From NCBI GenBank assembly GCA_963995525.1, contig OZ023214.1, forward strand, positions 56,690,841-56,754,840: 64,000 nt of DNA, written 5' to 3'. Position numbers and translations under genes: made by a program. Positions 1 through 64,000 of the stretch are shown here, one piece after another. Positions within the stretch are counted from its first letter, which is position 1. The number at the start of each line of letters is the position of its first letter. The notes beneath the pieces were generated by a model, which worked only from the letters and a program-made list of their open reading frames with translations, searched no databases and had not been told where the DNA came from. This DNA comes from Escarpia spicata. Lineage: Eukaryota; Annelida; Polychaeta; Sabellida; Siboglinidae.

Positions 1-905
1 AGTAGCGTCGCTTGATCCGCGCCAAAAATTCAAAATATCGTCGTATACCTGTACGATAATAGCTCCTATGCTTTAACATGGAGAAAAACTACCGTACGGA
101 AATTATACCAAAGGTCAAATTCCACGATGGTCGCTCTGTTCGAAAAAATCGAGGCTATAGGTTCTGATATAACATAGTCCTATATATAATCTACATTTCG
201 TATACATTACTTCAGATAAAACGACCTCCGTTGAATTTATAATCCTTTTATTATAAATGACGCCTTATTATAACACCACATTTTCGACATGTCATCGTCA
301 ACCAAATAAGGGCTCGATCCCTTGGCGGAGCCTCGGCCTACGGGCCAAGCAATCTCGTGTGTGACATATTCAAATGCTGTTTGGTATATTTTATTTTATT
401 CAAAAAGTCGTCGAATACCGTTACGATAATAGCTCCTGAACATTTCCTATGCTTTAACATGGTGAAAATTCCCTATGCTTTAGCACGGAGAAAATTCAAA
501 AAGTGGTCGGATACCTTTACGATAAGAGCTCCTATGTTTTAACATGGTAAACAACCCCTATCCTTTAACCCGGGAGCGTACTGGAGGAAATCCCTATTCT
601 TTAACATGGTGAAAATACCTATCCTTTAACATCGTGAAAATCCCTATCCTTTAATATGGGGAAAATTCAAAAAGTGGTCGCATACCTTTACGATAATAGC
701 TCCTATGCTTTAACATGGTGAAAATTCCCCATCCTTTAATGTGGTGAAAATCCCTATCCTTTAACCCGGGAGCGTACTGGTGGAAATCCCTATCCTTTAA
801 CATGGTGAAAATTCCCTATCCGTTAACCCTATATTTTAACATGGGGTAAAAATTCCCTATCCTTTAACCCGGGAGCGCACTGGTGGAAATCCCTATCTTT
901 TAACA
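1..905. repeat. Degenerate tandem repeats built on CCTATCCTTTAACATGG
   Basis: Phrases such as CTATGCTTTAACATGGTGAAAA, CCCTATCCTTTAACCCGGG and AGCGTACTGGTGGAAATC recur throughout. A longer unit beginning AAATTCAAAAAGTGGTCG and running through ACGATAATAGCTCCTATG appears near 20-90, 400-470, 495-550 and 665-725. Copies differ by substitutions and small deletions. No coding potential was seen. The array abuts the decayed Polinton genes at its right edge and may be the non-coding end of that element, which is inference. Confidence 0.7.
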
Positions 906-1065
906 TGGGATTTGCACCGGGAACGGAAACCATCACCGCTATATTACTACTGTCGGCTATGCGCACACCGGTTTTCAACGCTACCTTTCCCAACGCCAGG
1001 GTACCTCTCTCGATGAGCGGCATGGCGCTGCGTAGTAGTCCTCCGAAGAGACTTCCTAGTCCGTC
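829..1065 (-). pseudogene. Remnant of a small Polinton-type ORF downstream of the penton-like gene
   Basis: On the minus strand a glycine-rich, hydrophobic start (GLGSLFGGLL) is followed by MPLIERGTLALGKVALKTG in one open frame of about 75 codons. A short GxGSxF...ALGxxALKTG protein directly downstream of the minor capsid gene is, from memory, a recurrent feature of animal Polintons; I know no established function. The frame ends in the tandem repeats at the window start, so the gene is probably truncated or overwritten. It lies ~130 bp downstream of the penton-like pseudogene, same strand. The identification rests mainly on this neighbourhood. Confidence 0.4.
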
Positions 1066-1189
1066 ACCTCGTTGGTATCATGCACCTGCAAAATAGGGAA
1101 GAGCATCACCCGCTTACTGAGCGTAGTAATCGTTGTAATTCCTTTTTAGAACAGTCCCGTCCGTTGTTGTCGGAAATGAAGTGTCACCG

Positions 1190-1961
1190 TCACCTTCCCG
1201 ATCACGAATGGCACGCGTCGTCCGGTGTCGTCTCATATATCTCTATTGTCCAGAATTATTTCCACATTAGAGGGACGTATTGTACATGATCGAAATTTGA
1301 AGACACGATGGAGCCGTTCAGACGGTAGACCGTAACGCTCCGCAACAAGGGTGCGAGACCCTCGCCGACGACACGTGACTCCACGACATCCGTATAGATG
1401 TATGGGCTCTCGAATCCTTGATCCATGTCCATGACGTGATTGGCCTCTTTCTTGATGGTGTACTGACCAACGCGGTCAATGTCGTTTCCCCTTAGGTCCG
1501 AGTGGACGTAGTCGCGTTTGGTCGTTGTTTCGGGACTGGTGGTGACCCTTGAACGGAAACCTAGCATGCTTGCCATGGCACTCTCTAGAGAATGTTAAAC
1601 TCGGTCTCGGAGGTCATGTGTAAAGTCACCCTTTGAGAGATCTCGCTGTTGCTCAATTTCGCTCTGACCCTGCCCGTCGACATACAAGACAGTGCCTTGT
1701 TGATCTTACGTAACAAGTGATCCACGTTATAGTAATACCCGACTTAGATCATGCCACTCAATGTGTGTCCTCTACGATAGCACTCGGACAGGTAGAACTT
1801 GTGTCCTCCTCGCAAACGTTGTACCAAGTGTGCGGGTACTGGAATTCTACTATGCCTCATTCCCAGTCGCCACCAGACGAGGCAAGTCCTTGATGTAATG
1901 CGCCAAGATGTTATTCGGATGCCACTTCTTGGAAGCGATGCCAAGCAACTTTAGGTAGAAA
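1190..1961 (-). pseudogene. Polinton minor capsid (penton-like, single jelly-roll) protein, decayed
   Basis: In family members this protein forms the vertex of a putative Polinton virion. Reading the minus strand from ~1961, blocks typical of the family appear in order but in changing frames: WHPNNILAHYIKDLP (N-terminal), FQYPHTWYNVCEED (next frame), a GYYYNVDHLLRKINKAL-like block, MLGF, and YIYTDVVESRVVGEGLAPLLR followed by HVQYVPL near 1260-1400. Stops and at least two frameshifts separate the blocks, so it cannot be expressed intact. The first codons overlap the stop of the upstream small ORF (ATGA-type junction), suggesting an originally compact viral-like gene array. It shares the strand of the integrase and polymerase pieces, consistent with one element. 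A remote jelly-roll protein of another virus-like element is the alternative. Confidence 0.65.
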
Positions 1962-2258
1962 TCATTCGTCGTTAAGGTGTTGTTGTCTCAACGTCTGATT
2001 GAGTAGGAGGTAACCCAACAAACTACTCAATATGGCTGTCCGCAGAGTCGGATTATCGTGACCGATCGATAGGTTGTATATGCTGACCAAGATGACCGTG
2101 TACAAAACGATGACCTGACAGAGAAAGGTTATCTCCTCTTTGGGACACTCGGTACCGAAAATGTGCTACGGAATGCTGGTGCTCTGTTGTTGCTGCGCGT
2201 CGGTAATGTCTTCCTCCGCATCAGTGATGGAGACCTCTCTTGTCGTCTCGTGTGTCAT
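1962..2258 (-). pseudogene. Small Polinton-associated membrane protein, one in-frame stop
   Basis: An ATG at 2258 opens a 99-codon frame to TGA at 1962-1964 with a single internal TAG after ~31 codons. The N-terminal third is polar and glutamine-rich (DAQQQQSTSIP). The second part begins CPKEEITFLCQ and continues into a hydrophobic segment (VIVLYTVILVSIYNL), then a second hydrophobic stretch (AILSSLLGYLLL). A short protein with CPxEEI before one or two membrane spans sits next to capsid genes in animal Polintons as I recall them; its role is unknown. A TATA box lies ~35-45 bp upstream of the ATG. Apart from the one stop the frame is intact, so this is the least decayed gene of the host Polinton. 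Confidence 0.5.
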
Positions 2259-2290
2259 CGTCCGATTTGGATTCGGAGGTCGTACACCTG

Positions 2291-2306
2291 CCTTTTATAT
2301 ATAAAC
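2291..2306 (-). promoter_or_regulatory. TATA box upstream of the small membrane-protein ORF
   Basis: On the minus strand the sequence reads GGTTTATATATAAAAGG, ending ~33 bp before the ATG at 2258. It is a near-consensus TATA box at the usual distance for a very short 5' leader. No other core promoter elements were identified. Confidence 0.4.
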
Positions 2307-2707
2307 CATGAAGCCAGATCCGTGGGACACGTTTTTATGGTGACGTCTCCTTTTGTGAAGTCGTGCGCAACCCTTCTATCTGGTCCTACACCCTTGGCGC
2401 GGTGTTTTGCTACAACGATACCACATATTGAACTCGGTGTACTGAACCATCTTCAACGACTAAAATACTCCCGATGTGTTGCTGGTAGTAGTGCTGTTGT
2501 TGCCTCCATGGACCGTTTCTTGGTGGCTAAGCGTGACGACTATTCCAACGTGCAGTAGAACCCACAGTACTTCCCTTACAACGATGAAGATATACCGATA
2601 ATCTAACCAAACCATGTCATCACCTGACCGATGAGATATCGACTGACGAGACGGAAGTGACGCGGCTAGTCTTTATACCTGATGAGGGCATGGCATCGAT
2701 CCAGTTG

Positions 2708-3109
2708 TTAAATTTGTAGGGGTAGCCGTGCCATTTCACCAACACCCCCCGCGCCTGCGTACCTTCTGTTGCCGCAGTACCGATTCCACGCGGTACAGTT
2801 TATCGATTGGCACAAAAACACCTTCTGCAACTCCGGTTCGTAGAAGGTTCTGTCCAACATCTCGCCAAGATCGTGCGTCAATCGATACAAGGTATGCACC
2901 TCGCGTATTGTGAAGATTTCCTCACTCCAATTCGCCATGTACCCTTTCTCGAACCGACTCTTGACCCTGCTGATATGCACGCGATACGCCAAGTGTAATT
3001 TGGGTACGCCCTTGCCGTCGTATCCGTACAAGCGCTGCCACACCTCTTTCTGATTCGATGCATTCACCCGTGATGAAAGCATACCGATTTTGCATTGGAG
3101 GGTGTCGTT
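2708..3109 (-). pseudogene. C-terminal part of the Polinton retroviral-type integrase (disrupted)
   Basis: The open frame shows the integrase C-terminal region: SRVNASNQKEVWQRLYG, then an SH3-like barrel pattern (AYRVHISRVKSRFEKGYMANW, SEEIFTIREVHTLYRL) and a closing TFYEPELQKV. In Polintons and retroelements this part follows the DDE core and contributes DNA binding. The frame is fused to unrelated sequence at its 5' end because the 18.9-kb element begins at 3110. The missing upstream half with part of the DDE core lies at 21978-22240, same strand, so the two halves flank the insertion. After ELQKV the frame runs on into probable non-coding sequence. The region 2310-2700 downstream shows no recognisable domain. 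Confidence 0.75.
3104..3109. other. Left target-site duplication GTCGTT
   Basis: Six bases GTCGTT immediately precede the left terminal inverted repeat. The same six bases directly follow the right terminal repeat at 21972-21977. They correspond to two consecutive codons (Asn-Asp in the integrase sense) duplicated on insertion. Six-base duplications are characteristic of Polinton integration. Confidence 0.85.
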
Positions 3110-3711
3110 AGTAGTATGTAGGTACCACATGGCCTCGCCCCGCCCCCTTTTAGGCCTAACTACATGCATAAAAAACGTCCTTATCTTTTTCGGGAACCTA
3201 CTTATAAAAAAAAGATCAAAGGGTTTTGTGTAACCTGAGAGAAATCGGGAACCTACTTATAAAAAACGTGATTGATGGCCTGTCACTTTTGATTGATGAT
3301 ATTGAGGTGCCACCTAGCGATTATCCCAGTAATTAGTTTAGCCCTAGCGGATATAACGGCGTCCCTAGTTACGTTAGCAGCGTCCCTAGTTCCGTTCTTT
3401 ATATAACCATACGGTTATAGCTAAAACCACCGTGGTTATAAATAAATAAATTAATTAATAATTAATTAATTAATTAATTATATATATATATATATATATA
3501 TAGGCCTGTCACTTTTTGATTGATGACCCTTCCCTTGATGTGTCACCACCTAGCGGTTATCCCAGTGACTAATTCCCTAGCGATCAACGTAGGACCTACC
3601 GTTGTGCTTACGTAAGCACTTATATAGCGTCCCTAGCGACCGTTGTATATATATATATATATATACGTAATAGGCCTTTATATAACCACAACGGTTATAG
3701 CTAAAACCACT
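3110..3711 (+). repeat. Left terminal inverted repeat of the 18.9-kb element
   Basis: This stretch is the reverse complement of 21395-21971 with only scattered differences, mostly in the poly-A, poly-TA and AATTAATT tracts. It contains two diverged copies of a ~230-bp module (TGATTGATG ... CACCTAGCG ... CGTCCCTAG) at about 3275-3410 and 3505-3640, and small palindromes such as ATAACCATACGGTTAT. No coding potential. Confidence 0.85.
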
Positions 3712-3873
3712 GTGGTTATAACGGCGCTCTAAACCCATTGTGTGAGAATAACACCGCTGTACCCTATGTAGCAGTAGCCAGCAGCGCGGGCCTATGATCT
3801 GGCGGCCTAGTCGCCTTGCCACGACGTCTTACGCACACCGAGCTCCACCTTCGTGCCAGTTAATGCCAGCACG

Positions 3874-3907
<34 letters not shown>

Positions 3908-4110
3908 ATATGCTTATGTAAGCCCGTATATAACCACAACGGTTATAGCGGCGCTGCGCTCTAAACCCATTGTGTGAAAATAACCCCGCTGTACCCTATG
4001 TAGCAGCAGCGGCGTGCGCTCGCAGCAGCAGCAGCAGCAGCAGAAGCAGCCATGACCTATAATCCGGCGGCCTAGTTTCTAAATATAATCATGCGACTAG
4101 CCGGCTCTGT
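3650..4110. repeat. Direct repeat between the left TIR and the palindrome
   Basis: The block ATAACCACAACGGTTATAGC ... GCGCTCTAAACCCATTGTG ... GCTGTACCCTATGTAGCAG occurs at ~3690-3790 and again at ~3930-4010, continuing the ~235-bp spacing seen inside the TIR. TA-dinucleotide tracts (3645-3663, 3873-3912) and a (GCA)n tract (4022-4046) lie between. This segment has no counterpart at the right end, so right-end material has been lost or left-end material duplicated. Confidence 0.6.
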
Positions 4111-4260
4111 AACGGCGTTAATTTCAGCCGTGGCGCTATCAAAACGAAACGAATCCCATGCATGCGTTTAGCGTTTAAAAGCTGTACTCAGCGGCCTGTT
4201 AAAGCAGGATGGTTATATGCGGTGGATAGACGAATGGACGCAAAATGGAGTAAGTTATGT

Positions 4261-4266
4261 TTTATT
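4261..4266 (-). terminator. Poly(A) signal of the left 63-aa gene
   Basis: AATAAA on the minus strand, ~135 bp beyond the stop codon at 4400. The equivalent site exists in the right arm at 16177-16182. Confidence 0.4.
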
Positions 4267-4399
4267 AATAGAAGTCACGGTGGCGTGAGCCAGGTCTGCG
4301 TAATGTTTGCTTGAGAGCATCGTCCCTGCCGTAGCCGAGCGGCGCGTGAGTTGTCCCCGTCAAACTGCCGTTGTAGCATTGTTGAGCGACCGGCTGGAA

Positions 4400-4920
4400 T
4401 TAACGGCAAGTTTTCACACGACATACAGGTTTGTTATAGAGTGTTGTGTGTAGGCAGGTGTATTTCCTTTCCACGTCGAGGCAGGTGGATTCTGTGAAAT
4501 AATGCATATGAATAATGAGGAGTTTCCCAAGAACTAAATCACTGTTATTAATATAAAAGTAAATAATAAAGAATAGTTTAATACAAGAATAGCATATAAA
4601 TAATATAAAAAGTAATTAATATAAAACTTACCGATAGGATAAAAGACGAAATACCGCTGTACTAAATAAAATAAATAAAATAAAACTTACCGCTGTTCTT
4701 TGCATATGAATAATGGAGGAGAACTAAATCAATAATTAATCAAGAATAGTAATTAATAAAGAATAGCATATTATTAATATAAAAGTAATTAATAAAGAAT
4801 ATAAAACTTACGGATAGGATAAAAGACGACTTAACGCTCTACTAAATAAATAAAATAAAATAAAACTTACCGCTGATCTTTCGTGGAAGGTTGCTCAGAC
4901 GTTGTGCTGGCGGTAGCCAT
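4400..4920 (-). CDS. Unknown 63-aa cysteine-containing protein, two exons (left-arm copy)
   Basis: Exon 1 is 4920-4871 (50 nt), starting MATASTTSEQPSTKDQ and ending at a strong donor CAGCG|GTAAGT. Exon 2 is 4541-4400 (142 nt), after acceptor AATAACAG, and ends TAA. Joined they give 63 residues: a Ser/Thr-rich N-terminus, a short hydrophobic stretch (LVLGKLLIIHMHYF), then four cysteines spaced C-8-C-10-C-4-C and a basic C-terminus. No family is recognised. The only base that differs from the right-arm copy within the coding region is a synonymous Tyr TAC/TAT change, which would be a nonsense change in the competing frame, favouring this frame and splicing. The gene diverges from the unknown gene at 5776 around NRF1-like sites. 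Confidence 0.5.
4542..4870 (-). other. Intron of the left 63-aa gene, built of repeated donor-bearing units
   Basis: The AT-rich intron contains further GTAAGTTTTAT donor-like sites (three besides the true donor) and segments resembling short cassette exons, for example TTTAG|TACAGCGG ... CCTATCG|GTAAGT of ~30 nt. The two arms differ here by an internal duplication (329 bp here, 360 bp on the right). Confidence 0.4.
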
Positions 4921-4939
4921 GATTGAATGAAAATGAGCA

Positions 4940-5540
4940 ACGACCGTTGCATGCATGCATTATTTCCTAAAGTCATTTATGCGTTAAGCGCGCATGCGCG
5001 AAAATGTTAAGTGCGCATGCGCGAAAGCGACGTAAAAACAATGAATGCAAAGAGTTCGAAATAGCAATATAAACGGAAATTTAAATACATGAAATGAAGC
5101 GTTGTATACGCTTAGCGAGGGATCGGGCATCTTGTGGTGAATTAATAATAGAGACATTCGATGTAAAAGTCACATTTGACAATGAATGTACTAAAGTGAC
5201 CGCTAATTTTTTTTCCTCCTGAAGCGGAAACCGAATGGTGACGCATAAACAGCTGTGGCGTTAATCGGGGGATCGCATATCACGATCGGAATGTGAAGCT
5301 AGAACAATACCATTTCAAAAACGATACACGAACTATAAAAGCATGAATTGAAGCGTTGTTTAGGATCAGTGGGAAATAGGGATCTGTGTAGTGCCATTAT
5401 ATTATAGAAAATCGATGTAAATAACGTTTGTGAACGAAAAGCACTACATGACCGTTCATTTTTTTTTCTTTCCTAAAGCGAAGACATCCGAGACTAGTCA
5501 GTTATGCGTTAGGCGAACTGTTGTAATAGAACCGTAAATT
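4940..5540. promoter_or_regulatory. Divergent promoter region with NRF1-like sites and repeated modules (left arm)
   Basis: Two near-perfect NRF1-type palindromes (GCGCATGCGCG and TGCGCATGCGC) lie at ~4988-5000 and ~5012-5023, ~70-100 bp upstream of the ATG at 4920. Three diverged modules ending in CCTAAAG/CCTGAAG ... TTATGCGTTA-like sequence follow at ~4965-4990, ~5100-5260 and ~5340-5520, the last two sharing GAAGCGTTGT, a Tn tract and the spacing between them. NRF1 sites are known from CpG-rich metazoan promoters; the bidirectional use is inference from the gene orientations. Confidence 0.45.
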
Positions 5541-5775
5541 ACATAATGGCATGGTGCTCAGCTTACGAAGCGAACTTATTTAAAGCATGACATTTTCTTC
5601 TGTAGGAGGTGCGTCGCGTACTGCTGTGCTGTGCTGATGGCCTGAGTTGCTAAAAAGGGCGGACTAATCATAATAATGTGTGTTTGTAGGCGGCACGACA
5701 GCGCACCAGGCGTGAATGTATTCCTAGATGCTGACGGTGGTCGTAAAGATTAGTAGGATCTGCTTTGTGCTGTAG

Positions 5776-6146
5776 GGGTGCGTGCGTAGCGATAACGAGT
5801 TGGACGTTATCATCGAGGAGGCGCTAGGCGTACCACACATCGAACCGCCGACGTACGAGAGTCTGTACACGGTGTCGCCAACACCGCCGGAAGTGATACA
5901 ACGTCAAGTCATCGCGACGGGTCGGGGTCAGTTGGCCTTCCGCTATGAGCGGCACGCGATGTCCCCCCCTCGCCGAACACCTCAGTGAGATGATTCTGGA
6001 GAGGGCGCGCGAACGATGCGGCGCTGTATCTGGTCCAGTTCGTTTCGGACTGGCTGCTAGGCACGGACTGGCGCGAATACATCAACCGCGCTCTGCTGGA
6101 GTCGACCGTCCATATGTACATTCAGCGCAGGAGCGGACTCGAATAG
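5776..6146 (+). pseudogene. Terminal exon of an unknown gene, two frameshifts (left-arm copy)
   Basis: A candidate acceptor (GTGCTGTAG) precedes a frame beginning RSDNELDVIIEEALGVPHI with a PPTYESLYTVSP motif. The frame breaks at a C7 run (5971-5977), continues one frame over as LAEHLSEMILERARE, and shifts again into NDAALYLVQFVSDWLLGT ... QRRSGLE ending TAG at 6144. AATAAA signals follow at 6187 and 6232. The right-arm copy (14636-14266) has exactly the same length (371 bp), both shifts and only about two amino-acid differences, so the lesions predate, or were homogenised after, palindrome formation. No family is recognised. Upstream exons leading back to the divergent promoter were not resolved. 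It may be a pseudogene or use frame changes. Confidence 0.4.
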
Positions 6147-6186
6147 AACATTATGCTTGCTTTGTTTGCTATAACATTGGTAACAA

Positions 6187-6237
6187 AATAAAAGCCGTTG
6201 TTTTGAATGTTGTACTACGATGGCGACGCTTAATAAA
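6187..6237 (+). terminator. Two AATAAA signals after the left-arm unknown gene
   Basis: AATAAA occurs at 6187-6192 and 6232-6237, 40-90 bp after the stop codon. The mirrored signals exist in the right arm (TTTATT near 14175-14226). Confidence 0.4.
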
Positions 6238-6254
6238 ACGTTGAAAATGTACTT

Positions 6255-7283
6255 TCCGTTCGACAGTCCCACACAGCTCCCTTAAAGTGCCACACAATTT
6301 CCTGACAGTCCCACACAGCTCCTTGACAGTCACACACAGCTCCCCGGCAGTACGTCTAGCTTGTTACATGTTTGCCTTCCGTACATGGTCTAGCTTGTTA
6401 CACGTCTGCCTTCCATACATGTACTAGCTTTTTACTTATTTGCTATCCATACATGGTCTAGCTTGTTACATGTTTGCCTTCCATACACGGACTAGCTTGT
6501 TACATGTTTACCTTCCATACATGGTCTGGCTTGTTACATGTCTGCCTTCCATACATGGTCTAGCTTGTTACATGTCTGCCTTTCATACATGGTCTAGCCT
6601 GTTACATGTCTGCCTTCCGTACATGGACTAGCTTGTTACATGTTGGCCTTCCGTACATGGTCTAGCTTGTTACATGTTTGCCTTACGTACATGGACTAGC
6701 TTGTTACATGTGTGCCTTCCATACACGAACAAGCTTGTTACATGTTTGCCTTACGTACATGGACTAACTTGTTACATGTTTGCCTTCCATACACGGACTA
6801 GCTTGTTACATGTTTGCCTTACATACATGGACTAGCTTGTTACATGTTTGCCTTCCATACATGGTCTAGCTTGTTACAGGTCTGCCTTTCATACATGGTC
6901 TAGCTTGATAAATGTTTCCCTTCCGTACATGGACTAGCTTGTTACATGTTTGCCTTCCATACACGGAGTAGCTTGTTACATGTTTACCTTCCATACACGG
7001 ACTAGCTTGTTACATGTTTGCCTTCCATACACGGACTAGCTTGTTACATGTTTGCCTTCCGTACATGGTCTGGCTTGTTACATGTCTGTCTTCCATACAT
7101 GGTCTAGCTTGCTACATGTTTCCCTTCCATACTGGTCTAACTTGTGACATGTTTGCCTTCCATACATGTTCTAACTTGTTACATGTTTGCCTTCCATACA
7201 TGATCTAGCTTGTTACATGTCTACCTTCCATATATGGTCTAGCTTGTTACATGTCTGCCTTCCGTACATGGACTAGGTTGTTA
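6255..7283. repeat. 34-bp minisatellite (CTAGCTTGTTACATGTTTGC ... CATACATGG), left arm
   Basis: A short 21-bp block (6255-6345) leads into about 27 copies of a 34-bp unit: CTAGCTTGTTACATG followed by TTTGCCTTCCATACATGG. Variation is concentrated at a few positions (CATG/CACG, TCCAT/TCCGT, GTCT/GACT), giving subtypes. Confidence 0.9.
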
Positions 7284-9004
7284 CACCTCCCTGACAGTCC
7301 CACACAGCTTCCGACAGTCACACGCAGTTCCCTGACAGTCCCACACAGTTACCCGACAGTCACACAAAACTCCCGACAGTCCCACACAGCTCCATAATAG
7401 TATTACACAGCTTCCTGACAGTCCTACACAGTTCCTGGCAGTCCCACACAGCTCCATGACATTTATTTTATTTAGGTCTTATTATTTAGCAATAGACCGG
7501 TAAGTTGCCTTTTACACGAGTCCTATTAATTATCTTTATTAATTAATAAGAACCTCATTAGTCATGTTTTGATTTAATTTGGGAACCTCCTCATTAGTCA
7601 CAGCGATAGAGCGGTAGGTTCTGGCAGTCCCACACAGCTCCATGACAGTCCCACACAGTTTCCGACAGTCCCACACAGCTTCCCGACAGTCTCACACAGC
7701 TTCCGACAGTCACACGCAGTTCCCTGACAGTCCCACACAGTTACCCGACAGTCACACAAAACTCCCGACAGTCCCACACAGCTCCATAACAGTATTACAC
7801 AGCTTCCTGACAGTCCCACACAGTTCCTGGCAGTCCCACACAGCTCCATGACATTTATTTTATTTAGTTCTTATTATTTAGCAATAGACCGGTAAGTTGC
7901 CTTTTACACGAGTCCTATTAATTATCTTTATTAATTAATAAGAACCTCATTAATCATGTTTTGATTTAATTTGGGAACCTCCTCATTAGTCACAGCAATA
8001 GAGCGGTAGGTTCTGGCAGTTCCACACAGCTCCATGACAGTCCCACACACTTCCCGACAGTCCCACACAGCTTCCTGACAGTCCCACACAGCTACCTGGC
8101 TACATGTCTCCCTTCCATACATGGTCTAACTTGTGACATGTTTGCCTTCCATATATGGTCTAGCTTGTTTCATGTTTGCCTTCCATACACGGACTAGGTT
8201 GTTACATATTTGCCTTCCATACATGAACTAGCTTGTTACATGTCTGCCTTCCATATATGGTCTAGCTTGTTACGTGTTTGCCTTTCATACATGGTCTAGC
8301 CTGTTACATGTCTGCCTTCCGTACATGGACTAGGTTGTTACAGCTCCCTGACAGTCCCACACAGTTCCCTGACAGTCCCACACAGTTACCCGACAGTCAC
8401 ACAAAACTCCTGACAGTCACACAAAACTCCCGACAGTCCCACACAGCTCCATAACAGTATTACACAGCTTCCTGACAGTCCCACACAGTTCCTGGCAGTC
8501 CCACACAGCTCCATGACATTTATTTTATTTAGTTCTTATTATTTAGCAATAGACCGGTAAGTTGCCTTTTACACGAGTCCTATTAATTATCTTTATTAAT
8601 TAATAAGAACCTCATTAGTCATGTTTTGATTTAATTTGGGAACCTCCTCATTAGTCACAGCGATAGAGCGGTAGGTTCTGGCAGTCCCACACAGCTCCAT
8701 GACAGTCCCACACACTTCCCGACAGTCCCACACAGCTTCCCGACAGTCCCACACAGCTCCCTGGCTACATGTCTCCCTTCCATACATGGTCTAACTTGTG
8801 ACATGTTTGCCTTCCATACATGGTCTAGCTTGTTACATGTTTGCCTTCCATACACGGACTAGGTTGTTACATATTTGCCTTCCATACATGAACTAGCTTG
8901 TTACATGTCTGCCTTCCATATATGGTCTAGCTTGTTACGTGTTTGCCTTTCATACATGGTCTAGCCTGTTACATGTCTGCCTTCCGTACATGGACTAGGT
9001 TGTT
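7284..9004. repeat. Higher-order repeat: 21-bp block, ~165-bp spacer, 34-bp block (left arm)
   Basis: A composite unit repeats about three times. It consists of 21-bp minisatellite, an AT-rich ~165-bp spacer with the invariant block CAATAGACCGGTAAGTTGCC ... AGCGGTAGG (7463-7620, 7850-8020, 8514-8690), more 21-bp units, and a short 34-bp array (8100-8340, 8765-9000). The first composite is shorter and lacks a 34-bp block. The spacer carries GGTAAGT and resembles the intron of the palindrome gene (GGTAAGTTTTATTTTATTTAG and GAACTAAAT words). Confidence 0.8.
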
Positions 9005-10115
9005 ACAGCTCCCTGACAGTCACACGCAGTTCCCTGACAGTCCCACACAGTTACCCGACAGTCACACAAAACTCCTGACAGTCCCACACAGCTCCATAAC
9101 AGTATAACACAGCTTCCTGACAGCCCCACACAGTTCCTGGCAGTCCCACACAGCTCCATGACAGTCCCACACAGTTCCCCGACAGTCACACCCAGCTTCC
9201 CGACAGTCCCACACAGCTCCCTGAAAGTATCACACAATTCCCTGACAGTCCCACACAGCTCCCTGACAGTCACACACAGCTCCCCGGCAGTACCACACAA
9301 TTCCCTGACAGTCCCACACAGCTCTCTGACAGTCCCACACAGCTCCTGACAGTCCCACACAGTTCCCTTACAGTCCCACACAACTCTTGACAGTCAAACA
9401 CAGCTCCCTGACAGTCCCACACAGTTCCGGTCAGTCCCACACAGCTCCCTGACAGTCCCACACAGCTCCCTGACAGTCACACGCAGTTCCCTGACAGTCC
9501 CACACAGTTATCCGGCAGTCACACAAAACTCCTGACAGTCCCACACAGCTCCATAACAGTATTACACAGTTACCCGACAGTCCCACACAGCTCCATGACA
9601 GTCCCACACAGTTCCCGACAGTCCCACACAGCTTCCCGACAGTCCCACGCAGCTCCCTACCACACAATTCCCTGACAGTCCCACACAGTTCCGGTCAGTC
9701 CCCACACAACTCCCTGACAGTCTCACACAGCTCCCCGACAGTCCCACACAGCTCCCTGACAGTCCCACACAGTTACCCGACAGTCCCACACAATTCTCTG
9801 ACAGTCCCACACAGCTCCCTGACAGTCCCACACAGCTTCCCGACAGTCCCACACAGCTCCCTGAAAGTACCACACAATTCCCTGACAGTCCCACACAGCT
9901 CCCTGACAGTCACACACAGCTCCCCGACAGTTCCCTGACAATCCCTGACAGTCCCACACAGCTCCATGACAGTCCCACACAGCGCCCGGCAGTCACACAC
10001 AGCTCCCTGACAGTCCCACACAGTTACCCGACAGACACACAAACTCCTGACTGACAGTGCCACACAGCTCCCTGACAGTCTCACACAGCTCCCTGACAGT
10101 ACAACGCAGTTTCTC
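9005..10115. repeat. 21-bp minisatellite (CTGACAGTCCCACACAGCTCC), left arm
   Basis: About 50 copies of a 21-bp unit with common variants (CCCGACAGT, AGTTCC, GTCACAC). Because 21 is a multiple of three, open frames run through it on both strands; these are composition artefacts. Confidence 0.9.
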
Positions 10116-10281
10116 GTCAGTCTGTATGTATGTATGTATGTAGGTATGTAGGAGCCGTCGCACCACGGCGCCGATACTCGTCTAACTCGTATAACTAACT
10201 AACTAACTCGTCTAACTCGTAGGGGGGTGGCGGGGGGTTCTGTATGTATGTATGTATGTAGGTATGTAGGGTAATAAAAAC
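10116..10281. repeat. (GTAT)n / TAACTAACTCG tracts at the inner end of the left arm
   Basis: TCTGTATGTATG-type tetranucleotide tracts flank CGTCGCACCACGGCGCCG and a TAACTAACTAACTCG block followed by GGGGGGTGGCGGGGGG. The same sequence is present in reverse complement at ~10715-10862, so it belongs to the palindrome. Confidence 0.7.
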
Positions 10282-10710
10282 ATACTTTTATCGGGAACTG
10301 CGTGGGACTGTCATGGAGCTGTGTAGGACTGTCAGGAACTGTGTGGGATTGCCAGGAAGATGTGTAATACTGTTATGGAGCTGTGTGGGACTGTCAGGCG
10401 GAGCTGTGTGAGACTGTCAGGGAGTTGTGTGGGACTGTCAGGGAGCTGTGTGGGACTGACAGGGAACGAACTGTGTGGTACTGTCAGGGAGCTGTGTGAT
10501 ACTTTCAGGGAGCTGTGTGGGACTGTCGGGAAGCTGTGTGTGACTGTCGGGGAACTGTGTGGGACTGTCATGGAGCTGTGTGGGACTGCCAGGAACTGTG
10601 TGGGACTGTCAGGAAGCGGTGTTATACTGTTATGGAGCTGTGTGGGACTGCGCGCTTTTACGTGTATAGTAGTAGTAATAAAAAAAAAAAAATTGAAAAC
10701 AAGTGTGAAT
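10282..10710. other. Central spacer of the palindrome
   Basis: About 430 bp that is not mirrored. It is mainly the 21-bp minisatellite in the orientation of the right arm (GGGAGCTGTGTGGGACTGTCA), ending in an A-rich tract (10679-10690). The asymmetric spacer means the palindrome is two inverted copies with an off-centre junction, not a perfect snap-back. Confidence 0.7.
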
Positions 10711-10879
10711 TGTATATTTTTATTACCCTACATCCCAACATACATACATACAGAACCCCCCGCCACCCCCCTACGAGTTAGACGAGTTAGTTAGTTAGTT
10801 ATACGAGTTAGATGAGTATCGTCGCCGTGGTGCGACGGCTCCTACATACCTACATACATACAGACTGAAGAGGAACTGC

Positions 10880-11800
10880 GTTGTACTGTCAGGGAGCTGT
10901 GTGAGACTGTCAGGGAGCTGTGTGGCACTGTCAGTCAGGAGTTTGTGTGTCTGTCGGGTAACTGTGTGGGACTGTCAGGGAGCTGTGTGTGACTGCCGGG
11001 CGCTGTGTGGGACTGTCATGGAGCTGTGTGGGACTGTCAGGGATTGTCAGGGAACTGTCGGGGAGCTGTGTGTGACTGTCAGGGAGCTGTGTGGGACTGT
11101 CAGGGAATTGTGTGGTACTTTCAGGGAGCTGTGTGGGACTGTCGGGAAGCTGTGTGGGACTGTCAGGGAGCTGTGTGGGACTGTCAGAGAATTGTGTGGG
11201 ACTGTCGGGTAACTGTGTGGGACTGTCATGGAGCTGTGTGGGACTGTCGGGTAACTGTGTAATACTGTTATGGAGCTGTGTGGGACTGTCAGGAGTTTTG
11301 TGTGACTGTCGGGTAACTGTGTGGGACTGTCAGGGAACTGCGTGTGACTGTCAGGGAGCTGTGTGGGACTGACCGGAACTGTGTGGGACTGTCAGGGAGC
11401 TGTGTTTGACTGTCAAGAGTTGTGTGGGACTGTAATGGAACTGTGTGGGACTGTCAGGAGCTGTGTGGGACTGTCAGAGAGCTGTGTGGGACTGTCAGGG
11501 AATTGTGTGGTACTGCCGGGGAGCTGTGTGTGACTGACAGGGAGCTGTGTGGGACTGTCAGGGAATTGTGTGATACTTTCAGGGAGCTGTGTGGGACTGT
11601 CGGGAAGCTGTGTGTGACTGTCGGGGAACTGTGTGGGACTGTCATGGAGCTGTGTGGGACTGCCAGGAACTGTGTGGGACTGTCAGGAAGCTGTGTTATA
11701 CTGTTATGGAGCTGTGTGGGACTGTCAGGAGTTTTGTGTGACTGTCGGGTAACTGTGTGGGACTGTCAGGGAACTGTGTGGGACTGTCAGGGAGCTGTAA
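10880..11800. repeat. 21-bp minisatellite, right arm
   Basis: Mirror of the left-arm array: units of GGGAGCTGTGTGGGACTGTCA. Fewer copies than the left counterpart. Confidence 0.9.
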
Positions 11801-13130
11801 CAACCTAGTCCATGTACGGAAGGCAGACATGTAACAGGCTAGACCATGTATGAAAGGCAAACATGTAACAAGCTAGACCATATATGGAAGGCAGACATGT
11901 AACAAGCTAGTTCATGTATGGAAGGCAAATATGTAACAACCTAGTCCGTGTATGGAAGGCAAACATGTAACAAGCTAGACCATGTATGGAAGGCAAACAT
12001 GTCACAAGTTAGACCATGTATGGAAGGGAGATATGTAGCCAGGGAGCTGTGTGGGACTGTCGGGAAGCTGTGTGGGACTGTCGGGAAGTGTGTGGGACTG
12101 TCATGGAGCTGTGTGGGACTGCCAGAACCTACCACTCTATCGCTGTGACTAATGAGGAGGTTCCCAAATTAAATCAAAACATGACTAATGAGGTTCTTAT
12201 TAATTAAAAAAGATAATTAATAGGACTCGTGTAAAAGGCAACTTACCGGTCTATTGCTAAATAATAAGAACTAAATAAAATAAATGACATGGAGCTGTGT
12301 GGGACTGCCAGGAACTGTGTGGGACTGTCAGGAAGCTGTGTAATACTGTTATGGAGCTGTGTGGGACTGTCGGGAGTTTTGTGTGACTGTCAGGAGTTTT
12401 GTGTGACTGTCGGGTAACTGTGTGGGACTGTCAGGGAACTGTGTGGGACTGTCAGGGAGCTGTAACAACCTAGTCCATGTACGGAAGGCAGACATGTAAC
12501 AGGCTAGACCATGTATGAAAGGCAAACATGTAACAAGCTAGACCATATATGGAAGGCAGACATGTAACAAGCTAGTTCATGTATGGAAGGCAAATATGTA
12601 ACAACCTAGTCCGTGTATGGAAGGCAAACATGTAACAAGCTAGACCATATATGGAAGGCAAACATGTCACAAGTTAGACCATGTATGGAAGGGAGACATG
12701 TAGCCAGGGAGCTGTGTGGGACTGTCGGGAAGCTGTGTGGGACTGTCGGGAAGTGTGTGGGACTGTCATGGAGCTGTGTGGAACTGCCAGAACCTACCGC
12801 TCTATCGCTGTGACTAATGAGGAGGTTCCCAAATTAAATCAAAACATGACTAATGAGTTTCTTATTAATTAATAAAGATAATTAATAGGACTCGTGTAAA
12901 AGGCAACTTACCGGTCTATTGCTAAATAATAAGAACTAAATAAAATAAATGTCATGGAGCTATGTGGGACTGCCAGGAACTGTGTGGGACTGTCAGGAAG
13001 CTGTGTAATACTGTTATGGAGCTGTGTGGGACTGTCGGGAGTTTTGTGTGACTGTCGGGTAACTGTGTGGGACTGTCAGGGAACTGCGTGTGACTGTCGG
13101 AAGCTGTGTGGGACTGTCAGGGAGGTGTAA
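11801..13130. repeat. Higher-order repeat, right arm
   Basis: Mirrors 7284-9004 with alternating 34-bp blocks (11800-12035, 12465-12705), AT-rich ~165-bp spacers (12125-12290, 12790-12955) and 21-bp blocks. Two spacer copies were recognised here against three on the left, so the arms have diverged in copy number. Confidence 0.8.
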
Positions 13131-14060
13131 CAACCTAGTCCATGTACGGAAGGCAGACATGTAACAAGCTAGACCATATATGGAAGGTAGACATGTAACA
13201 AGCTAGATCATGTATGGAATGCAAATATGTAACAAGCTAGTCCGTGTATGGAAGGCAAACATGTAACAAGCTAGACCATGTATGGAAGGCAAACATGTCA
13301 CAAGTTAGACCATGTATGGAAGGGAAACATGTAGCAAGCTAGACCATGTATGGAAGACAGACATGTAACAAGCTAGTCCGTGTATGGAAGGCAAACATGT
13401 AACAAGCTAGTCCGTGTATGGAAGGTAAACATGTAACAAGCTAGTCCGTGTATGGAAGGCAAACATGTAACAAGCTAGTCCATGTACGGAAGGGAAACAT
13501 GTATCAAGCTAGACCATGTATGAAAGGCAGACCTGTAACAAGCTAGACCATGTATGGAAGGCAAACATGTAACAAGCTAGTCCATGTATGTAAGGCAAAC
13601 ATGTAACAAGCTAGTCAGTGTATGGAAGGCAAACATGTAACAAGTTAGTCCATGTACTTAAGGCAAACATGTAACAAGCTTGTTCGTGTATGGAAGGCAC
13701 ACATGTAACAAGCTAGTCCATGTACGTAAGGCAAACATGTAACAAGCTAGACCATGTACGGAAGGCCAACATGTAACAAGCTAGTCCATGTACGGAAGGC
13801 AGACATGTAACAGGCTAGACCATGTATGAAAGGCAGACATGTAACAAGCTAGACCATGTATGGAAGGCAGACATGTAACAAGACAGACCATGTATGGAAG
13901 GTAAACATGTAACAAGCTAGTCCGTGTATGGAAGGCAAACATGTAACAAGCTTGACCATGTATGGATAGCAAATAAGTAAAAAGCTAGTACATGTATGGA
14001 AGGCAGACGTGTAACAAGCTAGACCATGTACGGAAGGCAAACATGTAACAAGCTAGACGT
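13131..14060. repeat. 34-bp minisatellite, right arm
   Basis: Units of CCATGTATGGAAGGCAAACATGTAACAAGCTAGA in reverse orientation to the left-arm array, with similar subtypes in mirrored order. Confidence 0.9.
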
Positions 14061-14265
14061 ACTGCCGGGGAGCTGTGTGTGACTGTCAAGGAGCTGTGTG
14101 GGACTGTCAGGAAATTGTGTGGCACTTTCAGGGAGCTGTGTGGGACTGTCGAACGGAAAGTACATTTTCAACGTTTTATTAAGCGTCGCCATCGTAGTAC
14201 AACATTCAAAACAACGGCTTTTATTTTGTTACCAATGTTATAGCAAACAAAGCAAGCATAATGTT

Positions 14266-14636
14266 CTATTCGAGTCCGCTCCTGCGCTGAATGTACGTAT
14301 GGACGGTCGACTCCAGCAGAGCGCGGTTGATGTAGTCGCGCCAGTCCGTGTCTAGCAGCCAGTCCGAAACGAACTGGACCAGATACAGCGCCGCATCGTT
14401 CGCGCGCCCTCTCCAGAATCATCTCACTGAGGTGTTCGGCGAGGGGGGGACATCGCGTGCCGCTCATAGCGGAAGGCCAACTGACCCCGACCCGTCGCGA
14501 TGACTTGACGTTGTATCACTTCCGGCGGTGTTGGCGACACCGTGTACAGACTCTCGTACGTCGGCGGTTCGATGTGTGGTACGCCTAGCGCCTCCTCGGT
14601 GATAACGTCCAACTCGTTATCGCTACGCACGCACCC
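14266..14636 (-). pseudogene. Terminal exon of an unknown gene, two frameshifts (right-arm copy)
   Basis: Mirror of 5776-6146 with the same acceptor (GTGCTGTAG), the same G7/C7 run breaking the first frame, the same second shift and the same TAG stop at 14268-14266. One Ile/Thr difference lies early in the first frame (ELDVITEE) and one Ile/Leu difference in an alternative frame. The function is unknown. It is transcribed away from the 63-aa gene at 15492. Confidence 0.4.
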
Positions 14637-14879
14637 CTACAGCACAAAGCAGATCCTACTAATCTTTACGACCACCGTCAGCATCTAGGAATACATTCAC
14701 GCCTGGTGCGCTGTCGTGCCGCCTACAAACACACATTATTATGATTAGTCCGCCCTTTTTAGCAACTCTGGCCATCAGCACAGCACAGCAGTACGCGACG
14801 CACCTCCTACAGAAGAAAATGTCATGCTTTAAATAAGTTCGCTTCGTAAGCTGAGCACCATGCCATTATGTAATTTACG

Positions 14880-15480
14880 GTTCTATTACAACAGTTCGCC
14901 TAACGCATAACTGACTAGTCTCGGATGTCTTTGCTTTAGGAAAGAAAAAAAAATGAACGGTCATGTAGTGCTTTTCGTTCACAAACGTTATTTACATCGA
15001 TTTTCAATAATATAATGGCACTACACAGATCCCTATTTCCCACTGATCCTAAACAACGCTTCAATTCATGCTTTTATAGTTCGTGTATCGTTTTTGAAAT
15101 GGTATTGTTCTAGCTTCACATTCCGATCGTGATATGCGATCCCCCGATTAACGCCACAGCTGTTTATGCGTCACCATTCGGTTTCCGCTTCAGGAGGAAA
15201 AAAAATTAGCGGTCACTTTAGTACATTCATTGTCAAATGTGACTTTTACATCGAATGTCTCTATTATTAATTCACCACAAGATGCCCGATCCCTCGCTAA
15301 GCGTATACAACGCTTCATTTCATGTATTTAAATTTCCGTTTATATTGCTATTTCGAACTCTTTGCATTCATTGTTTTTACGTCGCTTTCGCGCATGCGCA
15401 CTTAACATTTTCGCGCATGCGCGCTTAATGCATAAATGACTTTAGGAAATAATGCATGCATGCAACGGTCGTTGCTCATT
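14880..15480. promoter_or_regulatory. Divergent promoter region with NRF1-like sites (right arm)
   Basis: NRF1-type palindromes GCGCATGCGCA (~15389-15400) and GCGCATGCGCGC (~15412-15424) sit ~70-100 bp upstream of the ATG at 15492. The repeated ~245-bp modules are mirrored at 14890-15070 and 15130-15330. Confidence 0.45.
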
Positions 15481-15491
15481 TTCATTCAATC

Positions 15492-16043
15492 ATGGCTACC
15501 GCCAGCACAACGTCTGAGCAACCTTCCACGAAAGATCAGCGGTAAGTTTTATTTTATTTTATTTATTTAGTAGAGCGTTAAGTCGTCTTTTATCCTATCC
15601 GTAAGTTTTATATTCTTTATTAATTACTTTTATATTAATAATATGCTATTCTTGATTAATTACTATTCTTGATTAATTATTGATTTAGTTCTCCTTTTAT
15701 ATTAATAACAGTGATTTAGTTCTCCTCCATTATTCATATGCAAAGAACAGCGGTAAGTTTTATTTTATTTATTTTATTTAGTACAGCGGTATTTCGTCTT
15801 TTATCCTATCGGTAAGTTTTATATTAATTACTTTTTATATTATTTATATGCTATTCTTGTATTAAACTATTCTTTATTATTTACTTTTATATTAATAACA
15901 GTGATTTAGTTCTTGGGAAACTCCTCATTATTCATATGCATTATTTCACAGAATCCACCTGCCTCGACGTGGAAAGGAAATACACCTGCCTACACACAAC
16001 ACTCTACAACAAACCTGTATGTCGTGTGAAAACTTGCCGTTAA
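15492..16043 (+). CDS. Unknown 63-aa cysteine-containing protein, two exons (right-arm copy)
   Basis: Exon 1 is 15492-15541 (MATASTTSEQPSTKDQ, donor CAGCG|GTAAGT). Exon 2 is 15902-16043, acceptor AATAACAG, stop TAA; the joined length is 192 nt (63 residues plus stop). The C-terminal part contains CLDVERKYTC and CRVKTCR. A competing acceptor (TTATTTCACAG at 15951) opens an 88-aa frame ending at 16168, but in the left arm that frame is broken by a TAA while the 63-aa frame is unchanged, so the 63-aa model is preferred. An AATAAA follows at 16177. A small basic Cys-rich protein with a hydrophobic middle could be secreted or zinc-binding; no function is assigned. Confidence 0.5.
15542..15901 (+). 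other. Intron of the right 63-aa gene with repeated exon-like units
   Basis: GTAAGTTTTAT occurs four times across exon 1 donor and intron (15542, 15601, ~15752, ~15812). TTTAG or AACAG acceptor-like sites stand before each, delimiting cassettes of ~30 nt ending CCTATCC|GTAAGT or CCTATCG|GTAAGT and one of 41 nt ending AACAGCG|GTAAGT. The 41-nt cassette would change the phase, so it could only be an alternative form. Confidence 0.4.
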
Positions 16044-16176
16044 TTCCAGCCGGTCGCTCAACAATGCTACAACGGCAGTTTGACGGGGACAACTCACGCG
16101 CCGCTCGGCTACGGCAGGGACGATGCTCTCAAGCAAACATTACGCAGACCTGGCTCACGCCACCGTGACTTCTATT

Positions 16177-16182
16177 AATAAA
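16177..16182 (+). terminator. Poly(A) signal of the right 63-aa gene
   Basis: AATAAA, ~135 bp after the TAA stop at 16043 and within the palindrome arm; mirrored at 4261-4266. Confidence 0.4.
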
Positions 16183-16332
16183 ACATAACTTACACCATTT
16201 TGCGTCCATTCGTCTATCCACCGCATATAACCATCCTGCTTTAACAGGCCGCTGAGTACAGCTTTTAAACGCTAAACGCATGCATGGGATTCGTTTCGTT
16301 TTGATAGCGCCACGGCTGAAATTAACGCCGTT

Positions 16333-16475
16333 GTCGCGCTTACATTTATCCGGGCGTTAAATAATATCCGGGTGACGTTTCTGCGCGTGCGCGTATCTAG
16401 GGGAATATATTTAACGCTACCTACGACGTTTACATTTATCCGGGCGTTACATTTTATCCGGGTGATGTTTATGTG
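16333..16475. repeat. Two copies of a ~90-bp unit (ACATTTATCCGGGCGTTA)
   Basis: GCTTACATTTATCCGGGCGTTA ... ATCCGGGTGACGTTT at ~16337-16381 is repeated as GTTTACATTTATCCGGGCGTTA ... ATCCGGGTGATGTTT at ~16428-16470. It starts exactly where the right palindrome arm ends and has no left counterpart. Confidence 0.6.
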
Positions 16476-16819
16476 CATATGTAAGGCATACTATTTGGCA
16501 CCAGTAGATCAGGTGGTGATATAACTATTATTTAGTATATAAATAATTTCGTTTGTTGTCGAAACACGATCCTTATAGTTAGAGCACATAATAATAATTT
16601 CCTGTTTCATATTTATAACCCAAGTATAAGAGTAAGTCACGTGACGTGTGCGTGGAGAAGATATTGTTTATGTCTGTGGGAATCAAACATTTTATAATTT
16701 ATGTCAATTATATATATATATATATATATATATATTGAGGAATACAGATCTACGTACTTACATGAAATGGCTGAATAAAAATGTTATGTCAGTCGTCGGC
16801 GACATACACTGTTGTAAAT

Positions 16820-16852
<33 letters not shown>

Positions 16853-17050
16853 GCGCGCGTGCGTGCGTAAAGATTATAAAATTAACGTACGTTTATACTA
16901 ATGCTACATGCTTTATTAGGTGTTTTAATTAATATTTAATTACTGCACAAATCATTGACATGTCTGATAATGTTATTACGTGGGCATTAGAAGACACGGA
17001 TACACACAGACAGTTTTGTATACCTGGAGGTTGACGTGACAGAGAGTTTG
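16476..17050. other. AT-rich region with TA and GT microsatellites
   Basis: Contains (TA)n at ~16708-16735 and (GT)n at ~16820-16850, followed by GCGCGCGTGCGTGCG. No coding exon was supported. Confidence 0.5.
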
Positions 17051-17055
17051 GTGAG

Positions 17056-17250
17056 ATGTCGGCTGAAGTGGGCGGTACACATAGAACGAATGGGGGAGAA
17101 CAGCTAGCGAAGAAAGCGGATACACGGAAAGTGGACGGGGAAAGGAGGCCAGGAAGACTAAGATTGCGTTCGGAAGATTGCTTTAAGAGAGACTTTGAAG
17201 GATTGGGAGAGGGGTGGAGAAGGAAAGCGAAAGAGACAATTCTACATACA
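17056..17250 (+). pseudogene. C-terminal fragment of a LINE-type reverse-transcriptase protein
   Basis: The frame contains RKVDGERRPGRLRLRSEDC followed by FKRDF and WRRKAK. This resembles the common C-terminal signature of LINE polyproteins (GKR-RPGRP-LRW-DCV-RD ... W...A). No reverse transcriptase or endonuclease domain is present upstream, so only the tail remains. Domesticated use is possible but nothing supports it. Confidence 0.4.
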
Positions 17251-17527
17251 GTAAAGTATAAGAAAGTAGTCCTGCTAATAAGATCACCTCGCTAACCAGG
17301 TCGCTTTTGCTCAGACCCAATGGTGACCTTCATAATTAGGTTCCACTGTAATTGCTTTTTACTATATTCTAAGACTATTTGTTGATAGAACAATAACTGC
17401 ACTTTATATAGTTCACCGTGTTCAAAGTTTGCAATCAATTTTATATAACTCGTTAAACACAAGATATTCCTTTCAGCTGCAGCAAACAACATACAATACA
17501 CCTGTTTAGAAACATAGCACACAATAA
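17251..17527. other. Spacer, no feature recognised
   Basis: AT-rich sequence with no repeat or exon signature beyond chance ORFs. Confidence 0.4.
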
Positions 17528-17653
17528 TCACTCATTATCCACACAGACATCACACACAAAGTAGTTATTGACCGCAGCAGAACACTGTCGCTGCTTGGTC
17601 TGATTCTGGGCACATGTGATGTGGTACTGCCAGTGGCACCAGTCACATCTCAT
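17528..17653 (-). CDS. Last exon of a gene ending in a PHD-type zinc finger half
   Basis: A clear acceptor (ATCTGTTGCAG) precedes a 41-codon frame with CDWCHWQYHITC and, near the end, FVCDVC before DNE and TGA. The C-x2-C-x4-H-x4-C ... C-x2-C spacing matches the second half of a C4HC3 PHD finger. PHD fingers usually bind histone tails, but Ulp1-protease and other transposon proteins also end in such fingers. The next upstream exon may be the one at 18913-18799 although that ends in a stop in the frame I read, so the gene model is unresolved. It lies inside the 18.9-kb element on the strand of the flanking Polinton genes. Confidence 0.45.
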   Translation of the reverse strand: MRCDWCHWQYHITCAQNQTKQRQCSAAVNNYFVCDVCVDNE

Positions 17654-18798
17654 CTGCAACAGATACATGTTTTATTCAGCCATAGCCATATTGCAAGACA
17701 ATGTTTGGTATATATTGTCTATATGTACTGTATAAGGCTCGTTATATCTTATAACTTTATATGTGCAGGTTTGTTTATCTAGTTCATTTGTTTTCCAAGT
17801 TATAGCAATATTAAATTTATTAATAATATCTATATTGTAGCATTTTAATAAATGGTAAATACTACTGAAGAGACATTTACTTTATAATAATAACTTAATT
17901 TAGTTTTTAAAATTGGGCTGTGTTAAAAAATCAATGCTAATAACAACTATACAGTTAGTATTTTATAATATTTGGGTATTATTTGTTGAGGAAAATAAAC
18001 TGGAAATTGAAAGATGAGATTATAAAGTGTACATTTCTGACATGACAACATTGATGGGACATCACCTAGACGTGTATTTTTGGCTCGTGTGCAGAATAAT
18101 TAATCACTAAATCACCAGTAAGGTGTTTCAATGCAGTACTATTTACCAAACAAATTGATGAAATACTCATCCTCCACAGAATGCTAGTAGTTATATAAAG
18201 GACAAAATCCCACCACAATAAAGGTAACCCTTTTATAGATATTGGAAGAACTAAACAACAGACGATTGCAATACTCAGTGAGATGTCCATAAACCAGGAG
18301 TATATTGTGCATCTAGTGACATACCAGCTGGATTTGAACCAGCCACAAAACACTGATATATTGCATTCGATTGTTGAAGTATACAAAGAAATTATAACTA
18401 TCTATATGACGAGTGTGGACAAAAGTCAGCTGTTTGATCGAGATATACTATGGAAGATGTTACCTATTTCTAAAATTGGTAACACAGAGTTATGCACTTG
18501 CTTCACCTGAACAAGACATCGTAAGAGCATGGTAAGACAAGACTAGTACATGAAACCAAATTCACACAGGTTTTATTCACAATGCACACATATATACACA
18601 GCTATATAAATGAGTACAAAACTATAGGCACCATTGAATCTGTGAGTGAGTGTTGCTGAATGCTTCCCGGAGACTGTTGGTGTTGCAGTGAGCATCCCCA
18701 GTGACAGGAGCATCCCCAGTGACAGTTATATTTTTCTCACTGACATTACCAAAATTTCCAAACTTCATTCATAAGTAAAATTTAATAATACAAAACTG
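17654..18798. other. AT-rich region with one unrecognised ORF
   Basis: A plus-strand frame at 18199-18510 (~100 codons; contains QLDLNQPQNTDILHSIVEVY and KSQLFDRDILWKML) looks more protein-like than its surroundings, and a single stop separates it from another short open stretch upstream. It has no recognised domain. The rest is AT-rich without visible features. Confidence 0.3.
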
Positions 18799-18913
18799 TT
18801 AAAGTTTATCAGTGCTCTTAAGTAATGTGTGTCTTGAGGTTTGAACTGCATAGCCATTATAAATTATGTCACATCCATCTTCTGACTGCATGTTCCCAGT
18901 TGGTCCAGTTGCC
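18799..18913 (-). CDS. Possible exon resembling the start of a Ulp1-type protease domain
   Basis: An acceptor TTATGATTGCAG precedes 37 codons containing GCDIIYNGYAVQTSRHTLL and ending TAA. The I-x-GY-x(2)-T-x(4)-L pattern is weakly like the segment before WLND in Ulp1/SENP proteases. The stop falls before any catalytic residue, so it is either a truncated terminal exon or unrelated. Its interest lies in sharing the strand with the PHD-like exon 1.1 kb downstream; Ulp1 plus a C-terminal zinc finger is a known transposon protein architecture. Confidence 0.25.
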
Positions 18914-20629
18914 CTGCAATCATAAAAAAATACATTCATTAACATGATTGTGCAATATTATACGAAACATTGTGCTGTGCAGTTTCTCTCAATGCATGCT
19001 GAATGGTTGAAACGAATGAATAGCTTTTGTGCAGAATGTGTAATTCATATACAGTATAGATCCCAATAGAAACACACTATCCATCTAGACTAATGGCATA
19101 GAAGCACACACTGTTTTTCATTAGGGAAACGTATAAAAGTAGATTTTTCATGAATGAATGCAGGCTGGACATAACTGATGGCAATACTGTTGCTAGCGCC
19201 ACTTTGCAGATGCTTGATAGGTCATTCATAGTGTGCGTGTGTGCCTTTAGCTGCAACATGTTGCATTCTTGTCATGTGTCGATGTTGCACCAGTCAGTTT
19301 GGTAGATGTGCACTGCTGACTATGTATGTTTGAAAAAGTGTTGCCTGGTACCACTTTTGAGAAACAAATAGTCGTGCACCCAAGTCTTAGCACACGCTCT
19401 GAGCGTCTATTGGGAACTCTAGTAGTCTATATGGTACACCTATTCAATTTTCAACTTAACCATTGATACATACAAAATGTACAGTTACATTTGTCACACT
19501 ACATGCATGAACATACAACCGCACAATAATTATTTTGTCACTGGGCAAACTTGGGTTTCTACTTTACCCTCGTTCTGACGTTCATGAAGAATAGTCTAAA
19601 TTTTACATGGGTCTACCTAAAAAAAATCACATAAAAAACTTCTGAGTATATTTGATTAATTTTTTTTACTCATTAGCTTATATACATGGCTACATTTCTC
19701 TAATTGGACATTGACACATACAACCACTCGGAAATTAGCTAGTAGTAGAACAAACAAAATATTTGTTTTGCATTTATTTTATGTAAACTTTAAACAGTTA
19801 TATCTTCATGATTATTTGATGTTATGCAAATATCATCACTGCATAATAATAAAGGGTCTTTTTGCCAACAAAATTATAGCTCAATCATATTTTTGCAATA
19901 CGTATTAGCGAAGTTGTGATTTTTTAAAACACCCCTACAAATAGCTCCAAATTGTGTACACCGTGGAAGTTTACCATTGGTCACCTGCAGGGTTACAAAC
20001 TTTTGTGCTGTTAGGATATCCAAGAACACACTCAGCTATATTATTGGAACTTACCTTTAAGCACCAGTTGGCTCTTTCACAGATGGATACTACATGGACA
20101 GAAGATTTGCGACTAAAATAATAGTGCATATCATGTGGTAGGTTTATATATATGTATATATTATATATATGTTGTTACAAAAGTAAATTAAGACTTGCAG
20201 AAAACAATCAAGCCATAGTATCAATATGGCCTATTATATACAATAATTATAAACAGTTGTTAAATATTACATTTCAATTAAATTAATTGTATATACCAAG
20301 GGGGTCTACACATATTATTTTAATATTATGTATGACTCGTACTGATAGAAGTCCACATCAATAATGGCTAAATACATTACCGGTATTTCATAGACTATTT
20401 TATATTTCATTTGGTGGCTATGCTATGGCTATGCCTGTGGCATTACCACTAGTCAGTAGTCCGTCGACTCTATTCGACTACGTGAGTACCGGGTATGTGA
20501 CTGTGTGAGTATCACTACGGACATGACTATGCTGCATGCACTAGCCAATGTTAAACCTATCAATACTATTACATTTACATCCTGGCATCCAGAAGAATAT
20601 TCCACAGTTTGTTGCACATGCGCGGTTTA
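18914..20629. other. AT-rich non-coding region
   Basis: Long AT-rich stretch with a short TA tract near 20145-20170. I see no exon with both plausible splice sites and protein-like composition. Confidence 0.4.
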
Positions 20630-21396
20630 AAAGGGTTGATAAAAACAGGGTTGATAAAAACAGCGTTTATTTTTTTATTCTTTTTTTAAGGTGTGTCTAG
20701 GTAGTATTTTTTACCCAGACCTCAACTGCCGCTTTGAAGGCTGTGACGGTGCTGGCCGAAGACGCTTTGTCGGGGAAGAAGGAATGGAGGTGCGTGTTTG
20801 TTCTGGAGTGAGGCAGGAGGAGCTTGTTGGGCTGTCCCCTGGTGATGCGGTTGTTTGTTGTCAGTGTGCCCTCAGTTGGCGTGATGTCCACAAGTCCACT
20901 CATTATCTTGTACATAAAGGTGGCCTTGTTGACAGTTTTTCTTTCTTGGAGGGTCTGTAGTTGTAGTCTGTTTACAAGTTCTGTGGCACTGGTATAGTGG
21001 TTCAAATCATGGTAGATTCTCCTCGCGGCACGGCGCTGGACAGCTTCGATGGTGTTTACCAGGTGTTGCTGGTGGGGATCCCACACGACAGAGGCGTACT
21101 CCAACACGGGGCAGACCAGTCCTTTGTAGCAATGTCAGTACACCTGTGGAGGGCACCCTTTAAGGTTTCTGTATATGAAAGCACTTGTACGGTTTGCCTT
21201 GGCAGTGGTGGTCTGTATGTGGTTTCTCCAGTGGAGGTCAGCTCTACACCTAGGTGTTTGGCGCTGGTGACTCTCTCCAGGGGCTGCTGATGGAGTGAAT
21301 ACATTGCTATAATGGGCTTGCGCTTCTTTGTGACAGTTAGGACGTGACACTTGGATATATTGAAACTCATCTGCCACTTCCTCTCCCATCCGTTGT
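20630..21396 (-). mobile_element. 5'-truncated LINE (reverse-transcriptase C-terminal region)
   Basis: Minus-strand frames encode the thumb-to-tail part of a non-LTR reverse transcriptase: WQMSFNISKCHVLTVTKKR, then AKHLGVELTS, DLHWRNHI, and LEYASVVWDPHQQHLVNTIE with AARRIYHD. These match the conserved order FN-KC ... YLGV-L-DLHW--HI ... PILEYAS-VW-P. One frameshift (~21200) and loss of everything N-terminal make it dead. The coding end at 20700 is followed by an A-rich 3' end (T-rich on plus, 20669-20688) and a doubled GGGTTGATAAAAACA (20633-20662), typical of LINE 3' termini. Its 5' end coincides with the inner edge of the right TIR at ~21395. Confidence 0.8.
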
Positions 21397-21971
21397 GGTT
21401 ATATAAAGGCCTATTACGTATATATATATAAATATATACAACGGTCGCTAGGGACGCTATATAAGTGCTTACGTAAGCACAACGGTAGGTCCTACGTTGA
21501 TCGCTAGGGAATTAGTCACTGGGATAACCGCTAGGTGGTGACACCTCAAGGGAAGGGTCATCAATCAAAAAGTGACAGGCCTATATATATATATATATAT
21601 ATAATTAATTAATTAATTAATTATTAATTAATTAATTAATTTATAACCACGGTGGTTTTAACTATAACCGTATGGTTATATAAAGAACGTAACTAGGGAC
21701 GCTGCTAACGTAACTAGGGACGCCGTTATATCTGCTAGGGCTAAACTAATTACTGGGATAATCGCTAGGTGGCACCTCAATATCATCAATCAAAAGTGAC
21801 AGGCCATCAATCACGTTTTTTATAAGTAGGTTCCCGATTTCTCTCAGGTTACACAAAACCCTTTGATCTTTTTTTATAAGTAGGTTCCCGAAAAAGATAA
21901 GGACGTTTTTTATGCATGTAGTTAGGCCTAAAAGGGGGCGGGGCGAGGCCATGTGGTACCTACATATTACT
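21395..21971 (-). repeat. Right terminal inverted repeat of the 18.9-kb element
   Basis: Reverse complement of 3110-3711 with a few substitutions and tract-length differences. It ends CCTACATATTACT directly before the target duplication. Confidence 0.85.
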
Positions 21972-21977
21972 GTCGTT
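21972..21977. other. Right target-site duplication GTCGTT
   Basis: Identical to 3104-3109. The flanking integrase reading (minus strand) reaches a Tyr-Asn-Asp here and resumes with Asn-Asp at 3109, as expected for a 6-bp duplication inside a codon pair. Confidence 0.85.
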
Positions 21978-22245
21978 GTAGGATCATATAAAGTCTTGGA
22001 GGACATCGATGTATCGTCACATGTGACGTTTCGTAAGGTAACGCCACGTACGCGTTTTTAACGTGCGATTATATCGTTCGACGATGTTCGCCTTGGTTTC
22101 CTCGTTGTGTGTGGAAAAATGTTCGATTCCGTACTTTTTTAACAGTCGTTGAACATCGCGATTCAGGAATTCGACTCCTTTATCGGCCTGCAAATTGTCT
22201 CGTGAATTTTTTGGTAGGGATTCGACTGTCTGTGTCGCGACTAAT
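21978..22245 (-). pseudogene. Polinton integrase, DDE core part (upstream half of the split gene)
   Basis: The frame reads NLQADKGVEFLNRDVQRLL, then EHFSTHNEETKANIVERYN and RTLKTRTWRYLTK. This is the second half of a retroviral-type integrase core: the middle Asp lies in ADKGVEF and the catalytic Glu in the ETKANIVER helix. It continues RYIDVLQDF and ends at YND at the insertion; stops at the end of the TKRHM block and after DF show decay. The first part of the core is missing because polymerase-like sequence is joined directly upstream at ~22250. The C-terminal half is at 2708-3109. Confidence 0.8.
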
Positions 22246-22700
22246 TGTCCTCACCTGTTGTTGAGGGATGACCGCCCCTCGTCTTCGTTTTCGTCCCATA
22301 CCGAATTTTCTTCCGCGAGTTGCTGCAACACGTCCTCGCAATCGTCTTTGATGTTTTTGTACACAGCGTCGCTCATCGCGCGAAGGATGTCCATCATCTC
22401 CCCACTAACTTGTAACTATCTCCATCTGTGACGAGACATTGTACTTGCTCGTGTCCGGGAACGTTCGAGGCTATGTTGTCGTTCAATGGCACGTGACGCG
22501 CTATCCAATGGACTTTGTCGCTGTCCGATGGAAGTGAAGACGTGTCAAACAAAGACTCGAAGTTAAACGTGGCACGATAGGGGTAGTAGAGCAAGTATTC
22601 GGGAACACGGATGTTTCCGTCGTCCAAAGACTCGAACACTGACGGGGTCTAATGGTACACTCCAACCAAGTAGATCTAAGTATAACAAGTTCGTTTCGAT
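22246..22700 (-). pseudogene. Polinton protein-primed DNA polymerase B, N-terminal/exonuclease-side fragment
   Basis: The minus strand encodes VPEYLLYYPYRATFNFESLF, then LPSDSDKVHWIARHVPL and SNVPGHEQVQCLVTDGD, and after one frameshift a helical acidic region (ILRAMSDAVYKNI ... ENSVWDENEDEG). From memory this matches the part of Polinton polymerase B just before or within the 3'-5' exonuclease region (FNFE-FFDT ... HVPLS-S-ASNVPG). The polymerase motifs are absent. It is joined head-to-tail with an integrase fragment on the same strand, so the host Polinton is already rearranged. Confidence 0.65.
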
Positions 22701-22945
22701 AGCTTCACGAAAATCCAATTGACCTACTTCTGATTGATGGAGGGCGTTCTGTTCGTGAATCCATGACAGGTTGCTTTGAACGGGATCAGAGAAGATGGCT
22801 CCCTCCTAAAACAGAATCAGGACTGAGTGAGTTTAAGACATTTAGGACTGAATGTGTAGCAGCGATGACAGAACATAGTTGTCAAAGCCGGTGTTGGATG
22901 TTTTTTGATAGTCACTTTCGTCCGAGCCCCGCGGAGATTTGACAA
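22701..22945 (-). pseudogene. Unknown decayed coding sequence upstream of the polymerase fragment
   Basis: Short open stretches such as EQNALHQSEVGQLDFREAIE and FDNYVLSSLLHIQS occur in changing frames, ending next to the polymerase block. Position and strand suggest the N-terminal part of the same polymerase-containing protein. No motif confirms this. Confidence 0.25.
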
Positions 22946-22949
22946 AGAT

Positions 22950-23297
22950 GCATACCGTTCTTCTGGATTTTTATGAACGCGTACGCGGCGGCTGAGAAAC
23001 AGAATGTTCTGGCCACCAGATTGTCAAAGACGCAATCCCAAATTTATGTGCCTTTCCAGTCGGTCAACATGACACGCAGAGTGAAAGCGACTGGACCTGT
23101 CTGCCGTCGAAGTACGTCACAATTATATCCCTTGCCATCGATCGTAACCTTGCGCTGGCAGAGTTTTAAATAATAAACATATTTATCCTGACTTGCTAGT
23201 TACTATAGTTAGAGGACGGTTGAAAACAAACGTTCCACTCCCCGCCTTTTGAAGGTCGGACAAACTCATCGATTCTTCGCTCTGGTGTGTCGCCATT
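22950..23297 (-). pseudogene. Small ORF with possible OB-fold-like pattern, frameshifted
   Basis: ATG at ~23297 opens a frame (MATHQSEESMSLSDLQKAG) to a TAA after ~37 codons. In other frames the blocks KVTIDGKGYNCDVLRRQTGP, FTLRVMLTDWKG and DNLVARTFCFSAAAYAFIKI follow. Alternating hydrophobic strands with a DWKG turn resemble OB-fold single-strand DNA-binding proteins, which would suit a self-replicating element, but the match is weak. A TATA-like GTTTGTATATAAACC lies ~70 bp upstream (23366-23380). It may be another gene of the host Polinton. Confidence 0.3.
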
Positions 23298-23299
23298 TC

Positions 23300-24080
23300 G
23301 GATGAGAATTCGTGTTGTGTTGATTCAGAGAGAACAATTTACTTGCCTATATGCGAAGGTGGTTTATATACAAACTCGTTGCGTGCGTCCTTAAAGTTCC
23401 GTTAAGCACATTTTGACCTCGCATATTCACTCACAAAGCGATATTGACTTGATGAAGCGGTTGTATGAATAGGCACGACAATTTGTTTACCAACGGGAGA
23501 GTTGGTTTGGAACAATGATGGTAATGAATATGGAAGAGGTCGGTACTACATCAAATAATTTTGATTAATAACTCACGCCGTAGACAGTAACTCGATACCT
23601 CCAGCCGCCTGCAGCACCGTAGAGAGTAATCCAACACCCAACGAACATATTCAGCAGCCAGCGCTTTTGTTTTAGACAGTTTTTTCAATTACCCCGGCAG
23701 GCGTGTGTCAGATGTCATTGTGCCGCTGGCTGCCTGGTGACTGGGGGTTGCTATGGATACGGTGACTGGTGCTGGCGTACAGAAGGACGGCAAAGTTTTC
23801 ATACATTTGAAATTGGTGGTGATAGAAAATGGCTGAAGGTTGTCTCTGTTCGTGTAAATGGCCGAATAAAGCGGAAGACGGACCTTGTGAATGGTGCATA
23901 GGGTAAGTAATTACTTTTGGTTGTTGTTGGTATATAATTTATTAAGACTATTTTAGGTTTTGTTAAGTTTTTTAAACTCCGATAATTTATTCAGTGATAT
24001 AATTAGCCTATTCACTGATTCAAATTTATAATACAGAGAAAAAAATGCATATTCTTCAAAATGAATTAGTCTTAGCAGAC
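23300..24080. other. Non-coding region, no clear feature
   Basis: A direct repeat of GTAGACAGTAACTCGATACCTCCAG / CCGTAGAGAGTAATCCAACACCC type words occurs near 23578-23640. Nothing else was recognised. Confidence 0.3.
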
Positions 24081-24580
24081 TAAGTGGTTCATAGACATAT
24101 TTAAAACTACGCTCTCACACACAGTCGGTAATGGAAAAAAAGATGTGATAACCAACTGACGGAATAAGTGTTTGTTGTCTGGAAGTATCGTATCATACAG
24201 ATTGAAAAAATATATACTCCACACACTCGATTATAATAAACACGTATAATATGACCAACCGTTATGTCGTAATCTCTTTTGTTGTCTGAAATGGTGTGTT
24301 ATGCACGTGTATCGTTAACACTATTTTTGTTGTGTCAGAAAGAGGGTTTCAAATAAAAAAATGAAATGTATGAATAGGTGGTCCATCGACACATTAAAAA
24401 ATATGCGCACACACACAGTCGGTAATGAAAAGCAGATGTGATGGGCAAGGGGCGGAATATAAGCACATGCATAATAATACCAACCGTTATGTTGTAATCT
24501 CCCTTTTGTTGTCTGAAATGATGTTACGCAAGTCTATTTTGTTGTGTCAGCAAGACTCTTTGTCTCAAAGGAAATGTCAT
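24081..24580. repeat. Diverged tandem duplication (~270 bp)
   Basis: ACACACAGTCGGTAATG, AAGATGTGAT/CAGATGTGAT, CCAACCGTTATGTCGTAATCTC and TTTTGTTGTCTGAAATG each occur twice in the same order, at ~24115-24330 and ~24410-24550. The second copy is shorter by a deletion. Confidence 0.7.
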
Positions 24581-24661
24581 TACTAACCGTTGCCGTAATG
24601 TCTTTATTGATTATAAAGGATCAGGTGCACCTCGTAATATACCGTCATTATGACTAACAAT

Positions 24662-24699
24662 ATATGTATATACACAATATATATATATATATATAGGGG

Positions 24700-24782
<83 letters not shown>
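24662..24782. repeat. (TA)n then (GA)n microsatellite running into the gap
   Basis: TA repeats (24674-24695) are followed by GAGAGA from ~24703 to the first N. The long GA run is the likely cause of the assembly gap. Confidence 0.9.
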
Positions 24783-24982
24783 NNNNNNNNNNNNNNNNNN
24801 NNNNNNNNNNNNNNNNNNNNNNNNNNNNNNNNNNNNNNNNNNNNNNNNNNNNNNNNNNNNNNNNNNNNNNNNNNNNNNNNNNNNNNNNNNNNNNNNNNNN
24901 NNNNNNNNNNNNNNNNNNNNNNNNNNNNNNNNNNNNNNNNNNNNNNNNNNNNNNNNNNNNNNNNNNNNNNNNNNNNNNNNNN
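24783..24982. other. Assembly gap (200 N)
   Basis: Two hundred N characters; a round number suggests a placeholder, so the true distance is unknown. Confidence 1.
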
Positions 24983-25061
24983 TGTATAGACTCAACAGCT
25001 GATTGTACAGCGCCACCTTTTCTCGTTCGGACAAATCCGCACGCTCGAGTACGGTCCTCAT
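24983..25061 (-). pseudogene. Coding fragment with MRTVLERADLSEREKVALYN, cut by the gap
   Basis: The minus-strand frame shows a short amphipathic helical block, then continues LSLY into the gap. Short blocks of the form M--L--D--L---EK---Y-QLL--Y are common in transposon and virus-like proteins of invertebrates, without known function. Only 26 codons are visible. Confidence 0.3.
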
Positions 25062-25411
25062 GTCGGCGTCCAGACTACAATCTGTCCGGACTCACTCCAA
25101 TCAGGCGTCCGATCCCTCCGTTTTCTGAGGTGGTTTCGTGTGGAGGAGAGATCACGTGACAAATTGATGCGTAGTCTCGCTTAACCGACTCTCGTCTGGC
25201 TGCGTGACTTCGAAGGAAGATAGTCTGTCTCAGAATCGCCTTTTGGCTGGTCATTGCCAGTTAGCACGCCTATCCCCGGAATGTTGATATATTTTGTATG
25301 TTTTCGATATTGAAATGAAATTACGGAACAGTGCCCGAAATAGTATTATATAAATTAAAACGAATCTTAACCTAAATGAACACAAACAACAGTTTCAAGT
25401 AATCTACGGGA

Positions 25412-25478
25412 TTCGAACCGAGGACTCCCAAAATAGTTGATCGACCCGCTACTGGCTTAGCCATCAAGACCGTGCTAA
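25412..25478 (-). tRNA. tRNA-like (SINE-type) core with A and B boxes, probably not a functional tRNA
   Basis: Minus strand contains GATGGCTAAGCCAGTAGCGGG, close to the pol III A box (TGGCTAAGCCAGTAG), and GGTTCGAATCC, a perfect B box, ~35 nt downstream, as in tRNAs. A proper acceptor stem and anticodon arm do not form convincingly, and a diverged copy exists at ~49728-49790, so this is a tRNA-derived repeat core rather than a tRNA gene. Confidence 0.45.
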
Positions 25479-25502
25479 TCTTGATGGCTAAGCCGGTAGC
25501 AG
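25453..25502. repeat. Hairpin: inverted duplicate of the A-box arm
   Basis: CTACTGGCTTAGCCATCAAGA and ATCTTGATGGCTAAGCCGGTAG face each other across ~9 nt, giving a ~21-bp stem with one mismatch. It overlaps the end of the tRNA-like core. Confidence 0.8.
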
Positions 25503-25950
25503 GTTGTACTTTGTTTAGTTAAATGTCCTTGTTTGGTATTTATACCATGTTTATTCAAACTTAGTCTGTTGTTTCTGCTCGAGCATAAGCAAAGAACATA
25601 AATACGGAATTGTTGACGTCCACGAGAGCTGCCACCTAGTGAATATGCATGTGATTAAAAGGCACTAAACTACGAAAAAGTTTAATGTCGGTTTATTTTG
25701 TGTATGATATGTTTCAATATAAGTTTAATGTTGAATAGTTGTTACAGTATAGTATTATCTGATAAAAGTGTATCTTTATTTAATTTGTTATTTCATAGTT
25801 GGCCTGAGAGCCAATCATCGTCACTACCCGAGTCTGGTGTAAAGCCCCCTTCCGGTATCATTTGCAGACCCTTTATATTCCATGCCGCAGTGAAGGGCGA
25901 AAAACTGTTGCCACCTCACGGCGACTTGGTAATCGAGGCTAATGGATGCG

Positions 25951-28280
25951 CCCTATTCAGTCGCCGGTTCCGGTTGCGTACGCAATCTACGCATCTGTTG
26001 TCTGCCGGATTGGGTGGTACAATCAATACAACATGGAAAATGAGCAGTGAGTTTTGATTGTGATAACTTTTTATATTTACGTTGCCTCGTATCGTTCAGA
26101 AAGGCCTTTAGAAGAAATTGTGTATCAAAATAAACTGCCACGTTCGTGTGACATAATTTATGTACCTATGACATGCTTACTTCGGTGGCGCCACATGATG
26201 GCTACATTTGAGGGCCAGGGGACCGTTTCACTAAGATATTAAGCCCTTAAGGAAAATCCATCCTAGAACAGAATCTGAAGTAAAAATCATGGAGTATTTA
26301 AAAAATGCGTTTCACTAACGTGATCGTTAATTAATCTTAAGGCAAAGAGCGATATTTCCATCATGATAATCAATATTATACACAGTTGGCACAATTTGGC
26401 AAAAGAAATTGAACAGTTGTAAATAAATGTTTGAAAATTCGGCCTAACAACATGCTACCCTGTTGCTTGCGACATACGTCGCAAGCGACACCATTCGGCC
26501 TTGACCTTTCTCAATGACTTCAACATCGCATCGGTGCTTGCAACCGCTTTGCATAGTGTAAAGCCGGCTTAAAGGAAATAAAAAGAAGGCATTTCCTAAA
26601 ATCCGTTTTCAATGTCTACATAAAGTTTAACATGGTATGTAACATTTGAGAACATAAAAAATACAGAAAAATACATTTGTAGCATAAATTCTTAATTTTA
26701 AACCCGGGAGTGTAGCGATTCCAGCGGAAAATTTAAATTTAATGAGCTTGACGATCACGTGATATCGTGACGTCACATATGACATATACTCGCATCAGGC
26801 CGACCCTATCCATGCATTCAGAGCATGTTTACAGGTATAGCTTTTGGGTCGAAACGAGCGTCAGAATGAGTTATTGTGCGATATTCCGATGTAATACATA
26901 CACTAGTCATCGTAGAGGAACAAGCACTTATCTTACGGTTCCACATGCACGCCAAAAATATGCATATTTGAAAATTCCCGGATGCACAGCATAAAATGTG
27001 GAATTTCTAATTCATTTAATTTTTTGGCTTGGTGGACACGGAAATATATAGCAGGATGTAATATAATATGAATTCAAACAATAGGTGTTTTTATTCCCTT
27101 TAAGGCACTGGTGATAATATGCTGGCAAACATCGCACGGCGGTAATTGTAAAACTAACAACTCAGCAGTAAACAACCAATGCTTCGAATAATGAATTATT
27201 TAAATGCAACCTGTTTTTCTTACATACGGATTGAACGTTTGTCTGCATTTCCCATTTGTAAGTAAAGTATTATACTTGCAGTGCGATATCACAATGACTA
27301 ACATAACGGTATAAATACCAAACGTCTTGCCATAATAACAACATCACACTTTTTAACAACAAGGCAAATTACCTCGCAGAATCTATCTTTCAGAGAGACA
27401 TCCAACCGTCAGTACAACCACTCTCTACAACCTACCTAAACTCTTTTTAAAACAGTTATTGTGAGATAACCACAAACATGGTTACATGATACCAAAAAGT
27501 AACTGAAGAAAGCAACCGTGAAGGTATCAAAACTTCCACCAACTGTGAAAGTTGGATTCTGAAAGGTACACATACGTTGTCTGATTTCTGAATGTAACAG
27601 GACCCGGTAGTAATTTACGTGCTGATAACAATTATTATCCAGCATGATATATATTTACGAGATCAACGTAATTGTCGACGTCAGTGGGAACTACCATTAG
27701 TGGTTGATCCCTGTGTGTTGGCTAATGCATTAGGGGGATGGGAGACACCCGAACAGGAGAGTTAAGTGAACATCAAAGAAGGAATACATATATCAAGAAC
27801 TGGTATTGAGGCCAGCCTACACCCGGCTATAGCAAGAAGTGTGAGAGCACTGACATGGAATGGTGAACATCCGTATTGTTAATCGCCTACAATCGGAGGA
27901 AACCCCGACACCGCTCCGAACCGAAGTGAGTTTATCTTTAACAAATCGTCAACACTTTCAACAGGGGACACTTCTTATTATCAGTTGCTTAACGTGGCTG
28001 TCGTTCTTACGATAAACCGATTTATACGCCACCGTTCTGGGTGAAATGTCCCATTGAAATCCTGTCGCATATTTGAAATATTCCGACTCAGGCATGTTAC
28101 TCATTTTAAGTAACCTGGTGTCACAGCGATGCTGCTGTATTGCCTTATTAAGAACCGCTGATATCGATCAAGACATTTTCAGTTGACAAGGTTACCCGAA
28201 GCAGTCGGGGTTAGCCAACACCCGACAGGTGGGGACTCTTAACGACTATGTTCTCACGGGTTGGACTAACACCCACTCAA
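25951..28280. other. Non-coding stretch downstream of the GT92 gene
   Basis: No exon was supported. It contains a near-perfect 22-bp palindrome GCTTGCGACATACGTCGCAAGC (~26463-26484) and a possible short repeat end CCGTTTCACTAAG ... CCCTTAAGG (26222-26252). An ORF at 26767-26994 has no recognised motif. The 3'UTR of the glycosyltransferase gene should begin just below 28281. Confidence 0.4.
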
Positions 28281-28754
28281 TCACCGCCGGTCCTCCAGGA
28301 TGGACTTGTGTCGCCGCCACGTGCGGTATATCACCTGGTCGGCGAAGTCCGCCATGCGTGTGTCGATGATGTAGGGGCTGTTGACTCCCCCGCCGAGGTC
28401 GACGCGGTAGTGGTGGAGCAGACCGTCGCTCGGGTCGACGAAGGCAGTCGTCTGCTGGTGGTCGATGTACTCGTTGACATCGTGTACGCCCATGTGGAGG
28501 ATGCTCCGCGGCACGACGATGCACTTGGAGCGCTCGCCGTTCTCGAACACTTTCATCTCTCGGCGTGTCTTCAGCAGCGTCGTCAGGTTGAGGCGCATCA
28601 CCTTCTCGATGGCGGCGAACTTGGGGTCATTCGGCCACTCGAGCCAGAAGAAGACGTTGCGGAACATGTACGTAGCCGGCGGGTTGGTGAGCTTCGAGCG
28701 CATGTCCGCCAGCAGGCTTGGCCAGTCGTTATGGGGCGGCCGAGGCACGATCAC
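28281..28754 (-). CDS. Glycosyltransferase family 92 (GT92), last coding exon
   Basis: GT92 enzymes (for example the galactosyltransferase GALT-1 of C. elegans) are Golgi type II membrane proteins that add galactose to glycans. This exon begins after acceptor TTGTAG and encodes IVPRPPHNDWPSLL, which continues directly from the DLDE of exon B. It then shows MFRNVFFWLEWP, RSKCIVVPRSILHMGVHDV, DGLLHHYR and DTRMADFADQVI, the usual conserved C-terminal blocks (K-IV-P---L-MGIH ... LLHHYR). The 157-codon frame ends at a TGA. Codon use is GC-rich compared with the AT-rich surroundings. An antisense open frame of 184 codons covers the same DNA and is a shadow. Confidence 0.85.
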   Translation of the reverse strand: MIVPRPPHNDWPSLLADMRSKLTNPPATYMFRNVFFWLEWPNDPKFAAIEKVMRLNLTTLLKTRREMKVFENGERSKCIVVPRSILHMGVHDVNEYIDHQQTTAFVDPSDGLLHHYRVDLGGGVNSPYIIDTRMADFADQVIYRTWRRHKSILEDRR

Positions 28755-28823
28755 CTACAAGACACAGAGCACGGGGAATGTCTAAATGTATACCCAAGTT
28801 AAGTTCAGGATGCACTAGCACTC

Positions 28824-29113
28824 TTCGTCCGACCCGACCAGATTAGACCAAACCAAACCAGACCAGACCAGACTCACCCCGACTGCAGTGTATACGCTAC
28901 ACCGACTGACACCGACTGCGCTATACGTGAAACCGGCGTGACGTCATAATCACGTAAACTTGAACATGTCGAATACGTCCGACTGTTTTCAAGTTTACAT
29001 GATTATGACGTCACACCCACTTCGAGTATAGCTGTATCAGTCGGTGTAGTGTATGCACTGCAGTAAAGTTGAATCTAGTCTGATCTGGTTTGGTCTGGTC
29101 TGGTCGGACGAAA
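28824..29113. mobile_element. Foldback element (~290 bp) with CRE sites in each arm
   Basis: Arms of ~130 bp run from TTCGTCCGACC to GGTCGGACGAA with only scattered mismatches: ACCAGA-rich outer parts, GTGTAGTGTAT/ATACGCTACAC middle parts, and TTCAAGTTTACATGATTATG at the centre. Each arm contains the palindromic CRE core TGACGTCA. No coding capacity, so this is a MITE or foldback repeat in a GT92 intron. Confidence 0.75.
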
Positions 29114-30176
29114 AGTCCCAATGTATTCCGGCCTTTAAAGGGAAGTCGTTCTTTCATTTTATTGTAAAATAAGTAATCTTATACATTATAAACTTGTTGT
29201 ATTCTACCATATAATATACCACCCAGACATGTTTTATCGAAGCTGAAACAACCTTTTAATTGAACAGTTCAACCAATTCAATGCCGACTAGGCTTACATA
29301 TTTACGTCAATGAAATCCGAAAAATGTGGCGATCCGACAGGGGAGTGAGTGACAACACCAATCTAATTAATACTCGGCCCTGAGGCGATGCCTTCGACAG
29401 CGGCGCGCTCTCACGAGTACAAACTGTTTCCTCGTGAAATATTTATATGTCATATAGTTTGTACGTACAACATGAGTTTACAATAAAAAGAACGGACCAC
29501 TAAACTCTTACTAAAGTTTTGTCTGATTACAAGAAAACTGGACCTGAAAGAATTCTGAAACTTCTTCATAACTACTGTCGTCATGTCTTTGAACAAGTTT
29601 TTGTTAAAATCACCCGGCTCTTTCAGAATATATGCATGCGCGATGCCCATCAATATTTACAAATATATCCATGTAATTTGACGTAGCAAAAATGCACAAA
29701 GTTACCCGGCCAACTAAACTGTTCAAAAACTGTATCGTTTCACTACCAATGCAGTCTACCACTAAATCTGTCAATACGCTTGATCAAGTGCACACAGTGT
29801 TCATCAGAATTTGTCTTCAAAATTAATTGATTCCTGAAACAACACGAATATTAACTGTGCCCAGATTGCTGGAGCAAGCTAATATTGTATGATTTCAAAA
29901 ACAATATACGGGATATTGCAAGGCGCTGAGAATGATATATCTCTAAGTACGTAGCATGTAAACGATTTTAGGTTTCCATCTTCGTGGTTAGGTCAGAAAG
30001 AGAGCAACCAAGATCCATATATATATATATATATATATAGTTTGATATTACCATGCGCCAGAGGTTGCATCACACAGTGACGAAGGGGCCGGATTCACGA
30101 AGTATACACAAAGGGTAATAGTAGGGTGAATCTAAATTCGAAAACTGTTACGTATCCTTCGCGGGGCCGTGTTGAC

Positions 30177-30177
<1 letters not shown>

Positions 30178-30233
<56 letters not shown>

Positions 30234-30234
30234 C
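30178..30234. repeat. (CGCA)n microsatellite
   Basis: About 14 copies of CGCA, ~70 nt inside the intron from the exon B donor. Confidence 0.95.
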
Positions 30235-30303
30235 GATTATATTTAGACATTTTACTAAGAAGCAGAACGAGAAACTACAGCGCCATTGTAGTGCTGTCTT
30301 CAC

Positions 30304-30576
30304 CTCGTCGAGGTCTGTGAAGACGATGTACTTGGCTGAGAACATGTATCGGTAGAGACAGTCATTGAGTGCGGCGAGCTGGGCGAAGTAGTGCACCTCG
30401 GGGACGTGTCCGTTGACGGGAGGCCACACGTCAACCGGCATGAGCAGCGGCCACGGCACGACGTCCACGATTCCCTCACGCCTCATACGCTCCAGATAGG
30501 TCGTCACTCGGGGCCCGCTTGTGTAGTTGTAGAACACCAACTTGTCTGCGCCGAACAACCGGTTCACCTCGATGAT
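30304..30576 (-). CDS. GT92 glycosyltransferase, middle exon with the DxD motif
   Basis: Exon boundaries are acceptor TCGGTACAG (before 30576) and donor GAG|GTGAAG (after 30304); 273 nt, phase 0 at both ends. It encodes IIEVNRLFGADKLVFYNYTS, a variable segment (VVPWPLLMPVD), HYFAQLAALNDCLYRYMFSA and KYIVFTDLDE. The DLDE is the metal-dependent DxD motif for the nucleotide sugar. NDCLYRYM with the Q-A-LNDC block is a GT92 signature. Confidence 0.85.
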
Positions 30577-30617
30577 CTGTACCGATGAAATGCTTGTCAC
30601 AGTCACGTAGACGCAGA

Positions 30618-31292
30618 TGTAGGAATTCCAAAACATTACCCAATTTGAAAACATTCTAGACTGTTTTGAAGTAAATGTGAAAACACTGTAATAATTTGAA
30701 AACAAAACTGGTCAATTTGAAAACACTCCCCTGTAGGCCTTTCAAAACACTCACCTGTAGGCATTTCAAAACACTCACCTGTAGGCATTTCAAAACACTC
30801 ACCTGTAGGCATTTCAAAACACTCACCCGTAGGTATTTCAAAACACCCACCTGTAGGCATTTCAAAACACTCATTCGTTCATGTTTTCCAGCGTGAGTGT
30901 TTACAAATTGCTGAAGAATTTTAAAACTTTACCCAATTTGAAAAGAGCTTAGCTTGTTTGTATTTGAAAACACTCTAGAGTGTTTTTAAATTAATTTTAA
31001 ATCTGCACGATTGTTTACGCTTCGACGGTCGAGATACAACGAATCGTAGACAATCGAGCGGTGTGTGGCGGGCTTTATATTCCTTTATTGCTTTAATTAT
31101 AATGTAACGTGTAAATATACGTTTCAAGACTAGAGTGTTTTGTAATTTATAGGTGAGTGTTTTCAAATTAGCCGTTATGTTTAACTTGGGCAGATGAGTG
31201 TTTTGAAATTAATAACACATTCTAGAGTGTTTCCAAATTAATTTCAAAACACCAACGTAGTGTTTTCCAGGGTGAGTGTTTTGAAATTGTTA
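30618..31292. repeat. 24-bp minisatellite with scattered inverted GTGTTTTGAAAT motifs
   Basis: Seven or so copies of TTTCAAAACACTCACCTGTAGGCA lie at ~30720-30870. The core TTTGAAAACACTC / GAGTGTTTTGAAATT continues in both orientations on either side (30630-30720, 30960-31000, 31130-31285), so the array sits inside a larger foldback built from the same word. Confidence 0.75.
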
Positions 31293-32599
31293 CTCCGGGA
31301 AACCGTGTTAGTACAACGGATATGGGATATGACTGTGACATAAGCATGGAAACTGGCACGCATATTGTTCATGATATGTAGATTCACATAGAGTATGTGA
31401 ATAGGTACCCGTCACCATGATATGGTATCTATCTGCCTTCTTAATTTTAAAATGGTCGTCATTACCCAAGTTTTTCAGTTTCTAACCAACCTAGTTACAT
31501 ATTCTTGGTGTCTAAACCAACATTTTCAGGTTCGAGGAATCTACATCTTGCAGAATCCATGACGGCCATATTTAAGTTCAAGATGGCCGACATACACAAT
31601 ACATGTAAACAGTCTTGTTATTGTAGCGAAGAACCGCCGCATATTCATTATACTGAAACTTGCAGATACATCAAACAAATTAATTCTGCATCAATCATTA
31701 TATTTAAAATTAATCAATCATAGCTTATCAGACTGACCCCGGATATGCGTTATGCCGAGTTGGGAGGGGGCGGGCGTGACGTCACAACGCAACAATGTCA
31801 CATCTACCATATCGTGGCGTGAAGTGAAGCATTGTGGGACAAAGAGGGTATGACGTCATGCCGACCGCGAACACATCTGAGCTATTGTCACCACATTAAA
31901 TGTAATTCACTTTGCGTTTGCCGAAGTCACGTAGCTAAGACATATATCCTGACATGGTGTCATTTTTCTGACAGATATCCGGTTCATGAATGACTTGCAT
32001 TCCACAACGACAACACACGACACGTTTGTTTCGTCAGCTGGTGATTGCGATGGCACGAAATAACTAGATAATTGTTTGGGGTATTAACAACGATGCTCGG
32101 TAGACGTGTGTTTAAAAACAGACATACAATTGTAAAACGACCCGTATTCTGCTAAAATAGAGAGGTCGGTCAGGCATGGTAGAAACTTAGAGATGTTTTT
32201 ACATGATAGTCCATAGATAGAAAAACATTGAACTCACGATACGCTAAAGGCGTCTTTTTTATAAGCCCTGTGGGTTTGTTTTTGCTGGATGCCAAACTTG
32301 TCTGTTATATTATAATCCAGCGGCATTAGGGCGATCCAAAATGCCTAATTTTGAATTGTTCAATGTCGGAATTGTGCGGCCTTATTAAAAAATCGACGTC
32401 GAATTTTTTTATGAAGAAAACCTGCATATGCTTGTATGTTTATATCACTGACGTGTCATATTTGTACCCTTTTTACTGCATTTAGGCCTACGATTCTTCC
32501 ACTTTAGACGAATTCAAAACGCTCCGCGCATTCCAAACATATAGCATACATTACTGTAATGTTTAGATATTAAAATTTGATAGAAATTGATTAGCGTCA

Positions 32600-33025
32600 G
32601 AAAGAATGGGCCGTCGTCCAGGCAACTGGTTCTCACGTGGTCCAGACAACTGGTTCTCACGTGGTCAAGGCAACTGGTTCTCACGTGGTCCAGGCAACTG
32701 GTTCTCACGTGGTCCAGGCAATTGGTTCTCACGCGGTCCAGGCAATTGGTTCTCACGCGGTCCAGACAATTGGTTCTCACGTGGTCCAGACAACTGGTTC
32801 TCACGTCGTACAAGCAACTGTTTATCACGTGGTCCAGGCAACTGGTTCTCACGTGGTACAGGCAATTGGTTCTAACGCGGTCCAGACAACTGGTTCTCAC
32901 GTGGTCCAAGAAACTGGTTCTCTCGTCGTACAAGCAACTGTTTATCATGTGGTCCAGGCAACTGGTTCTCACGTGGTCCAGGCAATTGGTTCTCATGTGG
33001 TCCAGACAACTGGTTCTCACGTCGT
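32600..33025. repeat. 24-bp minisatellite (CAACTGGTTCTCACGTGGTCCAGG)
   Basis: About 17-18 copies. The 24-bp length keeps frames open on both strands (SRQLVLTW, VRTSCLDH), which are artefacts. CACGTG E-box palindromes recur in most units. Confidence 0.95.
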
Positions 33026-33959
33026 CTTCCTAATCGCATTACTATGAAAGTAACAACTGAGTAAATCGCCGTGCGTTGTTGTATAATGTCTAAGTCTGCC
33101 CAGCCATATGGAGATTTTTTCTGTATTCTGGGAGACCAGGAGACACCTAAAAATCCAAAAGACTCCCTGAAATTCCGGGAGAGTTGATAGGTATAAATTA
33201 TTAGCAGGAAACAAATTAATTCACAATCAAATGTATAGTGATGATATAGCGTACACACTTGTTGCATACTGCAATTAGTTGTTGTTATATTTATGGTGGT
33301 GAGATACAAGTTATAAATAACACACGTCCTCGTGCACTTGTTCAACCTCATAACATTTCAACTGCAATTGTATATTTGGCATGTTTGTGGTGCGTTGTTG
33401 AGATACAGATTAATTAATTAATCTATATATTAATACGCTAACTTTGGAGTATTTTACGTGCATCTCCTCCAAGGCGTCAAAGTCCACTCACCTCTTTCTA
33501 TAATCTATATCAATCGCTTCCTGGGATCGTCAGTTATTTAGAGTTATATACTTTTTATGATGTGCTCTTCTTTTCTATAGGGTCTTTCTCCTACCTGAAA
33601 GGACTCAGTTGTGATCCCCAGATGGCACCACCATAATAATAATAATTGATACCCTCGGTTTATGGGAGAGTGAAGCTAGTATTAATAAATTAATATAAAG
33701 AAGGAAGAGATCAGGGGACAATTTCGCAAAGGCAATGAGCTCACGAGGACATCCATCATTGAACAGATTCTGTTATTAAATTTAAGTAGCTTTTTCAAAA
33801 AGTAACAAGTCGTCGACGTATCATTGGGGAGACTATTTCCGTGACACAACAGCGAACCTGTCCCGGTGGCGCGCCCTGGTGTTGATAGCTTTCACTACAC
33901 AAGTTCATTTTTAAGGAGCGAAATCGATTTAAGGAGCAACAATCGTGAAGCGGGAGAAA

Positions 33960-34262
33960 GGCTGGGCCGTACCTCGGTGAGCTAGACGGGAGAATGGCTG
34001 TGCCGTACCTCAGTGAGCTAGACGGGAGAATGGCTGTGCCGTACCTCAGTGAGCTAGACGGGGGAATGGCTGGGCCCTACCTCAGTGAGCTATATGGGAG
34101 AATGGCTATGCGGTACCTCAGTGAGGTAGACGGGAGAACGGCTGGGTCCTACCTCGGTGAGCTAGACGGGAGAACGGCTGGACCCTATCTCAGTGAGCTA
34201 GACGGGAGAACGGCTGGGCCCTACCTCAGTGAGCTAGACGGGAGAATGGCTATGCGGTACCT
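33960..34262. repeat. 36-bp minisatellite that includes the exon A splice donor
   Basis: About eight copies of a 36-bp unit, in minus sense CTCACTGAG|GTA followed by GGGCCCAGCCGTTCTCCCGT. The first unit (34250-34270) contains the end of exon A (CTCACTGAG) and its GT donor, so each further unit duplicates a potential donor, spaced by 36 nt into the intron. Confidence 0.85.
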
Positions 34263-34465
34263 CAGTGAGCTGCAGGTAGCGGTCCAAGTTGTAATTGAGT
34301 GGAGTCACGCACACGACAAAGTCAGATTTCGCTGTCGACCTGAACGGCGACAGGACTGGGAGGTAGTTGGGCGGCTTCACCACGCAGTGCGACAGCGTCA
34401 ACGACACACCCCGGGGCACCAGGCCCGGGTAGGGCACCAAGCACGTGTACATCAAAGACTGGTAT
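34261..34465 (-). CDS. GT92 glycosyltransferase, upstream exon (A)
   Basis: Acceptor ATACGTTGCAG precedes the exon and donor GAG|GTACCG follows it; 205 nt. It encodes YQSLMYTCLVPYPG, RGVSLTLSHC, NYLPV and then FVVCVTPLNYNLDRYLQLTE. The [FV]-V-C-V-TPLN-x-Y block followed by E and I-EVNRLFGAD in the next exon is the start of the GT92 catalytic domain. Phase requires two bases from an earlier exon, which is not found here, so the N-terminal cytoplasmic tail, membrane anchor and stem are upstream of 34466 or in unassembled sequence. Confidence 0.8.
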
Positions 34466-34527
34466 CTGCAACGTATACAACAATATAATTATGTTCCCTG
34501 AATGTAGTGATGATCCGGTTTCTTGGT

Positions 34528-34732
34528 TATTCATGTTGGGTATATTTACTTCTCAAGAAACGTTTTTGTTTTTTCTCTGTATAATTTCGACCGCATCTCG
34601 CAGCCTTCTTCAGCAGACTGAATTTACGGTCGTGTCACATGACCTACGTCATGTGACACAAGCTGGAGCATGACTGGCGGGAACATCTCTGTTCAGTGAA
34701 GGCTTCCCCCTGTAGATGTTAATCGCCTCAGG
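34528..34732 (-). mobile_element. Inverted 3'-end fragment of the Penelope-like element
   Basis: Reverse complement resembles 44085-44230: GATTAACATCTACAGGGGG-AAGCCTTCA, CATGCTCCAGCTTGTGTC, AGTCTGCTGAAGAAGG and TTCTTGAGAAGTAAATATAC. The CTGAAGAAGG segment is more complete here. Penelope-like elements often carry inverted or tandem end copies, so this may be part of the element at 37290-44230 or an older separate insertion. Confidence 0.6.
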
Positions 34733-35167
34733 TAAGCGGTAAAAGGCTAGGCGGTAAAAGGTGGTGCCTTCGGCGGGACAATTCGATCGCACCGGCGGAA
34801 TTTTAAAAACAAATTCGCTGAAATTGCATCGTCGCCGAAATGGTATCGTTGCCGACGCGACAAGTACGGGCGGATATTGGTCGTTTCGGCGCTGTTGGTT
34901 TTTGAAAGGTTTCGATTACTAAATTATATACAATCGAATTTCCGTGGTAACGTACATTATTAGTTATTATATTTAGTAGAAATCATAATACAAAACTAGT
35001 ATCTGAGATTGTACTATTATGTGAAATTGTTTGTAAATGTAAATAACAGTAACGTGTACTAGAATGCATTTATTAATGTTTTGACAAATGTACTCATACT
35101 TGACGTTGCATTCTGAGATCGAATAAACATTTACAGTTAAGTAACATGCCCCATACACTATGCATAC

Positions 35168-35206
<39 letters not shown>

Positions 35207-35233
35207 ATATATATATATATGAATTGGAACAAT

Positions 35234-35276
<43 letters not shown>
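35168..35276. repeat. (TA)n microsatellites
   Basis: TA tracts at ~35168-35220 and ~35237-35274 separated by TGAATTGGAACAAT. Confidence 0.95.
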
Positions 35277-35874
35277 CTTTTTTATCACGTAAAATTATGT
35301 TTGGCATAAAACGGCGCCAAAGATTAACAATTCATTTGTTATCTGCGTGCCATAGTCCGCTGGACGTACGACTGATTATTCTGGCAACAAAAACATATTT
35401 ATCAAATAATATATCAAATTCCAATACGTTAGCAAGTTAATATAGTTGATGTTGTATATTCATTTTCATTAACAATAGTTAACAATAATTATCGTACTTA
35501 AACTCACAATGCAACTTTAAATTTACAAAACTGACCGGCAGTGAAATGACACGCAATATGTAATTAGTTGCCCATTTCTAATTCGGTAGTATTTTTTAAA
35601 AAGTCGTTTACCGTTTCGCAATTAGTTTTACTCCAAATTTATTACTGCTTTCCGTTGATGTGTTCCCCGTTCATACTCATATCCTAAAATAGCAAACGTA
35701 CTGCCTCTCTACAAAAATAAAGAAACACATTAGTGTTCTAACTATTTCCTATTTTCAAAAGTAATTATTTTCTCTAAAATATTGGAAATACTAAAGTATA
35801 ATTGGCTTTTAAATTTTATTAATAAACATGATTCTCTCTACAAATATCAGTTTTTGTTTTCGAAAAATAAATTC

Positions 35875-36262
<388 letters not shown>

Positions 36263-37066
36263 GGATTATAGAACTAGATGCTGGTGGAGTGATTTTTTGA
36301 AAACGAAGCTGATATTTGTACAGAAAACGCCCAAAAATTAGGGGTAACGTATTACTTGCGAAATTGTACATGATTGTTAATAATAATACTATTAAACTAG
36401 AAAGGAGGTACTGATTACATCTTGCACAAGGGTCAGATTTTGTAAATTTAAAGTTGCATTGTAGAATGAGCTATTTGCTGCCATATGTATCAGTTGGCAT
36501 TTTATATGTTATTTGATAAAGTGTGTTTTTGCCAACACTGTCAGTGGCCACGTATTTTCAGCGGAATATGGCCCTTGGATATACTTGTTAATCGTTGATG
36601 CAGTTTTATCTTAAAATTGCATAGCACGTGGGAATGATATATAGTTTATGATATTGTATGGGGCATGATGATTCATTGAACAGTTTTATTTGATTAAAAT
36701 TATGGGCGATCTCAGAATGCAACGTTTAATTCGGGTATGTTTTCCAAAATACTAATCTTTGCATTAAAGTATGCTTTACTATTATTTAGATTTCCAAGCA
36801 CATTCACACAATACTACAATCTCAAATACTAGTTATATATATTATGTGTTTCTGTTAAACATTATAATTAATAAAGTAGTTTACCACGGAAAATTGAGTG
36901 TAATTAATTTCATAATCGAAACCTTTCATAAAACAACAGCGCCGAAACGACCACTTCGGCGACAATGCAATTTCAGCGAATTTGTTTTCAAAATACTGCC
37001 GATGCGACCGAATTATCCCGCCGAAGCCAACACCTTTTTTGCCTAGCCGATGCGGTAAGGCAACCG

Positions 37067-37289
37067 ACGCTTCCTAAGTGCCGAAACGAAAAACGAGTGG
37101 CGCTGCAGTCGTATTTCGTTTTTCGTTCTGATGCAGTGAAAACGAAAAGCGGTCTGTTTATTGTTATTTCGTTTTTTTAACATGTATTAGAAATACCACG
37201 AATAGTACATTGTATTCGTTTTTCGTACTTCAAATGTGAAAACGAAAAACGAACATTGTTTGCTTTTTTCGTTCGCCAATTTCAAAACG
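37067..37289. repeat. Clustered CGTTTTTCGTTT / AAACGAAAAACG words
   Basis: ACGAAAAACGA and its complement TCGTTTTTCGT occur repeatedly in both orientations between the TIR element and the Penelope-like coding region. This gives potential for several short hairpins. Confidence 0.6.
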
Positions 37290-37813
37290 AAAAAGGAAAA
37301 GACGGCATATACACGGACCGCGAAGTCAGTCTGTTGAAGAAACTGTTAAATTGTGCGGTTACCCCACAGAGCCTCCCCGTTGACGATCTGATCACGGCAA
37401 CAGAACTGACATGTAAGAAAATAAACGAAAAACACAGGGCCGACGGGTTGAGAAGTGATGTAGCCAAAGTCGTGATATGAAACAGATCCAAGCAGAACAG
37501 ATCTAATATATCACTGGAAGAGAGGAAAGCAGTTCAAACCTTGAGGAGGAACAGGACGATCAATATTCTACCAGCAGACAAGGGTAGGGCAACATAGATT
37601 ATGAAGACCACAGAGTACGATGCAAAGATAGCAGGTTTACTGGCATATGTAATTACCTATAAGACATTGAAAAGGGATCCCCAGAGTGTACAAAAGTAAA
37701 CTAGTTAACACCATGAAAGAGAGGAAAAGGACCAACACTATATTGGATGCCCTATACCATAGGATCTACCCTACATCAGAAGCAGTGCCAAAATTCTATG
37801 GATTGCCTAAGAT
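37290..37813 (+). pseudogene. Penelope-like element, upstream part of the reverse-transcriptase ORF
   Basis: Blocks in sequence are REVSLLKKLLN, KKINEKHRADGLRSDV, AVQTLRRNRTINILPADKGR and AVPKFYGLPKI. LPADKGR and the FYGLPKIHK block are diagnostic of Penelope-like reverse transcriptases. Several frameshifts and stops are present. The ORF is interrupted within the KIHK motif by the gypsy element at 37814 and resumes at 41874. Confidence 0.75.
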
Positions 37814-37814
37814 A

Positions 37815-37967
37815 TGTGGGGCAAGAGACTGTAAACAGGTAAAACCAAATGGACAGTTGTGAGGTTGGTAGCATAAGGAAACAAGAGAGAATAAAGTCTA
37901 GTTGTCAACACGTGTTGTTTCATCATCGCTATAATAATGTATCTTGCTAGTAATTACAACACGCTAG
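37815..37967 (+). repeat. 5' LTR of the gypsy element
   Basis: Begins TGTGGGGCAAGAGACTG and ends near CACGCTAG. It is followed by TTTGTGACCCTGACGTGA (37970-37987), which has the look of a gypsy primer-binding site (TGGTGACCCCGACGTGA type). Confidence 0.75.
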
Positions 37968-38198
37968 AATTTGTGACCCTGACGTGATATTTGCGTATAT
38001 ACGATATGCATTTTCCGGAGACACAGAGGTGAGACAACAGCAGAAGAATCAATTATTTAGTCCATCCACAAGTTTGCTCGGGCTCGTCACGGCTGAGCGC
38101 ACACCGGCACTCGGCTTGGCCAAGCGCGCGTCACGCTTGATCGCACACGCCTGCTTTATCCGTCGCATCACGCTAGACTGCGCTTTGATCGCCAACAG

Positions 38199-38868
38199 CG
38201 ATGGCTGAAAACGTCTGCAAAGAGACGCATAACGGTTTGACCGTGTGAGAGGGGAGAGTGATGCTCGGGAAACCACACAGGTCCTTCTCAAGAACATGTT
38301 GGGAGCTCTCGACAAGTTTCGCAAGCTCGATTGCTGCACTTACTACCCTGCTGTCGGAAGAAGGATCGTCCGGCTGTGTTCGACGCGGCGAAGACTCTTT
38401 TCGTTGATCGATATGAACCAATCGTACACCAGAGACTGACGCGAGCAATGGCCATGGGAGGTATCGCAGCAGACGAGAAACCATCTCAGTGGATGACTCG
38501 ATTCCGTCAAGTCGGCGGTAGTTGGGACCGAGAAGATGTAGAACGCTGGGCTCTTCTCCGTCGGCTGCCGGCATCGCTGCGTATGAATCTTGAGCTTCCT
38601 ACACTGCAGCTCTCTGTGGAAGAGCTTCTGCAAAAGGCCGACTCGTTGTATGTCACGCTACCCCCAACGACGATTAGCACCATCACAGAAGTTCCTACCG
38701 ACACAGCATCTGCAGTCCACGCGGGAGATCTTGCAGCCGTCAACGCCATTGTAAAAAGACATACTGGAAAAGGCGGTTCAAAAAAAAATCGGCGCCGAGT
38801 CTCGATGCTGCACCGGGCCACCCTGCCCGCGATACCATGCGAATCTTACAAAGGCTCGACATACTGAG
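38199..38868 (+). pseudogene. Gypsy gag
   Basis: Starts MAENVCKETHNGLTV and stops, then continues in other frames with YEPIVHQRLTRAMAM, EKPSQWMTRFRQVGGSWDRE, ERWALLRRLPASLRMNLEL and VEELLQKADSLYVTLP. This is a typical invertebrate gypsy capsid pattern (W--R----GSWDRD-VERWA--RRLP). No zinc knuckle was seen at the C-terminus. At least two frameshifts. Confidence 0.7.
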
Positions 38869-38949
38869 GCGGGAAACGAAACGAAAAGAAAGGGGCGTAT
38901 CTGGCTCGCCTAAAGAACAAACGAACGACTCCTCTTCACGGCCGGATAT

Positions 38950-39966
38950 TTGATAGACTGCGGTTCAGTGGTCTCCGTTCTACCGCCGACCCCGGAAGAA
39001 AAATGTAATCCCAAACCCACTGAACATATCCTGTCGTCTGCGAACGGGCAACGCATACGCACATTCGGCCGGCACAAGTCTACCTTTACACTTATGGACC
39101 GAACATGCTCTCATGACATGATTGTGGCAAATGTGATCCATCCAATTTTGGGAATGGATTTCTTCCAAGAGGGAGACGGAAAACGCTTCCTGATAGACCC
39201 GTTCAAACGATGTCTGACCGATCGCGTTACCTTGGACGAGCGTTCAGTGGAAATGGCGTGCTCATCTGTCTATTCTGTGACTACTACCGCTGATCGCTTT
39301 GCGGAATTCAACGACGCCGAATATGCTCGACTGTGGAGGGATTTTCCTGAAGTGACTACGCCTCTGCACATTACGATGGAGGGTTCATCGGTATACACGC
39401 CATGTCGGAAGCTTCATGGCGAGAAGAAGGTTCAAGTCGAGAAACAACTCCGACAGTGGGAGAGAGAGGGGGTCATTGAGCGTTGTGAATCTAGTTGGGC
39501 ATCTCCGGTCCATGGAGTAAAGAAAGCAAATGGCTCATGGCGTGTATGCGGAGATTTTCGGCGACTAAACAACATGACAAAACTCGACAGATATCCGCTT
39601 CCGGCATTGACGAGTTTCAACGATCCGTTGGCTGGTTGCACGATGTTTAGCAAAGTCGACCTTCGACTGGCCTTCCAACAAGTATGAGTTCACGAAGAAT
39701 CACAGGAAAAAACGACCATCATCGCGATACTTGGCCTCTTCAAGTTCCTTCGAATGCAATTCGGTCTGAAGAACGCGGCGCAGTGTTTCCAGCGGAACGT
39801 CCACAAACTTTTCAGTGATCTGCCGTTCGCGAATTTTGTGTACACGGACGATGTGATCGTGGGTAGCGAGAACAAAGAGGATCACGTCAAAGACTTGCGC
39901 AGTCTCTTCCAGAAACTTAAAGAAAAGGGACTCCTCCTGAACAAGAAGAAATGTCAACTTGACTGA
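38950..39966 (+). pseudogene. Gypsy pol: protease and reverse transcriptase
   Basis: The protease starts near IDCGSVVSVLPP; the expected D-T/S-G-A is D-C-G-S, a damaged active site. Further on ILGMDFFQ marks its end. The RT has VYTPCRKLHGEKKVQVEKQL, then GVIERCESSWASPVHGVKK, SWRVCGDFRRLNNMTKLDRY, FSKVDLRLAFQQV and FANFVYTDDVIVGS with the catalytic YxDD. A TGA at 39685 and other lesions interrupt it. Confidence 0.8.
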
Positions 39967-40914
39967 CTGTCCCTCACGTTTCTCGTTCATGTAGTTGGCT
40001 CGCGGGGCATTTCAATTCCACTTGAACGAGTGGAAGCCATGAGAAGATTCCCAGTACCTAAAACGCCAAAAGACATCGAGCGCTTCCTGGGTATTTGTGC
40101 GTTTTTTCACCGATTTGTTCGACCTGCGTCTGGGAAGATGACGCCTCTTACCCAACTGAAGAAGATCTCCAGACAAATTGAATTTGAGGAGGCTTGGTTT
40201 TCGTACACGATCATGCATTTGCGGCTACCAAAGAAGTGATCGCAAACGCAACCCTTCTGGCACATCCACTTCCAAAGGCACGTACATAAATTTGGTGTGA
40301 TGCATCTAATGTCGCGGTTAAGGCCGTCCTGGTACAATTCCAACGGGGACTGTGGAAGCCGTTAAGCTTCTGGAGTAAGCAGCTGAACAAAGCATAACGC
40401 AACTACTCGCTACTGAAGAGAACTACTCGCGGTGTCCTATGCAGTAGACAAATTCCGCTCCTACCTAGAAGGGCAGCCGATCATCGTTAGGACGGACCAC
40501 CAGCCTCTCGTTGGTGCCTTGACCAAAAAGGCAAATACGGCTCTTCTAGTCCCAAGACGCCATTTGCTCAAAATAGCACAATTTGTGAACCAACTCCACT
40601 ACATGAAGGGCAAGAGAAATACTGTTGCAGATGCATTGTCGCGCAGTAAGCTGCAGCCGAAAGAGCCGATACTTTCGAATGTTTCTTCCTTCTCTGGGTT
40701 ACATGACGAATTCCTTCCAGAGGGCTGGTTTCCTGAGGAAGCAGTGAACGACGAGGAGCTGGTTGATGACATGTTTCTGTTACTACTACAGCGACAGCGA
40801 GACCTATTGAGCAGGCAGGTCCGGGCGCCGGTGTTTGTTCTTGCGACTTTCCATGCTGCAACTACAGTAGCCACTCCTAAAGAGCCACAGCACGAACTGA
40901 CAGTGACGAACTGA
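39967..40914 (+). pseudogene. Gypsy pol: RT connection and RNase H
   Basis: RFPVPKTPKDIERFLGICAF, FHRFVRP, then LVQFQRGLWKPLSFWSKQL and VSYAVDKFRSYLEGQPIIVR, TDHQPLVGAL and GKRNTVADALSR are standard gypsy connection and RNase H blocks, spread over three frames. The TDHQPL and DALSR blocks preserve late RNase H landmarks. Confidence 0.75.
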
Positions 40915-41600
40915 CAGCCATCGAAGCTGACGATTACGCCGCGTCAGTCTTGGCATGTAAGGCCGACAGTCTCCACGGCTTGGCACATCTAGGGATAAGG
41001 GCCGGCTTGGCGCTAGTCAAACGTTCATATTGGTGGCAAGGCACAGGGAAAGGTGTCACTCTAAATGGACCAAATCATGCAAGGCATGTCAGAAAGCGAA
41101 AGTCCAAGTGCATACGAAAACGCCATTTGAACGGTTACCAGCACCGACAAGGCGATTCAGTCATATCCACGTCGATCTCGTAGGCCCACTGAACCCAGCG
41201 TATGAAGGGAAGAACACCTTGCTCACTGTGATCGACAGATGGACGGCCTGGCCGGAAGCATTTCCAATGACAATGCACGGAGAGGCGGCGAACGCAAAAG
41301 TTGTGCTAAAGTGTTGGTGCGTCAATGGATCGCCAGATGGGGCGTCCCCGATATCATTACGTCACACCGGGGATCGCAGTTCGTCTCTGGTTTGTGGCGA
41401 GAGGTTTGCCGTTTGATGGGAATTACCCGCGACCCAACTACCAGTTAACATCCGCAATACAATGTAAACGTCGAGCGGATGCATCGCTGTTTGAAAAACT
41501 CGCTCCGCGCCCGACTGCTTGGCAGGGCAAACTGGCTTGCCGAGTTATCATGGGTGATGCTCGTATTGCGTTACCGACAAGACGGACAATTGTAAAATGA
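40915..41600 (+). pseudogene. Gypsy pol: integrase
   Basis: HLGIRAGLALVKRSYWWQG (zinc-binding HHCC region), CKACQKAKVQ, then HIHVDLVGPL, LLTVIDRWTAWPEAFPM (first Asp) and WGVPDIITSHRGSQFVSGLW. In the last block the second catalytic Asp (usually SDRG) reads S-H-R-G, so the active site is lost. Frameshifts occur at ~41090 and ~41330. Confidence 0.75.
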
Positions 41601-41724
41601 CAAATGGAGGAAGAAGTGGTGGTTGTTCTAGGCTCACAAGAACAGTGCGTAAACCAAACCGATTGGGGATCAGGTTAGTAAATTGATTATCAAGAACGTT
41701 ACATTCGTAACTGGCGCGGGATCA

Positions 41725-41873
41725 TTTGTAGAGACTCTAAACAGGTAGAACCCAAATGACAGTTGTGAGGTTGGTAGCATAAGGAAACAAGAGAGAATAA
41801 AGTCTAGTTGTCAACACGTGTTGTTTCATCATCGCTATGATAGTGTCTCTTGCTAGTAATTAGAACACGCTAG
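41725..41873 (+). repeat. 3' LTR of the gypsy element
   Basis: Direct repeat of the 5' LTR; differences include ATAATAATGTATCTT against ATGATAGTGTCTCTT. The Penelope-like ORF resumes immediately after. Confidence 0.75.
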
Positions 41874-42215
41874 AGATCCACAAGGACAACGTGTCAATAA
41901 GACCTATCGTTTCAAGTATAGGCAATATAATGTACAAGACGGCAAAGTACTTAGCCACTATTCTGAGCCCACTGGTTTGAGAAAAACTGAACATTTTGTG
42001 AAAAACAGTGCATAATTTGTAAAGAAAATCGAAGGGTTGGAAGTTCCACCAGGGAGGAAAATGGTATCACTAGTATACCAGTGACAGAGGCAGTATTGGT
42101 GATCAAGGACCGATTAAACCTGGACACAACACTGAAAGACAGATGTGAACTATCCGTAAACCAGATCACCACACTGTTAGAAATGTATCTAAACAACAAA
42201 TATTTCAGTTATAAC
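41874..42215 (+). pseudogene. Penelope-like element, RT fingers and palm
   Basis: KDNVSIRPIVSSIGNIMYKT and AKYLATILSPL follow the KIH-K split; then ITSIPVTEAVLVIKDRL and NQITTLLEM. The SFDVxSLFT-type catalytic block is damaged. A second insertion follows at 42216. Confidence 0.7.
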
Positions 42216-43136
42216 CAGAGCTGCAACAAGTACATTTATTTTGTACTTGAGTAAAAGTTCAAGTAACTCTGGAAAAAGCTACTCAAGTAAAAGTACTTTT
42301 TTGAAAAATGTACTTGAAGTACTAGTAAAAAGTAAACAAATGTACCTTCACCTCCGTCACGTAAGGTACTAGAAAATAGTACGTAAGTTATGGGTGTGAA
42401 AACTCATTCCCATTTGATGTTTTATCTTGTCTAATGCAGTAGTACATTCAGTATTCACGAGAGAAACATGTCCCACGTCAAAGTGATCGAAAAAATTCAC
42501 GCATATAACACCAAAACGGTATTTTCAAGTGCACGGACGGATCCTTAATTTGGTCTTACCCCAAATAGATGTCCTGCATGTTACAAATTTACACGAAGGC
42601 TAGACTGATATCAAGCTACACACATAACTAGATTAACCACAAAGGGGAATGTATGTTACCCTTTCATCTCCGTCACGTAAGTTACAAGAAAATAGTACGT
42701 AAGTTATGGGTGTGAAAATTCATTAGTACATTCAGTATTCACAAAACAAACATGTGACATGTTAAAGTGATCGAAAAAAAATCACGCATATCACACCAAA
42801 ACAGTATTTTCATGTGCACTCTTTCCGCGAACGGATCTTTAATGTGGTCTCACCCCAAATAGATGTCCTGCATGTTACAAATCTGCACGAACGCTAGAAT
42901 GATATCAAGCTACACACATAACTACATTAACCACAAAGGGGAATGTATGTTACCCTTTCATCTCCGTCACGTAAGTTACAAGAAAATAGGACGTAAGATA
43001 TGGGTGTGAAAACTCATTCGCATTTGATGTTTTATCTTGTCTAATGCTGTAGTACATTCGGTATTCACGAGACAAACATGTCCCATGTCAAAGTGATCGA
43101 GACAAATTCACGCATATCACAGCAAAACGTGCATCA
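42216..43136. mobile_element. ~0.9-kb insertion with 8-bp target duplication and internal 305-bp tandem repeats
   Basis: Flanked by GTTATAAC (42208-42215) and CTTATAAC (43137-43144), 7 of 8 identical, and beginning CAGAGCTGCAAC. The 5' part has TACTTGAGTAAAAG-type words (42236-42345). Then 2.5 tandem copies of a ~305-bp unit (CTCCGTCACGTAAG ... GGTGTGAAAACTCATTC ... CATGTCCCA) follow at 42350, 42662 and 42960. An 8-bp duplication suggests the hAT superfamily; no matching inverted terminus was seen at the right end. Confidence 0.6.
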
Positions 43137-44170
43137 CTTATAACGGAGTGTTCTACAAAGAGAAGAAGGGAGCGGCCGTGGGTTCACCGGCGTCCCCGAT
43201 AATGGCGAACATGTACATGGAATATGTAGAAGAAATACAGGGAAGCACCTCACCCTCCAGACATCTGGCTGAGATACGTGGATGACACATTCACAGTGCT
43301 ACAAGGGAGTGAAGAAGAACAGTTCACACACCATCTGAATGCAATGGACGATAACATCACGTTCACAGTAGAACTAGGACACGACAACACACGTACTAGC
43401 CTTTCTAGACACATGTATATATATATATATATATATATGTAAAGACGTACGATCAACCAAGGTTAAGGTGTATCGAAAGGCAACACACAGACCAGTATTT
43501 GAACTGGGATTCAAACCACCAATTAGACCACAAACGATCAGTAGTGAGGACACTCTTACAAAGGGCAGAAAGTAACTGAAGAGGAGGATAAGACTAAAGA
43601 AGTAGAGCACATAAAGAAAGTTCTGAAAACGAATGGTAACAAACCTTGGATGGTTAAAACCACATAACCAAAGAGAAATAGGGAGAATGTCAACACCAAA
43701 GAAACCATCAGAAGACAACATGCCATAGGTCTATCCTATATCAGTAAGCTGTCTGAACAATTGGCAAGGATTTTCAAGTCCTATGACGTACTAGTGTACC
43801 ACAAACCGATCAATACCCTCAGGTCCCTGCTAGTTCACCCAAAGACAAAACAGACAAGGCAGCAAAGTGTGGGGTGGTATATAACATCCATTGCCCAGAA
43901 TGCGACCAACACTACACAGGAAAAACTGCGAGGGCACTAGGCACACGATTTAAAGAACATCTATCGTGTCGCCAACCCCTATCAACAATAAGCGAACACA
44001 AGAAAACAGGCAACCAGTGTTCGCGATGAAAAAGAAAATCTTAGACCTTGAGGATAACTGGCAGACGAGAAAGATCAAGGAGGCGATTAACATCTACAGG
44101 GGAAGCCTTCATTGAACGGAGATGTCGACCATGAGCTCCCGCCATTCATGCTCCAGCTTGTGTCAGTAAA
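43137..44170 (+). pseudogene. Penelope-like element: RT YVDD and GIY-YIG endonuclease
   Basis: NGVFYKEKKGAAVGSPASPI, ANMYMEYVEEI and WLRYVDDTFTVLQGSEEEQF give the RT catalytic YVDD. After a (TA)n tract (43418-43440) come [22 protein letters not shown] remnants. The C-terminal YNIHCPECDQHYTGKTARAL, GTRFKEHL is the GIY-YIG endonuclease start and YxG-T-R----R--EH block, followed by EAINIYRGSLH. Frameshifts are present. The GIY-YIG type places it among endonuclease-positive Penelope-like elements. Confidence 0.8.
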
Positions 44171-44230
44171 TTCAGTCGACATTATATAGAGAAAAAACAA
44201 AACAGTTTCTTGAGAGGTAAATATACGCAA

Positions 44231-44334
44231 CAAATATATATGTTGTTTGTTTATTTCCACAATAGCATCATAATACATCATTGATTTTCTTTTTCTTCGT
44301 TATACAACAATATGTATATATAATATAATAGAAG

Positions 44335-44365
<31 letters not shown>

Positions 44366-45086
44366 TATATATACATATGAAGTGAAGTGCTTTCCCCTTT
44401 CAAAACAATTGATACAGAATATAATATGAATAGTTATCTACATATTAAATGATAAAGAATATAATATGAATAGTTATCTACATATTAAATTAAATTATTA
44501 TAGCACAATAATGTGAGAATAATAGCATTTTTGGTTTCTTGCATATTTTCTATATTTTGATATTATATCAAACTAATAATAAAAAATATTGGAAAAAATT
44601 CCTTTTGTAAATTTATGAAAAATTAAAACAGTGTTTGCACATTGTGTGTGACGGTCGTATCATGCCAACTGTAAGATTCAAGAGCACTTCATTACACACG
44701 GAACTTTTATCGTTCTGTAACGTACTGACGTGTTTCTCGATCTGTTTTAATAATAGTGTAGTTTGTGCCTTTCAGTTCTATAGGTACAGGAAGTATTATA
44801 ATCTGTTTCAGTGGTTAGTTGAAAGCTGTTGCCAACGGCAGGCCCTACATTAGTTGGATGGTGTTCAGTTGCGTGAGTTGTGCACAAAATACCGCCGAGC
44901 TCGCTGCTGTGAATGTTACACCCGTGTTGGGAACTTGACGTAATGACAACGATCGAACTGCAGGGTCCGTTGCGTTAACGGCACTTACACATGTATGTTG
45001 ACGTGAAAATGGAAACCGCAACGACGGCGGCTGGTGAAAGCACGGACACGTTCTATGCACTTAGTCTCAGCAATGAACGATTTAGG
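44231..45086. other. AT-rich non-coding region
   Basis: Contains (TA)n near 44337-44380 and a 49-bp direct duplication GATA(C/A)AGAATATAATATGAATAG ... ACATATTAAAT (44411-44490). No gene seen. Confidence 0.5.
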
Positions 45087-45589
45087 TTGGACTAAAATGT
45101 TAACAAAGCTTTCTCACCTGAAATGGGTTCGTTGGTGGTATGTCTCATCACCAAAAAACCCCACCCGAATCCACCCATGCAAACCTCTTTTTCGGCTCAA
45201 ATCCAAGATGGCCGACATTATACAGGGTCTATTATTCAAATGGATTTAATTTTGGAACTAAGCAACATAAAAATACGTTTGAGGTATCATTTCCAATTAA
45301 CTTTAGGATGTCCATTTGCTTGGTGACACTTTGTAGGTCGTTAGAGGTCAATGTCATGCGATAAGGTCAAGGTCAAGGCAACATTTTATAAAATAATATG
45401 GAAATAAGCTGGATTCGGACCAAAGTGACTTTGCAACGAAGTGAAGTTCAAACACATATTTAGGTGTCATTGCAACCAAGTTTACTATGCCTAATAATGT
45501 AAACCACATTTTACAGGTGATTATAGTCACGTTTCAATGTCAATATATGCTTATTGTTTATTTACAATCCTGTATGATCCTGATCAACA

Positions 45590-46095
45590 TCCCGGTCATC
45601 ATCATCCGGCTCTCCACTTGTGTCACATTCATGCATGTGATGCGATGATCTAATTATCTCGATGAGTCGCTCTGGTGCTGCAGGCTGAGACATTCTGATA
45701 GGATCGAGACCATCAGAAGATGCTGCCCAGCCCCAAAGCTCAGGGGAGATATCATTGCCACATCATCAGCAGGACATCTTCGTTTGCCTTTTGATGACCT
45801 CTTTCGAGGAAGACATGAAGACGGAGGTGGACATTTTCAGTGCTGCGTACTTATTGAGAACGGTCACTTTGCCAATTCCATACGCCCTTGATGTGGTATC
45901 ACACCCACTGAGAGCGTGCAGAAAGAGCAGAGTTTCTGAGAGGGCTGGATCCAGATTCTTCTTCAATGTAGTGATGCATACCGTATGTTTCGATGTCACC
46001 ATGTACAGGTTATCACTCTTATCTGTGGCATCAGCGTGATATATCATGAGTTGAAATACGTCTGAATCTTCTGCGACAACAGCTGTGCATGGTCA
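45590..46095 (-). pseudogene. Inverted C-terminal half of the nuclease-like gene
   Basis: Minus frame contains IYHADATDKSDNLYMVTSK, LDPALSETLLFLHALSGCD, TTSRAYGIGKVTVLNKY and, further down, the RMSQPAAP-ERLIEIIR-like block. Relative to the plus copy it has the intact GCDTTSR motif where the plus copy reads GCDSTSR. It lacks about 100 bp before the C-terminal block. Confidence 0.6.
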
Positions 46096-46284
46096 GGTAT
46101 ATTCACATGTCTTTTCATAGAGCAAGTTCTGACGGCTGGTGTTAAGTCAACTGGGGGTCTAACGCACGGCCGTGGCTTCAATGAGAGCACTCGTCTTCTC
46201 TTCCTACTCTCCAGACCCGTATGTGCTGATGTCAGCCACTCCGTTTTCGATATAGCGGGGTTCTCTTCGAAGTGATGGGCATCG
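46096..46284 (-). pseudogene. Extra coding-like segment joined to the inverted half gene
   Basis: An open frame with LTSAHTGLESRKRRRVLSLK and PRPCVRPPVDLTPAVRTCS precedes the inverted half. It has no counterpart on the plus side and no recognised domain. Confidence 0.3.
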
Positions 46285-46476
46285 TGACCTGGAAGCATCA
46301 CGCATCCGACGTGACCTGGCAGCATCACGCATCCGACGTGACCTGGCAGCATCACGCATCCGACGTGACCTGGCAGCATCACGCATCCGACGTGACCTGG
46401 CAGCATCACGCATCCGACGTGACCTGGCAGCATCACGCATCCGACGTGACCTGGCAGCATCACGCATCCGACATGA
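46285..46476. repeat. 27-bp minisatellite (GTGACCTGGCAGCATCACGCATCCGAC)
   Basis: Seven nearly identical copies. The 27-bp period keeps three frames open (for example HHASDVTWQ on plus and GCVMLPGHV on minus). It lies at the symmetry centre between the two gene copies. Confidence 0.95.
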
Positions 46477-46504
46477 TATGTCCGATATACAGAAGCTGCT
46501 TTAG

Positions 46505-47960
46505 GTGTTTGTTGCGCGGGGACCATTCAACATAACCTCAGAAAAGCTTGTAAGTCTCTCAACAGTGTTGATGGCAGAGGAGTCAGTAAATGTGGTCGAT
46601 GCTCAAGGTGTCGGAGAGAAGATCCTAACTTCCATGGTCGGTCATTCTGTGGCAGAGTACAAGTTCTTCCAGAAGAATCAAGTGAAGACTCTAGCCTCAG
46701 TTGTTTGTGTAAAAACTGCTTCCGGGAACCGAATCGAGATGGATTCCAGCGTCTTCTTGTTACGGGTATCGGCGATATCCCTATGTCTGACCTCTTCAAA
46801 TATGAGTTGTGCTCTTTCCCCCACCTCTCTTCGACAGTCACATGTGCATGCAGACTGAGGACAAAGCGGAGCTCATACACCATCTCCTGAAGCTTGTTCC
46901 TGCATGCATCATCTCAGCCACGCCTGTGAAGGGCTTGTAGTTTATTGTTGATGGGGAAGGATTGCTCCACAAGTTCTCATTGCCCAAGCACTCCACCTAT
47001 GCCGAGATCTGCACTATGTATATCCGGCATGTACGCAGCAGCTATGGCCGTGCGTTGGTTATGTTTGACGGATATCACGGCTCTAGCACAAAGGAGGAAG
47101 CCGATCGTCACAGGACAGGGAACGACGTTGGTGCTTCTGTCTCAGTTTCCGCAGAAATGCGTTTAACCATGAGCAAAAAAGCTTTCCTTGCCAACACATC
47201 AAACAAGCAGGCCCTCGTCAACCTCCTTGCAGAGTATATGTTCAATGCAGACATCACAGTTCAGCACGCAGAAGGGGATGCAGACTACAAAATCTGTATG
47301 TTCGCATGCGTTTCTGCGAAGAAAATGCCAACAGCTGTTGTCGCAGAAGATTCAGACGAATTTCATCTCATGATACATCATGGTGATGCCACAGATAGGA
47401 GTGATAACCTTTACATGGTGACATCGAAACAGACTACTGTACATTGAAGAAGAATCTGGATCCAGCCCTCTCAGAAGCTTTGCTCTTTCTGCACGCTCTC
47501 AGTGGGTGTGATAGCACGTCAAGGCCATGTGGAATTGGCAAAGTGACCGTTCTCACGAAGTATGCAGCACTGAAAAAGATCACCTACGTCTTCATGTCTC
47601 CATCTTCCTCGAAAGAGGACATGAAAAGGCAAACGAAGATGCCCTGCAGGCAGGAGAGGATGCACCACATCACTAAGCCTCAACTACGCACGGGTAGCGA
47701 AGTTCCTGCTGAAGGTAGCCACTTCTACACAATACGTGTCTCCAGATAAGCTGCCGCCAAGGAATGCTGCAGCCGCCTTCCATAGCCATCTAACTTATCA
47801 TCAGGTGCAGGGATGGCGTGGCAATGATACCTCCCCTGAGCTTTGGGGTTGGGCAGCATCTTCTGGTGGTCTCGAGCGTATCAGAATGTCTCAGCCTGCG
47901 GCACCAGATCGACTCATCGAGATAATTCGATGCAATTGCGGTGGTCACTGCGATAAATGA
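46505..47960 (+). pseudogene. PIN/FEN-nuclease-like transposon-associated gene, frameshifted
   Basis: Blocks in order: GEKILTSMVGHSVAEYKFFQ, RLLVTGIGDIPMSDLFKYEL, a K-AELIHHLLKLVP-like block, LLHKFSLPKHSTYAEICTMY, YGRALVMFDGYHGSSTKEEA, RLTMSKKAFLANTSNKQALV, HAEGDADYKICMF, VVAEDSDEFHLMIHHGDATD, LDPALSEALLFLHALSGCD and a Cys-ending C-terminus (RLIEIIRCNCGGHCDK). The acidic EGDAD and EDSD blocks, MFDGY and GCD look like metal-binding positions of a PIN/5'-nuclease fold. This multicopy protein family is common in invertebrate genomes and function is unproven. About four frameshifts break it. Confidence 0.6.
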
Positions 47961-48372
47961 TTAGGCATAGTAAACTTGGTTGCAATGACACCTAAATATG
48001 TGTGTATAACCTCATTTCGTTGCAAAGTCGTGCCATTTTGGTCCGAATCCAGCTTATTTTTCCATATTATTTTATAAAATGTTGCCTTGACCTTATCACA
48101 TGACCGTGACCTCTAACGACTTCCAAAGTGTCACCAAGCGAATGGACATCCTCAAGTTAATTGGAAATGACACCTCAAACGTGTTTTATGTTGCTTAGTT
48201 CCAAAATTAGGTCAATTTGAATATTAGACCCTGTATAATATCGGCCATCTTGGATTTGAGCCGAACAAGAGGTTTTGTCATGGGTGGATTCGGGTGGGAT
48301 TTTTTTGGTGGTTAGACATACCACCAACGAACCCATTTTAGGTGAGAAAGCTTTGTTAACATTTTTGTCCAA

Positions 48373-48890
48373 TCTCTATGGACCGCGATCATTTCGTTGC
48401 TGCGACTAACTGTGACTGTGACAACTAGCTGTGATTATGACTATTGTGTCACTAGCTGTGATTGAGACAACTAGCCTCGCCTCATCGACATTTACAGAAA
48501 ATACAAGCCGAAATAATTTGTTTAAAGTGACGTTCCAGTAATTAAGCCCACGTTACACCAGATCAGCGTTGCTTGCGACCGACAACTCCGCAGTGTATAT
48601 ATATTAATCTGCAATCAGGTACACGCACGCAGACGCACACACGCGCACACACTCACAACACACGCACACACGCACACACGCACACACGCACACACGCACA
48701 CACGCACACACGCACACACGCACACACGCACACACGCACACACGCACACACGGAATTGATTTTGAATTATTAATATAATAGGAATAAATGACATCAGAAT
48801 GGAGAAATGGTAACGCAAGATTGTCGCTGTGCGGAGACTATTCGTTCACATAGCCATTAGTGTCTGTAGTCAGATATTTCTTCAGACGGA
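48373..48890. repeat. Non-coding with (CACACG)n microsatellite
   Basis: CGCACACA-type units run from ~48618 to 48752. The rest is AT-rich. GTTGCTTGCGACCGACAAC near 48570 is similar to a word at 26459, probably parts of one old repeat. Confidence 0.7.
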
Positions 48891-48994
48891 TGAGCGAATT
48901 GATGCAACGTGGAAGGAACGGAATTCAACTGCCCAAACATCGAGACGTCAGCAAGGATTCGGATTCTGTCGATTACGAGTTCAATGCTCTAACC
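48889..48994 (+). CDS. Possible terminal exon of an unknown gene, split by the hAT insertion
   Basis: A pyrimidine-rich acceptor (ATATTTCTTCAG) precedes a frame with MSELMQRGRNGIQLPKHRDV and SKDSDSVDYEFNAL. The same frame continues with a short tail to a TGA just beyond 54268, after the element and its 8-bp duplication. The composition is protein-like (charged, no repeats), but no domain is recognised. Confidence 0.3.
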
Positions 48995-49343
48995 CAGCGG
49001 TTCTTAACCCTGGGTCGCGCGCGACCCAACGTAGGGTCGCAAACTTCCGAACTTTCAAACATTATCCAAATCGCACGATCTTCCCAAATTCTTCCGCCAT
49101 CTTTATTTTAGATTAGCAAGGAATGTCCTCTTTCTACGTCGATGAATCAACGAACTGCGCTCATTTTGTGATTCTGATGCTTCCATGTCCAGCAAGCAAA
49201 CTATTTGTTATATATTCTCATTTATCTTTTTTATGTTATGTCTATTTATTTTTTTATTTTCACACTTTAATTGTGTTGTATAACACATAACTCTATAGTC
49301 GGCAACCAAGTCCCGTGAACGAAATTGGGAACGCAGTAGCCTC

Positions 49344-50284
49344 GATTACCCAGGCGCCGTGAGGTGGCAGCACTTTTTCGCCCCTCACTACGGGCATGGA
49401 ATATTAAGGCCAATGTTACCGATACGGGACTTTACCCCAGATTCAGGTAGAGACGATGATTGGGCAGTCAAAACGCGACTCTGAGCTAGACTATCTTCCT
49501 GACGAAGTCACGCAGCCAGGCGAGAATCGGTTAAGCGAGATTATGCTCAGAATCGCCTTTTGGCTGCTCACTGCCAGTTAGCACGTCTATCCCCCAGAAT
49601 GTTGATATATTATGTATGTTTTCGATAACGAAATGAAATTACGGACGACTGTCCGAAATACTATTATTCAAAATAAAATTAATCTTAAACTAAATGAACA
49701 CAAACAACAGTTTCAAGTACTATACGGGATTCAAACCGAGGACCCTAAAATAGTTGCTCGACACACAACCGACTTAGCCACCAAGACCAGCAAGTTTTTG
49801 TTGTACTTTGGCGACTACATATATTAGTTAGCAGTCCGATCGTTGCGCGCGACATCGATTGCACTTTGTTTAGTTAAATTTGTCCTTGTTTGGTATTTAT
49901 ATCAAGCTTATTCACACTTACTCTTTTGTTTCTGCTCGAGCATAAGCAAAGCATGTCAATACGGAATTGTTGACAGCCACGAGGGCTGCCACCTAGTGAA
50001 TATGCATGTGATTAAAAGGCACTAAACTACAAACAAAGTTTAATGTCGGTTTATTTTGTGAGTGACATGTTTCAATATAAGTTTAATGTTGAATAGTTGT
50101 TATAGTATAGAATTATGATAACAATGTATCCGTATTTAATTTGTTATTTCATAGTTGGTCTGAGAACCAATCATCGTCTCTACCTGAATCTGGAGTAAAG
50201 TCCCCTACCGGTAACACGGGCAGGAGCTAAATATTCCAAGCCGTAGTGAGGGGCCAATGCTGCCACAACACGGTGCCTAGGTAA
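49344..50284. mobile_element. TIR element with tRNA-like core (copy 2, full length)
   Basis: The left end AGCCTCGATTACCCAGGCGCC and the right end (...GGTGCCTAGGTAATC) are inverted repeats extending ~140 bp, including GAGGTGGCAGCA and CCAGATTCAGGTAGAGACGATGATTGG. The core matches copy 1 at 25240-25800, including a diverged tRNA-like segment (49728-49790). It is inserted in the hAT element. Confidence 0.7.
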
Positions 50285-50295
50285 TCCATTCTATT

Positions 50296-50755
50296 CTGAG
50301 CCAGACTATCTTCCTGGCGAAGTCACGCAACCAGGCGAGAGTGACACTAGGATTAGCCTCGATTATCCAGCCGCCGAGAGGTGGCAGCATTGGCCCGTCA
50401 CAACGGCCTGCATTATTAAGCTTCAGCCATTGTTACCTGTAGGGGGCTTTACCCCAGATTAGGTAGAGACGATGATTGGCTCAAAGGCCAACTATGAAAT
50501 AACAAATTCAATACGGATACACTTTTTATCAGATGATACTATACAATAACAACTATTCAACATTAAACTTATATTGAAACAAGTCACACACAAAATAAAT
50601 CGACATTAAACTTTTTTCGTAGTTTAATATGCCTTTTAATCATTATGCATATTAACTAGGTGGCAGCTTTCATGACATAACATTCAGAGCCAGACTATCG
50701 TTCTGGCGAAGTCACGCAGCCAGGCGAGAGTCGGTTAAGCGAGACTAGACTAGGA
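50296..50755. mobile_element. TIR element, partial inverted copy 3
   Basis: 50374-50670 is the reverse complement of the right third of copy 2 (AATCGACATTAAAC, AACTATTCAACATTAAAC, CTAGGTGGCAGC). It is bounded on both sides by a ~60-bp direct repeat (GAGCCAGACTATC-TTCCTGGCGAAGTCACGC) at 50296-50345 and 50690-50750, which is also found at 49480-49545 and, inverted, at 25170-25235. Confidence 0.7.
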
Positions 50756-50842
50756 TCGCAGCCAAAAAATTTACGAACCGCTGCACTATTTTGACGTTAA
50801 AAACATGAATGACAGTGACACGTAGACAGTAACTGATGGACA

Positions 50843-51196
50843 ATGGTTTTTTGGGCATCCTCGCAAGCCAGGGATATGACTATGTACGTTACCCCTGGCA
50901 AATATCGTACGCATTGTTTGGAAGTTAGCTTAATCAAACTAATAATTGACTTCGCTATACCACCTGTGAGAAGAGTGCAGGCACTCGTCGGACTCGCGCC
51001 TAATTACCAAGCATCCCAATATAATTACCCATTCGACCTTTCACACGAGCCACTGAGCCGTATTGTGCATTCAAATAATTACGTCTACTGCCCAAACAGC
51101 TCCACGAAGACCACCCAGAAGACAACTCGAATTTTACAGCAAGCGATATTATTGGCTAAGCTCAGTTTCGGCAAGCGATCTGCCAGGGGTTACTGA
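50843..51196 (+). other. Unrecognised ORF (117 codons)
   Basis: The frame reads VTPGKYRTHCLEVSLIKLII and VQALVGLAPNYQASQYNYPF, with non-repetitive, protein-like composition. No splice signals or homologous family are recognised and it lies inside the hAT composite, so coding status is doubtful. Confidence 0.2.
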
Positions 51197-51479
51197 GACT
51201 GATGTAATCAGCAGCGCGCCCTGGCGCCCGAGGGTGTTTTTGGGTGAAGTCATATAGGGTGTATATGCATGCATACACTACATACTTATGGTTGTCAGTG
51301 TTCCTTTTTAAAACTTCAAAGAGTTAAACTAAACAACAGTGACAGTGAAACATGGTTGATAGTGAAAGACAGCAACTTGTTGGACAATGACTGGTTGGTG
51401 ACGTTACAGGGTGCGTGTGCACTCACATTACATGTACTTGTAAGAGTTCCTTTTATAAAAACCTTCAAAGTGTTTCACT

Positions 51480-53932
51480 ACTACAACTGTCATTACTCTA
51501 CTGTCACTACTCTACTGTACTACTGTCACTACTCTAATGTACTACTGTCACTTCTCTACTGTACTACTGTCACTACTTTACTGTACTATTGTAACTACTC
51601 TACTGTACTACTGTCAGTACTCTACTGTACTACTGTCATTACTCTACTGCTACTATTCTACTGTACTACTGTCACTACTCTGCTGTACTACTGTCACTAC
51701 TCTACTGTACTACTGTCACTACTCTACTGTACAACTGTCACTACTCTACTGTACAACTGTCTCTACTCTACTGTACTACTGTCACTATTCTACTGTACTA
51801 CTGTCAGTACTCTACTGTACTACTGTCAGTACTCTACTGTACTACTGTCATTACTCTACTGTCACTACTCTACTGTTCTACTGTCAGTACTCTACTGTTC
51901 TACTGGCAGTACTCTACTGTACTACTGTCAGTACTCTACTGTACTACTCTCATTAATCTGCTGTACTACTGCCACTACTCTACTGTACTACTGTCACTAC
52001 TCTAATGTACTACTGTCACTATTCTACTGTATTACTGTCACTACTCTACTGTACTACTGTCACTACTCTTCTGTACTACTGTCACTATTCTACTGTACTA
52101 CTGTCACTACTCTACTGTACTACTGTCACTACTCTACTGTACTACTGTCATTACTCTACTGCCACTACTATACTGTACTACTGTCACTACTCTACTGTAC
52201 TACTGTCACTACTCTACTGTACTACTGTCACTACTCTACTGTAGTACTGTCACTACTCTACTGTACTACTGCCACTACTCTTCTGTACTACTGTCACTAT
52301 TCTACTGTACTACTGTCACTACTCTACTGTACTACTGTCACTACTCTGCTGTACTACTGTCATTACTCTACTGCCACTACGCTACTGTAATACTGTCACT
52401 ACTCTGCTGTACTACTGTCACTACTCTACTGTACTATTGTCACTATTCTACTGTACTACTGCCACTACTATACTGTACTACTGTCACTACTCTACTGTAC
52501 TACTGTCACTACTCTACTGTACTACTGCCACTACTCTACTGTACTACTGCCACTACTCTACTGTACTACTGTACTACTGTACTACTGTCACTACTCTACT
52601 GTAATACTGTCACTACTCTATTGTGTACTACTATCATTACTCTACTGCCACTACTTTACTGTACTACTGTCACTACTCTGCTGTACTACTGTCATTACTC
52701 TACCGCCACTACTTTACTGTACTACTGTCACTACTCTACTGTACTACGGTCACTACTCTACTGTACTATTGTCACTACTCTACTGTACTACTGCCACTAC
52801 TATACTGTACTACTGTCACTACTCTACTGTACTACTGTCACTACTCCACTGTACTACTGTCACTACTCTACTGTACTACTGCCATTACTCTACTGTACTA
52901 CTCTCACTACTCTACTGTACTACTGTCATTAATCTACTGCCACTACTCTACTGTACTACTGTCACTACTCTGCTGTACTACTGTCACTACTCTACTGTAC
53001 TAGTGTCACTAATCTACTGTACTAGTGTCACTACTCTACTGTACTACTGTCATTACTCTACTGTCACTACTCTACTGTACTACTGCCACTACGCTACTGT
53101 ACTACTGTCACTACTCTACTGTAATACTGTCACTACTCTATTGTACTACTGTCATTACTCTACTGCCACTACTTTACAGTACTACTGTCACTACTCTATT
53201 GTACTACTGTCACTACTCTACTGTACTACTGCCACTACTCTACTGTCGCTACTCTACTGTACTACTGTCACTACTCTACTGTACTACTGTCACTACTCTA
53301 CTGTACTACTGTCACTATTCTACTGTACTACTGTCACTACTCTACTGTACTACTGTCATTACTCTACTGTACTACTGTCACTACTCTACTGTACTACTGT
53401 CACTATTCTACTGTCACTACTCTACTGTACTACTGTCACTACTCTACTGTACTACTGTTACTACTCTACTGTACTACTGTCACTACTCTACTGTAATACT
53501 GTCATTACTCTACTGCACTACTGTCACTACTCTACTCTACTACTGTCATTACTCTACTGTACTACTGTCACTATTCTACTGTACTACTGTCAGTACTCTA
53601 CTGTCACTACTCTACTGTACTACTGTCACTATTCTACTGTACTACTGTCACTACTCTACTGTACTACTGTCATTACTCTACTGTACTACTGTCATTACTA
53701 TACTGTACTACTGTCACTACTCTACTGTACTACTGTCACTACTCTACTGTCACTACTCTACTGTACTACTGTCACTATTCTACTGTACTACTGTCACTAC
53801 TCTACTGTACTACTGTCATTACTCTACTGTACTACTCTCACTACTCTACTGTACTACTGTCACTATTCTACTGTACTACTGCCACTACTCTACTGTACTA
53901 CTGTCACTACTCTACTGTACTATTGTCAGGTT
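51480..53932. repeat. 2.45-kb satellite array, 22-bp unit CACTACTCTACTGTACTACTGT
   Basis: About 110 copies, with variants CAGTACT, CATTACT, TGCCACT and shortened units missing TACTACTG. Because 22 is not a multiple of three, all three plus frames read the same periodic peptide (YYCHYSTVLLSLLYCTTVTTLL) without stops, giving artefactual ORFs up to 396 codons. Confidence 0.95.
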
Positions 53933-54268
53933 GAGAACATGATTGACAGTGAAACATAGACGGCAAACTGTATGACATTGGCTATTTTGAGAGAAGTCAC
54001 ATCGTATAAAAAAATTATTGTGTTGTGAAAAAGCCGTCTAACAATTCGCCCTGAATTTCGTTGCTGAACCAACGTGCTGCGCTGATTTGGTGAGTTTTCC
54101 GTTTTCAGCAAGCACATTTAATAAACCCTGATGTTCTCATTTGGTATGTTATGTCTATTAATTTTTCATTGATCACAAGTTAACTGTTTAAGAAATGGGT
54201 CTTCACGCATGTCCAGCGAACGAAATTTGGGTCGCTGCCAAAAAAGGTTGATAATCGCTGCTCTAACC

Positions 54269-57100
54269 TCAACGCTGTCGCACCCCTTATTGTGAGACAC
54301 AAGGTGGGCAGATCGTCAGGAGACGGGGAGACATACACGTAGGCGGCACGTGTACCCGGAGACAGTGTCGATGGTGGCAGGCGAAGTTAATGCTTGCGTG
54401 CAACGGGGATAGAGCGACGAGGAGATGGCAGGAAAGTATAACAAAGAGACTGTAGCACATTTATAATATGTGTATCAGTATTCAGTGATATCAATCGTGA
54501 TATCGATTAGATCAAACCCTGTACGAAACAAACGTTAATTCCCTCCACTATTGTGTTTTTGTTATGTGACGATGCTTTGAGGTGGTCGCTTATTTATTAC
54601 CGACACACAGAGGATAATTTTGTCGTTTTTGTTATTTGTAATTACGACGGTAACTATGCAATAGCAGCTGCTCCGATCGATATATTCATCAAACACGTGC
54701 TATGAATGTTTGTGCACCAAACGCGGCATTGATCGCGCATTCGCACTTAATCACACAGATGTTAATGAGACATGCGGCTCTTTTTAACAGTAACACACGT
54801 TGTCTGCTTCGATGCATTAACAATAGCAATAAATGTGAAGACAAACCACTTGACCCACGTGGAGGCTTGCAAATACGCGTTATGCAAACAGTTTCTTTTA
54901 CTAATATATAGGAACCACAAAATCGAATGTATAACGAGATTAGAAAAATCGAAAATTAAACTGGTTTCACATAGATCAAAAAGTTGTTCTCCCGAAAATG
55001 TTATGTAAAACCACGGGGACATATTGGCATAGGCATTACACAGCTCCTACTATCGTGTATCGTTTTATATTTTAAAGTGGCTCCCTTAGCTGGTGTAGTC
55101 CATTACAGATCCGATTTTTTTCATGTCTAATGTATGAGGGCATTTCCATGAAAACAGGGAATATGGTCTTAAAATATTTTCATGAATTTCCAAAGAATAT
55201 TCTGTTATGTTGGGACATAACTTAAAGTTGTCGGAGAAAAACAATTTTCAATGTTTGCACACTGCATTATGTGAAAATGCACCATTCAAACATTATGTAA
55301 AAAAATCGAACAATTCACTTATCCAACATATGAATAATTAGATGCCCTTTTGCAGTCCCATTTTCTAATTCAATCTGTATTTGACTAGTACTAGTTGATA
55401 CTATTTCATGAGGCATTAGTCTCACGTGTTTTGAAAATAAAAATTGCAAGTCTGTTCTGATTTTTCCGGGAAAGGCTTCTAGACTCGGATAGTGAAATTG
55501 ACGTAACGCGAGTCACAAAATTAGGGATTTTTAATTTTACACAGAAAAAAACTCTGGTAGCTTGAGAATGCCAATTATAAATCTCCTCCTATAGGAGGTA
55601 CCTAACTAAATGATATTAACAACATCCAGATGTAGTATACACAGGTTATGATATGGGGCATTGAATATGTGTTAAGTGAGTCACGTGTAACCCTAGTCAC
55701 GCAAAATTAGGTAGCGTAACACGAGTCACAAAGCTTTTACGGCAGTGACTTGTTGTTTCTTTTCTTTTTTCTATTAAGATAGCGGATAAGTTAGTTGCAA
55801 AGACTTCACACGGAGGCAGCATTAGTTTGGTTATATCCCATAACTATTCTTACTTCTTGTTTGTGGATAAAAAAAACATGCTTACTCAAAAAACATGTTT
55901 GATCCGACATCATCCATCATCAATTCATGTAAATACAACCACATTTCTTGGAAAATAGTATTATAATACAAAACAAGAAACTATAAAATCTAGGACAACG
56001 CTTATAAGTTATATTCAATAGAAAAAGAACATTTATTGAAAAAGGATGCAACTGATGTATTAATTTTCTGTGTACGTAATGCTACGTACTTGTGCATACC
56101 GGTTTTTCTGCTATTTACATTTTTGTTTATATGTTTAATTCAGTTCTTTTACAGAATAAAATATTGAATTATAGGTGGCAAGGTAGTATTCCAGAAATAC
56201 TGTAGATTAATGTGATGAGCCACATATCTGTACCCATTTTAATCATCATTATCACGAAAATGTTTTGGTGGTGAAAAGGGTACTCCTTTTAAAACAACTG
56301 GTACTTTCTGTGTAACATTTAATACGTTATTTTTAAGAATACCAACAATACGTTGGTAAAACAGACTGAAGCCATCCATCACAGTAAACCACTGTGGCCA
56401 TCTTCATTTTCTAAATCTGTAATTAATCACTAATGTATGGCTTCAGCACTTGTTTGGATATATAGATCTATGCAATACAACACATGAAGTTAGTCTGTAT
56501 AATTATATTTGGTTGCAAGTGTTCTTGCAAAGGTAATTATAATTATAAGGTCATCATTTGTTATGGGAAAAATGGACTAGTTTTTTTAATTCTGGTGCAT
56601 TACACACTTCTTGATTTAAACCACAGTTCAATTTGGTATTACTTTATATGTGTAACATGAAAGGGTTAATGTGCATTTTAACTAATGTTGTCTCCTTTCT
56701 CCAGTACATTGTCTTCACAACATAATACAAACACAAAAATCCATTTCCCTCAAGCTAAAGAGTGCCTGATCAATTAGTAAATGATAGCCGATTTCACGTA
56801 ACGCGAGTCACGGTAACGTGAGTCACGCACGCTCATTATGTAATATGTGTGCGTGTTGTTGGTAAAATTTCAATTTACTAATAGTATTTTTAACGCTATT
56901 GAGTTATGATTAATTCAAGGGTATGTATTGGTTTCTGTCATTTATACTTTGAGGAAAAATTTGACATTTTAAATCAATGTAGGTGTTTGTGTTTTCTTTT
57001 GTCGTAACGCGAGTCACGCTATAATTATATATATATATATATATATATTTTATTGAAATTATTATTTGTTGATATAATTTAATACACTATGCCAATAGGT
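54269..57100. other. AT-rich region with dispersed GTAACGCGAGTCACG motifs
   Basis: No exon supported. The motif GTAACGCGAGTCAC or close variants appears at ~55503, 55676, 55690, 55714, 56798, 56814 and 57004, and again at 57181. TA tract at 57026-57049. Confidence 0.6.
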
Positions 57101-57363
57101 TCTTATTCACAGAGGGTGGCATTTTGAAATGAATTATTATAGCACATACGCCCAAATATAGTCTCAGAAATGGGCAAAACTGTAACGAGAGTCACGGGGA
57201 AATGCCCATGAATAGTTAAAATAATACATGCAATCGGTTTAATAAAAAGTCCATACATTTGTTTAAAATCTCCACACTGTTGGCCATGAGATGCTTTGTA
57301 GGAAATACTTAGTGTACGTTTTGAGACGTGTAAAATGCTGATCGTTTTACCAAATAGCAAAGA

Positions 57364-57600
57364 CTACCTCGCTGGGGTCGACCTCTGTTTTGTGTACCAC
57401 AATTTTTCCTCAGACGCCTCTGACCCCACAACCGTTCTTACTTCCTCTGGTTCCAGTGCCACATCTTCCTTCAACGAATCAACACAACTAAAATCTGGAC
57501 TGCCCTGACTTGATTTTCCATAGTTGCAACGTTGTGATCTTGCATGCCATTTAATCTTTGTGTCTACAGCAATACCTGACAAATCAGAGCCTTCTTTCTT
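57364..57600 (-). CDS. Possible exon of an unknown gene
   Basis: An ~75-codon open frame (DTKIKWHARSQRCNYGKSSQ, SLKEDVALEPEEVRTVVGSE) ends at a donor-like GCGAG|GTAGTC. Acidic and basic patches with no repeats look protein-like. The acceptor is weak (CTGAAAACTGAAG). No family recognised. Confidence 0.25.
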   Translation of the reverse strand, partial: KKEGSDLSGIAVDTKIKWHARSQRCNYGKSSQGSPDFSCVDSLKEDVALEPEEVRTVVGSEASEEKLWYTKQRSTPAR

Positions 57601-58500
57601 CAGTTTTCAGTAGCAGGGAGATTCCAGTGAACAAGCACAACGAGAAGGATATGAATTCTCCAACATGTGATGAGATTACTATTACAGACGACCGAAGTTG
57701 TTGTCTAAAACTTTATTAAGACATCACAATATGCTTTGCAGCAGATTCCCCCACCGCTGTCCATCAACCTGCCTCCACTTCACCAGCTGTCCAACAACAC
57801 CATGTCAGCCAAACCAAGTCGCAGTTCCTTCGGAGCAGAAATGAAGCAAATTGACGAATCTCAAATCGACATACTCAAATCAAAACGAACGCATACAAGT
57901 AACAGCTGGATATTCAAAATGACTTCCCATTTAAAGAATTCGTTCATATGCCCGATGTTGATGTGACTGACAATAGTCAAAACAACACCATAGGAAGTAG
58001 TCTTAACGTGTATTAGTATAATGTACGCAAAATAACAATTCTGATTTTATCGCAATGGCCCAAGTTGTGGACTGTAGTTGACCTGCTGCAGAATATTCGT
58101 CAAATCCTGCAATTTTGCTTTCAAGAAAATCAACACGAGATATACTTCCAGCTAAATATTACAAAAAACATCAGCGACAGTCACCAGTGCTGTCAGCCAG
58201 TCACCAGAAATGTAAGCCTCTGATCAACACGACTGGTACAGTCTTCAATCACGTCCATTTCACTGTTACTATTTTTCTGCGTGCAAGAATCTTAGAACCC
58301 AGAAATAACTTTGATATGTGTACCCCACCCACTGACCTATATTTATAACTGGATGGCCGATGCCCACCTCTTATCACTGGGCTGGTTGAGGGGAGCGGAA
58401 GTTAGATGTGGCCATCTTGAGTGAGACCACTAATGACCAGTCCTACTGCTGCACTCATACAACTTGGCCGTGTTTTTGGTCGTCCTGTACGGATAACCAG
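57601..58500. other. Non-coding stretch
   Basis: Nothing recognised except CACTGACCTATATTTATAACTGGAT (58327-58351), whose complement recurs at ~61868-61893, and a GTGGCCATCTTGAG site (YY1-like, inverted) at ~58408. Confidence 0.35.
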
Positions 58501-58508
58501 AGAAAATG

Positions 58509-58630
58509 CCATGTTGTGCATTCGGTTGTTCAAATCGAACATCTGGAAAAAATGACAAAGATGCTGGGAACTCATTACATTCGTATTTCCTGAACTCTGC
58601 TTGTTTTATATTACAGGATTATTAAAGCCT
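58509..58630 (+). pseudogene. THAP-domain N-terminal fragment
   Basis: ATG at 58509 opens MPCCAFGCSNRTSGKN followed by LHSYFL. M-P-x-C-C-A-F-G-C-S-N-R is the hallmark start of THAP zinc-binding DNA-binding domains (first two Cys of the C2CH module), present in transposases (P elements) and transcription factors. The frame ends ~39 codons later with no C-terminal Cys/His, AVPTF box or splice donor that I trust, so it is a fragment or a first exon. Confidence 0.4.
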
Positions 58631-58693
58631 TAAACTTAAAGGGAAGCCTGCTACAGTGCTACAGTGTTTTGCTATGCACCACAGCTAGGAATA

Positions 58694-59082
58694 GAGTGAG
58701 TGAGTGAGTGAGTGAGTGAGTGAGTGAGTGAGTGAGTGAGTGAGTGAGTGGGTGAGTGAGTGTGTGGGTGGGTGTGTGAGTGGGTGGGTGGGTGGGTGGG
58801 TGGGTGAGTGAGTGAGTGCGTGAGTGAGTGAGTGAGTGATTGAGTGAGTGAGTGGGTGACTGAGTGAGTGTGTGGGTGGGTGTGTGAGTGGGTGGGTGAG
58901 TGAGTGAGTGAGTGAGTGAGTGAGTGAGTGAGTGAGTGAGTGAGTGAGTGAGTGAGTGAGTGAGTGAGTGAGTGAGTGAGTGAGTGAGTGAGTGAGTGAG
59001 TGAGTGAGTGAGTGAGTGAGTGAGTGAGTGAGTGAGTGAGTGAGTGAGTGAGTGAGTGAGTGAGTGAGTGAGTGAGTGAGTG
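58694..59082. repeat. (GTGA)n / (GTGG)n microsatellite
   Basis: About 97 tetranucleotides of GTGA interspersed with GTGG and GTGT. A sub-block GAGTGTGTGGGTGGGTGTGTG occurs twice (58757, 58866), showing a ~110-bp internal duplication. Confidence 0.95.
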
Positions 59083-59184
59083 ACTATACTAGTAATAATG
59101 TGATTTGAGCAGTTGGAGTTGCTACACGGAACCTGCAAAGGTGTGACTATACTTCTATATAATGTAAACTAAGTATAGGTATGA

Positions 59185-59188
59185 TGCC

Positions 59189-59230
<42 letters not shown>

Positions 59231-59232
59231 GC
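59185..59232. repeat. (TA)n microsatellite
   Basis: TATATA tract immediately before the 94-bp array. Confidence 0.9.
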
Positions 59233-59253
59233 ACAGCATTACTATTCCAGAAG

Positions 59254-60500
59254 GGACTATAGGTGGTGGTGGTGTTGCTTTGATATGTCACTAATGTTTT
59301 GGTTTTTTCCAGATACAATTAGATGGTGATGGTGGTTAGGGTGAAGGGACTATAGGTGGTGGTGGTGTTGCTTTGTTATGTCACTAATGTTTTGATTTCT
59401 TTCCAGATACAATTAGGTGATGATCAGGGTGAAGGGGCTATAGATGGTGGTGGTGTTGCTTTGTTATGTCACTAATGTTTTGGTTTCTTTCCAGATACTA
59501 TTAGGTGGTGATGATGGTTAGGGTGAATGAACTATAGGTGGTGGTGGTGTTGCTTTGTTATGTCACTAATGTTTAGGGTTTTCTTCAGATACAATTAGGT
59601 GGTGATGGTGGTTAGGGTGAAGGGACTATAGGTGGTGGTGGTGTTGCTTTGTTATGTCACTAATGTTTAGGTTTTTTTCTCAGATAAAATTAGGTGGTGA
59701 TGGTGGTTAGGGTGAAGGGAATATAGGTGGTGGTGGTGTTGCTTTGTTATGTCACTAATGTTTAGGGTTTTCTTCAGATACAATTAGGTGGTGATGGTGG
59801 TTAGGGTGAAGGGACTATAGGTGGTGGTGGTGTTGCTTTATTATGTCACTAATGTTTAGGGTTTTCTTCAGATACAATTAGGTGGTGATGGTGGTTAGGG
59901 TGAAGGGACTATAGGTGGTGGTGGTGTTGCTTTGTTATGTCACTAATGTTTAGGGTTTTTTCAGATAAAATTAGGTGGTGATGGTAGTTAGGGTGAAGGG
60001 ACTACAGGTGGTGGTGGTGTTGCTTTGTTATGTCACTAATGTTTAGGGTTTTCTTCAGATACAATTAGGTGGTGATGATGGTTAGGGTGAAGGGACTATA
60101 GGTGGTGGTGGTGTTGCTTTGTTATGTCACTAATGTTTAGGTTTTTTTTCAGATACAATTAGGTGGTGATGGTGGTTAGGGTGAAGGGACTATAGGTGGT
60201 GGTGGTGTTGCTTTGTTATGTCACTAATGTTTAGGTTTTTTTCAGATAAAATTAGGTGGTGATGGTAGTTAGGGTGAAGGGACTACAGGTGGTGGTGGTG
60301 TTGCTTTGTTATGTCACTAATGTTTAGGGTTTTCTTCAGATACAATTAGGTGGTGATGATGGTTAGGGTGAAGGGACTATAGGTGGTGGTGGTGTTGCTT
60401 TATTATGTCACTAATGTTTAGGGTTTTCTTCAGATACAATTAGGTGGTGATGGTGGTTAGGGTGAAGGGGCTAGACAGTGATGATGTTACTTTGTTATGT
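59254..60500. repeat. ~94-bp minisatellite with splice-acceptor-like core
   Basis: About 13 copies of a unit comprising GGGACTATAGGTGGTGGTGG, TGTTGCTTTGTTATGTCACTAATG, a T-rich tract ending TTCTTCAG, ATACAATTAG and GTGGTGATGGTGGTTAGGG. TCACTAAT, the T-tract and CAG have the order and spacing of a branch point, polypyrimidine tract and 3' splice site. Units vary in T-tract length (TTTTTTCAG, TTTTCTTCAG). Confidence 0.9.
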
Positions 60501-62100
60501 CACTAATGATATGATTTCCCTCCAGACACAATTGTTGCACACTTAACACACCAACAAGCCATATTCTTTCAATTTTTTGCTAAGTTTATAGAGTATTATT
60601 AATATAGTCACATATCTTAGGAACATTCCTTAATACTGGGTTACACCACTAGACATTTCAAACGTTTATTTCGTTAATAATTATTATTTTTTGCCAAGTT
60701 ATTAATTCATTTAGATTACAACTAACATACTTTCCGTATGAGTGAGCAAATTCCTTCAGTGTTATTTCATTTCTAACTATTGTTTACAAAGTATACCTAT
60801 ATTTCATATTTTAAGCTTATCTGCCCCAAACATGTGACAGCATATAGCACTGTATACAATCTCGACATACACCATATTGCATATTCACAAATGGTAGAAG
60901 ATTACTGTTACCTTCTCGTTGGTTTCTACCGTGGATCGCAAAAGTAATTTATATTGCTATTGTGTGAACTAAGAACAGTAACACAACTCTCTGGCACTGC
61001 TGTGTTGTCTGTAGGGTATATATAATAAACATGTATTATGTAGATATGTGCTAACACATTTTTTTTTTCAGTTGCATGCTGGTGCATAGTCAGGCGAGGG
61101 CATGGCATGGAGACATACATTCACGTGTACTTGTCGGTGATCCTCACAGAGATTAATCGTTGGATTAATTGCCACTTCTGAGCGTGTTGAATTTAATTGA
61201 CTCTGAAGAAGTACTAACATCTATTAGTGTCCTTTACATCACTGATTACAAGAGTATACTAGGGAAACGTTTTATGACTTTATTACCGAGACTGATCCAT
61301 CTATTCTGACTCTCTGACCGTATAGGGGTCAATATGATGATGGTTTTCCCATTGGCGACCATGTTAACGTTTTATCTTATTATAAGAAAACGTGACCTGC
61401 AAAATGTCTTAAACTTCTCACCTGCTGTTATCATTATCTCATTGACATGCTGATAGATTTTTACAAAAATGTCATACTTCCAGCGCTCGTAAAATGCTTG
61501 TATGTGTGAACCCGTCAATATTTACAAATGCCGGCAAGCATTACTCCGCAAACAGGTCACACAGGCAAATTGCTGCCAAATGTCCTTCCGCTTATTTAAA
61601 TAATCTAAAAATCCACCATTTTACACCTTCAACAATCACACATGAAAATCTGCTTACTCAAATGCACTTATGTCACAGCATGTGAATTGTGTAAAAAAAT
61701 AATTTCTAAAAAATACACTGCATTTTTTTTCATAACCAAACAGGAAGTCTAACTAGAACTTGACCCCTGTAGGCAGTGTAATTACCAGCCCTATCCACTA
61801 ATTAATGGTCCAAGTCAAGATGGCCGCTAATGGGGTCGGTTGTCTCAATAAAACTGGCTGGCCAGCTATCCAGTTATAAATAGAGGTCAGTGACAGCACC
61901 CTGCCTATAGAAACATGAAGAAAATATTTGAAAGACACCGCACCGCACTGGTGACGCCCAACCAGAGACAACGTCTGTCCTCGAAGTCCCGTGTGCAGTC
62001 ACGCTCACCACACTTCACTCGTCAGTTGTCCCTCGTACAGTATCACTGCTCTACTAGTTGATGTAGACCGTAGCATCAGACAACCTGTCTCTCATATAGC
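60501..62100. other. AT-rich non-coding stretch
   Basis: No exon supported. Near 61815-61895 there is a TCAAGATGGCCGC site followed by ATCCAGTTATAAATAGAGGTCAGTG. Confidence 0.35.
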
Positions 62101-62129
62101 TGGCACAGGTTGAAGTGAGTGAGTATTGA

Positions 62130-62141
62130 TGAACGTGCGTG

Positions 62142-62192
<51 letters not shown>

Positions 62193-62275
62193 ATGCGATC
62201 ACATATCGGTAGGTGTGTGTGTGGAAAAGTGTGGTTGTTGATGTGTTTGCGTGCGTGCGTTGTGCGTGCGTAAAC
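62130..62275. repeat. (GT)n(GCGT)n microsatellite
   Basis: GT dinucleotides at 62139-62156 lead into GCGT units to ~62192, with further GTGT and GCGTGCGT words to 62272. Confidence 0.9.
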
Positions 62276-62279
62276 ATGT

Positions 62280-63590
62280 TAATATGTCATAGCCATTAAC
62301 CTTTTCATGAATAGTTCCTTTTTAGCTACTAGCAATCTGTCAGAAATTGCCCGAATACCCAGTGTTTTTAGATGTTACTGCTTCGTTTGGTGTATTGTTG
62401 GTGTAAAGGTTACTGGTTCTATTTATAAAGTGACTTTGCTCGTCCGTGAGAATTTGTTTTAACTGTTCGCCTCTAACGTACATATGCAACTGCAAACCAC
62501 TGCAGTTTGTGTGGTAGCTCGAACATTGCATTGAACAGCTTTAGGCCTTTTTATTGTCGGAGTCCTTTGTGGGGGGTTTCATCAGCTAACGTAGCTGAAA
62601 GTACGTGTTACGATTAAGCGTGATGGCGGAGAGCAGCGGCGATCATTACGATAGCGAATGTGTCGCAGGCTTCATTTCTGGTTACAGCGTGTGTTACTAG
62701 ATAAAACACAAAGAAAGGCAAATCTATTGAAACTGGACTGCAAGAAAGAAACCACACACAGCAGGGTCATTCCGTGTCAGATGAACAAATGGCTTCCACC
62801 ACAGCGTCTTAGAATTGGCTGATTTTTGGTATATGTCAAAATATGCATAAAAACTAGCGCATCCTGAAAATGTTAGCTCCATTGGACGATTTTGGCAGAG
62901 ATCTAAGGTTTTGTAACTTTTATCAGATTTGTCACGACGAGCTAAAATACCATTTTTGGAGCCCATAAAATTATTAATATTTACCACAGAGATTTGAAAT
63001 TTGGCAGATAGTCTCAATGCCATCATTTTAAGTGTCATATGAATATAACTTGAGGTTTTGTTCATTCTGACTCATGTTTGCGAGGCAAAATATACCTGAA
63101 AATATGATGTCCAATAGCGACTGACTTTTATTTTCAGTTCCATAGTGGTCTAGTTGATATTCCAAAATAAATCAGGACTCTTACACTGTCTGTTTGTATC
63201 ATGCATCTCCAACAAAATAGATAAATCATATTTTGGACTATACACAAACATGGTCATATCTCCAGGGGGATAGGTCACACAACTTAGAAACTTTATATGT
63301 GTATTCCATAAATGTGTATTAGCAACCAATACAAAAATTAAGAGATGTGGTCTTCTTAGTCTGGATTTTATAATGTTTTGAAATTAGTAGCATTTAGCTG
63401 ATATGATCGTATCAACAATGAATACGATGCAATAAACATGGGGCACTTACATGCAGGTTGTACAATGTGGATACTGCAGTGCACTATGCAGTTGCCTTGA
63501 ACCACAGTTCCTGGAATTTGGACTTGGCAACATTGGCATATGGTGAGTCTTTTAAATTGAACACTTGTTCTTTGGGAAACATGTTGAACA
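62280..63590. other. Non-coding stretch with one unrecognised ORF
   Basis: A minus frame at 63065-62724 (113 codons; LRLSAKFQISVVNINNFMGS, CASFYAYFDIYQKSANSKTL) has mixed composition and begins in sequence that resembles a dispersed repeat (GGGTCATTCCGTGTCAGATG). No motif is recognised. Confidence 0.25.
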
Positions 63591-63596
63591 ATTAAT

Positions 63597-64000
63597 GTCA
63601 TCATGGTACTTGGACACATGGCTGTACTGGCCTAACGTGTATAAATGAATGTCATCATGGTACTTGGACACATGACTGTACTGGCCTAACGTGTATAAAT
63701 GAATGTCATCGTGGTACTTGGACACATGACTGTACTGGCCTAACGTGTATAAATGAATGTCATCATGGTACTTGGACACATGGCTGTACTGGCCTAACGT
63801 GTATAAATGAATGTCATCATGGTACTTGGACACATGACTGTACTGGCCTAACGTGTATAAATGAATGTCATCATGGTACTTGGACACATGACTGTACTGG
63901 CCTAACGTGTATAAATGAATGTCATCATGGTACTTGGACACATGGCTGTACTGGCCTAACGTGTATAAATGAATGTCATCATGGTACTTGGACACATGAC
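63597..64000 (-). repeat. 54-bp tandem repeat with an open 18-codon frame, reaching the window end
   Basis: Seven and a half copies of a 54-bp unit. In one minus frame each copy encodes the identical 18-residue peptide SKYHDDIHLYTLGQYSHV; the frame is open from the window edge to 63552. Copies differ only at two positions, CAT/CAC (His) and AGT/AGC (Ser), both synonymous in this frame. It may be a coding repeat of an exon extending outside the window or a young satellite. Confidence 0.6.

What the first reader, a model, noticed from the sequence alone, without database searches (positions are those of the whole stretch)
3104..21977. An 18.9-kb Polinton-like element inserted inside another Polinton's integrase gene
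The sequence shows identical 6-bp duplications (GTCGTT), AGTA-starting inverted ends and ~0.6-kb TIRs. Integrase coding sequence on the same strand lies on both sides: the DDE-core half at 21978-22245 and the C-terminal half at 2708-3109, split exactly at an Asn-Asp codon pair. Six-base duplications are the established Polinton signature. The element lacks recognisable Polinton core genes and interrupts the integrase of its presumed helper family, so it looks like a hyperparasitic, non-autonomous relative.
Basis: partly seen in the sequence, partly recalled or inferred. Interest (0 to 1): 0.93.

Follow-up and report, generated by a model that had tools for sequence, protein, structure and literature searches.

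The report
Gene-less palindromic satellite of Polintons
The insertion is real: it is one of a family of large mirror-image DNA elements without working genes that appear to be spread by virus-like transposons called Polintons, and whose outer ends match those of the Polintons while their interiors form a separate lineage, as if the two kinds trade ends.

Summary
The 18.9-kb element (3110-21971) has exact 6-bp duplications and 585-bp TIRs, and splits a Polinton integrase at an Asn-Asp codon pair. The window's own 1.06-Gb genome shows what it is: a multicopy family. Of 18 copies read at both ends, 17 have exact 6-bp duplications. They are mostly long palindromes with only gene scraps. Their arms match the LEFT end only of gene-bearing Polintons in the same genome (integrase, PolB, ATPase, double-jelly-roll capsid), so they look like an inverted duplication of that end. 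Inner arms form one clade, about 20% diverged from the Polintons. The outer ~320 bp do not: there palindromes and Polintons are equally alike and intermixed (one clade rejected, p-AU 2e-5), and both ends of a copy carry nearly the same tip. Best reading: a helper-dependent satellite, like symmetric defective viral genomes, that repeatedly acquires helper ends. Mobilisation in trans and snap-back origin are inferred. The recipient is a decayed Polinton of another lineage, not the helper. Nesting is not clearly above chance, since Polintons are very common here. A gene-bearing 28.6-kb copy, first taken for the helper, is a Polinton nested in a palindrome.

The parts
3104..3109 (.). left target-site duplication GTCGTT
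21972..21977 (.). right target-site duplication GTCGTT
3110..3694 (+). left TIR; its first ~320 bp is the segment in which palindromes and gene-bearing Polintons are intermixed
21390..21971 (-). right TIR
3110..6260 (+). left arm part that follows, with gaps, the left end of gene-bearing Polintons (arm positions 1-3151)
3810..3872 (-). 63-bp inverted scrap of the Polinton RPA-like gene (residues 226-246)
   Evidence: L001:2263-2201
5754..6260 (+). shortened remnant of the Polinton 201-aa gene, frame broken here
4111..9965 (+). left palindrome arm, largely 34-bp and 21-bp tandem arrays from 6262 on
10872..16332 (-). right palindrome arm
16333..21389 (.). extra ~5 kb in the right arm in place of the counterpart of 3695-4110; a reverse-transcriptase-like fragment at 20700-21398 (-) is my reading by eye, Pfam found nothing
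2674..3109 (-). recipient: C-terminal part of Polinton integrase
21972..22193 (-). recipient: part of integrase core (residues 160-234)
22205..22675 (-). recipient: PolB fragment (residues 211-363)
22901..23326 (-). recipient: RPA-like gene fragment
952..1981 (-). recipient: fragment of the Polinton gene next to integrase (orfB, candidate minor capsid)

Best explanation
A non-autonomous, palindromic Polinton satellite family. It arose once by inverted duplication of the left end of a Polinton (TIR, subterminal region, remnant of a 201-aa gene; RPA-like gene lost; tandem repeats added), so both ends carry the sequences a Polinton's machinery would recognise. I infer that gene-bearing Polintons supply integrase, polymerase and perhaps capsid in trans. 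I also infer a linear extrachromosomal stage in which one end is copied onto the other and ends are exchanged with helper molecules, so that the outer ~320 bp is repeatedly replaced by helper ends. Integration then makes the 6-bp duplication. Shown: family, duplications, palindromes, left-end origin of both ends, single-clade interior, intermixed ends, near-identical tips within a copy. Inferred: trans-mobilisation, snap-back origin, extrachromosomal stage, packaging.
For: 6-bp duplications in 17 of 18 palindromes and 3 of 3 Polintons checked. Arms colinear with the Polinton left end; left subterminal sequence matches 41 of 46 palindrome pieces, right subterminal 0 of 46. Inner arm: one clade, 100/100 in 3 of 3 segments; identity between kinds 79-82%. 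Outer 320 bp: identity 96.1 / 96.1 / 95.9 within palindromes, within Polintons and between; one clade rejected at p-AU 2.2e-5 and 0.013 with 36 palindrome and 12 Polinton ends. Tips agree at 25-30 of 30 nt within 12 copies against 21.8 on average between copies, and at 29-30 in 6 more. Gene-bearing helpers with the same TIR exist, at least 96 scored integrase copies at 90% identity or more.
Against: No movement, transcript, episome or particle was observed. 7 of 24 ends match another copy better than their own partner. Palindrome and Polinton labels are more clustered on the terminal tree than in shuffles (7 changes against a mean of 10.9), so mixing is partial. Many branches of that tree are weak (9 of 44 starred). 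Inner segments could be compared with only 5, 10 and 9 of 10 Polintons. Conversion between chromosomal copies could explain part of it.
Confidence: 0.7

Rival explanations
1. Galileo-like origin and mixing in chromosomes: gene conversion between integrated copies copied one TIR with its neighbouring sequence onto the other end, and later conversion, limited to the highly similar outer ~320 bp, mixes TIR variants between palindromes and Polintons.
For: The same outcome (TIR1-F1-F1-TIR2) is proposed for Galileo, where inverted-repeat expansion of Polintons is also mentioned (PMC3573991, passages). Thousands of loose Polinton candidates exist and only the outer ~320 bp is highly similar between the kinds.
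Against: Conversion of integrated copies acts on one end at a time, yet both ends of a copy carry nearly the same tip in 18 of 18 copies.
Confidence: 0.22
2. The outer ~320 bp is simply conserved by selection as origin and integrase site, without exchange.
For: It coincides with the TIR, which must be functional.
Against: Palindromes have lower mean identity there (96.1) than in any of three inner segments (97.2-99.1), and the one-clade tree that fits the interior is rejected at the ends.
Confidence: 0.05
3. Assembly artefact of long palindromes and tandem arrays.
For: Such sequence is hard to assemble and no reads were available.
Against: Loci on many contigs show the same architecture with different flanks and exact 6-bp duplications; no gap lies in the window's element.
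Confidence: 0.02

Closest known systems
Polintons/Mavericks (polintoviruses)
   Same: 6-bp duplications, AGT-starting ends, TIRs, outer TIR ~96% identical to that of gene-bearing Polintons of the same genome
   Different: No integrase, PolB, ATPase or capsid gene; both ends derive from the left end; mostly palindromic
Foldback and Galileo-type elements (long, internally repetitive TIRs)
   Same: Nearly all TIR, internal tandem repeats, non-autonomous copies made of TIRs (PMC3573991, passages)
   Different: [quoted passage not shown] this element has Polinton ends and 6-bp duplications
Symmetric (snap-back) defective genomes of linear DNA viruses such as adenoviruses
   Same: Two copies of one genome end, internal genes lost, would need a helper (analogy recalled; one search found no paper on it)
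   Different: Here a lineage integrated at many loci; no virion or episome seen
Tlr elements of Tetrahymena
   Same: Once proposed as non-autonomous Polinton derivatives (PMC4028283, passage)
   Different: Tlr encodes integrase, ATPase and capsid proteins; this element encodes none

Membership tests
Polinton/Maverick, autonomous | rve integrase, PolB, packaging ATPase, capsid genes | tested here: not met
   None of 13 Polinton proteins matches inside 3110-21971 beyond a few codons at the edges; only scraps of an RPA-like and a 201-aa gene
Polinton/Maverick, autonomous | 6-bp target-site duplication and TIRs | tested here: met
Non-autonomous Polinton derivative | ends shared with a gene-bearing Polinton of the same genome | tested here: met
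   Outer ~320 bp 95.9% identical on average to gene-bearing Polintons; C12 and C1 complete with both ends, integrase, ATPase, NADAR; PolB and capsid genes read in C12
Non-autonomous Polinton derivative | moved by the helper's integrase | not testable with these tools
   inferred from shared ends and duplications
Foldback/Galileo-like element | very long inverted repeats with internal tandem arrays | tested here: met
Foldback/Galileo-like element | P-superfamily transposase relationship (Galileo) | tested here: inconclusive
   No transposase search of that kind was made; the ends instead match Polintons
Satellite or symmetric defective genome of a linear virus | two copies of one genome end | tested here: met
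   left-end sequence at both ends, right-end sequence in 0 of 46 pieces
Satellite or symmetric defective genome of a linear virus | replicates and is packaged only with a helper | not testable with these tools
   no reads, episomal or virion data

The most novel reading that the evidence does not exclude
These are fossils of a long-lived satellite of an animal polintovirus: symmetric genomes without genes that replicated and travelled with helper genomes, perhaps in helper particles and at their expense. They persisted by taking over whichever terminal sequence the current helper lineage used, and were deposited in the germline many times. The tandem arrays may be stuffer that keeps the genome near packaging size (most copies 9.6-17 kb against 16.6-16.7 kb for two helpers).
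Probability: 0.22. Interest if true: 0.85.

Novelty: new variant of a known kind. Interest (0 to 1): 0.6.

Why it matters
Polintons link transposons and viruses, and whether animal Polintons have parasites of their own is open. A lineage made of one duplicated end, whose interior is nearly clonal while its termini track several helper variants, gives a sequence-level signature of co-replication and end exchange that can be tested in any genome rich in Polintons. It would also suggest that Polintons of this genome have, or recently had, a linear extrachromosomal stage.

Tried and rejected
Helper candidate rejected: the 28.6-kb copy C6:44318697-44347306 carries a Polinton gene set. Its gene block has its own 132-bp TIRs (97.7%) and its own duplication TACATG, so it is a Polinton nested in a palindrome.

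Targeting not supported: Polinton-family sequence lies at 4 of 35 insertion sites read (24 palindromes, 10 Polinton left ends, 1 nested Polinton; flanks from 27 bp to about 1.5 kb; two apparent duplicates, L034 and L037, left out): the window; the C4 palindrome in the 201-aa gene of a helper-family Polinton; Polinton C11 beside a 92%-identical ATPase; the nested Polinton in C6b. Integrase queries met 3132 and 3020 loose candidates, so Polintons may fill roughly 4% of the genome (my estimate, unverified). One search gave P 0.013, 0.043 and 0.11 for 4 of 31 sites at assumed shares of 3, 4.3 and 6%; the later recount to 35 sites weakens it.

Conserved gene in the arms rejected: the 135-aa frame is the cut-down 201-aa gene and is broken in several copies.

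Pfam on the RT-like pieces and on the integrase piece 2711-3103 gave nothing. Rfam at gathering thresholds gave nothing. PDB by sequence gave no capsid match. No paper describing palindromic or defective Polintons was recognised in the listings of 10 searches (open-access library, capped lists, most papers not opened). Whether the nested Polinton family also has palindromic derivatives could not be asked.
Full report
Setting. The window is G000:C11:56690841-56754840 of a 1.06-Gb assembly whose large contigs are 52-90 Mb. Among named matches, the best integrase match (96% identical) sits in a bin called endosymbiont of Escarpia laminata, and capsid relatives are named for Lamellibrachia satsuma and Ridgeia piscesae; more distant ones include Littorina. 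I infer a vestimentiferan tubeworm; it is not proved.

Observation. The two GTCGTT copies, the 585-bp TIRs (98.1%) and the split integrase are as described. The recipient is a relic on the minus strand: orfB 952-1981, integrase 2674-3109 and 21972-22193, PolB 22205-22675, RPA-like 22901-23326, in the order seen in the nested intact Polinton; what should lie between PolB residue 363 and integrase residue 160 is missing. Whether this decay preceded the insertion is unknown.

Inside. The element is a palindrome with arms 4111-9965 and 10872-16332, largely tandem arrays of 34-bp and 21-bp units. The right arm alone carries about 5 kb of extra sequence (16333-21389) in place of the counterpart of 3695-4110. 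None of 13 Polinton proteins matches inside, beyond a few codons at the edges.

Family. A 601-bp TIR query scored 40 of 1382 candidates. Both ends were read for 18 copies: 12 (window included) and 6. Six bases are duplicated exactly in 17; C5c matches at 5 of 6. Of 8 loci fetched, two showed one end only and are not in the pair count. Of the first 12 copies, 11 are long palindromes (window; C1, C2, C5b, C5c, C6a, C6b, C14, whose output was cut in the middle; C5a, C9, C15a, + and - arms) and one, C15b, is asymmetric with 835-bp inverted ends. An arm query scored 40 of 786 candidates, in 24 loci; 16 of these show a + and a - arm about 3-24 kb apart, 8 have one scored arm.

Helpers. Ten TIR hits that matched only about the first 330 bp are left ends of gene-bearing Polintons. 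In the 10 stretches read inward, 7 show the RPA-like gene, one of these also capsid and PolB pieces, and one other shows PolB and the zinc-finger protein; two (L081, L082) match no query protein but align with the rest at 84-98%. For two elements I found the right end: C12:46921642-46938354 and C1:39520978-39537619, with duplications TACGTT and CTCGAT and TIRs of 250 bp (96.8%) and 259 bp (98.8%). Pfam: rve (E 4e-12), NADAR, RPA C-domain, IVa2/A32-type ATPase. PolB and capsid candidates in C12 were found by comparison with the nested family, PolB at 47-49% and capsid at 56%; the nested family's own PolB matches DNA_pol_B_2 below the curated cut-off. A relative of the helper capsid candidate (P0121, 87% identical) was folded (mean pLDDT 81) and its best PDB matches are double-jelly-roll capsids of Sputnik, PBCV-1, an iridovirus and mavirus, TM 0.5-0.6. 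The helper integrase query has 96 scored matches, all at 90% identity or more; that of the nested family 108, at 94% or more.

Derivation. The arm follows the Polinton left end, with gaps, to arm position about 3151. The RPA-like gene is missing except for an inverted 63-bp scrap present in most palindrome ends searched, but not in C5b or the window's right arm; the 201-aa gene is shortened. Left subterminal sequence of both Polintons matches 41 of 46 palindrome pieces; right subterminal sequence matches 0 of 46. Both ends of the palindromes thus come from one Polinton end.

End exchange. Outer 320 bp (12 palindromes, 10 Polintons): mean identity 96.1 among palindromes, 96.1 among Polintons, 95.9 between. 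At 985-1305 (12 and 5): 99.1, 94.1, 79.4. At 1900-2430 (12 and 10): 97.2 (lowest pair 86.4), 96.6, 81.3. At 2640-2920 (12 and 9): 98.6, 96.3, 81.5. Rows matching under 55% of a segment were dropped. Palindromes are one clade with 100/100 in all three inner segments; at the ends one clade is rejected, p-AU 2.2e-5. In 50-bp steps the change falls between 300 and 350, near the inner end of the Polinton TIR (5 palindromes, 10 Polintons; several inner steps align poorly or not at all). With 36 palindrome ends and 12 Polinton ends over 250 bp the labels need 7 changes, at least 3 forced by well-supported branches; one clade is rejected at p-AU 0.013; the labels are still more clustered than in shuffles (mean 10.9). 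An earlier quick tree shows the same mixing. Polinton C3a shares part of a TIR insert with palindromes C6b and C2x.

Ends match within a copy. Mean identity of the two ends is 98.3 in 12 copies against 92.6 between copies, yet the best between-copy pair reaches 99.3, and 7 of 24 ends match another copy better. The 30-nt tips agree at 25-30 positions within copies (25 in C1, which has a local duplication) and 21.8 on average between; in 6 further copies at 29-30.

Mechanism. From papers (passages): Polintons have protein-primed PolB and rve integrase, and rve integrase makes 6-bp duplications (PMC4028283; PMC12220804). A molecule with two left ends would have two origins and two integrase sites. 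Copying one end onto the other in a linear molecule, and recombination with helper ends, would give matched tips and intermixed TIRs. Conversion in chromosomes, as proposed for Galileo (PMC3573991), could give the palindrome and part of the mixing but explains matched tips less easily. Neither route was observed.

Nesting. Four of 35 insertion sites read lie in or beside Polinton-family sequence, including one palindrome (C4:63.26 Mb) inside the 201-aa gene of a helper-family Polinton (88-91% identical). Given the thousands of loose integrase candidates this is not good evidence for targeting.

Age. The window copy's arms differ by about 2% (97.8% over 3.6 kb). No rate is available to date it.

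Noticed in passing
L071:2487 to L073:4981 (G000:C6:44322283-44337981): A 15.7-kb Polinton of a second, very abundant family is nested in a palindrome, with its own TIRs and TACATG duplication; its integrase carries a chromodomain (Pfam), and none was found in the helper integrase piece, which is cut at its end.
   Followed up: partly
positions 8-24 of the TIR in all copies read: A short stretch behind the constant AGTAGTA tip varies strongly between copies but hardly within a copy; one exact 30-nt tip is shared by palindromes C5b and C1 (right end) and Polinton C15x.
   Followed up: partly
arm position ~331-345 (window ~3440-3455): Similarity between palindromes and Polintons breaks at a small imperfect palindrome (AACCACCGTGGTTAT) that recurs nearby.
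   Followed up: no
L091, L092 (G000:C4:63259557-63272638): Another palindrome is inserted in the 201-aa gene of a helper-family Polinton.
   Followed up: partly
arm position 127/128 of query window:5500-6060 (window ~5626): Most scored arms carry about 105 bp more here than the window's copy, which suggests two palindrome subfamilies.
   Followed up: no
L086:2680-3177 and L073:2643-3302: Both Polinton families carry a NADAR-domain gene near one end; its role is unknown.
   Followed up: no
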